Shown: positions 1 to 64,000 of the stretch, piece by piece | How the letters are laid out: every line of letters begins with the position of its first letter | How positions within the stretch are numbered: position 1 is the first letter of the stretch | Position numbers and translations under genes: made by a program | Assembly: GCA_031763025.1 (NCBI GenBank) | Contig: JASSKH010000007.1 | Span: forward strand, 14,160,080 to 14,224,079 | Length of the DNA: 64,000 nt | Origin: Macrocystis pyrifera | Lineage: Eukaryota > Sar > Phaeophyceae > Laminariales > Laminariaceae | Reading direction: 5' to 3' | The notes under the pieces: model-generated | Database searches by the model: none | Told to the model about the DNA's origin: nothing | The model's input: the letters and a program-made list of their open reading frames with translations, nothing else

Positions 1-280
1 GCTTGGCCGCCGACAGTTGCACCTATCTATGCCGTTCGTCGAAGGCGAGACGCCTCTTTTAGGCGCCGTGCGAAGAGCTGTCTATTGGTTGGCAGTTTGC
101 GGAAGAAGAAAGAAGAAAAGGTTGTTTGGCTGTTCGGCGAAGAAGAAAGAAGAAAGGTTGTTTGGCTGTTCGGCTGTTTCAAAGAAGGGCTGTTTGCGAA
201 GAGCTGTCTATCAGTCGGTCTGTCTACCAAGAGCTAGCAAGTGACAACGACCCCAAAAATCGTAATTATAGTTGTATTTA
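1..280 (-). mobile_element. Terminal fragment of another E unit, head to tail with E1
   Basis: Bases 1-280 match the other end of E1 (about 3860-4115): the same GCTTGGCCGCC start, GTTCGTCGAAGGCGAG, GAAGAGCTGTCTAT and GAGCTAGCAAG. It ends GTTGTATTTA directly against the CAAGGC start of E1. It is cut by the window edge. Confidence 0.6.
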
Positions 281-317
281 CAAGGCTTTCCTTCGGAGTG
301 GGTATTCCGTCGTTTCT

Positions 318-450
318 TGTACAAATACATTTAGTTTGGTTGGCCTTGGGCTATTACCCTAATTGCATTATAGCAAGGCCAACCAAACTAAATGTAACTG
401 CAATGGGGTAATAGCCCAAGACCAACCAAACTAAATGTATTTGTGTAGGA
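318..450. repeat. Foldback near the left end of E1
   Basis: ACATTTAGTTTGGTTGGCC is followed by its inverse GGCCAACCAAACTAAATGT and again ACCAACCAAACTAAATGT, so it can form a hairpin. The equivalent at 45735-45925 in E2 has more copies of the arm. Confidence 0.65.
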
Positions 451-1217
451 AACTGTGAAGGATGTAATAATCACGTGTATTTATGAACGTAATGTGAAAC
501 GTAAGATCGGGTGACGCAAGAGTAAGAATGACATTCGTCTAATAATAAGAATAACATCTTTCATCAGTGCGGGGAGAGAGGAGTGGAGTAGCGCATGGCA
601 TGTTGATGATATACAACATACAGGCTGTTGTTTAAAGGAAGGTTTGGGACAGGAGGGGAAAGCAGCAGTGCCGGCAACGACAACGGTTATGGAAATGTTT
701 TATAGTTGCTGGGCGGCCGCGATTTCGATGTAGCCAGCATATAGGAGTTTGGATGAGGCATGATATGTAAATAGTCTTCCAGGCTGCTGTAGTAACGAGG
801 CGGGAGGCCCAGAATGTGGATCTGTTCGCTGTTGAACCCGTTGGGTATGTGTAGGGAGAAATAATCGTGATTTTGGGAAGTGTGGGAAACAATTTGTTGT
901 CTCTCGTTCGTCCTGGATGGCGACAATCTGCTTGGCGTACTGCTTCGGAATTCCGCGAAGCCCTGGAGCAGGCGAAATGGAAGGGAGTCTTCTTGCGCTT
1001 GATGATGATGTCTCCGTCTTTGATGGTGGAGTCCGTCAGGCGGCAGTTGTAGCACTTGCCACCGACCTGGTCGAAGTAAACATAGGGTGCGCGGGGCGGG
1101 AGTGGCGTGCAGGGAATGGTGGGGGAGGGGGAAGAGGGGGGGGGGGGGGGGGGGGCAGAGTTCATTATTTGTACTGCTCTACAGCGGCACAACAGCAGTA
1201 CGTAATCGCTTGCTATA

Positions 1218-1221
1218 CGAC

Positions 1222-1256
<35 letters not shown>

Positions 1257-1404
1257 GTACGTGCGTTAAACGCAGCAGGAAAAACGGCCAAAATATTTTT
1301 TTAACGTACCAAAACGACCATTTGGGTGCAAAAACGACCAAGAAAAACAGTAATTCGAATACATACGAACAATCAGTGGTTATTGAGGCAGCATTAGCAG
1401 CAAT

Positions 1405-1447
<43 letters not shown>

Positions 1448-2890
1448 ACGCTTTCGAGCAGCGGTTGCGGCAGCATTAGCATCATTAGCAACAGCAAAAG
1501 CAGCAATGGATCGCCGCAGCGTTGGCAGCAGTAGCGGCATAGCAACGATATGATAAAAAAGAAGAAGAAAAGTATGTACCCTGGTATGCCGCGACCGCCA
1601 AAACTGCGGAATTTCATTGGCGAAACAAAAATATGTACACACAAATGACCAGCATGATGTACAACGCAGCAGCAGCACCACAGCAGCAGCATAGCAGCGA
1701 TATGAAAAGAACGAAGCCCAAAACGAGCAAAAGCAGTACGTACGCAAAATGCAGCAGCAAAATGACCAAAACATTATTTTCAGGTACCAAAACGACCATT
1801 TAGGTACACAAACGACCAAGAAAAACAATAATCGAGTACATACGAACATTCAGTGAATATTTCCGCAGCATTAGCATTAGCAGCAGCAGCAGCAGCAGAA
1901 GCAGCAACGGATCGCCGCAACGTTGGCTGCAACAGCAGCATAGCAACGATATGAAAAGAAGGAAGAAAAAAACTATGTACCCTGGTCTGCCGCAATCGCA
2001 AAACCTACGGAATTTCATTGACGATACAGAAATATGTACACAACGCAGCAGCACCACAAAAAAAATCATTGACGATACAGAAATATGTACACACGCACAA
2101 GTGTAATAGACACACAAATCATGCCCAGCATGATGTACGGCAACAACGCAGCAGCGCCACAAAACGACCAAGAAACACAATTATTCGAGTACATACGAAC
2201 GTTCAGTGAAATTGCGGCAGCACTACTAGCAGCAACAGTAGCAGCAGCAGCAGCAGCATAGCAACGATATGAATAGGAAGAAAAAAAGTATGTACCCCGA
2301 GTCCGTCCGAAAAGAACCAAGCTAAATACGAGAAAAAGTAGTTCGTACGCAAAATGCAGGAGCAAAACGACCAACATATATATATCTTTTTTACGTATCA
2401 AAAAAACCATTTGGGTACAAAAAGGGCCAACAAAAACAATAATCCGCGTTGGCAGCAGCATAGCAACGATATGAAAATAAGGAAGAAAAAAACTATGTAT
2501 CCTGGTATGCCGCGATCGCAAAACCTACGGAAATTCATTGACAATACAGAAAAATGTACACACACAAGTGCGGCATGATGTACGGCAACAACACAGCAGC
2601 ACCACAGCAGCAGCAAGCAGCAGCATAGCAACGATATGAAAAAAACCAAGCCACAAACGAGAAAAAGCAGCACGTACATGCAAAATGCAGGAGCAAAACG
2701 ACAATTTTTTTTTTTCACGTATCAAAAGAACCATTTGGGTACAAAAACGACCAAGCTGCAAGAAAAACAGTAATCCGAGCACATACGAACATTCAGTGGA
2801 TATTGCGGCAGCATTAGCAGCAGCAGCAGCAGTAGCAGAAGCAGCTACAGCATTAGCAGCAGCAGAAGCTGCAACGAATCGCCGCAGCGT

Positions 2891-2925
<35 letters not shown>

Positions 2926-3160
2926 CAACGATATGAACATAAGGAAGAAAAAAAACATGTACCCTGGTATGCCGCCATCGCAAAACCTACGGAATTGTAT
3001 GGACGATCCGAAAATATGTACACTTCCAGCATGATGCACGGCCACAACGCAGCAGTGCTACAGCAGCAGCAAGTGCGCAGGAGCAGCAGGTGCACAGCAG
3101 CAGCAGCACTCATGGCGTGGCGCTGACAGCAGCAGCAGCAGCAGCAGCAGCAGCCGAAAA
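1218..3160. repeat. E1 internal tandem array with (CAG)n tracts
   Basis: Units of roughly 400-500 bp repeat: TATGTACCCTGGTATGCC recurs near 1574, 1975, 2495 and 2957 (a variant at 2290), each followed by GCAAAACCTACGGAATTTC-like sequence, TACAGAAATATGTACAC, a GCA-rich run, then AGCAACGATATGAA. Pure CAG/GCA tracts lie at 1218-1257 and 1399-1446. The Cys-, Leu- or Ala-run ORFs here are artefacts of this repeat. Confidence 0.75.
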
Positions 3161-4118
3161 CGAGCAAAGGGGTACGTAGGGTCACCAAAACATGTACACG
3201 CAGAAATCGTGTGCACCGAAAATGCACCACAGTAGCAGCAGCACTCACGTCGTTCGGTGCAGCGGTGACGGCGACAGCTGAATCCTCCGTTCCTTCGTTC
3301 ACGTCCCGCAAACAGTTGTGCATGTGCGCGTTCGCGTGCACTGTGTAAGAGGAGCCGACGCAACGCACGAAGGGGAAAGAACGAGCATGGATGAGTCCAA
3401 AAAATAATAAACGCTTTGAGGTAGGTTTGTATGCAAAAAGGCAACTGAAAACCCTAAAAAAACGTACTGGCAACAGAGAGCATTCAACAATAGACCCAAG
3501 ACACTCACCACTGTCAGCAGTCTCGAGGGAGTACGAGACAGTCCCTTCCTTGATCGGGCGAGCACAGAACTCGCAGTCGGTTGCCCAGTACAGGATGATC
3601 CCGCCACCAGCGCACGTGAGATCCTTGCAGGTGGCGAAGGCCACGTTTTTGCCACCAGGCGCGGAGTTCTTGACCAAGTGCTGGTCCGTGCACCGGTCGC
3701 AAAAAACAGCCGGCACCAGGTCGGTCTTTGTCGTTGCCGCTCTCTTGCCAGAGGGCTAGGACCACGCGCCTCTCGACGAGGGGGAGGTGAGCTTAGAGGG
3801 CGTGGAGAAGAGAGAGGCGGGGGTTGTAGCACCAGCAGGTTCGCCACCGACAGCAGCAGCTTGGCCGCCTACAGCTGCACCTATGCCGTTCGTCGAAGGC
3901 GAGGCGCCTCTTTTAGGCGCCGTGCGAAGAGCTGTCTATTGGTTGGCAGTTTGTGAAGAAGAAAGAAGAACGGTTAACTTGTTTGGCTGTTTGGCTGTTC
4001 GACTGTTTCAAAGAAGAAGGGCTGTTTGCGAAGAGCTGTCTATCAGTTGGTCTGTTTGCCAAGAGCTAGCAAGCGACACCGACCCCGAAAATCGTAAAAA
4101 TAGTTGTATTTATATATG

Positions 4119-5279
4119 ATAAACAAACCATCGTGCCCCCCCCGCAGGGGATCTGGCAGGCACGTGAACAAAACGAACTGGAAAAAAAAAGGAAAAAAAA
4201 GGAAAAAAAACCACCACTATTAATAGTCGTCGTCAACAGAGTGAGACTAAGAACCACAACAAGGGAAAATAACAGGTAAACCAAACAAAGCACGAATCAT
4301 CCTCCAGGTAGCGGCAGCAGTTTATGGTACGAGTAGCACAGCCAGGGTCTCCCTGCTGGTCCACCTGGTACCTTGCTACCCTGTGCAGTTCGATCGCACA
4401 GCAAGCGGAGATCCCATTTTTTTTGCCGTAAATACGCGAAAGAAGTCCACACGACGTGAGACATCGAACGGAGAAAAACTGGGGTTTGTGGAGAGGTATT
4501 GAATCATTGGCATGCTTGGACAGAAGGAATGGGCAAGTGGGTCACAGAATTGATGACGGTTGTAGGGAAGACAGAGGCTGGGAAGGGTTTAAAACAGAGA
4601 GGAAGAAGACCACCAGTACGTACTGCGGTACTCTACTGATCTGGTGGGTGTGTACGGTGTACGGCCCCGTTTCAACGAAGGATAGTTTCAAATCGAATAA
4701 ATTTCAAATCGACTTTTTTCTACGAATCTAATCGATTTCAAAATCGATTAGGTGGAAAAATTGTGCTTTGTTTGGTTTATGTTAAGGTCCCGGGTTGCGG
4801 GACACTTTGTATCCCTGGACAGGTCTGCCTTTTAAGTCGGTAAACATTTTGCACTGACATGTGTTGTTTGCTTAGCTATAGAAGAAGAGCAGTTTTTATT
4901 CCTTTCGTGCACGCGGAGACTGAGACCAAGCTCGTGCTCCTCTGGAAAACCCCTAGTTTTCCATCTAAGATACGCCTTCCAAGTACTACAAATACGTTCC
5001 CAGTGACTGAACCCAGGTAGTTACCGGACTTTCAATCTCATACAAGACCATATCTTAACATTTCTATCGCGAAACCACGTATCCAGCGTATCCCTATCGA
5101 AATTTAGTGAGATCGTTATACGCAGCATCTTACACAACACACGGCTGACAAGCGCTGATGAGAGCATGTGAGAGCGACGGCGTGCATCGTCGCGTGCGCG
5201 CTTGTTCGAAATATTAGAGATAAATCAATGCGCTACTCAATCTAACTTTGTAGTCCTATGGTTTGACCTAAATACTTGC
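4119..5279. other. Non-coding interval right of E1
   Basis: No convincing gene. It contains a TATTAATA site at 4218-4225 and a perfect small hairpin near 4728-4751 (TCTAATCGATTT and inverse). ORFs here are short and unconserved in appearance. Confidence 0.5.
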
Positions 5280-7150
5280 ACACGTAACACTTGACGTTTT
5301 ATGTTATTCTTATTAATAGGCGCTAACAGCGAAAAAATACGGTAACATTACGCTACTGCGTCAACTACTTTCTGGATGTTGTTATAGTAATAGTAACATA
5401 GTGAGTGTTATTAATAGTTAGTGAAGTGTTACGATATTGGCGGGCGATCGCGTAACATTATATATAGTATGTTAGAGTGTTACCTAGATCCCGTACTGAC
5501 CGCAGTATATTCGGTACGGTGTTAGGGTATGCAGCCCATAGCGAGGAACACTATGTTAGCGTGTTAGCGGAATTCCTTGTGTCTATCGTAACACACGTCG
5601 CATGGATAACGTGCATGGTCAATTAAACGTTAACACTATGTTACCGTGTTATTAATAGCGACATCAGCCCGTAGCGAGTAACGTTAAGTTAGTGTGTCAG
5701 CGGGATCATTACTTGCTACCGTAACACCCTTTAGACGGATATCGTACACGGCTAAATAAACCCGTACACGGCCAAATAGTGGCTATCGTAACGCACGTTA
5801 GAGGGATGACGTACTGTATATCATATATATGGTCAATACAACGTTAACAGTATGTTATCGTATCAGCCGCAGCAGCAGTCTGCATCGAGCGACATTTTGA
5901 GAGGGTGTCAACGGAAGTCTTGCTACCATATAACATATGATATGTCAAACAGATAACGTATACATGATCTAGCATTAACTCAATGTGTTCACTCGTATGC
6001 AATGCACGTAGTGGCACAAGCTAGCAGATAACGTACACCTCCCATCTAACACCAACAACAATATGTTGTTACTGCTGTCGTGTTAGCTCGAACGTGCGAG
6101 TGTGCAGATTATGCTATAGGTGGATAACGTATTGCTGTGTTGTAGATGTGGATAACGTACTGGCGGGGTTTCCAGAATAAATGAGCGTTTTTGCGGGATC
6201 TCTCCTGAATATCCTCTGTTTTGGGGTTTGAAAATATGGGGGCGTTTTTTTTTGGGGACATCATGATATCCTCCTCCCCAGGGATATTTTTGTAGGTATC
6301 CTCTACCGGGATGTCGGCGAAATTCGATAACGCGGCTACGTGAAGTTACTCCGCCACGCCGCTTTACCACTATTAATAACACAGGCAGGTAACACACGTT
6401 AGATCTCCGGGATATCCAAAGGGTAATGTACTATAGTAACATTACGTTGGAACGACTTCGGCCCCAACGGTAATTCAGTAACCCGGATTGATTTTTATGG
6501 TAACACGGTAACGGAATGTTACCATCAAATCTTTCCTGGCGGTAACACCTTCACAAAATAATGTTCTATTTTAGAGAATCTTCCTTATTTAGGCTAACAT
6601 CCTAACATGATGTTACCTATGGGCCGGCTAAGACTGTAACGTATCTAACGTACTACTTTATCCGAACCTGAGGCAATCAGATGGGAGGTCCAGGTAATGT
6701 AGTCTTAGTGTGCTATCTGTAACACAGTGTTCTGTGTTATTAGTAGTGCTGGCACACATGATAAAACGCTATGTTAGGGTGTTGTGCATACCCTCCTCCT
6801 AAGGGTAACACTATGTTAGTGTGTTACGTCTACCGCTGCGTCGACAGTAACATTATGTTATCGTGCTAGTACATATGTGGATATCGATTGGCATGTTAGA
6901 GTGATAACGTACATGTTTGGTCAAAGCCTAACACTGTGCTGTGTACATTGTTAGTTCAAGGACTGATTACGGCATAACACAATGTTACTGTATCAGGGCT
7001 GGAGGAGATCGAGCAGCAACATGCACGCTCCTGGATTTCCAGTGAGCACTGTGTGACCGCGTTACTGTGATCGCTCCTCCAGTGCCAACGCTATGTTCGT
7101 ACGCTACCACGTTCCTCTGTTAGACCCCATAACGTAGATAAGCGTTATCG
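5280..7150. repeat. ~1.9-kb field of degenerate TAACA...TGTTA palindromes
   Basis: Dozens of short near-palindromes of the form TAACACTATGTTA, TAACATTATGTTA and GTAACACAATGTTAC recur at irregular spacing, often followed by GTGTTAG. No long ORF and no conserved protein. It may be an old satellite or a pile-up of small elements. Confidence 0.6.
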
Positions 7151-8255
7151 GAGTGTTACGTTATCCGAGGTGTGAATATTTCGAACAATGCAGTCCGGGG
7201 TTCAAGTCCCGCCAGACGTCGTATTTCCGCTTTTTCTTCTGCCGTGCGCTGGTGGGTAAAAAAGGGAAGTCAAGTGGAGAAAACCACGCTAAAAGAAAGA
7301 ACACCACAGAGTCGAAAGTGGAGTGCATCACTTGAGTAAAAAAACGCACGACTATTAATAGGGAGGGGGACGGAAGAACCAGGCGCTGATTAGGGGCTTG
7401 ATCAACCCTGGGGGATGTTATCGGCGGGAGGCCGTATCGAGCCCTAAGGTATAAACACTTCTTTTGTTCGTTTACAAAATGTTAAACCACTTCTGAGATA
7501 CCAGGTACTTATTAATAATAATAGTCAGGGCTGACTAAGTAGCTCACTTATTAATAGTGGTTTATTGCTACAGCAATCAGTAGTATCAATAGTATTCGAA
7601 CAGCGCTGCCTCCAACCGTTTTTGCTTTTTTTGGCGACGCAGACTATTGATAGGAAAACTCCAAAGAGCTGTACGTGCAACGAACGAACGCCGGTGATAA
7701 ATACAAGCGCTTGCTTGTGCACGTCACACGGTAATGTGTACCAGGTATAGGATATATATATAGACAAGGCGCTTCGCTCCGCGGGCGGCCTACGCCGCCC
7801 GCTACGCTCGCTCAGGATGGAAACATCAAATTATGCGAAGCGGACACAGGTCCATGATTGAATATTGTTTTTTTTATGGCCCCTGCAGTTAGCTGCAAAC
7901 TGGCGACTTGATAATGCCAAGAGTCCCGCCGCCATGCTTCAGCAGAAAACAGGTCGGACGCCACATATGCTTCGCGTCGCGGGCGGTTTTCCGCTACGCT
8001 CGCTCACACGTCGTACATACGTACATACCCCAGGTAGGGTACTTATTTTCTTCTTTCGATATATGCTCTGTGTCTGTGTACTCGTATGTACTGAAAGATA
8101 AAGCACTGAACGGCACAGCAACACAGCAAAAACAACGAAAATGAAACCGAAAAATTCTAAAAGAAAAAATTCCTGTCCCCTTTCGTGTAATAATTTACTA
8201 CCTGAGTGGAAACCTTACACCCGTCAACAAAAAAAAATGAAAAAAAAAAAAAATC
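7151..8255. other. Non-coding interval with several TATTAATA sites
   Basis: TATTAATA occurs at 7353, 7510 and 7549. The stretch 7675-7745 (CGAACGCCGGTGATAAATAC, CTTGCTTGTGCACGTCAC) resembles part of the duplicated repeat at 8981-9412. A tRNA-like GGTTCAAGTCCC near 7199 does not fold into a tRNA. Confidence 0.4.
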
Positions 8256-8438
8256 TTACAGCAGAGCTTCTCTCTCAGCCTCGTACGCCGCCCGCCCCTC
8301 TCGCGACCATCTCGCCACCGATTCAGTCCGGGTAAAGCTTCCCTCCCTCTCTTCCACAGTGAGCCCCGACGCCCGCCTCGCGTGAAGCCCGGTGCTCACC
8401 GTGGACCTCGACACAAGCTCGACAATGTTGGTGCTCAT
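8256..8438 (-). CDS. Possible terminal exon or 60-residue ORF, unknown
   Basis: Reads MSTNIVELVSRSTVSTG to a stop after AAYEAEREALL. The composition (Ser/Thr/Glu/Arg-rich, no low complexity) looks protein-like and differs from the neighbouring non-coding DNA. No family was recognised and no upstream exon found, so it may be chance. Confidence 0.25.
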   Translation of the reverse strand: MSTNIVELVSRSTVSTGLHARRASGLTVEEREGSFTRTESVARWSREGRAAYEAEREALL

Positions 8439-8980
8439 TCGGGGTACCTCCCTCTTGTGACTCTCACCCCGGTCGCAAAAATAAGCACCGCTTGAGTATT
8501 ATCTTACAATCCCGAACGACCCTTAAATACTCGTACGTACTCTATCCAAAATCACAAATGGAAGCCAGACAGAGCCTATTGATGCATCCCTCGTGTCTCG
8601 AGGCACACGCGACGCCTAGGCACGAAAGCGGCGACCGCGCTCCTCGCAACTCCCCCTCTACTCGCCAGCATCCGCTGACACCCGCGACGGTGCCGGGTTC
8701 GCCCGCGCAACCGTGCTCGGAGTACACGCACGCACACGAAACGAAAGAAGAAAAAAGGAGAGAAGGGCTGAAAGTACGACGGGAAATGGAGAAAACAAAG
8801 ACTCGCTGGAACGGTCCGGCAAGTAACGAACGGAGGCGATTCCCAAGTGGGAGCTCTGAGAGGCCAGGGATGTACCAACCGAGCACGCTCAGAGATCGAG
8901 ATCTAAGTAAGTATATCTATGTGGCTAAATCACACCTACGTGGTCCCAGGCATACCATACGTCACCGGTCCCACAAGATT

Positions 8981-9412
8981 TTAGAGGGGGTCGCAAGCTC
9001 TGGAATACTGGGCCGTTTCGGTTCCACGATAGCTACCACGACAGCCCCAGGCCATGCCGAACACCCCCCGGCTGGCTGTCCCCTTTCTCGTTCGAGATGT
9101 GTGCGGCGAACCAGCGCGTACAGGAGCGCTTGCATACGTCACTGGTGATGTACACGAGAATATGTGGCTACTGCTCTGTACGTAAACATGACCCGTCAAA
9201 ATATCCCGCATTAATTTAGTGAGGGGTCCATAACTCCTGGACTGGAACACTTGGCCGTGTCGGCTCTATGATAGCTGCCATGATTAAGATAGCCCTTGCC
9301 CATGCCGACATATTCCAGCTTTTCCTGGACCGCCCGAGGCGTTTGCGGCGAACGAGCGCCGGCGATGTATATACGGGCTTGCTTGAGTCATCACCAGTGA
9401 CGTACACTCAAG
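8981..9412. repeat. Direct duplication of a ~180-bp segment
   Basis: 8981-9153 and 9216-9412 are related in the same orientation (GGCCGTTTCGGTTCCACGAT versus GGCCGTGTCGGCTCTATGAT; GTGTGCGGCGAACCAGCGCG versus GTTTGCGGCGAACGAGCGCC). Both end in GTCAC/GTGACG then GTACAC. Confidence 0.6.
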
Positions 9413-11275
9413 ATACACCACCGGTGATACATACCAGGTATTTACCGTTACTTTATTGCTATTGTTGTGGCGATTGACCTGGGCTAACTATTAATAGCAG
9501 AACGGGGGATGTCAATGGTTCTCCAACGTTAAGTTGTCCGAGCGTGTGTTAGGGCTCCAGCCAGTGGGCTGGGCGTGGGGACTCTCGGTTTCTGGCAGTG
9601 CGATAGAGAACGAGAATAAGCGGCCGGTGTCGCGGCGGCTCTCGTACCACGCCAGTGGAGCCCCCCCCCTGACGTGGCAGAGAATAATGATACTATAGTA
9701 ACATAACAATTCGAAGGACAAACAACTAAACTATCGAAACCATCATACAACTAACAGCAGCAGTACAGCAGCAGTATCGCTGTTAGCTACGATATCCGTG
9801 TCACATTCGAGGTGAGATGCGTCATGACACAACTGACACGGAACATAGTCGGGGCTTGCACGTCCACAAAGATATTAATTTATTATTATAGCAGCACACC
9901 GCGGGTCTATTTGTTCCACAGATTCCGTGGGGAAATAAATGTTCAAATCGGCAAATGTGTGACTTGTTACACCTGACACTGCTGATTGCCGTGGTACGAG
10001 TGCTATTTTAATAGTCATCGCTGATGTGCACGTCCTTTGGCAACAAGGACGGAAGGGAGGCGTCTTCTGGGCGCCGTTTGGAGTCAGTGGCCAGCCCAGC
10101 CACACTTGAGTCACACACAGGTTGGTACAACAAGCAGTACATGGTCAATCCATCTCAACGCATGTGCACCGGAGCAGGTACGAAATACGACAATCAGCAG
10201 CAGCAGCAGTCGACAGCAAGTAGAAGTACCTGAATACATTCGCATTCCAAAGCAAACACAACGAAAGAGCAGACCGAGGGTGCCTGAGTAGCACACAAGC
10301 AAGGCCCTGGCGTCAACGTCTCACAAAACAGGGTCCGACTGAGCATGCACGTACGCATAATGTTGTACTTGTATTATTATGTGATGTGCTCACCGTTTCT
10401 TCCATGTGCCCCATGCTCGTTCTTCGTGCAGGCTGTGTGCTCCTCCCCGACTTGAACCCCTTTCTTTCGGGCTCCTTTCGGCCGCGGCTAGGCCGCCGTC
10501 AAAGCTTCCTCTGGTTTTGTGGGCTGTCCAGCTGTAGCGGGCTTTTACCCCCAGTGTGGGCCTGTCTGGAAAGTAGATATCGTCCTGTTTCTACCCTCTG
10601 GTACAGGTATAATAGCATCCAGGGAAGTCACCGTGTATGCACCGGTATGCACCCTTCGTGAGGGACGTGTCGATCGGTGTACGGCTGTACGTAGAATGCG
10701 CTGCTTGTGTGAGAATACGGCAGCAGCAGCAGCAGAAACTTCGGCCTATTTTTCATGAGTCGGGAGAACTCTCGCAGCTCCAACAACAGCCGACGCACAT
10801 GTGAGAGCCAGTGTAGATTTCAAAAATCAAAAACAGCCGTCGTAGACCACGGTGCCTGCCACAATGCCCTATTCTGTTTTCGTCGCATAATTTTATTTTC
10901 CGATTTTTGGCCATTTTCCTCGTTTTTTCGTTTTTTTTTTTGCCTTTTGTTTTTCGGGTTCGAAGTTTTAGAACCTTCTCCCGAGCGTTGGTTCCAAATG
11001 TTCGAATTTTCATTTCAGTTACCTGTTGTTGCCTGGTGTTGGGTGCTGCTGCTGTCCTACACGCGGCACCGCACCCCGACATTTGAGCAGTTTGAGTCCT
11101 TGCAACGCACCATCTGCACAAGGACGCCAAGACTTCCTCTGAGAAGAAACAGACTTGCGAGCCAAGGACACACAAGCAAGCACGAGGGTGAGAGAGAGAC
11201 GAGGCGCGAGGAGGGCAGCAGAGAGGGACAGAGATATCGAACAAAGAGATAAGTGACAGGAAACACGCCAACAAC
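9413..11275. other. Upstream region of the KH gene
   Basis: No gene recognised. It holds a TATTAATA at 9489, a short (CAG)n near 10195 and at 10719, and a T-rich stretch at 10905-10970. The promoter and 5' UTR of the KH gene probably lie in the last part, which turns purine-rich (GAGAGAGACGAGG) just before the ATG. No TATA box could be assigned. Confidence 0.4.
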
Positions 11276-14200
11276 ATGGAGCCAAACAGGACTTCTGACC
11301 CGCCCTACGCTCTGGTGCCTCAGCTGGAGGCTCGCATGGCTGCGACAGAGCTGGAACATGAGGGGGCCGACAGGAGCCTCATGCTTGTCAGGGACAAGAT
11401 CGAAACATGCATCCACCGCCTCCGCAAGAGGCCTAGCATCAACGGAGACGAGGTGAACAGACACCGAAAAAACGAAAAAACGACGAACAAATGATACCGG
11501 TCTCAATAGGTCGAGGAACGATCTTCGATCTTCCTCCTTTTTCGTCGTTCTTTTTTCGTGATATTTTGGGACGCTGCTGCTGTCGTCTTTGGTGCTGCCT
11601 CCCGGCTCCGACACTCTCACCGCTGCCATGATGGCCACGCGATTCGCACTCGTACTCGTACTCATAGCCGTTGCCACATAGCCGTTGCCACGCGATGCAG
11701 AGAGCAGGCCAAAGCGTCACCCACGTGGAGAGCGTATGTATGTACCAGTCAATAATATGTATGTACCATCTTTTTTTCTTTGTGCCTCCGTGTGTGTCTC
11801 GACGCTTATCTGACCTGTTCTTGATTATTATTGTTTTTTTTTGTTGGTTTCGTACCACTATTATGGGAAATTTTTGACGTTATTTCTGGAGATTATTTTT
11901 CTAGTTCTGAGGCTCCAAAAATATGTGGATGAAAAATGAGAACCATCTATTATGGCTTCTGATCGTCAAAACTGGTTTTATAATGAGGCGCGCGAAGCGC
12001 GCAAAAAGCGGGCGAGCCTTTTTTTTCTTGGAATTTTCCAAGAAAAAAAAAGTCTCTTCATAGCGGCTCGGATACGAGCGTGGGGTGCCTTGTTTTGAGT
12101 TTTTCTGTATGTGTGTGTGTGTGTGTGGTGGGGTGTGTGTGTGTGTGATTCAACATTTTTTTGGGCAACGTTTGACCACCGCCCTCGACGCACACCGCAC
12201 CAATTCCAGTCCCGGCGGGCTCTGTGGACGCGCACACACAAAAGAGACCTCCTGGTGCTGGTGCGGTGTTGTTGGTTTCCCGCATGATAGGGGCAGAGAA
12301 GTAGTGAGCGCAGTGCGTCACCACGTACAACCTCAGAAGTCAAGAGTCACAGAATCTTACAAATGGGTAGTGGCACCAACCGGTACGTAACCGTCACTTA
12401 AGGAGGCCAAACAGACACAGCAGCATCAAGGTGTACTACTGTGTTCTGGCTGCCGTTACCGATGGACCTCTACGAAAAAAATCAGAATGACTTGCGGATC
12501 TCTAATGGCCGATCGTTGCCTTACGAGGTTTGATTCTAGGAAGTTGTTACGTTAAAACTACAGCAGTAGGGGGGTAGTGCGTGAACATACATGTACTAGA
12601 AGAGGGGGTGCATGGGGGGGGGGGGGGGGTGCTAAGTATCCCCCCCCCCCTCTATTATCCTATATTATATACCTGGTATATATAGGTTGGGTTGGCGTCG
12701 GTTGGCGAGGACGCTGTCAAACACGCATCTCACTGCGTGACCTACACAGCCAGGGTACCGTTTTTTTTTTTTTGGCGGTTACCACGGCTGGCGGTCGAGT
12801 TAGATCATTTTTGTGCGGGGAGAACCTTTACTGCGCACGTGGGGGATGATCGTATCACGTAGTGTGCATATGGTGAGACACCCACAGTGAACTCATTTGC
12901 TGACCAGAAATTAAATCATTCATTGATGCTGTCATCCATATGCAAGAAAATCCGCCTCAAAAGCGGTTCTTAGTAGGATGCAGCTCACCCTTCATACGAC
13001 TCGCCGGACACCTCACGGTGCTTCGCGCTTGGTGCAAGCAGCGTCAGCCTGGTCGGTGAAAACCCGACGTGCTCCGTCCCGGCATTGTAGGGATGCGAGG
13101 GTCTATGGTCATACGATTTCGGCCATGCAGGATAATGAGTACACCCCCCCCCCCTATTATATGGGTTGGATTGGCGTCGGTTGGTAACGACACTGTAAAC
13201 ATGCCGCTCACTACTTGAGCAAGACAACCAGGGTACCGCGCTTTTTTTTTTTTTGGCGGTCGGTCACAGCTGGTTGTCGAGTTAATCATTTGTGCGAGGT
13301 GAACCTATGTCTGCCTGGTCGGTGAAAGCCCGACATGCTCCGTCCCGGCATTGTAGGGATGAGAGGGTCTATGGTCATACGAAATCAACTCATTGAAGCT
13401 GTCATCCATATGCAAGTCCGCCTCACAAGCGGTTCTTAGTAGGATGCAGCTCACCCTTCATGCGACTCGCCGGACACCTCACGGCACTTGGCGCTTGGTG
13501 CAAGCAATGTCTGCCTGGTCGGTGCAAGCCCGACATGCTCCGTCCCGGCATTGTAGGGATGAGAGAGTCTATGGTCATACGACCACGGCCATGCATGAGA
13601 TCGAGTACATATCTCCTATCGAGTACACCCCCCCCCGCGCTGTAGGCGCATGCCGTTTGCTGACGTTTATCACTGATCCTACCAACGTAAGACCGAGCTA
13701 AAGGTTTGGATATTTTAAACAGCGAACGTTTCGGTTTTAACAGTACAACGCTTAAAACGCGCGAAAATCTAACTGGGGGGGGGGGGGCGTGGAGGGGGGA
13801 GGTCGACATGCGCTTCGCTTATTGTATTCCCGAAGCTTAGCGCCAGTTGCGTGCCAAGTATGCACCGAAGCACGCTAGGCCTGATGGTTGTTTCGTAGCT
13901 GAGCACGGCAGTTCCGAATGTTGCGCTGGTTCTTCATTTCAAGAATAATGAAGCGTGTTCCTGCCACGTTTTGATCGATTCGTCGGTATCCGCTGTCCAA
14001 TCGGCGAGACGCTCTCTTTCACTGCGGCAGTGATTCAGACGCTCGGCAAGTCTTCACATTGCCTCTTTCGCATTCTCCGTGTTCGTTCGCCATTTTTGCA
14101 ATACTTCGTGCGCCATACCGTAGGCTCAGTCGCAAAAATCTTATTTCTACCTCGCCCCGCTCATGCCCAACGCTGCAACCGCTCAGCGCTACCTGTGCCC

Positions 14201-15766
14201 CCGCACGACAAGGCTTACTCGTTCGCACACGGAGGCTTTCTCTTGAACGCCGCTGTCGGGTGCATCGATCGACCGATCGAGCCAACCCGCACGAGCGCTC
14301 GCACCTCTGAGGCCGTATGCGAGGGACTCCAAGCGTTTCGTTTGATCAACGGCACCCCTACCTCCGAAGCGCGACGTCAAAACGACGCACACGTCGGACA
14401 TATCATCTACAGATATATCATTTAGACACTAAGCTGCCGTTGTGAGACTTTGTGCAGGATATGTACAGCACAGATCCAACCCAGAAAACACGCCGTAAGA
14501 TCATGCAGATAGTACGGGTCCCACTCGGCAACATGAGCGAAATCATACAGATCACACAGATCAGGAATACATCTATCGGCGCTGCAAGATCTAGATCATC
14601 AAGTGGGAACCGATGGTCTATCTATCTGTTCAATGTGTGAAAGGCTGTGAAGGTCCGCCGCCGGAGGGGGGTTATACGATCAGCGCTCCGGCACAATTTT
14701 TCGCATATTATGAAACCCCCGTTTGTGCTACGTCTGGGAGGGTAACGGGTGAGCTTCAAGCCCGACGGGAGGTACTATAACTCGCCCCGTGCCGCGGAAT
14801 CTGTCGCGGCCTGTTATTCGTTTTTTCAGCTGAGGATGGAGTGGAAGCAAATCGACCTGAAGCTTACGACTACGTCCATGAAGCTGGTGGAAGAGAAGTC
14901 TCTTTTGCGCAGGAAGAATCACATCAGGGCCAGGCTGAAAGAGCTTGCGGGCTTCGAGTCCGTGATGCTAGACATGCAAGCTCTAAAGGTCGGTCATTCT
15001 GTGCGCGTGCGCGCACTGCGCTTGCTTATTTGCTACCACCGCCGCCGTGGATGTACGCACGGCAGAGTGCCACACACGAGGCACCAGCGACAAGGAGACA
15101 GGCTTGAGGGTACCGCGATCAGCGAGGGGAGTTTTAGAGACCATCGCATGTTTCATCGCTGACATATCCAGACACGCATTTATGTCTGGTACGAAGTATG
15201 GTAGGGGCAGAAATACCCTAAGGCGACCGGTTTGCAGAATAGGAGAGCGACGCTATCGTCCTTGGAGAGAAAAGGGGAGGACTGTCTTTGCCGCAGACAC
15301 AGAACCGGAACTCATGCCTCGAATCGCCTCGCTGGGAATGGCGACGCCGCTCTCTCATTCACTGCCCGCGATTCGCAACGCCTGTTCACGCGTAGAACTC
15401 CGCCACGCCGCAAGTTCCCCTCCCGCACACGAGTTGCGATTCGACCCGTCTGAGCACATCGCACACACCCAGAAGGTTTCACCAAGTAGATATCGGCAGC
15501 AGAGGACGGGAAGGAGCTGCATGCCAGGGTGCGTGGCAGCAGTAGCGTAGTTTGTGCTGCAGATGCGCGCGCGCGCTGAACTGACGGCGTTTGTTTGACT
15601 GCAGGACAAGCGCGCGGCCTTGATCGCGGAGAAGCGCGACAAGGCTGCACAGGTGGTCGAGATGAGGCAGGGTCTCAGGCGCCTGCGCCTCGCCTGCCGT
15701 TTGGGCACGTCGGTGCGAGACCTGGTGGCAGAGAGCATCGAGATCCCCCGCGAGGCGATCGGACGG
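11276..15766 (+). CDS. Exons 1-3 of the KH gene: BFR1-like coiled-coil module
   Basis: Exon 1 (59 codons) is a charged helix ending RPSINGDE. Exon 2 (53 codons) contains the stretch LTTTSMKLVEEKSLLRRKNH, which matches the yeast Bfr1 signature SGDLSLVQEKLLVKEM in spacing and character. Exon 3 (54 codons) opens with DKRAALIAEKRDK, very like the Bfr1 stretch NKRAALYKKRDEL, and runs straight into the first KH strand, IEIPREAIGR. All three exons are phase 0 at both ends. Acceptors are good (TTTTTTCAG before exon 2, TTTGACTGCAG before exon 3). The exon 2 donor AAG|GTCGGT is weak. Intron 1 is about 3.4 kb. The Bfr1 resemblance comes from memory of the family, not from a search. Confidence 0.7.
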
Positions 15767-18700
15767 GTGAGCCATGACCCGCCTAACCGATGGGAGGGGT
15801 AGGGGAGAAGGAGGGGGAGGGCTGGATAGTGGGTGACAGTAGACCATTCTTGGTCTGTAGCGTTAGTTGGCACCCAAGCCAACGCTTGGTGAATTACCCT
15901 AGTAGATTTTTTGTTTCTTGTCAGGATTCTTCAGAAGCACTCTGCTGTAGAGGCTTGCACGGTAGGAGCACTTGCTGTTAGTCATCCCCACTATTTTTTT
16001 TCCTGTGACGCCCACGTAGCAGGCGATAGAAGCGGTCTTGTCGTCTTGTTTGAGACTATGCTTTGGCTTTACCACAACGATCGAGTGTAGGCATCTCGAA
16101 TTGAGGGTTTCCAATAGACATGGGATGTACTCAAGAGTAAAAGCTTGGGAGGTGCGGAACGCGCCATCAATGTTGCGGTGCAGACAATGTGACACCCGGA
16201 TAAGCACAGACATCGCTACCTGTAAAGGTTACCGAAAAATTGCGGATTGGTTAATTTACCGAAAATGTGCGGATTGGTTTCAGCTAAGCCAGAGCCGAAG
16301 ACGACTACTGCTGCTGCTGCTGCACGCGATTTTAGTCCATCGATGTCCCCCTCCCCTCACCCATGAGTCGGTGAAAACCCGACGTGCTCTGTCCCGGCAT
16401 TATAGGGATGTGAGGGTCGATGGTCATACGTCTGCGGCCATGCATGATAATGAGTACCCCCCGCCCCCGCCCCCCTATATACTTGGTATGCATAGGTTGG
16501 GTTGGTGTCGGTTGGCGACGACGCTGTAAAACACGCCTCTGACTGCGTGAGCTAGACAGCCAGGGTGCCGTTTTTTATTGTAATTTTGTTTTTGTCGGTT
16601 GCCACGGCTGGCGGTCGAGTTAGATCATTTTTGTGCGGGGGGACCCTCAACTCCGCACAAGGGGGATGATCGTATCACGTAGTGTGTATATGGTAAGGTA
16701 CCCACGAGGCAGTTCCATAGTAAACCCATTGCTGTCTCTGGAAGTCGCCACACCAGAAAATAAATCAATTAATTGACGCTGTCATCCATATGCAAGAACA
16801 TCCGCCTCAAAAGCGGTTCTTAGTAGGATGCAGCTCACCCTTCATGCGACTCGCCGAACACCTAACGGCGCGTCGCGCTTGGTGCAAGCAATGTCTGCCT
16901 GGTAGGCGAAAATCCGACGTGCTCCGTCCCGGTATTATAAAGAGGCGAGGGTCTCGAGGGTCTATGGTCATACGATTACGGCCATGCATATCAATGAGTA
17001 CACCCCCCCCGCCCACCCCCACCCCACTCGTACCACGGGATGTGGAATCAGTTCTGCCGATTGGTTTAGCTTTGCGGTGATTCCAGCGTTTGGTTTGATT
17101 TTCCCCGTGAGTCGAGGGCGCGGGGTGGTTGTAGGGAGGCATGATCATAGTCCGACCATTGCAATGGCTGCACGCAGGTGCTCGGGAAGAAAAGGTCGGC
17201 GCTCACGCAGCTCGAGGCAGAGTGCAATATCGCCGCAGTAGAAGAGTTCAGCAGGTGAGCCCCCCTCCCCTTCCCACGCGCGAGTCCCCAATCCATAGGC
17301 GCAAGAGATAGGGTCAGGTTAGCATCCAGCATCACCACCATGTGCAACTTAGTGTCTGCCTGAGGCCCCAAGCGGCACGCGGTGCTCACACTGTTTGATT
17401 TCCGAGCAGCGCACTTGGGGTGGTGATTGGCAGGAGGGACAGACCTGGGCACGCGCTGTCCCTATGTTGTGCTTGATGGATTCGTTAGTCGTGAAACAGG
17501 GGGCGCTGGTCCTACAGTATGCTGTGAGTACTTGCGCGCGTTCTGTCGGACCCGGCTTCCTTACGGCGGTAAAAAATTCCTGGGCATCGTTTCAGACTCG
17601 GCTAAAACAGAGACACAGCCCGTCCCGAGTTAGATACCAGCGCTTATTAATAGCAAGCTCTGTAGTCTAACCTAAGAAATAAGGTAAATAATACTTTTTG
17701 GGGACGCTGCGAGACAATCAGAGTGAGGAATCATCCTCAGCGGCGAGCGCTACACTCTGATACCGGTAAGTCGTACGGGTACAATAGCCTAGGCTCAACG
17801 TTGTGCAAGGATGGTGTCATAATAAGGTTCCAGGCCTTGCTCATACTCTTGTTGGCGGTCCCATGCTATACCGTGTGGAAATAGCCAGTTGACCAACTAC
17901 CTGTAAGCCTGCGTCTGTTGTTGAGACGGAGTGGGGTGCCTGACCATTACAGTACCTTTGGCAGACCAGAGAAAAAATATTGATCTCCCACAGTTTTTCA
18001 CCGCGGAACGTCGGCTGTCACCTACTCTTTGCCTCTCTGCGGTGGGCCGGCTATCTAGCATCAACCCACCGTTCATTTTCTTCCTGCAGCGTTGTTGACT
18101 CGGCCCGTTCCTCGTGACGATGCCCACAAGCCGTATGGCTTCCTGGTCACGCCGCGCTTTGGATAGCTTGGTTGCCTGTTCTCTTGAGGCCATCGCCCTC
18201 GTCCGCTGACGCCAGCCTTACAACCGGTGCACTGGACTGACCTCTTGCCGCTCTTCTCTTTGCTTGGCAGAATCGACCCCCCCCCCCTGCGACGGCAACA
18301 CGGAAGCCTGGCTCAAACGCCGGCCCTGCTACCCCGGCTACCCCCCCAGCTTTTACGGGGTCGGACACCCTCACCCTACACCTGAGCGGCACCCGCGAGG
18401 GGGTGACGGAAGCGCTTCGCCGCCTCGATATCACCGTCCGCACCATGGAGGCCGCTGTTGAGGCCTACCCGCCCCTCGCGGCCGCCCTCCGCGCCGACCG
18501 GCACGCACTGACACACCGGCTCGAGGAGGAGCTCTGCGTCAAAATTTTCGTTAGCTCTACCGGCCCTGTCTCCGGCGCCGGTTTCGGTGATGCATCTAGC
18601 GGCGAGAGTGATGACGGCATTGAGTTTGATAGAGACAGTGGAGGTGGTGGCGGTGTCGGTGGCGGTGGCGGTGGCGGCGGGGGCAGTGGCGGCGGAGGTG

Positions 18701-21700
18701 ACATTAACCGGGGAGATGAACTGTGTAGCAGCGGTCGACGCGGACGGCCCCACGGCGGAGAGTCCATGGCGGCGGCTGTTTCCTCGATTATTTGTCTGAC
18801 CGGGGTGCCCGAAGACGTCGAGGCAGCGCGGTTGTACTTGGGCCAGCTAGATTGCTTGGAAGTGATTGTTCCCATCGAACGCAAGGCGTTCTCGGCTATC
18901 TACGGGCCTGGCGGCGCCAACCTTCGGCAGATGGAGGTGGGAACCGGCACGTGTGTCTTTTGCCCTGTGGGGGAGGGGATCCTTCCTCACCTCTCGCTTT
19001 AGCCCGTCAACTACTACTGCGAAGAAAATCCCACTTCACGTGCTGAAACCCACGTTATTTCCACCTAGATTGCGTTGACAAGGTGCAGTCAACTATAAAG
19101 AGGTTCATGATACTACTGTACGCGGGAACGACGACCTCCCCTCTGCTCTGTAGCTGTATTTTCGCTGGCGGATCGAAGGCGAAAGCGCTGCATGATTCCC
19201 GTGACTGACTCATATATAGCCGTACTCTCGAAGAGTTACAATGCAGGTATGATTACAATGGTTGCCAAGTTCCCAAACCGAATGCGAAGGAAAAAATGAC
19301 GCAACGCGACGATGCGGCAAGCGAGCGGCGGGACGTGCATGGCGCGTTCTACGCACAAAATAAGAGCGAAACGCCAATAGTATCGCAGTCTCGGCCTTCC
19401 TTGTACGCCTCCAAAAAAATAGAACCTGCAGCAAGTAAATCATCGTAGAGCCTCTTTCCGGCCTTGCCCACTAGGGTGCGTGCGATAGTTCAATTCGGCT
19501 GGGTTATACACATATTTTGAAACCGACGGACAGGAGAAGCTGATTGGTTCAACAGGTGAACCATAAGTTGCTGCGTTTACTAACCTACCTTTTCCCACCG
19601 CAATTAGTTTTTCGTGGGTTGGGGTTTGCTAATATATAAGAAATATGCTACTTGTATGTACAAGAAACCCGTCCCAACCATTTTTTTTGTTTTTTTTCGC
19701 AAACACTTCATGCTTGGTGCCCTTCTGTTCCTCTTGCCGCGCGGCTAAAGTCCGACTTCGGGGTCGTGCTTGACGTGCCGCGCGAGGGAACGCCGAGGGT
19801 TGTCTTGATGGGCGTCCGAGGCGACGTCGAGGCGGCGGCGGCAAAAGTGCGAGAAATATCACTCGAGTTCCGGGAAGTGGAGGAGCGGTGGCCGGTGGAG
19901 ACGTACCAGGTACGAAGATACATCAAATATGCCTGGTGCCTCGCTTGCTTTCAGCTCTTGGCCCGAAGTGGCCCATTGCCTTCGCCGAGGAGGGGGTAGC
20001 GGTTGCGCTCTGGGTCAGGGTGTGGAGAGTGCCCTCGATACCGGTGGATAAAGTACCATCGGTGCCCGGCGCCGCGCGAGAGAAAGCAGTCCGCTCAAAC
20101 TCTCGGGCGCGGCCACGCGAAATCATCGTTTCGCGTACTCACTCATGAATATCGTTTCGTGTGCTCGCCGCCCGTGCGAGCTCTCGCGTTGACTGCGAAA
20201 GCCATTTAGCACTCCTGCTGTACCCGTGTGTTTGATGAGAAGTTGCTAGGAATTACAGCAGTGTGGGGTCCTTTTTGCAGGAGTTTAAGGGTGAAGTGGA
20301 TAAAGCGGTACTTGCCTGTGCAAGCGGGTGCGTTGATTGGCTGGTTATGTACAAGCACATCCCTTTGCAAAGCGAGAAAGCGTTGTAGGACATGGTTTGT
20401 ATCGCCTCTTTCGGGCGAAAGCCTAGCCCTTGCAGAGGATGCTGCCGTTTGCGCTCCTCTCTGGTGCCAACACGCCCATACCGCCCAAGGACGCCAACCT
20501 GGCGCAGCGAGGAGCTGATCGCGCGCCCGCCGTACTGGGACTAACTGCACGGGAGTGTTCTGGTGGTACGATCTCACCCCCCTCACAACGATGCGTAGCA
20601 CAATGTCGACTATAGGAGTCGCTTGTTTTTTTCGAAATATTTATATTTAAAAACAAATGATCGCTTTCGTCCCTCGAGCCGGCCGTCCATATATATGTAC
20701 GCGTATGTTTCTTCAACAGGTGAAATTCCTCCTCCACAACCGCGGCTCGGAGCTAAGAAACATAGTGCAGCAAGTCGGGGGAGGCGTCTTGATGAATATA
20801 TACAGGGACAGGGCGCCGTCCGGACAGGCGACAAATGGGCAAGGTCTCCGCGCAGGGCAGGAGGCGGTGCCCGAGAGCCATCGCGGCGGGGAACGCGAGA
20901 AATCTGCCGCCTTTGTCGGTGCCGTCGAGGTACGTGCTCCAATTTTCGGCGGATTGGGGGAAAATAAAGAGACACTATTATTACGGGGGTCCATAGTTAA
21001 TAGGACCTATGGTGTACATAAAAGCCGATATATTTACCTTTTTTTACAAACAAAATTCGGTCCCGTTAACTATGGACCCCCGTAATAGTAAGATGAAACT
21101 GTGTGCGTGCGAAGAGCGCATACGTTTTTTCTTTTGAGTTTTTCGTTCAAAGCACAGGGTGTGGGTGCGAGTTGAGCGGGGCCTTTGCAGTGTTTCTTGT
21201 GACGGCACGATGCTTTGCATTGTCCACGCGACGTAGCTCAATATTAGCCCCGCTCAGTTTGTATGTCCTGCGCTTTGCAGCTCGGAGAGTGTGTGGAGGT
21301 CAATCAGTGCTTGACGCAGGCGGGGAAATGCAGATGTAACTACTTGTAGTGTAGCACATGAACCAGCTTGGCAGCAGTGGTTATTGTCTATGGGATCTCG
21401 CTACGGCAGCCGGCTGCGGCTGCTTTTGTTTTATGCTTGCTCCACGTCTGTCGGCTTTCCTTGGACAGTTCCCCGAATCCGTAACTCCATTAGCTCGAAC
21501 GAGTCACGGTATATCTCATTAAACACGTTTGTTTCATTGCGGAGGCTGACTGACTCCTTAAGCGTCTCGAAGGGGAACGGAGGTCAACACCGTATCGTGC
21601 CGAAACCGTTCATCTTCTACGCGCCGCCGCACTCGCCAATACTCGATATACCGCTGTTTCAGCGACTGCATGACATTAGACGTTTGCGATTACACGTGTA

Positions 21701-24700
21701 TACCGACAAGGGGGCGTCATTGACGAAAGGCGTTTTTCCTGGTTTTCATCTGTTCCTTGAGAAAAAAAGGGGAGAAAGATTAAATAGTTCATATTAATAC
21801 AGTAAATCAGGAAATTTCACAGAGGGAAAAAACTAAACTTCCTCTTTTTAGGGTAAGTTTCAGGAAAGCAGGAGCCAAACAAAACGGGAGAATCAGGAAA
21901 ATTCGGAGCAAACGCTCTTCGATAATAGCGGCTGTAAGTGTTCAGCGGACACGGTGTTGTTTTTACAGGGTGGGTCAGTATGGCAAGCGGTCACTAGCTC
22001 GCCGTCGTTGCAACCCAAGTGTACGGCTGCGACAGGAGACGGGGTAAAGGACCGTTATTGTAGGCGGTAGGTGGTGTTGCTTCTTAGGAACCGGGAGCCG
22101 CGCGCTCCTCCTCTACTACTGTAGTCTGTACCCCGCCTCGAGGACGCTTCCTCGTAAACTCACTCCCTACGTACCCCCCTTCATCGCCCACCGAGCAGTT
22201 CGCTTCTTACGTGTCGGTTCGTGGTACGGTTCCGAAGGCCTCGACAGCTGGCGCGCTACTGCTGGAACGCTTGAAGGTGGGGGGTTTCATAGAGAGCCTT
22301 CTATTACAGAGGGCCATGGTAGTACGTAGCAATACATAGTAATACATGGTAGTACATGGTAACACTTAGTAATACATAGCAATACATAGTAATACGTAAT
22401 AATACATGGCAATACATAGTAATACATACGGTAGTACTACATAGTACTACATAGTAATACGTGTGTGCAGTGCTTTCTGAGTGACGGCGTATTGTCTCGG
22501 CTGGCAAGCTCTGGAGCTGCTTGCACGCGTGTGCACGGTGGTGCTCGCGGCCGTCGCTGGCGCGTGAGTTTGTGCGCCGCCCGATATCGCTGGTTCCACA
22601 TTTCCGTCGAGGCGTGTTTGGCGGGGTCCGAAAAAATGTAGAAACAGCGGAGGCGGGGGATTCGGAAAACTATAATTACACAGGCGTCTGTGCATCTTGA
22701 GCTGCACAGGCATTCCAAAACCAAGCGAATAAACAAGGCTGTTTTTAGTCGCTCTACAGGTTCACATGGATCAGGGGCTGGGAGTTGGGGTTTGGTTGGA
22801 GTCGGGGTCAGAGTTAGGGTTAAGGGTAGGTTTGAAAGATTGAAAAACATGGCCATTTTTTTTTATCCAATTCGGTTTACACAGCCCATGCACTTGAGAT
22901 ACACAGATGGCCCGGCCCCTGTGACATTATCGTTTCCCTCCGGGGGCGTCGTCCAACCCTTCCCTCCACCCGTGCCCCCCCTCTTTTGATGATTCGCTGC
23001 CGCCTCCCGACATTTCATGCAACCTCCGTCGTGGCGATAAAGGTCGCTGAGCGCCTGACGGCCAAGATCTCCGTACCCGCGGAGGCTGTCTCCACCTTCA
23101 TCGGGGTCGGAGGGCAGTCCGTTCGGAAGCTGCGGCGTCTTTGTGCCGGGTGTGAGCTGGAGCTGTCCCAGGCGGCGGACGGAACGGCCGAGGTGTCGCT
23201 TCTTGCCGAGGACGAGGAAAAGCTTGGTGTCGCCGTCGGCTTGGTCGAAAAGTGGGTCGGCCAGCAGCAGGTATGAAGTGTCGTCTCTCAGGGCGTAGAG
23301 ATGTGGTCGAGGGGACGAGAGTGAAAAGTGTGTTCGAGGCTGCTGCTGTTGCGATTTCGCGTTTTCAGTGGCATGCCATGCTGGAGACAGACTGCGGCAG
23401 GCGCGAACTCGTACGGCAAGGGCGGGAAATCTAGTAGTTTGGGTGCAACGACGTCGCCACATTCCGCCGGCTACAACACTTTATTTTCTCCCTTTTGGCC
23501 TCTCGCTGCATCTACTGCTTTAATCTCGTGAACCACCATGCCCGGGTCAAGGTAACCACAACGTACTACGAATGTTAGCGCCGCTTTAGGTAGAACACGC
23601 GGTCTCAAGACGACAGCATCATATCCGTGAGTACCTGAGCAACACCCAACGTACTCGAGCAACACCCACCGTCCCTCTCTCCCTCCCTCTCTCTCGGTAA
23701 CGTTCCCACAGGTTCGAATTCTCACGGTAGGCTCGGAAATGGCCGCCTTGCTCCGAACCTACCGCGCGGCAGCAGTGAGGGACAAAATCACGGGAGTCCA
23801 TCAGCGGGCGGGGGTTTCGTCCGAACAGTCAGCAGGGGCGGCGAACGAAATTGGGGTCGGGCGAGCAGACGCTCTGACATCGGGAGAAGGGCATGACGAG
23901 GAGGCGTTGTTTGGAGGCGTCCGCATGGACGCGCAGATCCAGGAGGGCTTGGTAAGGAGAAGGAAAACAGCCAGGAGACGACGCGAAGCTTGCGTCGTGC
24001 TGAGCGGTTGCTGTTTTCTTCGATAGGCCCGATGCTGTACGTCGGCCGTGTCCAGGGCCTTGGAGGAATAACTGTGTGTTTCTTTTGAAGATTTGTTGAT
24101 TCCGAAGGATGGTCACCTCGGGATTGGGTGTTCTGTCGGTTTACCGCAAACGTTTTGCTGGTGAAATCGGGTGCTTGACTAGATATTGGTGCCTCGCAAT
24201 CGGACTTTTCTTCTTTTTTAGTTCGTGGGAAAGAGTGCCCGTCTCTTCCGCGTTGTGTCCCGCTCTGTCTTTCAAGCCGAGGTGCTCCAGGGCAACTGGC
24301 GTAAGTCGCTGCGTCCGACGCTGTTTCTTTTTTTCATCTCTTTTGTAAACCGTTTTGTAGAGAGGCTCTGCGTTGGCTGGCGCCAGGGCCCAACAGGTAG
24401 TTGCTAAATTCCGTCGATATGTCGTTCGGCCGTACGCCGTTCTGGAATGATCAGGTGCGACTGCGGGGTGGAGATGAGGACTTGGACCGAGCGGAACGCC
24501 TGATACAAGAGTTCCAGACTGACAACTGGACGCTCGAAACCCCTGTAGCGGTCGATGATGAGGTCCGCAACACACCTTCATGAAAATTGGTCTCGTTTGA
24601 TGTCTCCGGTGATGGCCACGTCACGGCGAAGAGTTTTCTTGAACGTTTCTAGGAAAAGCCCGACACACACCGCGAAGTTTTGACCGACACGATTCCCCCC

Positions 24701-27700
24701 GTCACCCAGCCCCCACCCTCTGCATACGTATGTCCTTTTGGAGACCCATAGCGGGGGAAGGCGAGATGCACAATGAAATACGCCCTTTCCTCCTTCCCTG
24801 CGACACATATGATCGCCAGCAGACCTCGATCTTGTACAGGCGCGACCACCCGGCTTCACAGGCGACTATGGTGGGAAGATTGGCAGCAGCGAGTTGATAT
24901 CACGCCGAACGCCCCCGGTAATAGCCTAGCCCCCCCTCTCTTTTCCCGATACTCCCCGGCGCCTGATCAGTCTGAGGCCACCGATGAAACGAACGACGAA
25001 ATGACCCATCTTAGTTCAATTGCCATTTTTTTTTTTTGAAGAAACACCGTCGGAATACCCTTTGATGTATTGCGACCCATGCAGCGGGGTGATGAATACC
25101 CGTCGGTGTGGGGCATCTATCGCGTTGGACGCCAATCGAAGCCTGCCTACTCTTGTCGCCCCGCCGCAGGAAGTGCTGGTACGGAGGGGGCTGCTGCGTC
25201 AGATTCAAGCCGAGCACACCGACGTGAACTTTCATTACGCCCGCGACAGGAGAGTTGTCCTGGTGCGAGGACGCAAGGAGCGAACGGAGTGGTCGGCGGC
25301 CCTTCTGCAGGCGACGCTGTACGGGGGCGGGCTGGACGCAAACGGGGTGAGAGAAACCAGCCGCTGTGCGCTCGTACGTACGTACGTGCGTGCGCTTGTA
25401 CGTACGCACGTGTGAGGGGTGACTGTGCTTTTTTTCAGTGAGAAAGCGCCCCTGCAGGCGAAGCATGCAGCCTAAATTTCCGCTTTTTTGCAACGCCCCA
25501 TGGTCCGACCGTTTTCAACACCGCGTGTAGCGAGCGCTGCGCGGAGTGTGTGCGTTGTTCGGTACAGCTTGTCTCACCGATCGGTGTACGTAGAAATACA
25601 CTACTCTGCAGCAGGGGCACTGGGACCGATCGCCACTGATGAGCTGGTTAGGAGTAGGCGATGCAGTGGTATGGGAGGGGTGCGTTTACGTTTTTCTGAC
25701 GGTCCTCACCTGCGTTTCTCCAAAATCACCGAAAACTCGTCCTTGAGAGCATAACAAACTGTACAACAATCGCACATGGTCCACTGCAATTTATTACCAC
25801 CACAAAAAATTGAGAAAAAAAAACAAAAACGGGGTTTCCGACGAGAGTAGGCGGGGTACTTGCTCAGTTGAGGAGCGCCGTCAGTCAGAAATATTTTTGC
25901 TCAGAAAGTGATACCTCGATTGTAGCACGCGTCTATCAACCGTTTAACGTTTTTTTCCTGTTGGTCAGCGCTCGCATAAAGTAGCCCAACCGGCATAGGT
26001 ACTGTAGTTCCTTCGACGGACACGCGTGTACCCTTGGTGTAACCTGATATAAGTTTCACTCACTCCCTCTCCTACTCCCCCCCCCCCCCCCTCCCTCCCC
26101 CACCGTCATTCCCGGACTCCCGATCGATCCCGCCCCGCCCTCCGACCCCCAGGCGGTGAATCTCTCGGTATCGCTCGTCCCGCTTGCGCCGTCCGGGATG
26201 AATTTTATGATGGGCCGAGGCCGTTTTCACCTTCGGAGGCTTTCGTTTGAAACGGGGACGGATATGGACGCTGTGCCGGCGGCGTCTGTCATCCGAGTGA
26301 GAGCTCGCAGCGCGAGCACGGTGGCGCAGGCGAAGAGGGTCCTCCTCTGCTTCATAGGAGACCACCGGGCGGATATATTTCTAGACCTCGCCAGGATTAG
26401 CATCCCGTGGGACGGTGGCGGAGGTGCCGCCAGAAAGAACGGGGAAGCAGCCGCTGCTGTTGAGCGAGGAGAGGCAAGGGGCGCCGTGGGATGGGTGAAC
26501 GCGAGTGACGGTAGCGGCAGTGCTGGTGGTGGGGGTGTCGGTGGCAGCAATGGCGTCGGAAACGGTGGTGACGGCGGCGGCGGCGGCAGTGACGCTACAA
26601 CTGCCAAGAAGAAGAAAAAGGGTGCCACAAAGACGACGGTCAGCAACAGCGCGGTGAGGACACTGGCCGAGCTTCACGGTTGCACGGCGGAGTTTGGAAC
26701 GAAAGCCCCATCGCCGTCATTCGACGACGGCAACATTGGCACCAGGGGAAGCCGCGACAGCAACCAGGCGGCGGCGGCGGCGGCGGCGGTAACGCCGTCA
26801 GCGGGTCGGCCGGACAGGCAAAGCCTTCCTTACGGTAAGAACAGGCGCCGAGATGGTCGAGGTGGGGGCGGGGGGGGCCGCGAGCTCCTATGGTCGACCA
26901 TCGGCGGCGGCGGCGGAAGCGGCGGTGACGGCGCGGAACACGCAACCGTCTCGGGGAGTCACCATTGTCGGCCCACCCGGCCTAGTGGAGAACGCTCGAG
27001 ACGCTATAGTCGCACTGGTTTTGGGCCACGGGGAGTGTGAGGTGGCATTGGGGGCGGGGCCTGCTGCCGCCCTTGAAGAGTCGAGCTGGAGGAAGATACA
27101 GGTGGTTAGGGGAAGTGAAGGTCGCCGTTAAGGCGGAGCTTCGGCAACGTACAGGCCGGGGCCGCTCTCTTGGACAGGCAGCTTTGGTCAGACGCGTCCT
27201 ATGATAGGGCTGTTTAGCAAGTTTTGGCCAACATGGCTATGTCTGACGGGAGGGGGGGGGGGGGGGGGGGGGGCTCCTCCTTAGCTAAGGAATAGCCCAA
27301 CGTCGCTGGAATGTTATGTTTGTGTTTTTGTCGGGTTTTTTCGGTGTCGGGTTGTTCGTCGGGTGTTGCGCTTTCAGTTTCTCGAGATGGAGGTTTGGGT
27401 AGGGTGGGGTTTACTGTATGGAATACTACAGCTGCGTAAGTGAGGAACAGGCTCGGCAGAAAAAAATGGTGTGCCTCTAATACCCCCTCTTTACCCCTAT
27501 CATTGCATGCATCTGACCACTCTTACGGTTTTTTACTGTTACGTTGGTAGGTTTTTGATCGACGGGTGGGTGTTTTACGCGTGTCTTTCCCTTGTTTACG
27601 TTGTACCCGCCCCCGCCACGCACAATCGATGTCTGTCAGTGAAAACCCGACGTGCTATGTCCCGGCATTGTAGGGATGCGAGGGTCACTAGTCATATGAC

Positions 27701-30700
27701 TATGGCCATGCATGATGTCGAGTACACTCCCGCCCCCCCCCATCTCGTGGTCAAAGGACTAAGGCAAGTAATAAATGAGTACCCCCCCCCCCCCTGTCAA
27801 TGGTCATACGACAACGGCCATGCGTGAGATCGAGTACATCTCTCCTATCGAGTATGCCCCCCCCCCCCCCCCTGTCTCGGAAGGGATACGTGGTCAATGG
27901 TCAAATGTCTAAGGCAATCAGCAAACTAGTACGTAGCCCTCCCCCCCCCCCTCCCCTGCCACGCGTAACGCATGCGAGACGCCATACCTCGAAATATGGG
28001 TAGCTCTGTGCGAGAGTCAGCCGGTCGGTTGCGGTTGCTTTGGCGACCTGCGAGATGCGAGGGGAGATAAGTTTCACGAGATCATTGTTCACAAGTTAAT
28101 CATGTCTGGGAGCGTTTGCCTTGCCTCGAATTCGGTCGCTGAGCGAGTTTCCTGTTAAAAATAACCTTGACCAAAACGCCCCTCGTTTCGCTACCACCCA
28201 CCCGCGCGAAGCTTGCGACCGTTCACGTCGACCCACCAACCACGGACAACCACAGCGGCATCCGATGTCCACGCCAAACACATTTTCTTTTTCCCCACCA
28301 AGTTGGTTTCTCTTGAGGCTTTATTTGGTCCGAAAACATTTTCTCACTCTTTTTTACGCAGAAGATTTTTGCCTGCGGCGTTCGCCTCGCTTCGTAGAGT
28401 ACAACTTCGAGGTGTTGTTTGTCGTGCTATCCGATGTGTTCCCCCGTAAGACCTTGCCGTTTGACGGTTCCCACATCTTGGGTTGATCCCTCACCTACCA
28501 GGAATCAAGTGAAGCCGACATCATGCTCGACCGTTCAAGATATTCGCTGCGGGTCCGCGGCGCTCCCTCCGTCGTCGAAGAGCGCAGGATCGAGTTGTGC
28601 TCCATGCTATGCTCCGTCTTCCCGGGACAGTTCGAGACGGTATGCGCTCCGCGAAAAGATGTCCCACTACATCAGATAAAATTACGAAAATCCTTGCGAG
28701 TTTTTCCTGAGCAGCAGGTTGTCGGCCGTAGAAATGGGTGGTTACCTCCCTCAGTCTTTCCTTACGTGCCTCGTTCGTTGCTCGTTGCTTTCCTCGTTCT
28801 GAGTTTGTTTGGGAAAACGAATCGAGCGTTTTCCTTTGTCCTCCTTCGTTGCTTCTGCCTTGCTGATTTTTCTTTCTTTGGTACAGTACGTTGCCCAGGA
28901 AGGACACGCGCCTATATTCGTTCGCTTATAATAACATAGCTGGCACCTGGTACCATTCTACCCACAAGCATAAAAACCGCTTGGGTTTTTGTATCAACAC
29001 CCCACATGGTTCTCAAAATTTCCATGCAGAGTGAGATAAATGCTACCTTGCAAGGACCGTATGGGTCATGTACCAAACGCCCAAACAGCAATCCTGATAT
29101 TTTTGTGATACAAGGCAGATGATATGCGCTCTCTGCAACAACGAACTAAGGCGACGACAAAAACAACAGACGAGCCTCCTACTAATAGCGGTACCCGTCA
29201 TATTAATAGCGTTACCCGTCATGCCTCACGATGTATCCTATCATACCACACCCACTCACCCGTAAGGTACAAGATAATTGCCCCTCTCCCTTCTTTGGCG
29301 GCGGGCGTCCGATTTCAGGTGCACGTTCCGCGCGAGGCCCTGGGTGAGGTCTCGAGCGCCCTCGCCCTTGCCGACGCTGCCGCGGCTGCCACCGCGTTCG
29401 GCTCCGGGGGCGGCGACAGCCGGACGCTAGAATCGGCGGTGGCGGCGGCGGCGGGATATCTAGCGGGAGCTGTCACGTTTCCCGGAGGGTGGAGGGGCGA
29501 GACGGGCGTACAGCTGTTGGCCGACTGGCCGTGCTCGTGTGTGCGCGTCATGGGGGAGACAGGAGCGGTGCAGTCAGCGGTGAGATAGGCACGAGAAAGG
29601 GGGGGAACTTAAATATATATGCATACCTGGTATATGCTTTTGTTTTTCATCATCACTTTTAGTTCCCAGCTTAGTTCGTAGGAGGTTTTACCCTCAGCGA
29701 TCTTCTGGACAAGCAGTGGTCACAGGTGTCGTTCCTTCTGCCCCCCCCCCCCCCCCCCCCCCGATATATTATATATTTGGGTTGGCGTCGGTTGGCAACG
29801 ACACTGTACAACATGCCGCTCACTACGTGAGCTAGACATCCAGGGTACCGTTTTTTTTTTTTTTTTTTTTTTTGGCGGTCGCCCACAGCTGGTCGTCTAG
29901 TTAGATCATTTGTGCGAAGTTTAGAACCTTTACTCTGCACAAGGGAATTGATCGTATCACGTAGTGTTCAAGGTACGGCACCCAAGAGGCAGTTACATAG
30001 TACTCCCATTGCTGTCTCTGGAAGTGGCCGCACCGGAAATTAAACTCACTCATTGAAGCTGTCATCCATATGCAAGTCCGCCTCACAAACGGTTCTTAGT
30101 AGAATGCAGCTCACCCTTCATGCGACTCGCCGGACACCTCACGGCGCTTCGCGCTTGGTGCAAGCAATGTCTGTCTGGTCGGTGAAAACCCGACATGCTC
30201 CGTCCCGGCATTGTAGGGAAGCGAGGGTCTATGGTCATACGACTACGGCCATGCATGAGATCGAGTACATCTCTCCTATCGAGTACACCCCCCCCCCCCT
30301 CCTCCCCCCCCCGCTGCGTCCGTCTCGAAAGGGATGCGTGGTCAATGGTGGTCAAATGACTACGGCCATGCACGATAATGAGTACCCCCCCCCCCCCCCC
30401 TCCGGCCCCTGCGTTGGGTATTTCTGTCTCCGCGACAACACCGGCAACGAAAAATCTTTCTCTCGCGACGGCAGGTTCACGCGGTCGGTGTGGCGTTGGC
30501 GAAGTGGTCGGCCCTCGAAGTGGCCGCTGAGGTGGAAGACTGGATGGTGCCGCCCCTCTTCGGAAAGCAGGGAAAAAACATAAAAAAGCTGTCCCAGAGC
30601 ATGGGAGGCATTGTTCTCAAGATCACCGACGGGGTGTGTCGGGGGCGAGCCACGTCCCTGGACGCTGCACGGGTGGGAACTCGGAAGCTGCTCGAGCGGG

Positions 30701-33700
30701 TGAGTGGGGAGAAGAGTAGGAAGGGCGACCCTTGCCCCTCCACCTTGCACGTCGTAGTCACCGCCGACACAGCCTCTTCCTTCGCCGCGAGGTAGACCGT
30801 CGGCGGTGTGTTGTGCCCCCCCTCCGTTAAACCGGCGGCGTAGTTTCTCCGTGCAATCGGCGACCTTTTGACCCTACTTCTTGCCGCAGCTGGCCGTCCG
30901 TCCCTGTCATAACCCTGTCGTTGCCGACATAAAAACATGCAATCCGACTGCGGTTGGGGCGGTCAGGCCATCCGGACTTGGGGGGACCTATTGATACAAC
31001 ACTGCGCTACCCGCTCCTTTGCGGACATTTGAGGTCAATTTTACGACGTCGAGGGCACATATGATTTTTTTTTTTGCCTTCAGTTTTTTTTTTTTCAGGC
31101 GGTGGACTCTCCGCTTTGTGGTGCACAGACAAACCGCGGTTGAAGCGATTCTCGGCCAGCTAGCCGTCCTCCCTGTATCGTGTGCGGGCACCATCACTTG
31201 TGTTTTTGCAGCTCTCTGGACAAGCCGTGGGTCTCAGGTGTCTTCCTTTCCGCCCCCTGTTACTTGCCTTCGTTTTTATCGCGCAGAAGGTTTATTCAGC
31301 ATTCCTACTGCCCGTCGATTATCATGGGAAATTGCTTTCTCACGCGATACATCGTGCTTTCGGCGACGAGAAGAAGGCACATAGAGTATTTGTTTTTTCT
31401 TTTTTTGGTATCCCGTAGGGATTCGAGCCCCGGCCTTCATACGCTATTACGGAGGACCATAGTAAATAGGACCTACGGTGCACACAAAAACCTATATACT
31501 TCCCTGTTTTGACTATTAATAGCAATATGTGGTCGTGACTACTGTGTTCTCCCGTAATATTACGGGGGTCCATAGTTAATAAGACCTATGGTATACACAA
31601 AAACCTATATATTTACCTATTTTTACTATTACGGGGGTCAAATTTTGTTAGTAAAAATAGGTAAATATATAGGTTTTTATGTATACCATAGGTCCTATTA
31701 ACTATGGACCCCCGTAATAACAAAATTTGGTCCCGTTAACTATGGACCCCCGTAATAGTAGTTTTCGGGGTTAACAACTAGACTAACGGGGGGGTCGGCA
31801 TATGCTCGCGTTGGGTCTTGCTGCCGTCGCTTAACTCGCCTCCGACGGCACTCACTGACCCCCCGTGCGCCTCCGCCCCCGCGAACAGGTGAGCGAGCTC
31901 CGTGCGAGGCGAGCGGATGTCAAGGTGTCACCAGCAGCGTTGGCCCGACTGACAAACCGCGGCGGAGCTATCCTCGAAAGGCTGAAGGAGAAGACAGGCA
32001 TTACCGTCGAGATCGGTACCGGAGGGGAAGGCGTCGCAGCGGAGGTACACATCACCGGAGATCCGAACGCCGTCGCTGCAGCTAAGCGTGAGGTGGGTGG
32101 GCCTCCTCCACCGGCATCTGCCCTATACTCGATACCCTCACCCTTCGTGCGACTCGCGGAACACCTCGTTTTCGCTCTTCGAGCGTGGTGCAAGCAATGT
32201 CTGCCTGGTCGGGGAAAACTCGACGTGTTCCGTCCCGGCATTGTAGGTGTGCGAGGGTCTATCGTTTACGACTACGGCCATACATGACATGAGTACCCCC
32301 CTCCCCCTCCCCCCGCGCATGCCTCCTCCAATCAGATTTCCAGTTTGTGACCTGTGCTGGCTTTTCTCCCTGAATATTGACTCATTTTTTTCTGCCTTAT
32401 TTTTTTGTTTTGAAATGTGATTGCCAGTGTCTTACAACGCGCAGGGTGGGTGGGACGGGCAGCGATACATTTATATACAAATGCGCCACACTCAAGTACA
32501 CCTAAAGCGTGGTACAACTGAAACGCCAGAAAGGTCCAAGCGAGAGAAGCGCCTTACCCTCTCGGTTCCCCCCCCCCCCCCCCCCCCCCCCCCCTCCAGC
32601 CCCCTCCAGCTGGCACAGACAGGGTGCGTTTTCACATCGCGTGCTTCCGAAACAATTGTATATACTTCGAAGTATATCTTCTATAGTTCTCATTCGCATA
32701 TTATTTCATCAACACCAGCACGCGCTGACGGCCGGACAAAAAGCATGAAAACCTGAGTATCAAGTATTCCACACCTCGGATGCACGTATAATGAGCTAGA
32801 TAATTTGTATTCCAACACGCCGCTATGGGATGCTGCGCAAGACCTGTACCGTACAGAGCATCAACTATTCCACGTCTCGGACATGCCACGATCTACAGAT
32901 ATATCAGATAGATCATTCGCATCCTAACCTGACGTTTTGAGATGCCGTGCGTGATCTGTGTCGTACACATCCAGCACAGGAAGCTTGTGCCATTCATAGA
33001 CGATGCAGATTTTACGGGTTCCACCTGGCGACGTAAGCTACAACAGATAATACAGATCATACAGAGTACACAGATCATACAGATCATCGTACATATCAGG
33101 AACATATTATCTATCTGCCTTACGAAAGGTCCCAAACATGAACCGGGGGAAACGATTATGTGTCTGGTAGTACTCGTACAGATGTCGTAACTTTTACGTG
33201 GAAAACAGAACACGCACGACCGACGTAATGTCTTGAGCTTGAAAAGCCGAGTATCAACCACTCAATCAGTCGGACTCACAGCTGACGCATATCTTTGTCA
33301 TAGCTTCGATAAATTAATCCCCGATTGAATCGACCTTATTGTAAATAACGCTTGGGTCGTTCTGCCGTCGACGAGGTGGGGTCGCGAATGTCAGCGCAGA
33401 AAGCAGACGATCGATCGGCCCTCACATGATAGGACGCACCGCGTCACGTATGGCAACCGTGTAGTACAGACCCCCAACCAAGCCCTCTGTGCGATGTGTC
33501 TTTGAAAAAATTCACTGGTTCTATATACAAGACCGATAGACACCCGATGGTAGGCAGAATATGATCGCCATCCGAAGAGATAGATGGTCGCCACAGTCGG
33601 CGAAACAGAAAGGGGGAGGGTTATTGGTAGAAAACAGGTTCTATGTAATATGTAGAAACGAAGAAATGAGCGCCTAAATGTTGGAGGTGTCTCTATCAGG

Positions 33701-36317
33701 AGTAGGAACGGTGCTAGGAACGGTGCTACGAACGGTGCTAGGGACGGTGCTCCGCCTCGAAAGAGGTGCGTTGTCAAAATAGTCAAATGGCTAAGGTAAG
33801 CAACGATCAAGTACGCCCCGGTTCCCCCCCGGCATGCGCCACCCGCCACCAATCGTCCGGAGTTACACCGCACAAACCTCGCCGCATACGTATTGATTTT
33901 TTCGTGAGCGATTTGCTTGCCTCTCCCCCCCTCCCTTTATTCGAAATATTCAAAAATGACCAAGGCAAACTTATAATGAGGACGCTCCCCCACCCCCCCC
34001 CGTGTCTCGAAAGGGATGCGTGGTCAATGGTTAAATGACTAAGGCAGGCAACAAACAAGCACGCCCTTCCCCCCCTCCCCCCTCCCCGCGCACGTTTCGA
34101 CGCCAGATCGAGGCGTTGAGTCGCCGACCACAGGACACGCGTTCCGGCAGAGAAGTGGTGGGAGTCGCTCGCCGGTTTGTCGGTGCCGCAGCTGGCAAGG
34201 ACGACCGGTCCATAGCTCCGGCTAGCGGGTCGGACATGAAGGAAATAAACGGCCGAAGCGTCACCAGCGGGTCCGTCGGCGGCGGGAAAACAGACGCGGT
34301 AAGGCGGGAACGCAAAACGAACCGACGGTTGGACTGATGGCGCACAGAAAGATCCGATCAGGCGTTTTTTGCAGGGCTGCTCACGGGTTGGGTCAAACCT
34401 TGCGGGTCAGGTTGGGTCAGGTAGAGTAAAACGGCGGCCCGGCACGATCCATCAGGTTTTGAAAACCTCCCGGCCCGACCCGACCCGATCCCATCCGACT
34501 CGACCCGACCCGACCCAACTCGTGAGATTTCGAAAACTCCATGATCAGAACCGCGGGTTGGGTCATCACCTGTGAAGAGACAGCCCTGTTGCTGTTTTTG
34601 TTTTTCTTTTTTGTTGTTCTTGCGACAGGTCAAGGTTCCAGTAGGTTCACTCGCCCCTTCTTGGGGTGTGTCCCCCCCACATGCCCGGCTTGACCACGTC
34701 TTTTGGGGGACCAACTGATCAGAGTTAGTGGGGCGTAAGGTGTAAGCTTTGCGATGGTAGAAGGGTTGGCATGCGCAGGGGGAGACGGGGAGATGGCTGA
34801 AGATCGGTCGTCGCAAAAATAAGAAGGGCCTACAGTAGGAACGGAGGGTTGGTCGACCCGGTCCAAACAACACACACCAGAGAGACGGAGCTGTCCCGCT
34901 CGATGCATGCAGTCCATGTCGTCAACGATAACGATGCAGTCCGTGTGGTCACTGATTGATAAACAATGCATTGCACCGTCATTTTTTTCTCTAAGTAAGT
35001 TTAGTTTTCGGGCGAGTTGGAGTCTGCAGAGCGCCCCTTAAGTGAGACGCCTCCAAAACTGTACGACTACTGCTACCCATACCGTCTGATCATGTTTCAG
35101 CAGCGGGGTTGGCTGTTGTGCCTTACACCGGAGATCTGAGGAACGCTGCACCCACGCAAATGAGGCCGGTGCACTTGGCACCTTTTTTCTTCTTCACCAC
35201 TACCACCACCACCACCTCTTCTTGTTTTTGTTTGACCTCGTCAGATCGCAGCCGCGCCGGAGCCATCGAGCGCGGGGCTTGACCAACCGAAGGTAGACGG
35301 CGAGGCACAGGCTCGGCAAGAACACGGAGGCCAAGCGCGGGGAGACGATGGTGGTGTTGTCAACACCCTCGGAGACCAGTCGCAGGCGCAACACGCCGTC
35401 AACAAAGTACCAGAGATGATAGCGGCGGCGGCGGCGGTCGGTACAACAGCGGCGATCATGGGTGCGAGAGCCTGCAACTCAGAAGAAGCGCGTGCGACCG
35501 AACAAACGCGCTCGCCGCCTCGTGGCGACGGGGGCAAGGCAATCTCCTCCGGGGGCTACCAGGTACCACCGCTCGGGTGTGCGTCGGATACGATCACGAA
35601 CAATGAACTCCCTCTGAGTAGTGGGGGGGGGGTGCGGAGGCTGTAGCGGGGAGAGAGGCCGCGGGGGCGACTCACGGCTTGCCGTCGCAGCTAGGGGCAC
35701 GTCGCTTCGGTCGGATGTCGGCGAAGACGGAGGCCGAGGCGGACCGGCTTCTAGCGCGCCTTCTTCTTGTGGACAAGGTGGCGGCGGCGGCGGCGGCCGG
35801 AGTCTCGCTTGGGAGGACAGCCGGCGCCGGCGCCGACCACCACCAACACTACCAGCGGCGAGGGCATCATGCACTGTCCTTCTTTCACGAAGGTGCTGCC
35901 ACCGAGGCGACCCACGCTCTGGGGCGCGTAGACGGTGATGCAGGGTACAGCAACCACTCTCCGTCCGCGAGTATGTCCATCTCTGGTGACCACCGGTCGG
36001 TACCGACGACGTTGGCGGCAGCAGGCCCGGTTTCCCCGCAAAGCGCCACCTGCAGCGTTGCACCGCTTCAGCTAGCGCCTATCTCCAGGACGATGGAGGG
36101 GTACGGCGGCTGCAACGTCGGCGGTGGGCAGCGCGCGGGAGCCGCCGTAGCCGCGGTCGATGGCAGCAGCGGGTGCGGAAGCAGCTTCAGCGGGTCTCCC
36201 GCATGTTCCCCTCGCAACGCTCGCTCGCCGTCGCGTCTGTGTGCCGCTGCCGCTCCCGCCTTCGGGACGGAAGCGAAGTACTTCACGTCGCGCAGTGGAC
36301 TTCGCGTTAGGCTTTGA
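11276..36317 (+). CDS. BFR1-like coiled coil fused to a multi-KH (vigilin/SCP160-type) RNA-binding protein
   Basis: I join 20 exons on the plus strand: 11276-11452, 14830-14988, 15605-15766, 17178-17254, 18271-18936, 19751-19909, 20720-20929, 23043-23270, 23712-23951, 24222-24281, 24455-24562, 25170-25346, 26153-27101 (probably minus an 85-nt intron), 28502-28639, 29319-29579, 30475-30699, 31889-32092, 34107-34298, 35245-35562 and 35691-36317. The start is the ATG in AACAACATGGAG; the stop is TGA at 36315-36317. The product is about 1,750 residues, longer than animal vigilin (~1,270). Residues ~1-160 form a charged helical region resembling BFR1. About 13 KH domains follow to ~1,400, then an Ala/Gly/Ser-rich tail. 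By family it should bind mRNA and associate with polysomes or ER. Almost all introns are phase 0. Two junctions are uncertain (exon 4/5 phase; frame change inside exon 13). Exon joins are inference without transcripts; the KH assignment is strong. Confidence 0.82.
12641..13151. repeat. Poly-C-bounded ~520-bp repeat, copy 1
   Basis: Runs from a C tract through TGGTATATATAGGTTGGGTT, a T tract then TTTGGCGGTTACCACGGCTG, AAGCGGTTCTTAGTAGGATG and CCCGGCATTGTAGGGATGCG to GAGTACACCCCCCCCC. In KH gene intron 1. Non-coding in all frames; ORFs on it are shadows. Confidence 0.75.
13152..13631. repeat. Poly-C-bounded repeat, copy 2 (rearranged)
   Basis: Follows copy 1 directly, sharing the C tract. It has a partial duplication of the CCCGGCATTGTAGGGATG module (near 13345 and 13545). 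Together the two form a tandem. Confidence 0.7.
16360..17016. repeat. Poly-C-bounded repeat, copy 3 plus leading fragment
   Basis: A ~100-bp 3' module (16360-16466) is followed by a full unit ending ATGAGTACACCCCCCCC. It sits about 160 bp upstream of KH gene exon 4. Confidence 0.7.
17178..25346 (+). CDS. Exons 4-12 of the KH gene: KH domains 1-7
   Basis: KH1 is split over exons 3-5 (GKKR loop, then LTLHLSGTREGV). KH2 in exon 5 is interrupted by an Asp/Gly/Ser linker with a long glycine run. KH3 has a GPGG loop (exons 5-6), KH4 an NRGS loop (exon 7) and KH5 a GVGG loop (exon 8). KH6 spans exons 9-11 (VGKSARLF, then VRLRGGDEDLDRA). KH7 spans exons 11-12 (VLVRRGLLRQIQAEH, then VVLVRG). Exons 6, 7, 8, 9, 11 and 12 are symmetric phase 0 exons with AG acceptors and GT donors. 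Exon 10 is 60 nt if it ends at GAG|GTGCTC, which gives a perfect KH continuation; a stronger-looking GTAAGT lies 19 nt further on and would break the frame. Exon 4 ends with two leftover bases but exon 5 as read starts in phase 0; see findings. Confidence 0.75.
20981..21085. mobile_element. TTACGGGGG MITE, copy a
   Basis: 105 bp with termini TTACGGGGGTCCATAGTTAA and its inverse ending CCCCCGTAA, flanked by TA on both sides (TA target duplication, Tc1/mariner style). It lies in KH gene intron 7. Confidence 0.85.
22312..22462. repeat. 10-bp minisatellite (ATAGTAATAC/ATGGTAGTAC)n
   Basis: About 15 imperfect tandem units of ~10 bp in KH gene intron 7. Confidence 0.75.
26153..36317 (+). CDS. Exons 13-20 of the KH gene: KH domains 8-13 and C-terminal tail
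   Basis: Exon 13 holds KH8 (GRGRFHLRR loop), a Gly/Asn/Ser linker with a Lys-rich KKKKKG patch, and KH9, whose last strand VTIVGPPGLVENARDAI lies in the next frame. An 85-nt intron 26835-26919 (GTAAGA...GAAG) would join the frames. KH10 is split at WRKIQ|ESSEADI (exons 13-14). KH11 in exon 15 is degenerate and Ala-rich. KH12 (exon 16) has the canonical loop FGKQGKNIKKL. KH13 (exon 17) has NRGGAILERLKEKTG and continues as AAAKRE|IEALSRR into exon 18. Exons 18-20 encode Ser/Gly/Ala-rich sequence with a short ordered stretch, RRFGRMSAKTEAEADRLL. Junctions are phase 0 with standard GT/AG sites. Confidence 0.75.
27632..27945. repeat. Poly-C-linked short modules of the same repeat
   Basis: Three shortened modules (near 27640, 27795 and 27880) separated by C tracts, with GTGGTCAATGGTCAAATG in the last. 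In KH gene intron 13. Confidence 0.65.
29740..30398. repeat. Poly-C-bounded repeat, copy 5 with extra module
   Basis: Full unit in KH gene intron 15, with a 22-nt T tract, followed by a second short module ending GATAATGAGTACCCCC. It ends about 76 bp before exon 16. Confidence 0.7.
31447..31557. mobile_element. TTACGGGGG MITE, copy b, with internal TATTAATA
   Basis: TA-flanked copy in KH gene intron 16. At the point where other copies read TTTTTACTAACAATAT it reads TTTTGACTATTAATAGCAAT, an extra TTAATA-type insertion that looks like an excision footprint. It shares its right TA with copy c. Confidence 0.8.
31560..31755. mobile_element. TTACGGGGG MITE, copy c, with nested copy
   Basis: The outer copy is interrupted at TTTTAC-TA by a second, shorter copy (31629-31717) flanked by TA on both sides. 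After it the outer copy resumes ACAAAATTTGG and ends CCCCCGTAA. The nested insertion shows the TA target duplication directly. Confidence 0.85.
32130..32312. repeat. Poly-C repeat, truncated copy abutting KH exon 17
   Basis: Starts about 38 bp after the exon 17 donor with TTCGTGCGACTCGCGGAACA and ends in CCCCTCCCCC. Only the 3' third of the unit is present. Confidence 0.65.
33705..33757. repeat. 12-bp tandem repeat GGAACGGTGCTA
   Basis: Four near-identical units in KH gene intron 17. Confidence 0.7.
34380..34570. repeat. GGGTC/GACCC-rich foldback after KH exon 18
   Basis: CACGGGTTGGGTCAAACC at the left and CGACCCGACCCGACCC at the right, with AACCGCGGGTTGGGTCATCA at the far end. Can form a hairpin; about 80 bp after the exon 18 donor. 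Confidence 0.5.
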
Positions 36318-38137
36318 AGCTTGCGACCATCACTGGCAGAAGCAATCAGATTTCCACCTTCTTGTCGCCCTGACCGTCCATGAAATTCACCAAGTGCTGC
36401 GGAGGCCGGCCGGCCCCGGTGGACGCTTCGGACGAATCAGGGTGTGTCGTGGAGACCGCAAAGTGAACATAGGTTGTGAATGAAGGCGTTGATCGCAATG
36501 TTGATTGTGGCATTGCAAGTACTGCAGTACGCGTACGTACTTTTTGTACATTTTCGTTTCCTACTCTCGGCCCGTCAGCCAGCACCCGAAGGGAAAACTT
36601 GCACGTACGTTTGATATTTGTACAAATATATATATATATATATATATATTTTTTGGGGGGGGGGGGTGAGTTGAGTGGGGTGTATTCATCTTTTTTGTTT
36701 GGGGGGGGGGCTGATGCGATACATGTATCAGAGAGTTGGTGACGGGTTGGTTGGTTTCGGCAACGCTTCCTTGAGGTTTCCACCACTGGTTTTACCCGCG
36801 TTTTTCTCATCTCGTGACGGTCCATACCGCTTTAGGTGCTCTGCCGTGGTTTTACGATGGAGCGAGTTTGTTTTTTGTCTTGCGTACCCCCGAGTGATGT
36901 TTCAAATGAATTACTCGATGTCGTTAGAACCGTGATTCTTTTATCGAAGCTGGCCGACAGGTAAAACTTTGCGACAGGACAGCATTGTTGTGCACACGAG
37001 GAGTGGTGCAGTGCATTTTACACATGGTTGGGTCGATGACCACGAACCCTCCGCTTGATTTCATGTCGACGGTGCAAGCCGGCGCGACTCTACAGGAGGG
37101 ACGGCATTGCAGTGCGTGGCTAGGGAGGTGATAGCCTCTGCTCTCTGGTCACTGCTGCCTGCTGCCGTCAATGATGGTACGGGAAATATGCGATCGGGTT
37201 GGACGCAGAAAATCTGACCGGGAAAAAAATATATATACAGTAGCAGTATAGATTAGACGGCATGCGGTCTGATTTTGAGAATATAGCAGCGCGACTCTCA
37301 GTAGGGGCTCCTCGTTGGCTGCAGTAGGGCGCGGAGAACGATTTTTGGAATTCACACAGCGATGAGCAAATCGGTAGCGACTATGGCGTGGATTGGACGA
37401 GGCAAGACTACTGGGTTTTATGAACTGCAAGGAAGGGGTGCAAGCGGCCGGTGTAGGCTGTCTTGCGGCCGCAAGAGCCACCGGACGGTATCTCCAGAAG
37501 GACGGGGGTGGGGATACAAACTGGCACTGCCATGGTTACGCCTATCAGCTATGGCGGCCAAGATGCAGGCTCAGGGGTCGCCGGCAAACAAAAACAAGAA
37601 CGTTATGCAGAGTATCGAGCCATTACTTGTCATTAGACCGGTGACTAAATCGGCGCAGGCAGCCAGAGCTCACCATACCTCTGGTGCTAAATCAGCACAC
37701 TGCCAACTATTTCCTGTCTCGGAACCAAAAAAAAGGGTTTGAGCCGACCGATGACCACTATAGCTCACACGCCGCGGGATGGTCCGATGATTCCACCATT
37801 GCCCCAGACGCAAACCACCCACCCCCCTCTCCGCCATGGCTTCATACACGCATGTCGAGGAAGCGTTCGTCCATGGTCCAACGGCGCCAAGAAGAGCCTA
37901 CATCACACCAAACGCCTCGGTACAATAGCGCGCCTTCCCTCCGCTGAACTGAAGTACACTTGGCTATGACCACAACACGCCGATCACTACAGTACCTTTG
38001 TCACGTAAGCACTGTGAAGGCAGCACGGCGTAAGCACCCACCCGACCACCCGGAAAGCAAGTGACATGCCCCGATTCTTTTAAACACTTTTGAGGCACAG
38101 TTTCTTTGAAACTACATTTTTCGGCGACCCAGCGTTT
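36318..38137. other. Convergent intergenic region between KH gene and aldolase gene
   Basis: Both genes end toward this 1.8 kb, so both 3' UTRs lie here. It contains a (TA)n run at 36627-36650 and G tracts at 36655-36666 and 36701-36710. No gene recognised. Confidence 0.5.
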
Positions 38138-41100
38138 TCAGGCCGGTCGCCATCCCCGGTTCGGGTCGTGCAACGACGAGTTCCCGCTTATCGAGGGGTG
38201 GGGACCTTCGTACTTCCCGAGTTGGGCGGAGGCGTTCGCTCCCGCCAGGCTGCCCGCCATCTCCACCGCCGCGTCGAAATTCTCAGCTCGACCAGCCCAC
38301 ACCTTTAATCGCCACGGAGGGTCCATTATACCATGGTGTGGATGAGCAGCAGCGGGGAGTGGGGTGAGGCGGTGCGCGGGTGGGGTGGGGTGGGGTTGGG
38401 TGAGAGGTAGTGTATCACAACTGCTTGCATACGAGGTTCACAAAACGATAACGGCTCCACTCCGAATCATGCTCCGCTGTACGCCCGCTCTCCTGGTTCG
38501 TCGAGAGGTGCAGTCTACCAGGGATGCACGGGGGGCCTCTCCTTGCTTGCCTCTCTTTGCACGGGGGGGGGGGGCGGTCAAGAAGAAGAGCCCTGCTATC
38601 TCCTTGGGTGTTAGTCTTTGCCGTTTGCTTTGCGTAAGTTTGGCACAAAAAATAAGGGCTCAGTCAAACGAAGGGGCGTCTCGGGGCGTGGCCTCCTCGA
38701 TGGACATCTCCACCATGCAGGTAGGTTGCGCAATCCAGCTACACGGCCGTATTGCCGAACGCGTCGATCATTCTAATGATCCACCAATACGTTTATTTTT
38801 GCATTGAACAGTTCTGGCAGATACCGACCGGTACTGAACTTGTGAATCCTCCACCCAACCGCCCAAAAGTAGTGCAGATACGAGCAGGGCCAGCCAAGAC
38901 AATGTTTATTCGGCAGATTGGTCACACCCCGATCAATTTTACGAATTTGCACTTTGAAGTTTTGACACGGCGTAGTTCATGTACCTATCGACACACTGGT
39001 CTCCTCCCCTTTTTTTTCCGCGAGAGTTACGACCGATCAAAAACTATAAAAAAATACAAAATCGATCAAACCTACTTGCTGTACGTAGTAAAAAAAAAGA
39101 AAAGGAAGGCAGGTGGTCAGTATCTTTGAAGGTGTCATTCATATACGGGGTTAAAACTTCGGATCGAAATTCGCAAAAAATTGAGCGAGGCATCGCAAAA
39201 ACTTTTTTTTTTAATTTACTTGATTTATATGTGGAATCGTGTTTGGGTCATATCTGTTGATGGGTGGCGAACTGGGCAATGAAAGGTATATCGGTCTTCT
39301 CATTGTGTGTCTACAGCACTGTCTCTACCAATTTTTATTTTGATCGGGAACAACTGTTTTTATACGAAATTTGGTGTTAGTGTTGATGCTTTCGAGTTTT
39401 TGACGGATATCTTGGCGAGATCGAGTCGGATTTCAAACACGTTCAGAGTTCTTCTACTGCACTTTCGTTTTGCATATGCAGTGTTGTGTCAGGGTCAGTG
39501 CTTCCAGTTTTCAAGCCCTAATTCGCAGTGGCTCACGAGATACGACTTTAGCATGTTCATCCGTTTAGGTTGGCCCAGCTCGTATACACAAATGAGCACC
39601 TGAGTTGAACTGCCCACGAAAAACAGCTGATTTTGCTCAAAGCCTCGACAACAAAGACACTGGAACCACGTCTGCCGTTTTTTTTTCTGACAACTTTTCG
39701 TTTTTCTGCTCCAGCTCCGAACGTTTCCATCGAGCCAAAATTTGGCAGAAGGCAGATATGAGCTCCTTGGTGCACTACCGTGAGTGTGCCATAGCGACGG
39801 CACTTTTCGTGTCCTCCTTCGGGTTGGACCTCGTTGCCGCAGTTTGGAAATGTGGTTCCAGGCGCTTGAATTTTCGGTGTTGTTCTACAGCAGAAGAAAA
39901 ACAATTGGCTACAGCACAAGAAACCGAAAATTCAAGCGCCTGGAACCACATTTTCAACCTTTAGCGACGAGGTCCGCCCCGAAAGAGGACACGAAAAGTG
40001 CTGTCGCTTTGGCACACTCACGGGAGTGCACCAAGGAGCTCATATCTGCCCTGCCAAATTTTGGCTCGATGGAAACGTTCGGAGCCAGAGGAGACAAACG
40101 AAAAGTCCTCGGAAAAAAAATGGCGGCAGACGTGCTTCCAATGTCTTTGTTGCCAGGACTTTGTTTTTTTTGTGTTTAGTGGGCGGTGCAACACAGGTGT
40201 GAAGTAGAAACATGGTATGAATCTATGAGGGCCCCTTCTACCCCCTCCCTCGGACCACAAACCTTAAGAACGCTGGCCTGCAGACTGCGGCCAAAGCTGA
40301 AGCTCATTGCCCACGGGTGCCGCCGTTCGACGTCCTCCGCCGCGGTTCTGTTGATAAGGTCCAGGTTGACCGTTGCCTCCTCCTCCGACTGCCCGCCGGA
40401 CAAGAAAAACACCCCGGGCACGGCGGGGGGAACACGCCTCCGCAAGGTGCGAAGCGTCAGCTCCGCCGTAAGGGCTGGGCTTGCCTGCAAAACGTTTCAC
40501 GACCAAAACCAGAAAAAAAAACGTTAGGACGGCGGGAGAGGGGTTTCCAGAGAGTTGGAGAGCGCGGGGTGGGTGGGTGGGGTTGCACAGCGGTACTCGC
40601 CTTCTGAGGAGAGAATATTAACCCCTTTGCCGACTCGAAATAGAAACTGAAACAACAGCAAAAAATAGCGTCTAAAGCAGCGTGAGCGGGCAGCAAGCAG
40701 TACGGATATACAGAAACGATGACGATGTTGCTTGCGACCGTGCCGTATGATTCCCTGCGCATTCAACCATTGTAATTTCGGGGCACCCACTTAGTTGTAT
40801 CACCCCCCAATCGCGCAGTGGCCAGCCACAGTGGTTGATGTAACCGTCACATTTTTTAATCGCCATTTCCCCCCCCCCCCTGAAGTCTCAAGAGGGTTAA
40901 TGATTGGATTTTTAGATTTGAACTTTTTGTTGTAGTGGTGAATGGGGTGAACTGCTTTTCTATGCAAAGCATTATTCCACACTAATTCCAAGTAGTTTGT
41001 CCTTGAAAAAAGTGCGTGCAGTGGTAAGGCGGCTAAAGTTGCACCGACGGACGAAGACGTCTGATTGCCACATGTGCACACGAGCTGTGTCGCTTGCCAT

Positions 41101-42879
41101 GTGCGTACGAGCTGTGTTGCTTGCAGCAGTGATCGGCACTGCTTCTTAGGCATCCGCCGGACAGCAGCGGGGTGCGCCTGGTGCACGATCCGAGCCCAAC
41201 CGCAGGAACCCGAGGACGCTTGTCTTTCTCAGCATGCAGCGCTGCGCCGGCTAGTCTAACCCGGTGTTCGAAATGGGACACTAAATGCATTGCTTTTGCT
41301 TTGAACGAGGAGAAAACGAGTTATCTGTCAAGCACCTGGAAGCACTCATATCAAACTTCAAAGGCCACGCTGGAAAAAACAGAGAGTGTCGGGAGACAAG
41401 CAAAGTCTGTGGTGGAGTGAAAAGGTCCGGTCACGGGGACGGCCAGGTCTAATGGGAAGCTGCCGGCGGCGCTCTGGCAACAATGTTGCCATGCCATGCC
41501 ATACCATACCATGCCATGCCATGGCTCCGCCGCGCATCACCCGGAAAGCGCTATGGGGGTAGACGGTTAGGTACGAAATAAAATACAAACTTGGCCGACG
41601 GAGCGCTGTTGCCGTTTCTGTTCCTCTTCCACGGCACTCGAATCGCGAAGAATATTGTTGTGTCCAGCCATTGCAGGGAACCGGAAACGACCTTCGTCCC
41701 CCACCGTTCATGACCAGTCATCCGCACTATGATACCTGGTTCTGTGGTAGGTGTCTTCAGGACTGCGCAAAGTCCCCCAGCATGAAAAACGCAGCACATC
41801 GAGCAAACAAGGCCATGTGCAAAAAGCGAAACCGGAATTCGAAGCGAAAACGCCCCCACGGCTTACCTCTATCTCGCTGAAATCGTGACATGAGTTAATA
41901 ATTTGGGGGGCTGAGAATTTCAGGCTCGAACATATATATAAATACAACTACAATTACGATTTTTGAGGTCGTTGTCACTTGCTAGCTCTTGGCAGACAGA
42001 CCGACTGATAGACAACTCTTCGCAAACAGCCCTTCTTCTTTGAAACAGCCGAACAGCCAAACAGCCAAACAACCTTTCTTCTTTCTTCTTCGCAAACTGC
42101 AACCAATAGACAGCTCTTCGCACGGCGCCTAGAAGAGGCGTCTCGCCTTCGACGAACGGCATCTAGATGCTGCTGTAGGCGGCCAAGCTGCTGCTGTCGG
42201 TGGTGAACCTGCTGGTGCTGCAACCCCCGCCTCTCCCTTCTCCACGCCCCCTAAGCTCACCTCCCCCTCGTCGAGAGGCGCGTGGTCCTCGCCCTCTGGC
42301 AAGAGAGCGGCAACGACAAAGACCGACCTGGTGCCGGCTGTTGCTTGCGACCGGTGCACGGACCAGCACTTACTTACTTGCTCAAGAACTCCGCGTCTGC
42401 GAGGATCTCATGTGCGATGGTGGCGGGATCATCCTGTACTGTATTGGGCAACCAACTGCGAGTTCTGTGCTCGCCCGATCAAGGAAGGGACTGTCTCGTA
42501 CTCCCTCGAGATTGCTGACAGTGGTGAGTGTCTTGGGTCTATTGTTGAATGCTGTCTGTTGCCAGTACGTTTTTTGGGGGTTTTCAATTGCCTTTTAGCA
42601 TACAAACCTACCTCAAAGCGTTCATTATTTTTTGGACTCATCCATGCTCGTTCTTTCCCCTTCGTGCGTTGCGTCGGATCCTCTTACACAGTGCACGCGA
42701 ACGCGCACATGCACAACTGTTTGCGGGACGTGAACGAAGGAACGGAGGATTCAGCTGTCGCCGTCACCGCTGCACCGAACGATGTGAGTGCTGCTGCTAC
42801 TGTGGTGCATTTTCGGTGCACACGATTTCTGTGTGTACATGTTTTGGTGACCCTACGTACCCCCTTTGCTCGTTTTCGG

Positions 42880-42931
<52 letters not shown>

Positions 42932-45900
42932 CAGCGCCACGCCATGAGTGCTGTTGCTGTGCACCTGCTGCTCCTGTGCACTTGCTGCTGCTGTGCACTT
43001 GCTGCTGCTGTCGTGCTGCTGCGTTGTTGCCGTGCATCATGCTGGAAGTGTACATATTTTCGGATCGTCAATAAAATTCCGTAGGTTTCGCGATGGCGGC
43101 ATACCAGGGTACATCATGTTTTTTTTCTTCCATATTTTCATATCGTTGCTATGCTGCTGCTGCTGCTGCTGCTGCTGCCAACGCTGCGGCGATTCGTTGC
43201 AGCTTCTGCTGCTGCTAATGCTGTAGCTGCTTCTGCTGCTAATGCTGCCGCAATATCCACTGAATGTTCGTATGTACTCGGATTATTGTTTTTATTGGTC
43301 GTTTTTGTACCCAAATGGTTCTTTTGATACGTGAAACATATTTTTGTCGTTTAGCTCCTGCATTTTGCGTACGTACTGCTTTTTCTCGTTTTTGGCTTGA
43401 TTTTTTTTCCTATCGTTGCTATGCTGCTGCTTGCTGCTGCTGTGGTGCTGCTGCGTTGTTGCCGTACATCATGCTGCACTTGTGTGTGTACATATTTCTG
43501 TATCGTCACTGAATTTCCGTAGGTTTTGCGATCGCGGCATACCAGGGTACGTAGTTTTTTTCTTCCTTATTATCATATCGTTGCTATGTTGCTGCTGCCA
43601 ACGCGGATTATTGTTTTTGTTGGCCGTTTTTGTACCCAAATGTTTTTTTTTATACGTAAAAAAAATATTTTGGTGGTTTTGCCCCTGCATTTTGCGTACG
43701 AACTACTTTTTCTCGTATTTTTATCATGGTGGTTTTCGTATTGTTGCTATGCTGCTGCTGCGTTGTTGCCGTACAGCATGCGGGGGTGGGTCTATCTATA
43801 GTGAGGTACCAAAAACACTTTTCGGACGGACTCGGGGTACATACTTTTTTTCTTCCTCCTATTCGTATCGTTGCTATGCTGCTGCTGCTGTTGCCAACGC
43901 TGTGGCGATCCGTTGCTGCTTCTGCTGCTGCTGCTGCTGCTGCTAGTGGTGCCGCAATATTCACTGAATGTTCGTATGTACTCGGATAATTGTGTTTCTT
44001 GGTCGTTTTGTCGTTTTGTGGCGCTGCTGCGTTGTTCCCGTACACATCATGCTGGACATGATTTGTGTGCCTATTACACTTGTGCGTGTTTACATATTTC
44101 TGTATCGTCAACGATTTTTTTTGTGGTGTTGCTGCGTTGTTGCCGTACATCATGCTGGACGTGATTTGTGTGTGTATTACACTCGTGTGTGTGTACATAT
44201 TTCTGTATCGTCAATAATTACCGTACGTTTTGCGATTGCGGCAAACCAGGGTACATAGTTTTTTTCTTCCTGCTTTTCATATCGTTGCTATGCCGCTGCT
44301 GCTGCAGCCAACGTTGCGGAAATCCGTTGCTGCTTCTGCTGCTTCTGCTGCTGCTGCTGCTAATGCTAATAATGTACTCGGATTAATGTTTTTCTTGATC
44401 GCTTTTGTACCTAAATGGTCGTTTGGGTACCTGGAAAAAATATTTTGGTCATTTTGCTGCTGCCTTTTGCGTACGTACTGCTTTTTCTCGTTTTGGGCTT
44501 CGTTCTTTCCATATCGCTGCTACGCTGCTGTGGTGCTGCTGCTGCGTTGTACATCATGCTGGTCATTTGTGTGTACATATTTTTGTTTCGCCAATGAAAT
44601 TCCGTAGTTTTTGCGGTCGCGGCATACCAGGGGACATACTTTGTTTCTTCTTTTTTATCATATCTTTGCTATGCCGCTACTGCTGCCAACGCTGCGGCGA
44701 TCCATTGCTGCTTCTGCTGCTGCTAATGTTGCTAATGCTGCCGCAACCACTGCTCGAAGCCGTTGCGGCTCCTCCTCCTGCTGCTGCTGATACTGCTAAT
44801 GCTGGCTCAATATCCACTGATTGTTCGTATGTATTCGGATTACTGTTTTTCTTGGTCGTTTTTGCACCCAAATGATCGTTTTGGTACGTTAAAAAAATAT
44901 TTTGGTCGTTTTCCTGCTGCGTTTTACGCATGTACTTGCTGCTTCTGCTGCTGCTGCTGCTGCCGTCGTATAGCAAGCGATTACGTACTGCTGTTGTGCC
45001 GCTGTAGAGCAGTACAAATAATGAACTCTGCCCCCCACCCCCCCCCTTCCCCCTCCCCCGCCATTCCCTGCACGCCACTCCCGCCCCGCGCACCCTGTTT
45101 ACTTCGACCACGTCGGTGGCAAGTGCTACAACTGCCGCCTGACGGACTCCACCGTCAAAGACGGAAACATCATCATCAAGCGCAAGAAGAATCCCTTCCA
45201 TTTCGCCTGCTCCAGGGCTTCGCGGAATTCCGAAACAGTACGCCAAGCAGATTGTCTCCATCCAGGACGAATGAGAGGCAACAAATTGTTCCCACATTTC
45301 CCAAAATCACGATTATTTCTTCCTACTCATATCCAACGGGTTCAACAGCGGACAGATCCACATTCTGGGCCTCCCGCCTCGTTACTACAGCAGCTTGGAA
45401 GACTATTTACATATCATGTCTCATCCAAACTCCTATGCTGGCTACATCGAAATCGCGGCCGCCCAGCAACTATACAACATTTTCATAACCGTTGTCGTTG
45501 CCGGCACTGCTGCTTTCTCTCCTGTCCCAAACCTTCCTTTAAACAACAGCCTGTATGTTGTATATCATCCACATGCCATGCACTACTCCACTCTCTCCCC
45601 GCACTGATGAAATATGTTATCCTTATTATTAGACGAATGTCATTCTTACTCTTGCGTCACCCGATCTTACGTTTCACATTACATTCACAAATAAACGCGA
45701 GTATTACATCCTTCACCGTTTCTTACACAAATACATTAGTTTGGTTGGCTTTGGGTATTGCCCCAATTGCAATATAAGTGCAATTGGCGTCATAACATTT
45801 AGTTTGGTTGGCTTTGGGCTATTACCCCAATTGCAATATAACTGCAGCAATTGGCGTCAAAGCCCAAAGCCAACCAAAACTGCAATTGGCGTCATAGCCC

Positions 45901-48900
45901 AAAGCCAACCAAACTAAATGTATTTGTACAAGAAACGACGGAATACCCACTCCGAAGGAAAGCCTTGTATATATATATAAGTATATATCTATTTTTTTTT
46001 AAGGACTTACAGCTAAAAGAATTTGTGCTCAGTGAGGCATGCCCCTCTAAACCCGATAAAATAGCCTTCAAGAGTCTACGCTCAATCAAGTCAATGTCGA
46101 CACCACAGTAAGCCGTGAGCCTTATTAGCCAAACTAGGACACTCTCAATTGCTGTCGCATACTGCATACATACAGCCGCTTCGAGGCCTCAGAGGGCAAA
46201 CGCGATGGGAAAAAAAAAGCATTGACCGCACGAAGCAGCCTACGCAGTACACGTTCACCACCAGTTTGAGATTTGGTCTGATTGGCTTAGGGTCAAGATT
46301 GGAGCTGCTCTGATTGGCTCAGGGCTAGAGTTAGGGCTAGTTCTATTCGTCTCATACACAGTGTGCGTCAACCATTTTCTCGAATAAGCGGTAAGCAACT
46401 CTCAAAAGGCTGCTGGGGTATAGGGGACAGGGGATGCGCCCGACAGTGCAGTGTACGGAGGCGTTCTACGCTATCATAGGGGTACTTTTTTTTTACCAAT
46501 TTTGTGTCTGGCTGACGGGGGGGGTCCACAAAACTGAGGGACCGCGTACCCAACATTGATTCTTCTCCAACAATTTTCGTTATGTACCTCATAGGCCACG
46601 GGATCGGTCATGGAGTTATTCTCGTTTATTATTCGTCAAAAGTCAGGTTTTGGGTGAAAAGTAGAGAGCTTTTCAAGCAAGGAGGGGTCTCATAAATGAT
46701 CATGTGCTGTACTATTTAATAACACAGGTTAAGGTAGAGGTGCACCTACTTTTGCCTTCTGAGGTTCCTGACTTGAGAAGCTCTATACTATGAGTAAGTC
46801 ACTACTGAGGCTCTATACTATTGCTAAATCATCTGCACTATTAGCAAGTAATCCGAAAACTGATTTTTGAGAAAATAAAAAAGTGCAAATCCCGAAGAAC
46901 AACCCCAATAAAAAAAAAAAATGAAAAAAAATGAATGGAATTTTCGATGATTTTGGGGTTTTAAGGAGCCCTCTCCCCGTCACTCAGAAATTATTTTAGC
47001 CAAAACGTTGTACACCCGTGACAGCGCGCCTCGTCTATATAATAACCCTGCAGGGCAGCATGCGTCGACGGAGATGATGCACGACACTCGCGCGGCGTGA
47101 TGATACCATACTTGCACTGCCGCTGCCTGCTCTTCCTTCGTTCACTTTTTCTTTTCTTTTCTTTCTCTTCCCATTTATTAGTCTTCGCCTTCCTTTATCT
47201 CTCCCTCCTATGGTAGTCGTGAGTCAGATCAACCATTGGGTCACAAAGCAGGCTCTCCTCGCCCCTCCCGCTACGGTTCGTGCCTCCGTTTTTTTCGTCG
47301 CGAGAAACGCTTCAACCATTTCTTTCCCTCGTCGACTCGCGCCGAATTTCTTGACGCTTGTGAGGGACCTACGAGCATGACACTTTTTCTTGCTTTTTAC
47401 TATAAGTCGATAGCAGTGCGTCGTCCCAGAAAGGCGAAGCAAAAACAGTCGGCATGCGATGCAATGGCGAAACGGTGTGTGTATCACATATTTATCTCGG
47501 ATTGCTGTTCCCCTCAAAAAGGGAAATATGTATACCAAGTATATGATATGTATATGCATCGTATATATTACAAATACATGGATCCTTCATGGGCTCATAT
47601 AAACCCCGTACGTAGTAATCGTGATCGAAGCATTAGGCACGCACACAAGCTTTTGCAAAAAAATATGAGTTGTTTCGACAAAAATCCTCAATCTCACAAA
47701 CAGCTCAATGTTTTTTTCCTTCTGATTATTAATGAGTAAAAAGTGGCTATATATACAGGCGGCGGGCCGAGCCAGTAACTTCTGACGCAACAATAACGTC
47801 CTCCACTCGTCGAACCCCACCCACCCTCTGCTCCAACTGGTGTGTCGCCCCCCCCCGGTCAACACTACATCGCACCCGCAAGGCGACGCGCACAAACGCG
47901 TGCCATATAAGTCGTATGATGTACGAACCCGGCACCAACTCTGTCTGAAAAAAGCAAGGGTCGCTTTTTGGGTAGTCACTTACAGCAAGTACTCAGACGG
48001 TCCATACATTTCCAGAAATATTTTGGCATCAACCACCACTTCGGGGCGTCAAAATAAGAACCGCTTATTGCGGGGGACCTTAGTAAATAGGACCAAATAT
48101 TGTTCGCAAAAAATAGGTAAATATATCGTTTTTTTTTTCTGTGTACCGCAGGTTCTATTTACTATGCCCCCCCATAATAGTAGCAATGTTAAGGTCAGAT
48201 CGGTCCTTATATTCTTAGTAAAAAGAGGTGAAAACATTTCTGCTCCTCGCCTTTTTCTCGGGGGCGTCGACACCCGCCATGATCATCTGCGGCTTGAGAA
48301 GAGTCCCTTCCAGATACACGCCTGCCTCGGATAATGCGCCGTACACCGCGCCTAAGACGCGCTCGCTCACCTATACCAGGTAGGTATACGCAGCAATCGC
48401 GAACGGGAAGGGGGAGGGGGGGGGGGGGGGGGGGGGTCGGGTGGGTTATCGCAAGCGTTACCCACCAATACACACATCGTTGCCGTTTTCTTTGATCACA
48501 TTGTGCTGAAGCCGCTGCCGCTGCCGCTGCTACTGTGCTGTTGTTGCTGCTGTTTCTGCTGCTACTACTGCTGTTGATGCTGCTGTTCTGCAGTTGGGCT
48601 AGAGAATATCATACTTGCCTGCTGCTGTTGTACCCCCTTCTTCGCGCCCTCCCCCCCACGCCCCCCGCCCTATCTGGCCTCTCGCGAATAAAAAAAAAAA
48701 CCCTGTTCGGAATCCGTGCGAGACCAAACCCTCGCACTTTTGTCTCATCTTTTATCACATTCTGATGGAGGGATTTAGAAAACACTTGTTCGGAATCCGT
48801 GCGAGACCAAACCCGCGCACTGCTGTCTACCAGCATTCGTTATCACATTCCGAAGGAGGGATTTCGTTGTGGCGGGGTCCCACGCGAGCAGGGAGGCGAT

Positions 48901-51900
48901 ACCCAGCAAGCTTCTGCCAGTCTGCCAACATCGCGTCACCCGCTGTACCTCTTGCTGCTCATGCCGCCTCCAGGAACCGCTCGGGACTGCCCACGGGCTC
49001 CGTCCGCGCTTACCCTTTCCAACTGACGATCGAGCGTTTCGAGCTGAAACAGGAAAAGTGGCCTTCCTCCTCCTCCTCCCCCCCCTCCCCTCTCTCTACA
49101 CTGGAATGCATCAATATGCTGGAGCACGAGTACTCGTCAGGCATAGCATGTGCCACCGCTGCTTGGGAAGTAGCAATGAGCCACTGCTGTATACGTCTGG
49201 AGTATGTCCCGCGCTATCTAATGATCGGGTTGTCGTATATCCCGTGAAAAAAGTCGGAACTTGCAGGGGACAAGATACGGCGAACAGAGCAACTTCTGCA
49301 TTTATCAGCCAGGCGAAGAGCGCAGGCTGTTATAAACTATACTCGTACCTGGTATATACATAAAACATAACATATATAAAGGGGGATGATCCTCTCAATG
49401 TCAGACTCCCAACAAAACAAAGAAAAGCAACGCCCCACGCGCGCGCGTGTGTAGCATGAACTATCGTACGATACACGCCCACCATGTCGAACGGCGGACG
49501 ATGAAAAAACGCACACACACTCTCAATTTGTTTTATCGCTTAATATACACACGGGGTCCAAGGGTGCTTTATCGCTTCTCATGGGCCCGAGGGTGCTCTA
49601 TCACTATGCATGGGTATTACTCAAGAACACGTTTATTATTACGGGGGACCATAGTAAATAGGACCAAACGTTGTCAGTAAAAACAGGCAGATGTATAGGT
49701 TTTTATGTATACGATAGGTCCTATTAACTAGGGACCCCCGCAATAGTAAAACTATTACAGGTAGTATTAGTACTTCGAGTACTAGTATTATTACTACGGT
49801 ATACCACCAGTCTCGGCGTGTACAAGGACCGCTTGGTCTTCATGTTGATGGTCATACAAGGCAGGGCATATATGAGCTCTTTGGTGCACTCCCGTGAGTG
49901 TGTCAGCAAGCGACAGCACTTTCCGTGTCCTCCTTCGGGGTGGACCTCGTCGCTAAAGTTTGAAAATGTGGTTCCAGGCGCTCGAATTTAAGGTATATCC
50001 TCACTCGTACATACATATGTAGAAAATGTGCTCAATTAGTTCTCTCGCTGCTTTTTCCAAGAGCACAGCCAGTCTACCACATGGAGGCCAGTGCACTACG
50101 TATGGTCTGTGTGGGAGAAAAAACGGAGTTCTGTGGCACGCATCCACTGGGGCAAGCGAGAGCACGCGAGCCGAGTTGTGTACAGCATATCGTAACTACC
50201 TACTCATGCGGTTTCTGCGTTCCTCCTGCTCTTTCTAGAGTACAAAAAAGAAAAATACTTGACTACAGTACGAGAAACTGAAAAATCAAGCGCTTGGAAC
50301 CACATTTTCAAACTTCAGCGACGAGGTCCGCCCCGGAGGAGGACGCAGAAAGTCGCTTTGGCACTCATGGGATAGCACCAAGGAACTCATATCTGCCCTG
50401 CCAAAATTTTGGCTCGATGGGAACGTTCGGAGCTCGAGCAGAAAAAGAAATGTCCCCAGGAAAAAGAACGGGGGCAGACGTGGTTCCAGTGTCTTTGTTG
50501 TCGGGAGTTTCGGCAACATCAGTTTTTTTAGTGGGCAGTGCAACACAGGTGCTCCTCAACGAAGGAACCACAGCAGTACCTGATACATGAATAAATATAA
50601 TTTCTCGGGATTCAGAGTCGGTGTTGCTTGCTTGCTAGCTCTTCGGAAACAGCCCAACTGGCGAACAGTGATGGACAGCTTTTTGAAACAGCAGTGTCAA
50701 AGGCATACTCGTATTAATAGGAAGTCGGTCGTGCTCAACGGCAGGAAGTCCGACGGCTGGCTACATCGAAACCGCGGCCGCCCAACGACTGTGCGACATT
50801 TCCATGACCGTTGTTGCGGGCAATACTGCCTCCCCTCCCCCGTACCAAACCCTCCTTTAATCAATAGCCTATACGGAATATTCCATACGTGGTTGACAAT
50901 TGTGTCGTTGCGTGCTGTTGACGATTGTGTCGTTGCATGCTGTCTCTATACAGCTAACTTTTGTTCTTTTCTTTTTTTTCTGTGGTGTTTGTGTGCATGT
51001 AAACGTGTAATTATATGAAGCGCATCTGCTGCTTCATGCTCTTTCGTTCCCTTTTCCTGCTTCGTGTCTGTCCACTCTGTTGCAGAGCACGTCAACGCGC
51101 ATTTTGAGGAACGCCGGGGACGTCAACGGAATCAAGGAATTCTGTTGAGGTAGCAGTGGGCTGTTCCGAAAAGCTGTCCATCACCGATCATTAGTTGGGC
51201 TGTTTCCGAAGAGCTAAAGTTAAAATAGCAAATAACTCCCACCCTGAATCCTGAGATATTTAGATCAATGTTGTGCTGTTGTTGCTCGTATGCCTACAGT
51301 ATGCCAGGTCATTCGATTCATCGGGTTGCCCTTTCCTTTTCTTGTTGTGGGTGACTTCGTATTGACTTGGTAGTAGTAAAGAGCTCTTCACGTGAGGAGA
51401 TGAGCCTCAGAAAATACTAGGTGCACCCCTACCGAAACATGCACCCCACGGACCCATGTAGGAACCCAACTTAACGTACGCTGTAACCCTCGTAGGGCTG
51501 CAGTATGGGAGATAAAGTAGTCAAATTCTAAGTAAATGCCTCCGAAACGGGCCTTTTTTGTACTTCTTATCTACCCGTTTATCATCATTGTCGCCCTTCT
51601 CTTCTCTCTTCATTCTAGTCGTAACTCAGACCCGGGGTCACCTATTACGGGGGGCCATAGTAAATAGGACCTACGTTATACACAAAAACCTATATATTTA
51701 CCTATTTTTACTAACAATATTTGGTCCTATTTACTATGGTCTCCCGTAATAGCAGCCCCCCCCCCCCCATTACGGTTCGTGCCTTCCTCATTATCGCGAG
51801 AATATTCAACCCACTTCTTCCCTCGTCGATTCGCATCGAATTTCGCCTATCAAATGCCCACTCTACGCGCTCTCAGCACTTTATTCCTTTTTTCTTTTTT

Positions 51901-54812
51901 TCTTCAATGAAGGCAAACAATATCTCGCCACCGTGGGATTGGAACTCACGCGATCAACTCTAGCAGCATGGCATTCGAGGGTACCACCACCCACCACCAC
52001 ACAACCGGCGCGACCGGCTGCAGTCCCAGAAGGGGTCCCGAACGGGGTTAACCGGCCGCGAACTTCTCACCTCCGCGAACAGCTCCGGACTGTGGGTCCC
52101 CTCGATGAGAAGCTCCGGCTCCACGATGGGCGTCAGGCCGGCCGCTTGAGATATAGCGGCATACTGGGCCAGGCCCTCCGCGTTGGCGAAGATGGCCTCT
52201 CGCGTTGGAAGCCCCGCATCCGCGTCGATTCGGATCGTGGTGCGCCTGACATATTATATCGTTCCCGCAATCCATTTTTTTCGTGGCGGACGCGGTGTGA
52301 GGGCGGGAGGGGTCGCCGTCAACACGGCTCTTGCTTTGTTTGCGCTTGCGTCGTGTTGCGTGTTGCGTTGAGCTTTTGCATCGCGCGGCGGTACGAATCT
52401 CGGGGGCTGTTTGTGACATGCAGTAGTAACTTCTGTTCGGGGCCGTCCTGGGCGAGCGAGAGTCTGCACCACGCCGGGGGACTACGTACCACAAGTCATA
52501 GCTGTGCGCTTATTTGCCGTTTTCGCATTCAGAGCTACTACCAGGCACCTGGTATACGATTGTCGTGTCTAGGAAACGAACGACACACGAGGCGACTGTC
52601 CGCGCGCAGCCCTAACAACACATTTACCAGTCCACGACGTTCTGTGCGAGTGCCCAGCGCGAGCGTAAAATGAGCAGTCCCTCCTGCGCACGACTGGCGC
52701 CCTCCCCCCGCCGCCTGTGCTGCTCCCTTCGGAGTACAGAAACGGGTAAATGCAGGGTGTGGTAACACGTTAACGCACCACTTCGCGAACCGCGCGCCCC
52801 GCGCGTAGTAGCCCTTGCTCCTCTCCAGCAGCGTGTCCATTCCACGGGTCGTCGTCTCTCTGGAGCTTCCGGGGATCGGAGCCAGACCCTTATCTGTCTT
52901 AACTCCCGTGAGCACCCCCTTATCCTTCAGCACCTTCGCGAACGGCACTCCGTCCCCATTGCTTTGGAGAAGAGTCTCCTCGAACAGTATTACTCCGCCC
53001 AGCCACTCCCCGAGGCGTGGGTGGGCTAGCAAGACCTCGCGGTATGCCCGCCGCGTCTCGGCGTCGTTCTTCAGCCCGGCAGCTTCCAGGCGCTTGCCGA
53101 TCTGTGAAAAAAGTGGATTACGAGCAAAAGAGTTTCAGATTTACACGCTGTCAATAATAGGGAGCCGTTTCGAGATGGTCGAAGCCACCGACCGATGGAC
53201 TGGAATCAAACGCACACAAGTTGACGACAGTAGGCACAAATATCCTGTTGTTGGAGTACATACGTAGTGCCAGCTATCCTACCTTGCTGCTATGAAAGTA
53301 CAAATAGCGAGGGCGTGTACACATACAGACGGCAGACGTGTGTGCTTGTTTTAGATCCACAGCAGTAAACTACCGTATTCGTTTCGTTTACGTGGTCCCT
53401 ATAAACGCTGTTATAGTATGCGAGTGGGTCCTAGAAAGAACGATATACGAGGTGATCACATGCCTGAATCTTAGGTTCGATTGTGCGCCGACCAGTTCTA
53501 CGTACTTGACACGTGACAGGCACAACATGTCAGAAGACCACATAACAACATAACATAGCCAGTCACATCTTTAGGAATCCCAAACTAAAACAGAAGTATT
53601 AACTCGTCTCCCATGTGCCAGAGGTAGGATCGATACGTGCCAAGTAGACGGCACAGACAAAACCGCACGGGCGCCCCGAGCAGCCTTTCGAGCGATGGTC
53701 GCCCGACGCTCGAGCCAGGGTAAGGCATCAGAGAAAGGGCAGCGGTGGAGCGAGTGGATCGGTCGCCGTGCTGAAAAGAACGGGACACTAAATGGTGTGC
53801 TTCTGGAGGTCGCCGCAACGCAACTCAGAGTGAGCACGCGATTATCCTCTTCGCCCATGATACTACACCACAGAAAAAGGCAAGCGTCGGACACACCAGG
53901 TCCCTATTTCGGCATCTACTGTGAATAGGTCGGGGCAGATATTATACGGTCCATGATTATGCCGTACCAGGCTGGCATACTGGTATGCCGCATGTATGTA
54001 TGTATGGTCTGCACGATGCAGATCATGTGCTGTTAATGCTGTACGCCGGGTTGGATCTGTATGACACGGCTCTTTGTACAACACCTGATAACATGATAAC
54101 GGCAAATATGCATCTACTGACTGCGGTTGTCATACTGCCTTACCTGGTACAAACTACTGCTGCTGTAATACTGCTGTAGATTGTGACGTGTGTCACGTGT
54201 GATTTATACGCCAGACACCTTTCGCTACCAGTATATACTTGCGAGAGACAGACGATAACAACATACCATCGAGCGAGCAAGCAAGCTAATCAGTGCTAAC
54301 GTCCAATCCACCGAATGTGCTGCTGTCTGAGTAAATTGCGAGGCTGGAGTAGAAACACCCAACGTATGCTGATGAGTACGTAGATGTTTGTACTGGCTGC
54401 TTGATCTATGTACGTGGTGAAAGGCCGCCAAAATAAGCAGCAAGCATCAGGAGATTCTCCTGTCTGGAGGCAGTCTACGTATATTGAGCCTCGCAAAAGC
54501 TACTAGTACAGCAGGACACATCTGTCTCGCAATCCACCGCCTGCTCACCGTCGGATTGGACTCGTCTGCCGCCAGAATACCCTTCCCACGAGTAGCCAAC
54601 GCCTGAGCCGTGGAAGCCAAGGCATCCTTTTCCTCGTCTGTAAGCGTCGGGAGGTCATGTAATGTTGTTCCATTGGGCGGGTTCGAGCTCGAGGATGCCG
54701 CCTGCTCATCAGGTGCTCCATTTTTTGCTGCCGGACGCTGTCGCTGGAGCAAGAACATCAGGACGCATCCTGCCACGACCCCTGGTACAAACGGGAGCAC
54801 GGAGTGCGCCAT
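38138..54812 (-). CDS. Class I fructose-bisphosphate aldolase with N-terminal hydrophobic extension
   Basis: Six minus-strand exons join in phase: 54549-54812, 52779-53101, 52071-52245, 48251-48370, 40263-40484 and 38138-38302. The CDS is 1,269 nt, 422 residues. It cleaves fructose-1,6-bisphosphate to dihydroxyacetone phosphate and glyceraldehyde-3-phosphate through a Schiff base. Class I landmarks are present: AADES (81-85), GVKTDKG (154-160), FAKWR with Lys195, PIVEPELL (235-242), EGTLLKPQM with Schiff-base Lys280, SGGQSEEEA (323-331) and FGRSLQA with Arg360. The protein ends [15 protein letters not shown], without the C-terminal Tyr of animal enzymes. Residues 1-22 are hydrophobic and are followed by a Ser/Asn/Pro/Ala linker to ~55, so it may enter the ER or plastid route or be membrane-anchored; no clear ASAFAP motif is seen. 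Introns of 7.8 and 3.7 kb are full of mobile DNA. Intron 4 appears to start with GC (AAG|GCGAGG). Confidence 0.92.
39597..40199. repeat. 0.6-kb foldback element next to aldolase exon 5
   Basis: Left arm 39597-39890 and right arm ~39910-40199 are imperfect inverted repeats of ~290 bp with a ~20-bp loop. Examples: CACCTGAGTTGAACTGCCCA against CACCTGTGTTGCACCGCCCA (right arm read inverted), and CGTTTCCATCGAGCCAAAAT against its inverse near 40060. It starts 64 bp past the exon 5 donor, so the pre-mRNA can form a long hairpin. Confidence 0.8.
42290..42525 (+). pseudogene. Zinc-binding exon of the E2 gene (damaged)
   Basis: Reads [13 protein letters not shown], then an out-of-frame block, then [18 protein letters not shown] up to a donor GTGAGT at the ADSGE position. 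The equivalent E1 exon keeps the central Cys pair (CKDLTC) but has a nonsense codon upstream. Spacing of C-x2-C pairs suggests a LIM-, PARP- or ribbon-like zinc finger; the family is not identified. Confidence 0.4.
42885..44770. repeat. E2 internal tandem array with (CTG)n tracts
   Basis: Inverted counterpart of the E1 array. CCAGGGTAC recurs near 43105, 43541 and 44247 (variant near 44629), with CTG/GCT tracts at ~42888-42930, 43151-43175 and 43926-43951. Unit order and lengths differ from E1, so the arrays have diverged by unit gain or loss. Confidence 0.7.
45095..45607 (+). pseudogene. Second and third coding blocks of the E2 gene
   Basis: The block at ~45110-45240 encodes [19 protein letters not shown] and then [11 protein letters not shown], a C-x2-C...H-x2-C finger. 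The block at ~45300-45607 encodes [20 protein letters not shown], a hydrophobic stretch around [15 protein letters not shown] and a stop after THYSTLSPH-like sequence. E1 carries frameshifted versions. Exon limits are not certain. Confidence 0.35.
45735..45925. repeat. Foldback near the left end of E2
   Basis: Direct and inverted copies of ATTTAGTTTGGTTGGC separated by GGGCTATTACCCCAATTGCA-like segments; expanded relative to E1. Confidence 0.6.
46000..48067. other. Aldolase intron 4 between E2 and exon 4
   Basis: No gene recognised. 46255-46395 is weakly repeated at 59760-59900 (CGTCTC...CAGTGTGCG...CGAATAAG). 47130-47370 is the MITE-free relative of 51560-51850. The 167-codon ORF at 47236 has no protein-like features. 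Confidence 0.4.
48068..48177. mobile_element. TTACGGGGG MITE, copy d
   Basis: Ends TTGCGGGGGACC and GCCCCCCCATAA, TA-flanked, 73 bp from aldolase exon 4 on its 3' side. Core AAATAGGACCAAATATTGTT. Confidence 0.8.
48702..48868. repeat. Tandem duplication of ~84 bp in aldolase intron 3
   Basis: TGTTCGGAATCCGTGCGAGA occurs twice, each copy continuing CCAAACCC.CGCACT and ending TATCACATTC.GA.GGAGGGATTT. Confidence 0.75.
49639..49743. mobile_element. TTACGGGGG MITE, copy e
   Basis: TA-flanked, ends TTACGGGGGACC and GGACCCCCGCAA, in aldolase intron 3. Confidence 0.8.
49855..50551. repeat. Second copy of the foldback element, left arm truncated
   Basis: The right arm (~50270-50551) ends GTGGGCAGTGCAACACAGGT, as in the first copy. 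The left arm is limited to 49855-50000 (GAGCTCTTTGGTGCACTCCC). About 260 bp of unrelated sequence forms the loop. Confidence 0.7.
50630..51220 (+). mobile_element. Short TIR-bounded element related to E
   Basis: About 60-bp imperfect terminal inverted repeats: CTTGCTAGCTCTTCGGAAAC at the left pairs with GGCTGTTTCCGAAGAGCTAA at the right. The left arm resembles the E terminal sequence (CTTGCTAGCTCTTGG...). The interior near 50757-50870 resembles the 3' part of the E gene (GGCTACATCGAAACCGCGGC). It lies in aldolase intron 3, between exons 4 and 3. Confidence 0.5.
51645..51749. mobile_element. TTACGGGGG MITE, copy f, with a related empty site
   Basis: TA-flanked, inside a ~250-bp segment (51560-51850) that is related to 47130-47370, where the MITE is absent. 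The comparison fixes the insertion as lying between GGGTCAC and CAGCC. In aldolase intron 3. Confidence 0.8.
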
Positions 54813-55044
54813 CTGGAGCTTTGTATCCGTCTGATGATACCTACTCTGCTGTGCGCACCACAGCATGCGTGGTGTGCCTGCTCTGGCTGGGCTGCCTGCT
54901 CTGCATGCGTCCAACTCACAGTCCCGCGTCCCCCCCCCTCCTACTATTTGCGTTTATGCTCATTACAAACCCACGGCCCTTCACCAGAAGGTAGAGTTGA
55001 ACCAAAATCGCAATTTTGTCCTTGTATACTCTCTCTCCGTGTGC
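54813..55044. promoter_or_regulatory. Divergent 232-bp promoter between aldolase and TEN1-like genes
   Basis: The two start codons point away from each other with 232 bp between them, so both 5' UTRs and core promoters must lie here or overlap the opposite gene. The interval is mixed in composition, with CCCCCCCCTCCTACT near 54940 and AT-richer sequence toward TEN1. I see no clear TATA box. The bidirectional role is inferred from geometry only. Confidence 0.45.
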
Positions 55045-55605
55045 ATGGACCTGACGGACCTAGCGATACAGCCAGGGAAGGTACACCTAGTGCACGAGGT
55101 CTTGCACAATGGAGTAACGGGTTCCGTCAGAGTTTTGGGCAGGTATGTTCACGTGCCGGTCTAGCAACCGCGCTCACTTTTGATTTTTTTGGCTTGACAT
55201 TCGTCGTACTTCTACCTATCAGTTTGTCCTGAAATATAATAATCGTTTTATAATTAATACTGATTATAAAGACGTCCTTAAATTTCCGGACATATTTGTA
55301 TTTGCTTGTACGTAGGTACGCAGGGTGGCAGGATCAGGGACTGCACCCTGAGCACAACAGAGCAGCAGTGGGAGTGAGAAGTAGCCAGCACAGGATTCCG
55401 TTGGGCTATAATTGAATGCGCCGCATATCTTTGTCTGCCTTGACCGTTACAAGGTTGACCTAGGCGTGAAGGAGGAAGGAGGGCACTTCTTGTTGTAAGG
55501 GTACGGTTGCTGAGATCGGGAGCAGGACTGGTTGATTCGCGACTACGAACTTGTACCTTGTACGATGGCACTTTATTGCTGCACGTCACTGGAGCAGCAG
55601 CGGCC

Positions 55606-55646
<41 letters not shown>

Positions 55647-58600
55647 GTCGGCTGAAGGCAGCGTTACTCCCTCGGTGTTGGAACTAAGCCCCCTTGACCA
55701 AAGACAAGGCAGCACCGGCTAATGCCCCTGAGCAAGAAGCACCAGAAACAATACCTTACTGCGGCGTCTCTTACCGGTATTAGAGCCTGCGATACCATAC
55801 GCCTACAAATACTATCGAAAGCTGCAAACAATGCGTATACCTACCGCAGCTGTATTACAGCAGTACATATCAATATTATCAATAATAGCAGGTACAGCGG
55901 CAGTAGCTGGTACAGTAGCTCTACCAAACGAGCTGTGCAACTCGTACAGTAGCAGCATCTGCGAGCCACTGGTACAGACAGGTGCATTGTTCTAGTTACT
56001 ACACACTACTCGTGACGACTCCATGGCGATATTCCGGTCGTCTTGGACGCTGAACACATCGGCAAGGCGCGCATGGCGAATAACAACCAAGGCGACCTTT
56101 TGTCTTCCACCGACCGTTCTTCGGCAGCATCAAGAGCTACGACGCGGCGGCGGACGTGGCCGTGATCGAGTACAAGGAGGAGCAGCTTTCGGTCGACGCT
56201 TCTCTCTTGCCGGGGTTTCAGTTCCAAACGGGCTCGCTCTACGAGTTTATTGGCGAGGTTCAGGCAAGCCCCTTGGAGGCGTGTGGGGGTGTGGGGGATG
56301 GGGAGGGTTGGCGCCCGCTGTCATCGACCGGCGACTTAGTAACGCTTTTAGGAGCGCAGTCTCTATAGATCAGCTTCGGGGACACAGCACTTGGGATTTG
56401 AGCGCTTTGTCCCCAAGACAGGACTGCAGTACTATTGCGGGGGACCATAGAAAATAGGACCAAATATTGTTAGTAAATATAGCAAAATATATAGGCTTTT
56501 GTGTGTACCGTAGGCCCTATTTACTCTGGCCCCCCGTAACAACAGAGTTAACCCTTTTAGAACCGCAGTCCAGCTTGGGGCACAAACCACTCTAATTCTA
56601 AGTAGTTTGTCCTCGAAACGGGACTGCGGTCTTATCACCCTGTTGATACTTCAGAGAGGAAAATTGACGATAAGAAGGGATGATTACAGCGACGGCCACT
56701 GCTGCGTGATTGGGATCGGGGGGGTTGATACAAGTTGGCGTCCGATTTATTCGCAAGAAAGTCATATATATGAGGGCACGGGCGCAGGCAGCACTATCCT
56801 TCCCTCACTTGTGGGCCTTCACGCTGCCCGTAGACGGTTAACGACACTACTCTAAAGTTGCTATTGTTTCGGTTGCTGTCTCGGGGAGTTCCAAGGGTAT
56901 TAGCTTGCTTGGTTGGAACGAGACACTTTTATCCCTCGGTGACAATTTTACTGATGTATCAAATCCGTGCAAGAAGGAAATAAAAGGATTCCCCGGGGTC
57001 CTTGCGGGGGGGGCGAGGGGCAGTGTGTACTCGTGTCGTGCATGGCCGTAGCCGTATGACCGTAGACCCTCGAATCCCTACAATGCCGGGACGGAGCACG
57101 TCGTGTTTTCACCGATCAGGCAGAGATTGCTTGCACCAAGCTCGAAGCGCCGTGAAGAAGGTGTTTGGCGAGTCGCAGGAGGGGGGAGGGGTTGTACTCA
57201 TGCCGTGCAGGGGGAGGGTTGATGTCTTACGGCGACTGCTTTCATCCCTGTTTGAAGTACTCTCCTGGAGTGGCTGCTGTGGCGTTTCAAAAAAGGTTCC
57301 TATTTGTAGTGCCTGACTAAGCCCTCTCCTCTTGGGGTGAATGCTTTGTGTTTTCCTAGTATTAATACTATCATTTCTATATGTGATATGGTAGAGTTTT
57401 GATTTGACCCTCACGTACGTATTGCACAAGAGTGGTGCGGTTACGCGATCGTTTTTCACAGTTTTTGCGGTCCACGTGAACCGGAGGGACGGGGTTCTTG
57501 TGCCCGTGTGCTTTCAATTTATTGTTATAGTTGGTAACGTATTGCGAGAACACTATTACGGGGGACCATAGTAAATAGAACCAAATATTGTTAGTAAAAA
57601 TAGGGAAATATATAGTTTTTTGTAGTCACCGTAGGTCCTATTTACTATGGTACCCCGTAATATGTGATGCGTGCGCCAGTACTTGGGTGGGAACATATCA
57701 AAGGACCCCCCCCCCCCCCCCTGCCCCTCCTGCACAAAGTGGGCTTAAATAACTTCTTTGTGGAGACATTGAACAATGTAGCACTCCATCAGGCGTACCG
57801 AATTGAGAGGTTGTCGACTCCTCGTGGGGTTTGCTATAGATGTGTGCATTGTTCAATGTCTCCTCAAGGACTTTGCCACGCCTACATTGTGCGAGGCGGG
57901 GGTCCCGGCCACCTGTAATGCACTGCCTGACGTTTTGCTCAACGCTTCGCCACCCGTCGTACGAGGAAGATGTCGTGCTTTCAGGGATACCTGTACGTAG
58001 TCGTAATCTTGGCAGGTGCTCTTGACGGGTGTGCTACGCACGGTAGGTTTGTGTACCTGTCTATTATTTTCTGCGGGTCCTCACTTTTAGAGCTTTATAC
58101 CTCCATCACCCAAATACTCACTTTTGAGATAAAATGATCCCGTCGCCTATATAATATACCTGGTCCGCTACAGTACTGTAGGTATATCACGATTTAGGTA
58201 GTAAAACACGACGCGTATTTCAAACGATAAGGCATGCCTTATTATGGGATTGTTTCTCACCCAAGGAGCCCCGTCAGTCACAAATATCTGCCTTGCAAGG
58301 CAAAATGTGCTACCCCCTATCGTAGCCCACTGAGGTTTTCGAGAAGCTTCGTTGTCCTGTTGTTCTTGTGTCTTCTTCGATTTTCTGATTTTTATCAAGC
58401 TCAAGTTCGCGCCCTCGCGTGATATTTACCCACATTCTGTGTTCGTTGACCCCCCCCCCCCCCCCCCCCCGCACACGCCTACAAAACCAACTGAAGAACG
58501 CCTCCGGAGAAAAGAGAGTGAAAGCACGGGTTTGCCGAAACGTTGACGGCCTGGACACACACCTGTTCGAGAAGGCGCTTGAGGTGCGCAGGAAATTTCT

Positions 58601-58652
58601 CGCCGACCCGGCCTACCAACCATCGCGGCTGGAGCTGCCGCCGCCGCGGTAA
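55045..58652 (+). CDS. TEN1: TEN1-like CST complex subunit (OB fold)
   Basis: Three plus-strand exons join in phase: 55045-55142, 56128-56263 and 58497-58652 (stop TAA), giving about 129 residues, the usual size of TEN1 (~120). Exon 1 ends SVRVLG plus two bases. Exon 2 continues SIKSYDAAADVAVIEY and ends GSLYEFIGEVQ. Exon 3 carries VKARVCRNVDGLDTHLFEKA. These match plant TEN1 landmarks (VTGRLQSY, VGSIYQFIGEL, LKARTGRNVDGID). By family it is an OB-fold protein that binds STN1 in the CTC1-STN1-TEN1 complex at telomeres and in lagging-strand fill-in. Donor 1 is GTATGT. Donor 2 appears to be GC type (CAG|GCAAGC); acceptor 3 is CTGAAG after a poly-C tract. The gene is head to head with the aldolase gene. 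The third-exon boundary is the least certain point. Confidence 0.78.
55591..55647. repeat. (CAG)n microsatellite in TEN1 intron 1
   Basis: About 18 CAG units interrupted once by CGGCCG. The Ala-run ORF across it is an artefact. Confidence 0.85.
56435..56539. mobile_element. TTACGGGGG MITE, copy g
   Basis: Ends TTGCGGGGGACC and GGCCCCCCGTAA, left TA intact, right TA changed to CA. In TEN1 intron 2. Confidence 0.75.
57015..57210. repeat. Poly-C repeat, truncated inverted copy in TEN1 intron 2
   Basis: Reverse complement of the 3' module: CGTAGACCCTCGAATCCCTA then CAATGCCGGGACGGAGCACG. Confidence 0.65.
57556..57660. mobile_element. TTACGGGGG MITE, copy h
   Basis: TA-flanked on both sides, in TEN1 intron 2; core AAATATTGTTAGTAAAAATA. 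Confidence 0.8.
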
Positions 58653-59369
58653 AACATAACCGGGGGGGGGGGAGGAGGATAAATAATCCACCCGCGGGAG
58701 ACACGCCGCCATCAAAAGCGTGGGGAGCCGAGGGAGCGCGCGTCAAGTCAACCAGGCGAGGGTTCGTGTGTTCCGTTCCAATATTTCGGCCAATTTAGGC
58801 CGCCTTCTCTGAACCCTGAGGCCCATGGGTGAGGGGGAGGGGGTCCATCCTTTTGATTTCACAGGAAGCGGTGCCAACTCTCGATACGGTCAGCTTGTAT
58901 CGGTTGCGGCAGTGCTTGAAAGGCAGGAGTTTTGGTTGCTTTGTGTCGCTCGAGAGCTCTTGGAGCTAAGCTGCGGCCGTGGCGATGATTTTCTTTGGGG
59001 GGGGGGAGTTTCGTCCGAGCTCTTTGTGTACTTTGAAAAAAAAAAGAATATGTGTGCACGTGTTTTTTTTTTTCCCCCGTCGAGTTGGGGCTGATGATGT
59101 CGTTGTGATCGGGGAACAAGCGACTGACGAGGCGAAGGACCGCCCGCGGCATGGCGGTCGAACGATCAGCCCATCCAGGAGAGCCTTTTCTTTTTCTTTT
59201 TTTGACGAGGTGATCGCTCCGACTAGTGAGGGCACGCGGCGATGGTCACCCGGTCGTGCGTGCAGTCGGTGATGGTGGTTCGGGGAATCGTCAATGATGT
59301 GACATGTATACCGCGTTTTGTCTCACGATGTAGCACCGCTTGGTCTCGATCTTGGTCCCCAGGGGTAGC
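58653..59369. other. Intergenic region between TEN1-like and ATG12-like genes
   Basis: 717 bp, same orientation genes on both sides, so it holds the TEN1 3' UTR and the ATG12 promoter. No further gene is supported. Confidence 0.45.
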
Positions 59370-60189
59370 ATGGAGGCGTCGTCCAAGCCAGGGGACACGG
59401 GCCGACAACCCCCGCCACCGACACCAGAAAAAGGTACATGCTATTGGGCACCTTTTGAAGATAATACGGAAATACTGGTGTCGAACATACAGAAGTAATT
59501 TGTGTGCCCATAGGTTTGAATGCTGGGCGAGATTTTAGGGAACGTGGCCATCGGCTTGATTCACGGCCGTTACCGTCAATTCCTCATTGTCGCTTGTCCA
59601 TAATACCGCGTCTGTGTAACGCTGTGCAAATTGGAGACGCTGGGGTACGTACTGCCTCTTGGGGCTGAGGGGCAGCAGGCGCACTAGAGAGAGTTCACCA
59701 CTTACTTGACTTGACGTTTCCATGTTTGAGGGTCACTGCTGTGTACGATACGAATATAACAATAGGACTAACATTAACCCTGACCATAAGCCAATCAGAC
59801 CCAGCCAACCATTGCCGAGCATTAGTCCCTTCGTCTCGTTCGCAGTGTGCGCCAATCATATCATAGTGTCGAATTCAACCATAGTGTCGAATAAGTGATG
59901 AACTGAACTGAGGCATACCTCGCGCGAGGACCGGTTTATCGGACGTCGTACCTTGCCTACCCCGAACTACGACGGTTTCGTTTTGCGGAGTTGTGGCGCA
60001 GCGGCGTTGTGGAGTGTTCCAGAGGGTATCTCATCTGAGAGTCCCCCCCCCCCCCCCCCATCCTCCCCGCCTCGCTTCTGTCGTGGCCATTTATAACGCG
60101 CAGTGAAGGTGCACTTCAAACCTATCGCGAACGCTCCCATCTTGCGGAAGGGAAAGTTCCAGGTCAACGCATCGTGGACGTGCTTGGAG
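59370..60189 (+). CDS. ATG12: ATG12-like ubiquitin-fold autophagy protein, 5' exons (partial)
   Basis: Exon 1 (59370-59433) encodes a Pro-rich start, MEASSKPGDTGRQPPPPTPE plus K, and ends in phase 1 (AAAAG|GTACAT). Exon 2 (60104-60189) starts after TTTATAACGCGCAG in the matching phase. It encodes VKVHFKPIANAPILRKGKFQ and then VNASWTCLE before GTGTGT. The hallmark is GNAPILKQxKFKI of ATG12, here ANAPILRKGKFQV. By family it is a ubiquitin-like protein conjugated to ATG5 to form the E3-like complex for ATG8 lipidation. The conserved C-terminal half ending in Trp-Gly is not found, so the gene is incomplete as called. Other ubiquitin-fold proteins are less likely because the APILK core is specific. 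Confidence 0.68.
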
Positions 60190-60390
60190 GTGTGTGTGAG
60201 AGAGGTGTTAGAGAGAGAACCTTTGAATATAGAGATAAACAGAAAGAGAGAGAAAGAAGGCAGGGAGGGAGAGGCAGAGATATAGAAAGATAGAGAGAGA
60301 CAGCAACATAAAGAGGTAGAGAGGGAGCGATAGAGATGGAGAGAAAGGCAGAAAGAGACGCACACGCAGAGAGAGCGAAGCCGCAACGAC
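60190..60390. repeat. GA-rich microsatellite after ATG12 exon 2
   Basis: Impure (AGAG)n purine tract beginning at the exon 2 donor. The open frame through it is low complexity. Confidence 0.7.
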
Positions 60391-61106
60391 TAAAACCCTG
60401 TAAACCATGGCCTGTCGTACGTATCCGATGCCCGGCACAGCCGTATCCTTTAAACAAAACGCATGCATCGAGTGGAGTATGCGATGGCGCCCCGACCCCG
60501 GCTGAGGCGTTTTTGTAAGAATAGCGCGCGAGATGGGTTGGGTTCTCCCCCTTGTTTTTGTTTTGTCTCGGGGCGCTTTGTGTGGGGTGTGATGTCACGA
60601 GGCCATCGCGCCGTATCGTACGCCAAGCTCTTGCGGGAAGACCGTGGTTGGGTAGAACCGTTCGCGGCGAGAGCGCGACAACACGGTACTGCATTTTGAT
60701 CGAAATGCATTTTCTCGGAATTTTCTCGGAATTTTGAATTTTCTGTTTTTTTAAATTCTATTTTGTTGGGACATATAGCATCCCTCCGGTTCATCGTACG
60801 TCGGGAGCAACCACCAGGCCGGTCGGTGCACGCTCGCATCACCTACCACGCCAATTGCTCTCGCCCCCCCCCCCCCCCCCCTTCCCCCCCCCTAGTGTGC
60901 CAAGGTGTGCGTGCTATATAGCCGTGCGGGGGGTAGCGCGCGACTATCGTGGCTCGTGGAAACAAAAGATGACACGCAAGACTCTTCGTCCGGTACTTGA
61001 GTGGTAGTTGGGGCACACATGCCACAGCTTTTTGCCCCCTTGGTTGTAGAATGTAGCACATCTCTCTATGGCAGCTCTGTTTAGCTTTCTCTTCTCCTTG
61101 CGAAGG

Positions 61107-61139
61107 TATACATGTACGAGGCGTTAAAAGCTAACTTTG
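61107..61139 (+). CDS. Candidate 33-nt micro-exon of the ATG12-like gene
   Basis: A pyrimidine-rich tract (TTTAGCTTTCTCTTCTCC) leads to CGAAG|GTATAC, and 33 nt later there is a strong donor, TTT|GTGAGT. In phase 0, matching the end of the preceding exon, it reads VYMYEALKANF. The splice signals are good, but the peptide fits the ATG12 region after the first beta hairpin only loosely. Treat it as a guess. Confidence 0.25.
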
Positions 61140-61561
61140 TGAGTTTTTAACCGTCCTCTCCTTGCCCCGCAACTCCGTCCCCTGCCCCTCCCCCTCTTGG
61201 CCCATCCGCGTGGAAACCCCTCGACATCTTCCGGTCACCGGTGATGGCAACTGCGTCTCAACCCCCTTCCCGCCCCTACCTCGGGGGAACCCTTAGCTGC
61301 AAGCATCTCTCCGAAACATGCTTCAAATTTCGGATGCCACTCCCCTTGTGAGTGCAGCACGCACGGACATTGTGTTGCAGTGCCGTCAATGACACGCCGG
61401 CCGTGCTACCGTAGCCGTTGACAGATGATCTAAATCACGATAGATGATCTAAATAGTCGATTGCGGCTTCATGATCTAGATTTTTGAAGGAAGAATTGTT
61501 ATCGATCTTGGTATGTACTGGTTGTTAGCATGGGAATGGATTCGTTTTAGACGTTAAAAAA

Positions 61562-62468
61562 ATGTCCAGTCTATTCGAGAATCCGTTCAAAAAAATCGCA
61601 AGAACATTTTTTGAAAATAGTCTGTCACCACCGTATTTACTTGTTTTTAGACTACATTCACGTATAGCACCGAGCACCCGATTTCTCGACACGGGAAACG
61701 AATTGGATGAAGTTCGACAGACACCTCCCATCAACGGAAAATTATCGACTGACCTGTGTTTTGATCTGCAGATTTTTGCTCCGTTAATTTCTGTGGAAAT
61801 ACGCGGGAAAACTCGATTTTTCAGGTTGTATTCGTATCTTTCTGTCTAGCGAAGAACTATTTGACTATACTAGAAAATCTAAACGAGTCAATCGATGCGG
61901 TAGGACTTTGCGCAGTCAGCAACGCAATCCGTGCCTGAATCCGACAAGTAGCCGACATGAAATATTTTGCACGAGTTGATCCTCTTTTAAAGAGTCAATT
62001 GTTGATCGTGTGATGGAAAATTCGACAAAAAAATATCCCGAGATAAAAACAAAGGACATCCAGTCTTCATGTATCAGGCAAACGGTGCCAGACATGAAAG
62101 CGGCCGCACGCCGAGCGATGGCCATCACACCCGGTGTCATCGCCGCAGCGAATACCATCTGTGATCGGGCCTTGATGCAGCAGGAAGCGAGTTACCCCCA
62201 GCGTTCAGATGCGAACGTATCACTATTGGTGTCTCACGTGAGAAAACGATCGAGGAAAAATACTCTACCGTATAACCCTGTCCGGAAATATAAGAATGGT
62301 TTAATCATAAATGAAAAAAAGTTTTTCTTTACTTTTCCGGACAGAATGGTAGGTACGTACGAGTACATACAGCAGCAGCATGCAGATTTCACGCGCGTGG
62401 TGAATGCAGCCTTGGCCGCAAGGCTCAAGCCTTGCTGCACCCACATCAACAACTTGCCCATGAGCTAG
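61562..62468 (+). other. AT-richer segment with two intronless ORFs, unknown
   Basis: 61562-61849 reads MSSLFENPFKKIARTFFENS to a stop after YSYLSV (95 aa). 62010-62468 reads MMENSTKKYPEIKTKDIQSS to a stop after NNLPMS (152 aa). Composition is mixed and not repetitive, unlike most ORFs here, and the segment is AT-richer than its surroundings. No family was recognised; it could be a decayed insertion or chance. Confidence 0.25.
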
Positions 62469-63236
62469 AATTGGGGCGCGCTGCCACGGAGGTGCAGACA
62501 GCGCTGTCGAACTCCCGGTCTCGGCGAAGTGCAGTATAGCAACACGCAGCCGAGTGTCGATGCTGTGTGTAGGTATGTTCTTCTTGTTTACACGTGTCCA
62601 ACAGCAGTAAAACAGGACCGCATACTGCGACTTGATCTGTACAAGATGTGTTTCACAGGGGGGGGCAGCTTTCTCGTGCTGGCGGTCGCCGATCCCAAGG
62701 CCTCCCCAGGAACGTGCGATTCGTTCACGCTCGCGCGTCCGTGTCTACGCTGCTGCTCTACGCTCTGGGCTTGGCTGTGCGCTGTCCTGTAGCACGTGTC
62801 GTGCAAAAAGCAAGGCTCGACTTTTTTTCAGCTATAGCTTAACGCCACAACATCGATGCCGGCACTGTTTTTTATTTTATTTTTGAGAGGCAGCATCATA
62901 GAACGGATTTTTTGGTGGCATAAGTTTTTTTTTTTTCCCATTCACGGATTGGTGAATTTCCGAAATATTTTTCCCCCCCGGTAACGACCATGCGACATCC
63001 TTTGTTTTTTTTGTACGTACTATTAATAAAACGAATCCATTCCCACCCCTAACTGTATGATCTAGCCATGTTGCCGGGTGGGAGCTGTACACATCTGCAT
63101 GGTTTAGCACACGTTTCCTGGGGTTGGATCTGTACTCTGCAGATCCTGCACAACCTCTCTCGTTTCGGCAGGGGAGGAACTACAGTAGATGATCTAGATT
63201 ATGATCTATCTGTAGATGATCTGATGGTCTGTCCTA

Positions 63237-63340
63237 TTACGCGGGACGATAGTAAATAGGACCTGCGGTAACACAAAACCCTATATATTTCCTTATTTTT
63301 ACCAACAATATTTGGTTCTATTAACGATGGTCCTCCGTAA
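63237..63340. mobile_element. TTACGGGGG MITE, copy i
   Basis: TA-flanked, ends TTACGCGGGACG and GTCCTCCGTAA, in the right-hand non-coding region. Confidence 0.8.
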
Positions 63341-63514
63341 TAGGTGTGCAAGGTGCAAATTGACCCCAAATTTCTCGTTGACGGAGCCCCTCAACGAAAG
63401 AGCCACCCAACAGTTTTTTGATCCGATGCGTGTATGTATATATATAGCACGGTATATACCTCGTCGGGTGTACCTGGCCCATGAGGTTGAGTATCGGGCG
63501 TATATATAGCTCGC

Positions 63515-63772
63515 AACTCTGGGAGTAAATATAGGAGCCGTTTGGTATTACTATTAGTGTATAAAGGGTCCCTATATTTCCGACCAGGGTGGTAGCACTT
63601 TTAACGAAAAGTGGATTATTGGGTGAGGTATACATAGCACTCTGGGCGTAAATGTAAGGACTGCTTGGTGTTGTTATTAGTGCGTAAGCGGTCCTTATGT
63701 TTCCGACCATAATGGTAGCACTTTTTTCTGAAAAGTCAGTCGTTGAGTGAGGTATACATAGCTCCCCTCAAG
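63515..63772. repeat. Two ~125-bp tandem units near the right edge
   Basis: CTCTGGGAGTAAATATAGGA and CTCTGGGCGTAAATGTAAGG start the two units; both continue GGT.TTAGTG.., TTTCCGACCA, GGTAGCACTTTT and GAGGTATACATAGC. Confidence 0.75.
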
Positions 63773-64000
63773 TTTGACGAGCCTCAGCAACAATATGTGC
63801 TATACTAAGTATACCCCTGACCCGACCGCAGCACTTGTCTCAGAGCAACATATGACACCAAGGATACCTACCAGGGAAGCTTTTTGGTTTTTGCAAATCT
63901 CGAGTCTTGAGAGTGTTTTAAGCACCGTGCCCCCGCGCGCGCGCGCTCTCACTCACGGTCGGCTTTCGGGACGAGGAGGCTTTGGCTTCGGCCCCGCCTT

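What the first reader, a model, noticed from the sequence alone, without database searches (positions are those of the whole stretch)
11276..36317. Apparent fusion of a BFR1-like coiled coil with a multi-KH vigilin-like protein
Exons 2-3 read like the conserved coil of yeast Bfr1 (LVEEKSLLRR; DKRAALIAEKRDK) and exon 3 runs without a break into KH1 of a ~13-KH protein. In yeast, Bfr1 and the multi-KH protein Scp160 are separate proteins that associate in polysomal mRNP complexes. A single-chain version would be direct evolutionary support for that partnership and a possibly undescribed architecture.
Basis: partly seen in the sequence, partly recalled or inferred. Interest (0 to 1): 0.82.

Follow-up and report, generated by a model that had tools for sequence, protein, structure and literature searches.

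The report
Kelp multi-KH protein with helical head
This giant-kelp gene encodes a vigilin-like RNA-binding protein made of about thirteen repeated KH modules with an extra helical segment at its front, but the claim that this front part is the yeast protein Bfr1 fused on could not be shown.

Summary
One correction: exon 4 lies at 17178-17237. With it KH1, spread over exons 3-5, passes Pfam's KH_1 cut-off (25.1 vs 21.5 bits), so exon 3 joins the helical N-terminus and KH1 in one chain. Five of 13 KH positions are well supported by sequence, a sixth by structure prediction; seven are degenerate.

BFR1 identity is not shown. No held library has a BFR1 model. Two Bfr1-like genome queries reported nothing significant, not even these exons. 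Papers describe a separate Bfr1 homologue in Plasmodium and a Bfr1-type relative in the brown alga Ectocarpus. Verdict: a vigilin/Scp160-like protein with a helical N-terminal extension; a true BFR1-Scp160 fusion remains possible (0.18).

The parts
11276..11452 (+). exon 1, aa 1-59; N-terminal helix (about aa 12-50)
   Evidence: first ATG of its frame after the upstream stop; model frame best of six; heptad amphipathicity, 10/2000 shuffles reach it
14830..14988 (+). exon 2, aa 60-112; helix-rich, holds the motif LVEEKSLLRR
   Evidence: GT-AG, phase 0; frame best of six
15605..15766 (+). exon 3, aa 113-166; end of the helical segment (DKRAALIAEKRDK) and start of KH1
   Evidence: the KH_1 match begins in this exon
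17178..17237 (+). exon 4 (corrected), aa 167-186; degenerate GxxG loop (GKKR) and helix of KH1
   Evidence: best of 238 candidate exons, 13.0 bits, next 7.7; with it KH1 passes the Pfam cut-off, with my first exon 4 no family matches
18271..18936 (+). exon 5, aa 187-408; end of KH1, KH2 (degenerate, Gly-rich insert), start of KH3
   Evidence: KH_1 27 bits, E 3.8e-6, on the KH3 start
19751..19909 (+). exon 6, aa 409-461; end of KH3, start of KH4
   Evidence: KH3 spans exons 5-6; 0/500 shuffles
20720..20929 (+). exon 7, aa 462-531; KH4 (degenerate)
   Evidence: 25/500 shuffles reach its score
23043..23270 (+). exon 8, aa 532-607; KH5 with GVGG loop
   Evidence: KH_1 23.6 bits, E 4.5e-5
23712..23951 (+). 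exon 9, aa 608-687; first part of KH6 (degenerate)
   Evidence: 64/500 shuffles
24401..24562 (+). exon 10, aa 688-741; end of KH6, start of KH7
   Evidence: frame best of six
25170..25346 (+). exon 11, aa 742-800; KH7 (degenerate)
   Evidence: 15/500 shuffles
26153..26788 (+). exon 12, aa 801-1012; KH8 and first part of KH9 with long low-complexity insert; 3' end uncertain
   Evidence: KH8 model pLDDT 89.4, beta-alpha-alpha-beta-beta-alpha; KH folds among its best PDB matches
26862..27101 (+). exon 13, aa 1013-1092; end of KH9, start of KH10; 5' boundary uncertain (73-nt intron in GC-rich repeat)
   Evidence: frame best of six
28502..28639 (+). exon 14, aa 1093-1138; end of KH10
   Evidence: 5/500 shuffles for KH10
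29319..29579 (+). exon 15, aa 1139-1225; KH11 (degenerate)
   Evidence: 79/500 shuffles
30475..30699 (+). exon 16, aa 1226-1300; end of KH11, KH12 with GKQG loop
   Evidence: 0/500 shuffles; no Pfam family on its open frame alone
31889..32092 (+). exon 17, aa 1301-1368; KH13
   Evidence: KH_1 25.5 bits, E 1.1e-5
35245..35562 (+). exon 18, aa 1369-1474; low-complexity tail
   Evidence: frame best of six
35691..36317 (+). exon 19, aa 1475-1682 plus stop; low-complexity tail

Best explanation
The gene encodes the giant kelp's vigilin/Scp160-type RNA-binding protein: a long chain of about 13 type I KH modules, of which three keep an intact RNA-gripping GxxG loop (KH3 GPGG, KH5 GVGG, KH12 GKQG), preceded by a helix-rich segment of about 150 aa. 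Most likely (inferred) the intact KHs grip single-stranded mRNA at several points at once, the degenerate KHs act as spacers and protein-contact surfaces, and the N-terminal helices dimerise the protein or dock it to a partner such as a polysome or ER-bound mRNP component. The helices need not be descended from Bfr1. Shown by sequence: the gene model, one open chain across the predicted exons, KH identity of six modules. Inferred: transcription as one mRNA, RNA binding, the docking role, ER/polysome location, orthology with vigilin.
For: Gene model and reading frames. Exon 3 joins helices to KH1. KH_1 over its cut-off in 3 of 10 open frames given, in KH1 and at E 1.5e-28 on the pre-correction chain. 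KH8, degenerate by sequence, models as a KH at pLDDT 89.4; the 50 listed of 961 PDB matches include vigilin KH1, KH12, KH6 and KH4. KH_Vigilin 25.9 bits on KH13, just under its cut-off of 27. In 14 stretches fetched around 16 of the 17 other KH places of the genome, the richest loci show four KH-like matches (C211 and C223, rough), so this is the longest array seen. Vigilin biology: 15 KHs binding ER mRNAs multivalently (PMC9117268, passages).
Against: KH_Vigilin did not reach its cut-off. By sequence, the KH1-KH6 part matches IGF2BP1 best in the PDB (E 9.1e-5), with vigilin chains only at E 0.23 and 0.33, and the KH8 model matches FUBP1 first: neither singles out vigilin. A six-frame genome search with KH_Vigilin found nothing, controls included, so it is uninformative. 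No orthologue from another species could be examined. Seven KH positions are not clearly supported and the KH2 model is poor (pLDDT 51.6). No RNA or protein evidence was available. The KH_1 search of the genome at E 0.001 listed 17 places, none in this window, which shows how divergent the single exons are.
Confidence: 0.7

Rival explanations
1. A true fusion: exons 1-3 descend from a BFR1 gene (shortened), joined to the Scp160/vigilin orthologue, so that the two partners of the yeast mRNP sit in one chain.
For: Both short motifs seen in yeast Bfr1 occur in the same order with a shortened spacer, and MAFFT places them so (yeast sequence recalled, second fungus-like sequence recalled and unverified). 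An alignment of about 80 aa with one short gap scores 60; 21 of 2000 plain and 26 of 2000 heptad-preserving shuffles reach it. Against the recalled Bfr1 core, the exon-2 frame ranks first of 1102 open frames of the window and fetched loci (53, next 52, a Gln-rich frame), and 0 of 476 locus frames (first 150 aa) reach 83.7. The N-terminus itself scores lower against tropomyosin (66.3) than against Bfr1 (83.7). In yeast the two proteins interact and mark the same transcripts (PMC8783092; PMC11571813; passages).
Against: Tropomyosin windows score higher against Bfr1 (95.6-105.8) than this N-terminus does (83.7). Genome searches with two Bfr1-like queries do not report these exons. Only about 150 aa precede KH1. 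A Bfr1 homologue under its own gene number in Plasmodium and a Bfr1-type relative reported in Ectocarpus make a separate kelp BFR1 likely, though I did not find one.
Confidence: 0.18
2. The N-terminal helices are a lineage-specific dimerisation or docking extension of a kelp KH protein, of no known family, that resembles Bfr1 only through helix-rich, charged composition. (This is the N-terminal half of the best explanation, stated on its own.)
For: The exon-1 helix is clearly amphipathic (10/2000); exons 2-3 are rich in helix formers without clear heptads; no family over cut-off; no other significant match in the genome except a 194-bp copy of exon 1.
Against: The paired motifs in order are more than plain composition usually gives (23 of 3000 plain shuffles reach the score).
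Confidence: 0.6
3. Exons 1-2 belong to a different, upstream transcript and the KH protein starts in exon 3.
For: No RNA evidence here; exon 3 has an in-frame ATG at its codon 20, after the DKRAAL motif, so a start there is not excluded; intron 1 is 3.4 kb and carries repeats; exon 1 has a 99.5% ectopic copy on another contig.
Against: Phase-compatible GT-AG introns and coding frame best of six in exons 1-3; the codons of exon 3 before that ATG are open and in the same coding frame.
Confidence: 0.1

Closest known systems
Vigilin / HDLBP and yeast Scp160
   Same: Long tandem array of type I KH modules in a single large protein (HDLBP is given 15 KHs in PMC9117268, passages).
   Different: About 13 positions, three intact GxxG loops; helix-rich N-terminal segment of about 150 aa; KH_Vigilin below its cut-off.
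Bfr1 family (PTHR31027 / IPR039604; yeast Bfr1, T. brucei ERBP1, P. falciparum PF3D7_0617200)
   Same: Helix-rich segment with two short motifs in the Bfr1 order.
   Different: Similarity no better than that of an unrelated coiled coil; only about 150 aa; continuous with KH modules, whereas yeast Bfr1 and ERBP1 are described as lacking canonical RNA-binding domains. For the Plasmodium protein the passages do not say; it is not among the P. falciparum KH proteins named in the passages of PMC10734933.
P. falciparum PREBP (four-KH protein) and apicomplexan KH proteins
   Same: Multi-KH protein in a SAR lineage; a Bfr1 homologue was among the four leading candidates from the same purification (PMC3764013, passages).
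   Different: Four KHs; no Bfr1-like N-terminus is described in the passages read; role proposed in transcription.

Membership tests
Vigilin/Scp160 | long tandem array (about 13-15) of type I KH modules in one chain | tested here: inconclusive
   13 positions in order; 5 of 13 with 0/500 shuffles, KH8 by structure; the other 7 weak, KH2 model unusable
Vigilin/Scp160 | match to Pfam KH_Vigilin over its cut-off | tested here: not met
   25.9 bits versus 27
Vigilin/Scp160 | orthology by phylogeny with other eukaryotes | not testable with these tools
   for this genome no relatives and no file are given; no eukaryotic genome collection is offered
BFR1 (PTHR31027) | match to the family profile | not testable with these tools
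   PANTHER/InterPro not held; the recalled yeast sequence finds no Pfam family over its cut-off and no PDB chain at E 0.01
BFR1 (PTHR31027) | sequence similarity to Bfr1 beyond that of any helix-rich coil | tested here: not met
   83.7 versus 95.6-105.8 for three tropomyosin windows; 69 of 3000 heptad-preserving shuffles reach the score; sequences recalled
BFR1 (PTHR31027) | two conserved motifs in order | tested here: inconclusive
   aligned by MAFFT, but against two sequences from memory, one unverified
BFR1 (PTHR31027) | protein of about 470 aa without KH domains (length recalled) | tested here: not met
   about 150 aa precede KH1 in one chain

The most novel reading that the evidence does not exclude
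Brown algae carry a natural single-chain fusion of a shortened BFR1 and the Scp160/vigilin orthologue, freezing in one polypeptide a partnership that in yeast is an RNA-dependent association of two proteins.
Probability: 0.18. Interest if true: 0.72.

Novelty: new variant of a known kind. Interest (0 to 1): 0.38.

Why it matters
If the N-terminus were BFR1, it would be a Rosetta-stone fusion supporting a direct Bfr1-Scp160 partnership across eukaryotes. In yeast the co-precipitation is RNA-dependent (PMC8783092, passages), so direct contact is an open question. Even without that, a vigilin-like array with a helical head in a multicellular brown alga gives a testable handle on mRNP docking outside fungi and animals.

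Tried and rejected
Rejected: exon 4 at 15935-15961 (my first model; KH1 then matches no family). Rejected as a kelp BFR1: C221:9436282-9436518, the only hit of the recalled yeast Bfr1 (E 2.0, 27% identity); its frame is low-complexity. An HMM scan of loci used one seed read on the wrong strand (from L005); the seed was dropped, so serves only for rough KH counts. In one search the shuffle test of the KHs returned no scores (a wrong option); it was rerun, where 5,521 of 6,500 shuffles got a score and the rest were counted as lower. The KH2 structure prediction was too poor to use. Missing exons in introns 1 and 2: of 232 and 55 candidates of 45 nt or more, the best have 0.15 and 0.31 log-odds per codon. 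The latter (57 nt, 15490-15546) is in the range of accepted exons (0.20-0.60) and is too short to judge, so an extra exon between exons 2 and 3 is not excluded. Literature: ten searches, one of them for the organism and nine on the subject. I saw no title or abstract start describing a BFR1-KH fusion or a brown-alga vigilin. The library holds open-licence papers only, and searches listed 20 of 54, 37 and 35 papers.

Full report
WHERE. The window lies in an assembly of 537,376,219 bases in 223 contigs. That is the size and contig number given for giant kelp, Macrocystis pyrifera (537 Mb, 223; PMC10498591, passages). The naming rests on that match alone.

GENE MODEL. I first took a 27-nt exon 4 at 15935-15961. 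A scan of 238 phase-0 AG...GT candidates of 15-150 nt in that intron, each joined to exons 3 and 5 and scored with a KH profile (ten seeds, four from this gene), put 17178-17237 first (13.0 bits; the next 7.7; my first choice 2.5; no exon 2.6). With it, KH1 reaches Pfam KH_1 at 25.1 bits (cut-off 21.5), beginning in exon 3; with the 27-nt exon it reaches nothing. The final model has 19 exons, 18 GT-AG introns all of phase 0, and 1,682 aa. Codon log-odds trained on exons 5-17 favour the model frame over the other five in 19 of 19 exons, including all 6 exons outside training. The boundary of exons 12 and 13 lies in a GC-rich repeat and is uncertain. Exons 18-19 are low complexity and rest on frame and splice sites alone. 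A further short exon between exons 2 and 3 (15490-15546, 0.31 log-odds per codon) is not excluded. Nor is a start at an in-frame ATG in exon 3.

KH ARRAY. Pfam KH_1 passes its cut-off in three separate open frames (27.0, 23.6, 25.5 bits; 3 of 10 given), in KH1 and, on the pre-correction chain, at E 1.5e-28. I marked 13 KH positions by eye. Against an HMM built from six KHs of other genes of the same genome, 0 of 500 shuffles reach the scores of KH1, 3, 5, 12 and 13. The other eight are reached by 27 (KH2), 25 (KH4), 64 (KH6), 15 (KH7), 28 (KH8), 22 (KH9), 5 (KH10) and 79 (KH11) of 500. KH8, aligned with three other KHs of the gene, models at pLDDT 89.4 with the beta-alpha-alpha-beta-beta-alpha order. 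The 50 listed of its 961 PDB matches are mostly named KH domains, or PNPase, which carries one (recalled). FUBP1 comes first, human vigilin KH1 second; no match had E at or below 0.001. KH2 could not be modelled (pLDDT 51.6). By sequence, the KH1-KH6 part matches IGF2BP1 best among solved structures (E 9.1e-5), vigilin only at 0.23 and 0.33. Intact GxxG loops are seen in KH3, KH5 and KH12 only. The family search of the genome listed 17 KH places, none in this window. In 14 stretches fetched around 16 of these 17 places, the richest loci show four KH-like matches (rough). This gene is thus the longest KH array seen, and the best candidate for the kelp vigilin/Scp160. KH_Vigilin itself stays just under its cut-off (25.9 vs 27), so the vigilin label rests on architecture.

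THE N-TERMINUS. Residues 1-154 are rich in helix formers. The exon-1 helix has a significant heptad pattern (10 of 2000 shuffles reach it); exon 2 (1004 of 2000; its first part alone 226) and aa 109-145 (496 of 2000) do not, so 'coiled coil' is supported only for exon 1. Pfam and NCBIfam give only sub-cut-off matches (best E 0.023 and 0.048). The only low PDB E-value is to a designed repeat protein, with no stretch passing on its own.

IS IT BFR1? No BFR1 model is in the held libraries: the yeast sequence, recalled, matches no Pfam family over its cut-off and no PDB chain at E 0.01. Pairwise tests are therefore against a sequence from memory. In favour: 'LVEEKSLL' lies opposite 'LVQEKLLV' in an alignment of about 80 aa (score 60; 21 of 2000 plain and 26 of 2000 heptad shuffles reach it). 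'KRAAL' lies opposite 'KRAAL' when long gaps are allowed (83.7; 23 of 3000 plain, 69 of 3000 heptad-preserving and 73 of 3000 window shuffles). MAFFT places both motifs in the same order. None of 476 open frames from the fetched loci (first 150 aa) scores as high. The exon-2 frame ranks first of 1102 open frames against the Bfr1 core, narrowly (53 vs 52). The N-terminus scores only 66.3 against tropomyosin. Against: three tropomyosin windows score 95.6-105.8 against Bfr1, so helix-rich charged proteins reach and pass this level without kinship. The genome search with yeast Bfr1 did not report these exons, nor did an unverified fungus-like core. The chain has room for about a third of Bfr1 (length recalled) before KH1. 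I conclude that BFR1 kinship is possible but unproven.

CONTEXT FROM PAPERS (passages only). Scp160 and Bfr1 are an interacting pair in yeast, co-precipitation being RNA-dependent; Bfr1 homologues are predicted in nematodes and protists (PMC8783092). The two give practically the same RNA-tagging profile (PMC11571813). A Bfr1-type relative is reported for Ectocarpus; the term 'KH domain' does not occur in that paper's main text (PMC7025706). In Plasmodium the BFR1 homologue has its own gene number (PMC10449492) and was among four leading candidates from the purification that gave the four-KH protein PREBP (PMC3764013). A separate BFR1 in kelp is therefore expected, though my searches did not find one.

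VERDICT. A well-supported gene model for a single-chain, vigilin-like multi-KH protein with a helical N-terminal extension; the BFR1 label is a lead, not a finding. Interest is moderate and would rise sharply if a BFR1 profile confirmed the head.

Noticed in passing
L025:4741-4934 (around C219:13116736-13116909, - strand); source window 11252-11445: A 194-bp piece covering most of exon 1 (plus 24 bp upstream of the ATG) is copied at 99.5% identity on another contig, close to a small hairpin; the one flank tested is single-copy in the genome, the other search did not complete. Looks like a recent ectopic insertion of a gene fragment.
   Followed up: partly
window 12666-13636, 16367-17035, 27635-27871, 29756-30302, 32208-32309: Interspersed repeats (families of 76-249 nt, up to 7 copies) sit in five introns of the gene (introns 1, 3, 13, 15, 17).
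   Followed up: partly
window 20976-21091, 31442-31760, and several places in 48066-63344: A short repeat of about 110 bp ('TATTACGGGGGTCCATAG...') with many copies in the window and copies on two other contigs (L010, L013); the copy at L025:3371-3479 has inverted arms.
   Followed up: no
L014:7560-8743 and L015:4399-5100 (C211:16867559-16875099): Four strong KH matches close together on another contig, probably one four-KH gene of FUBP/PCBP-like plan (family name recalled).
   Followed up: no
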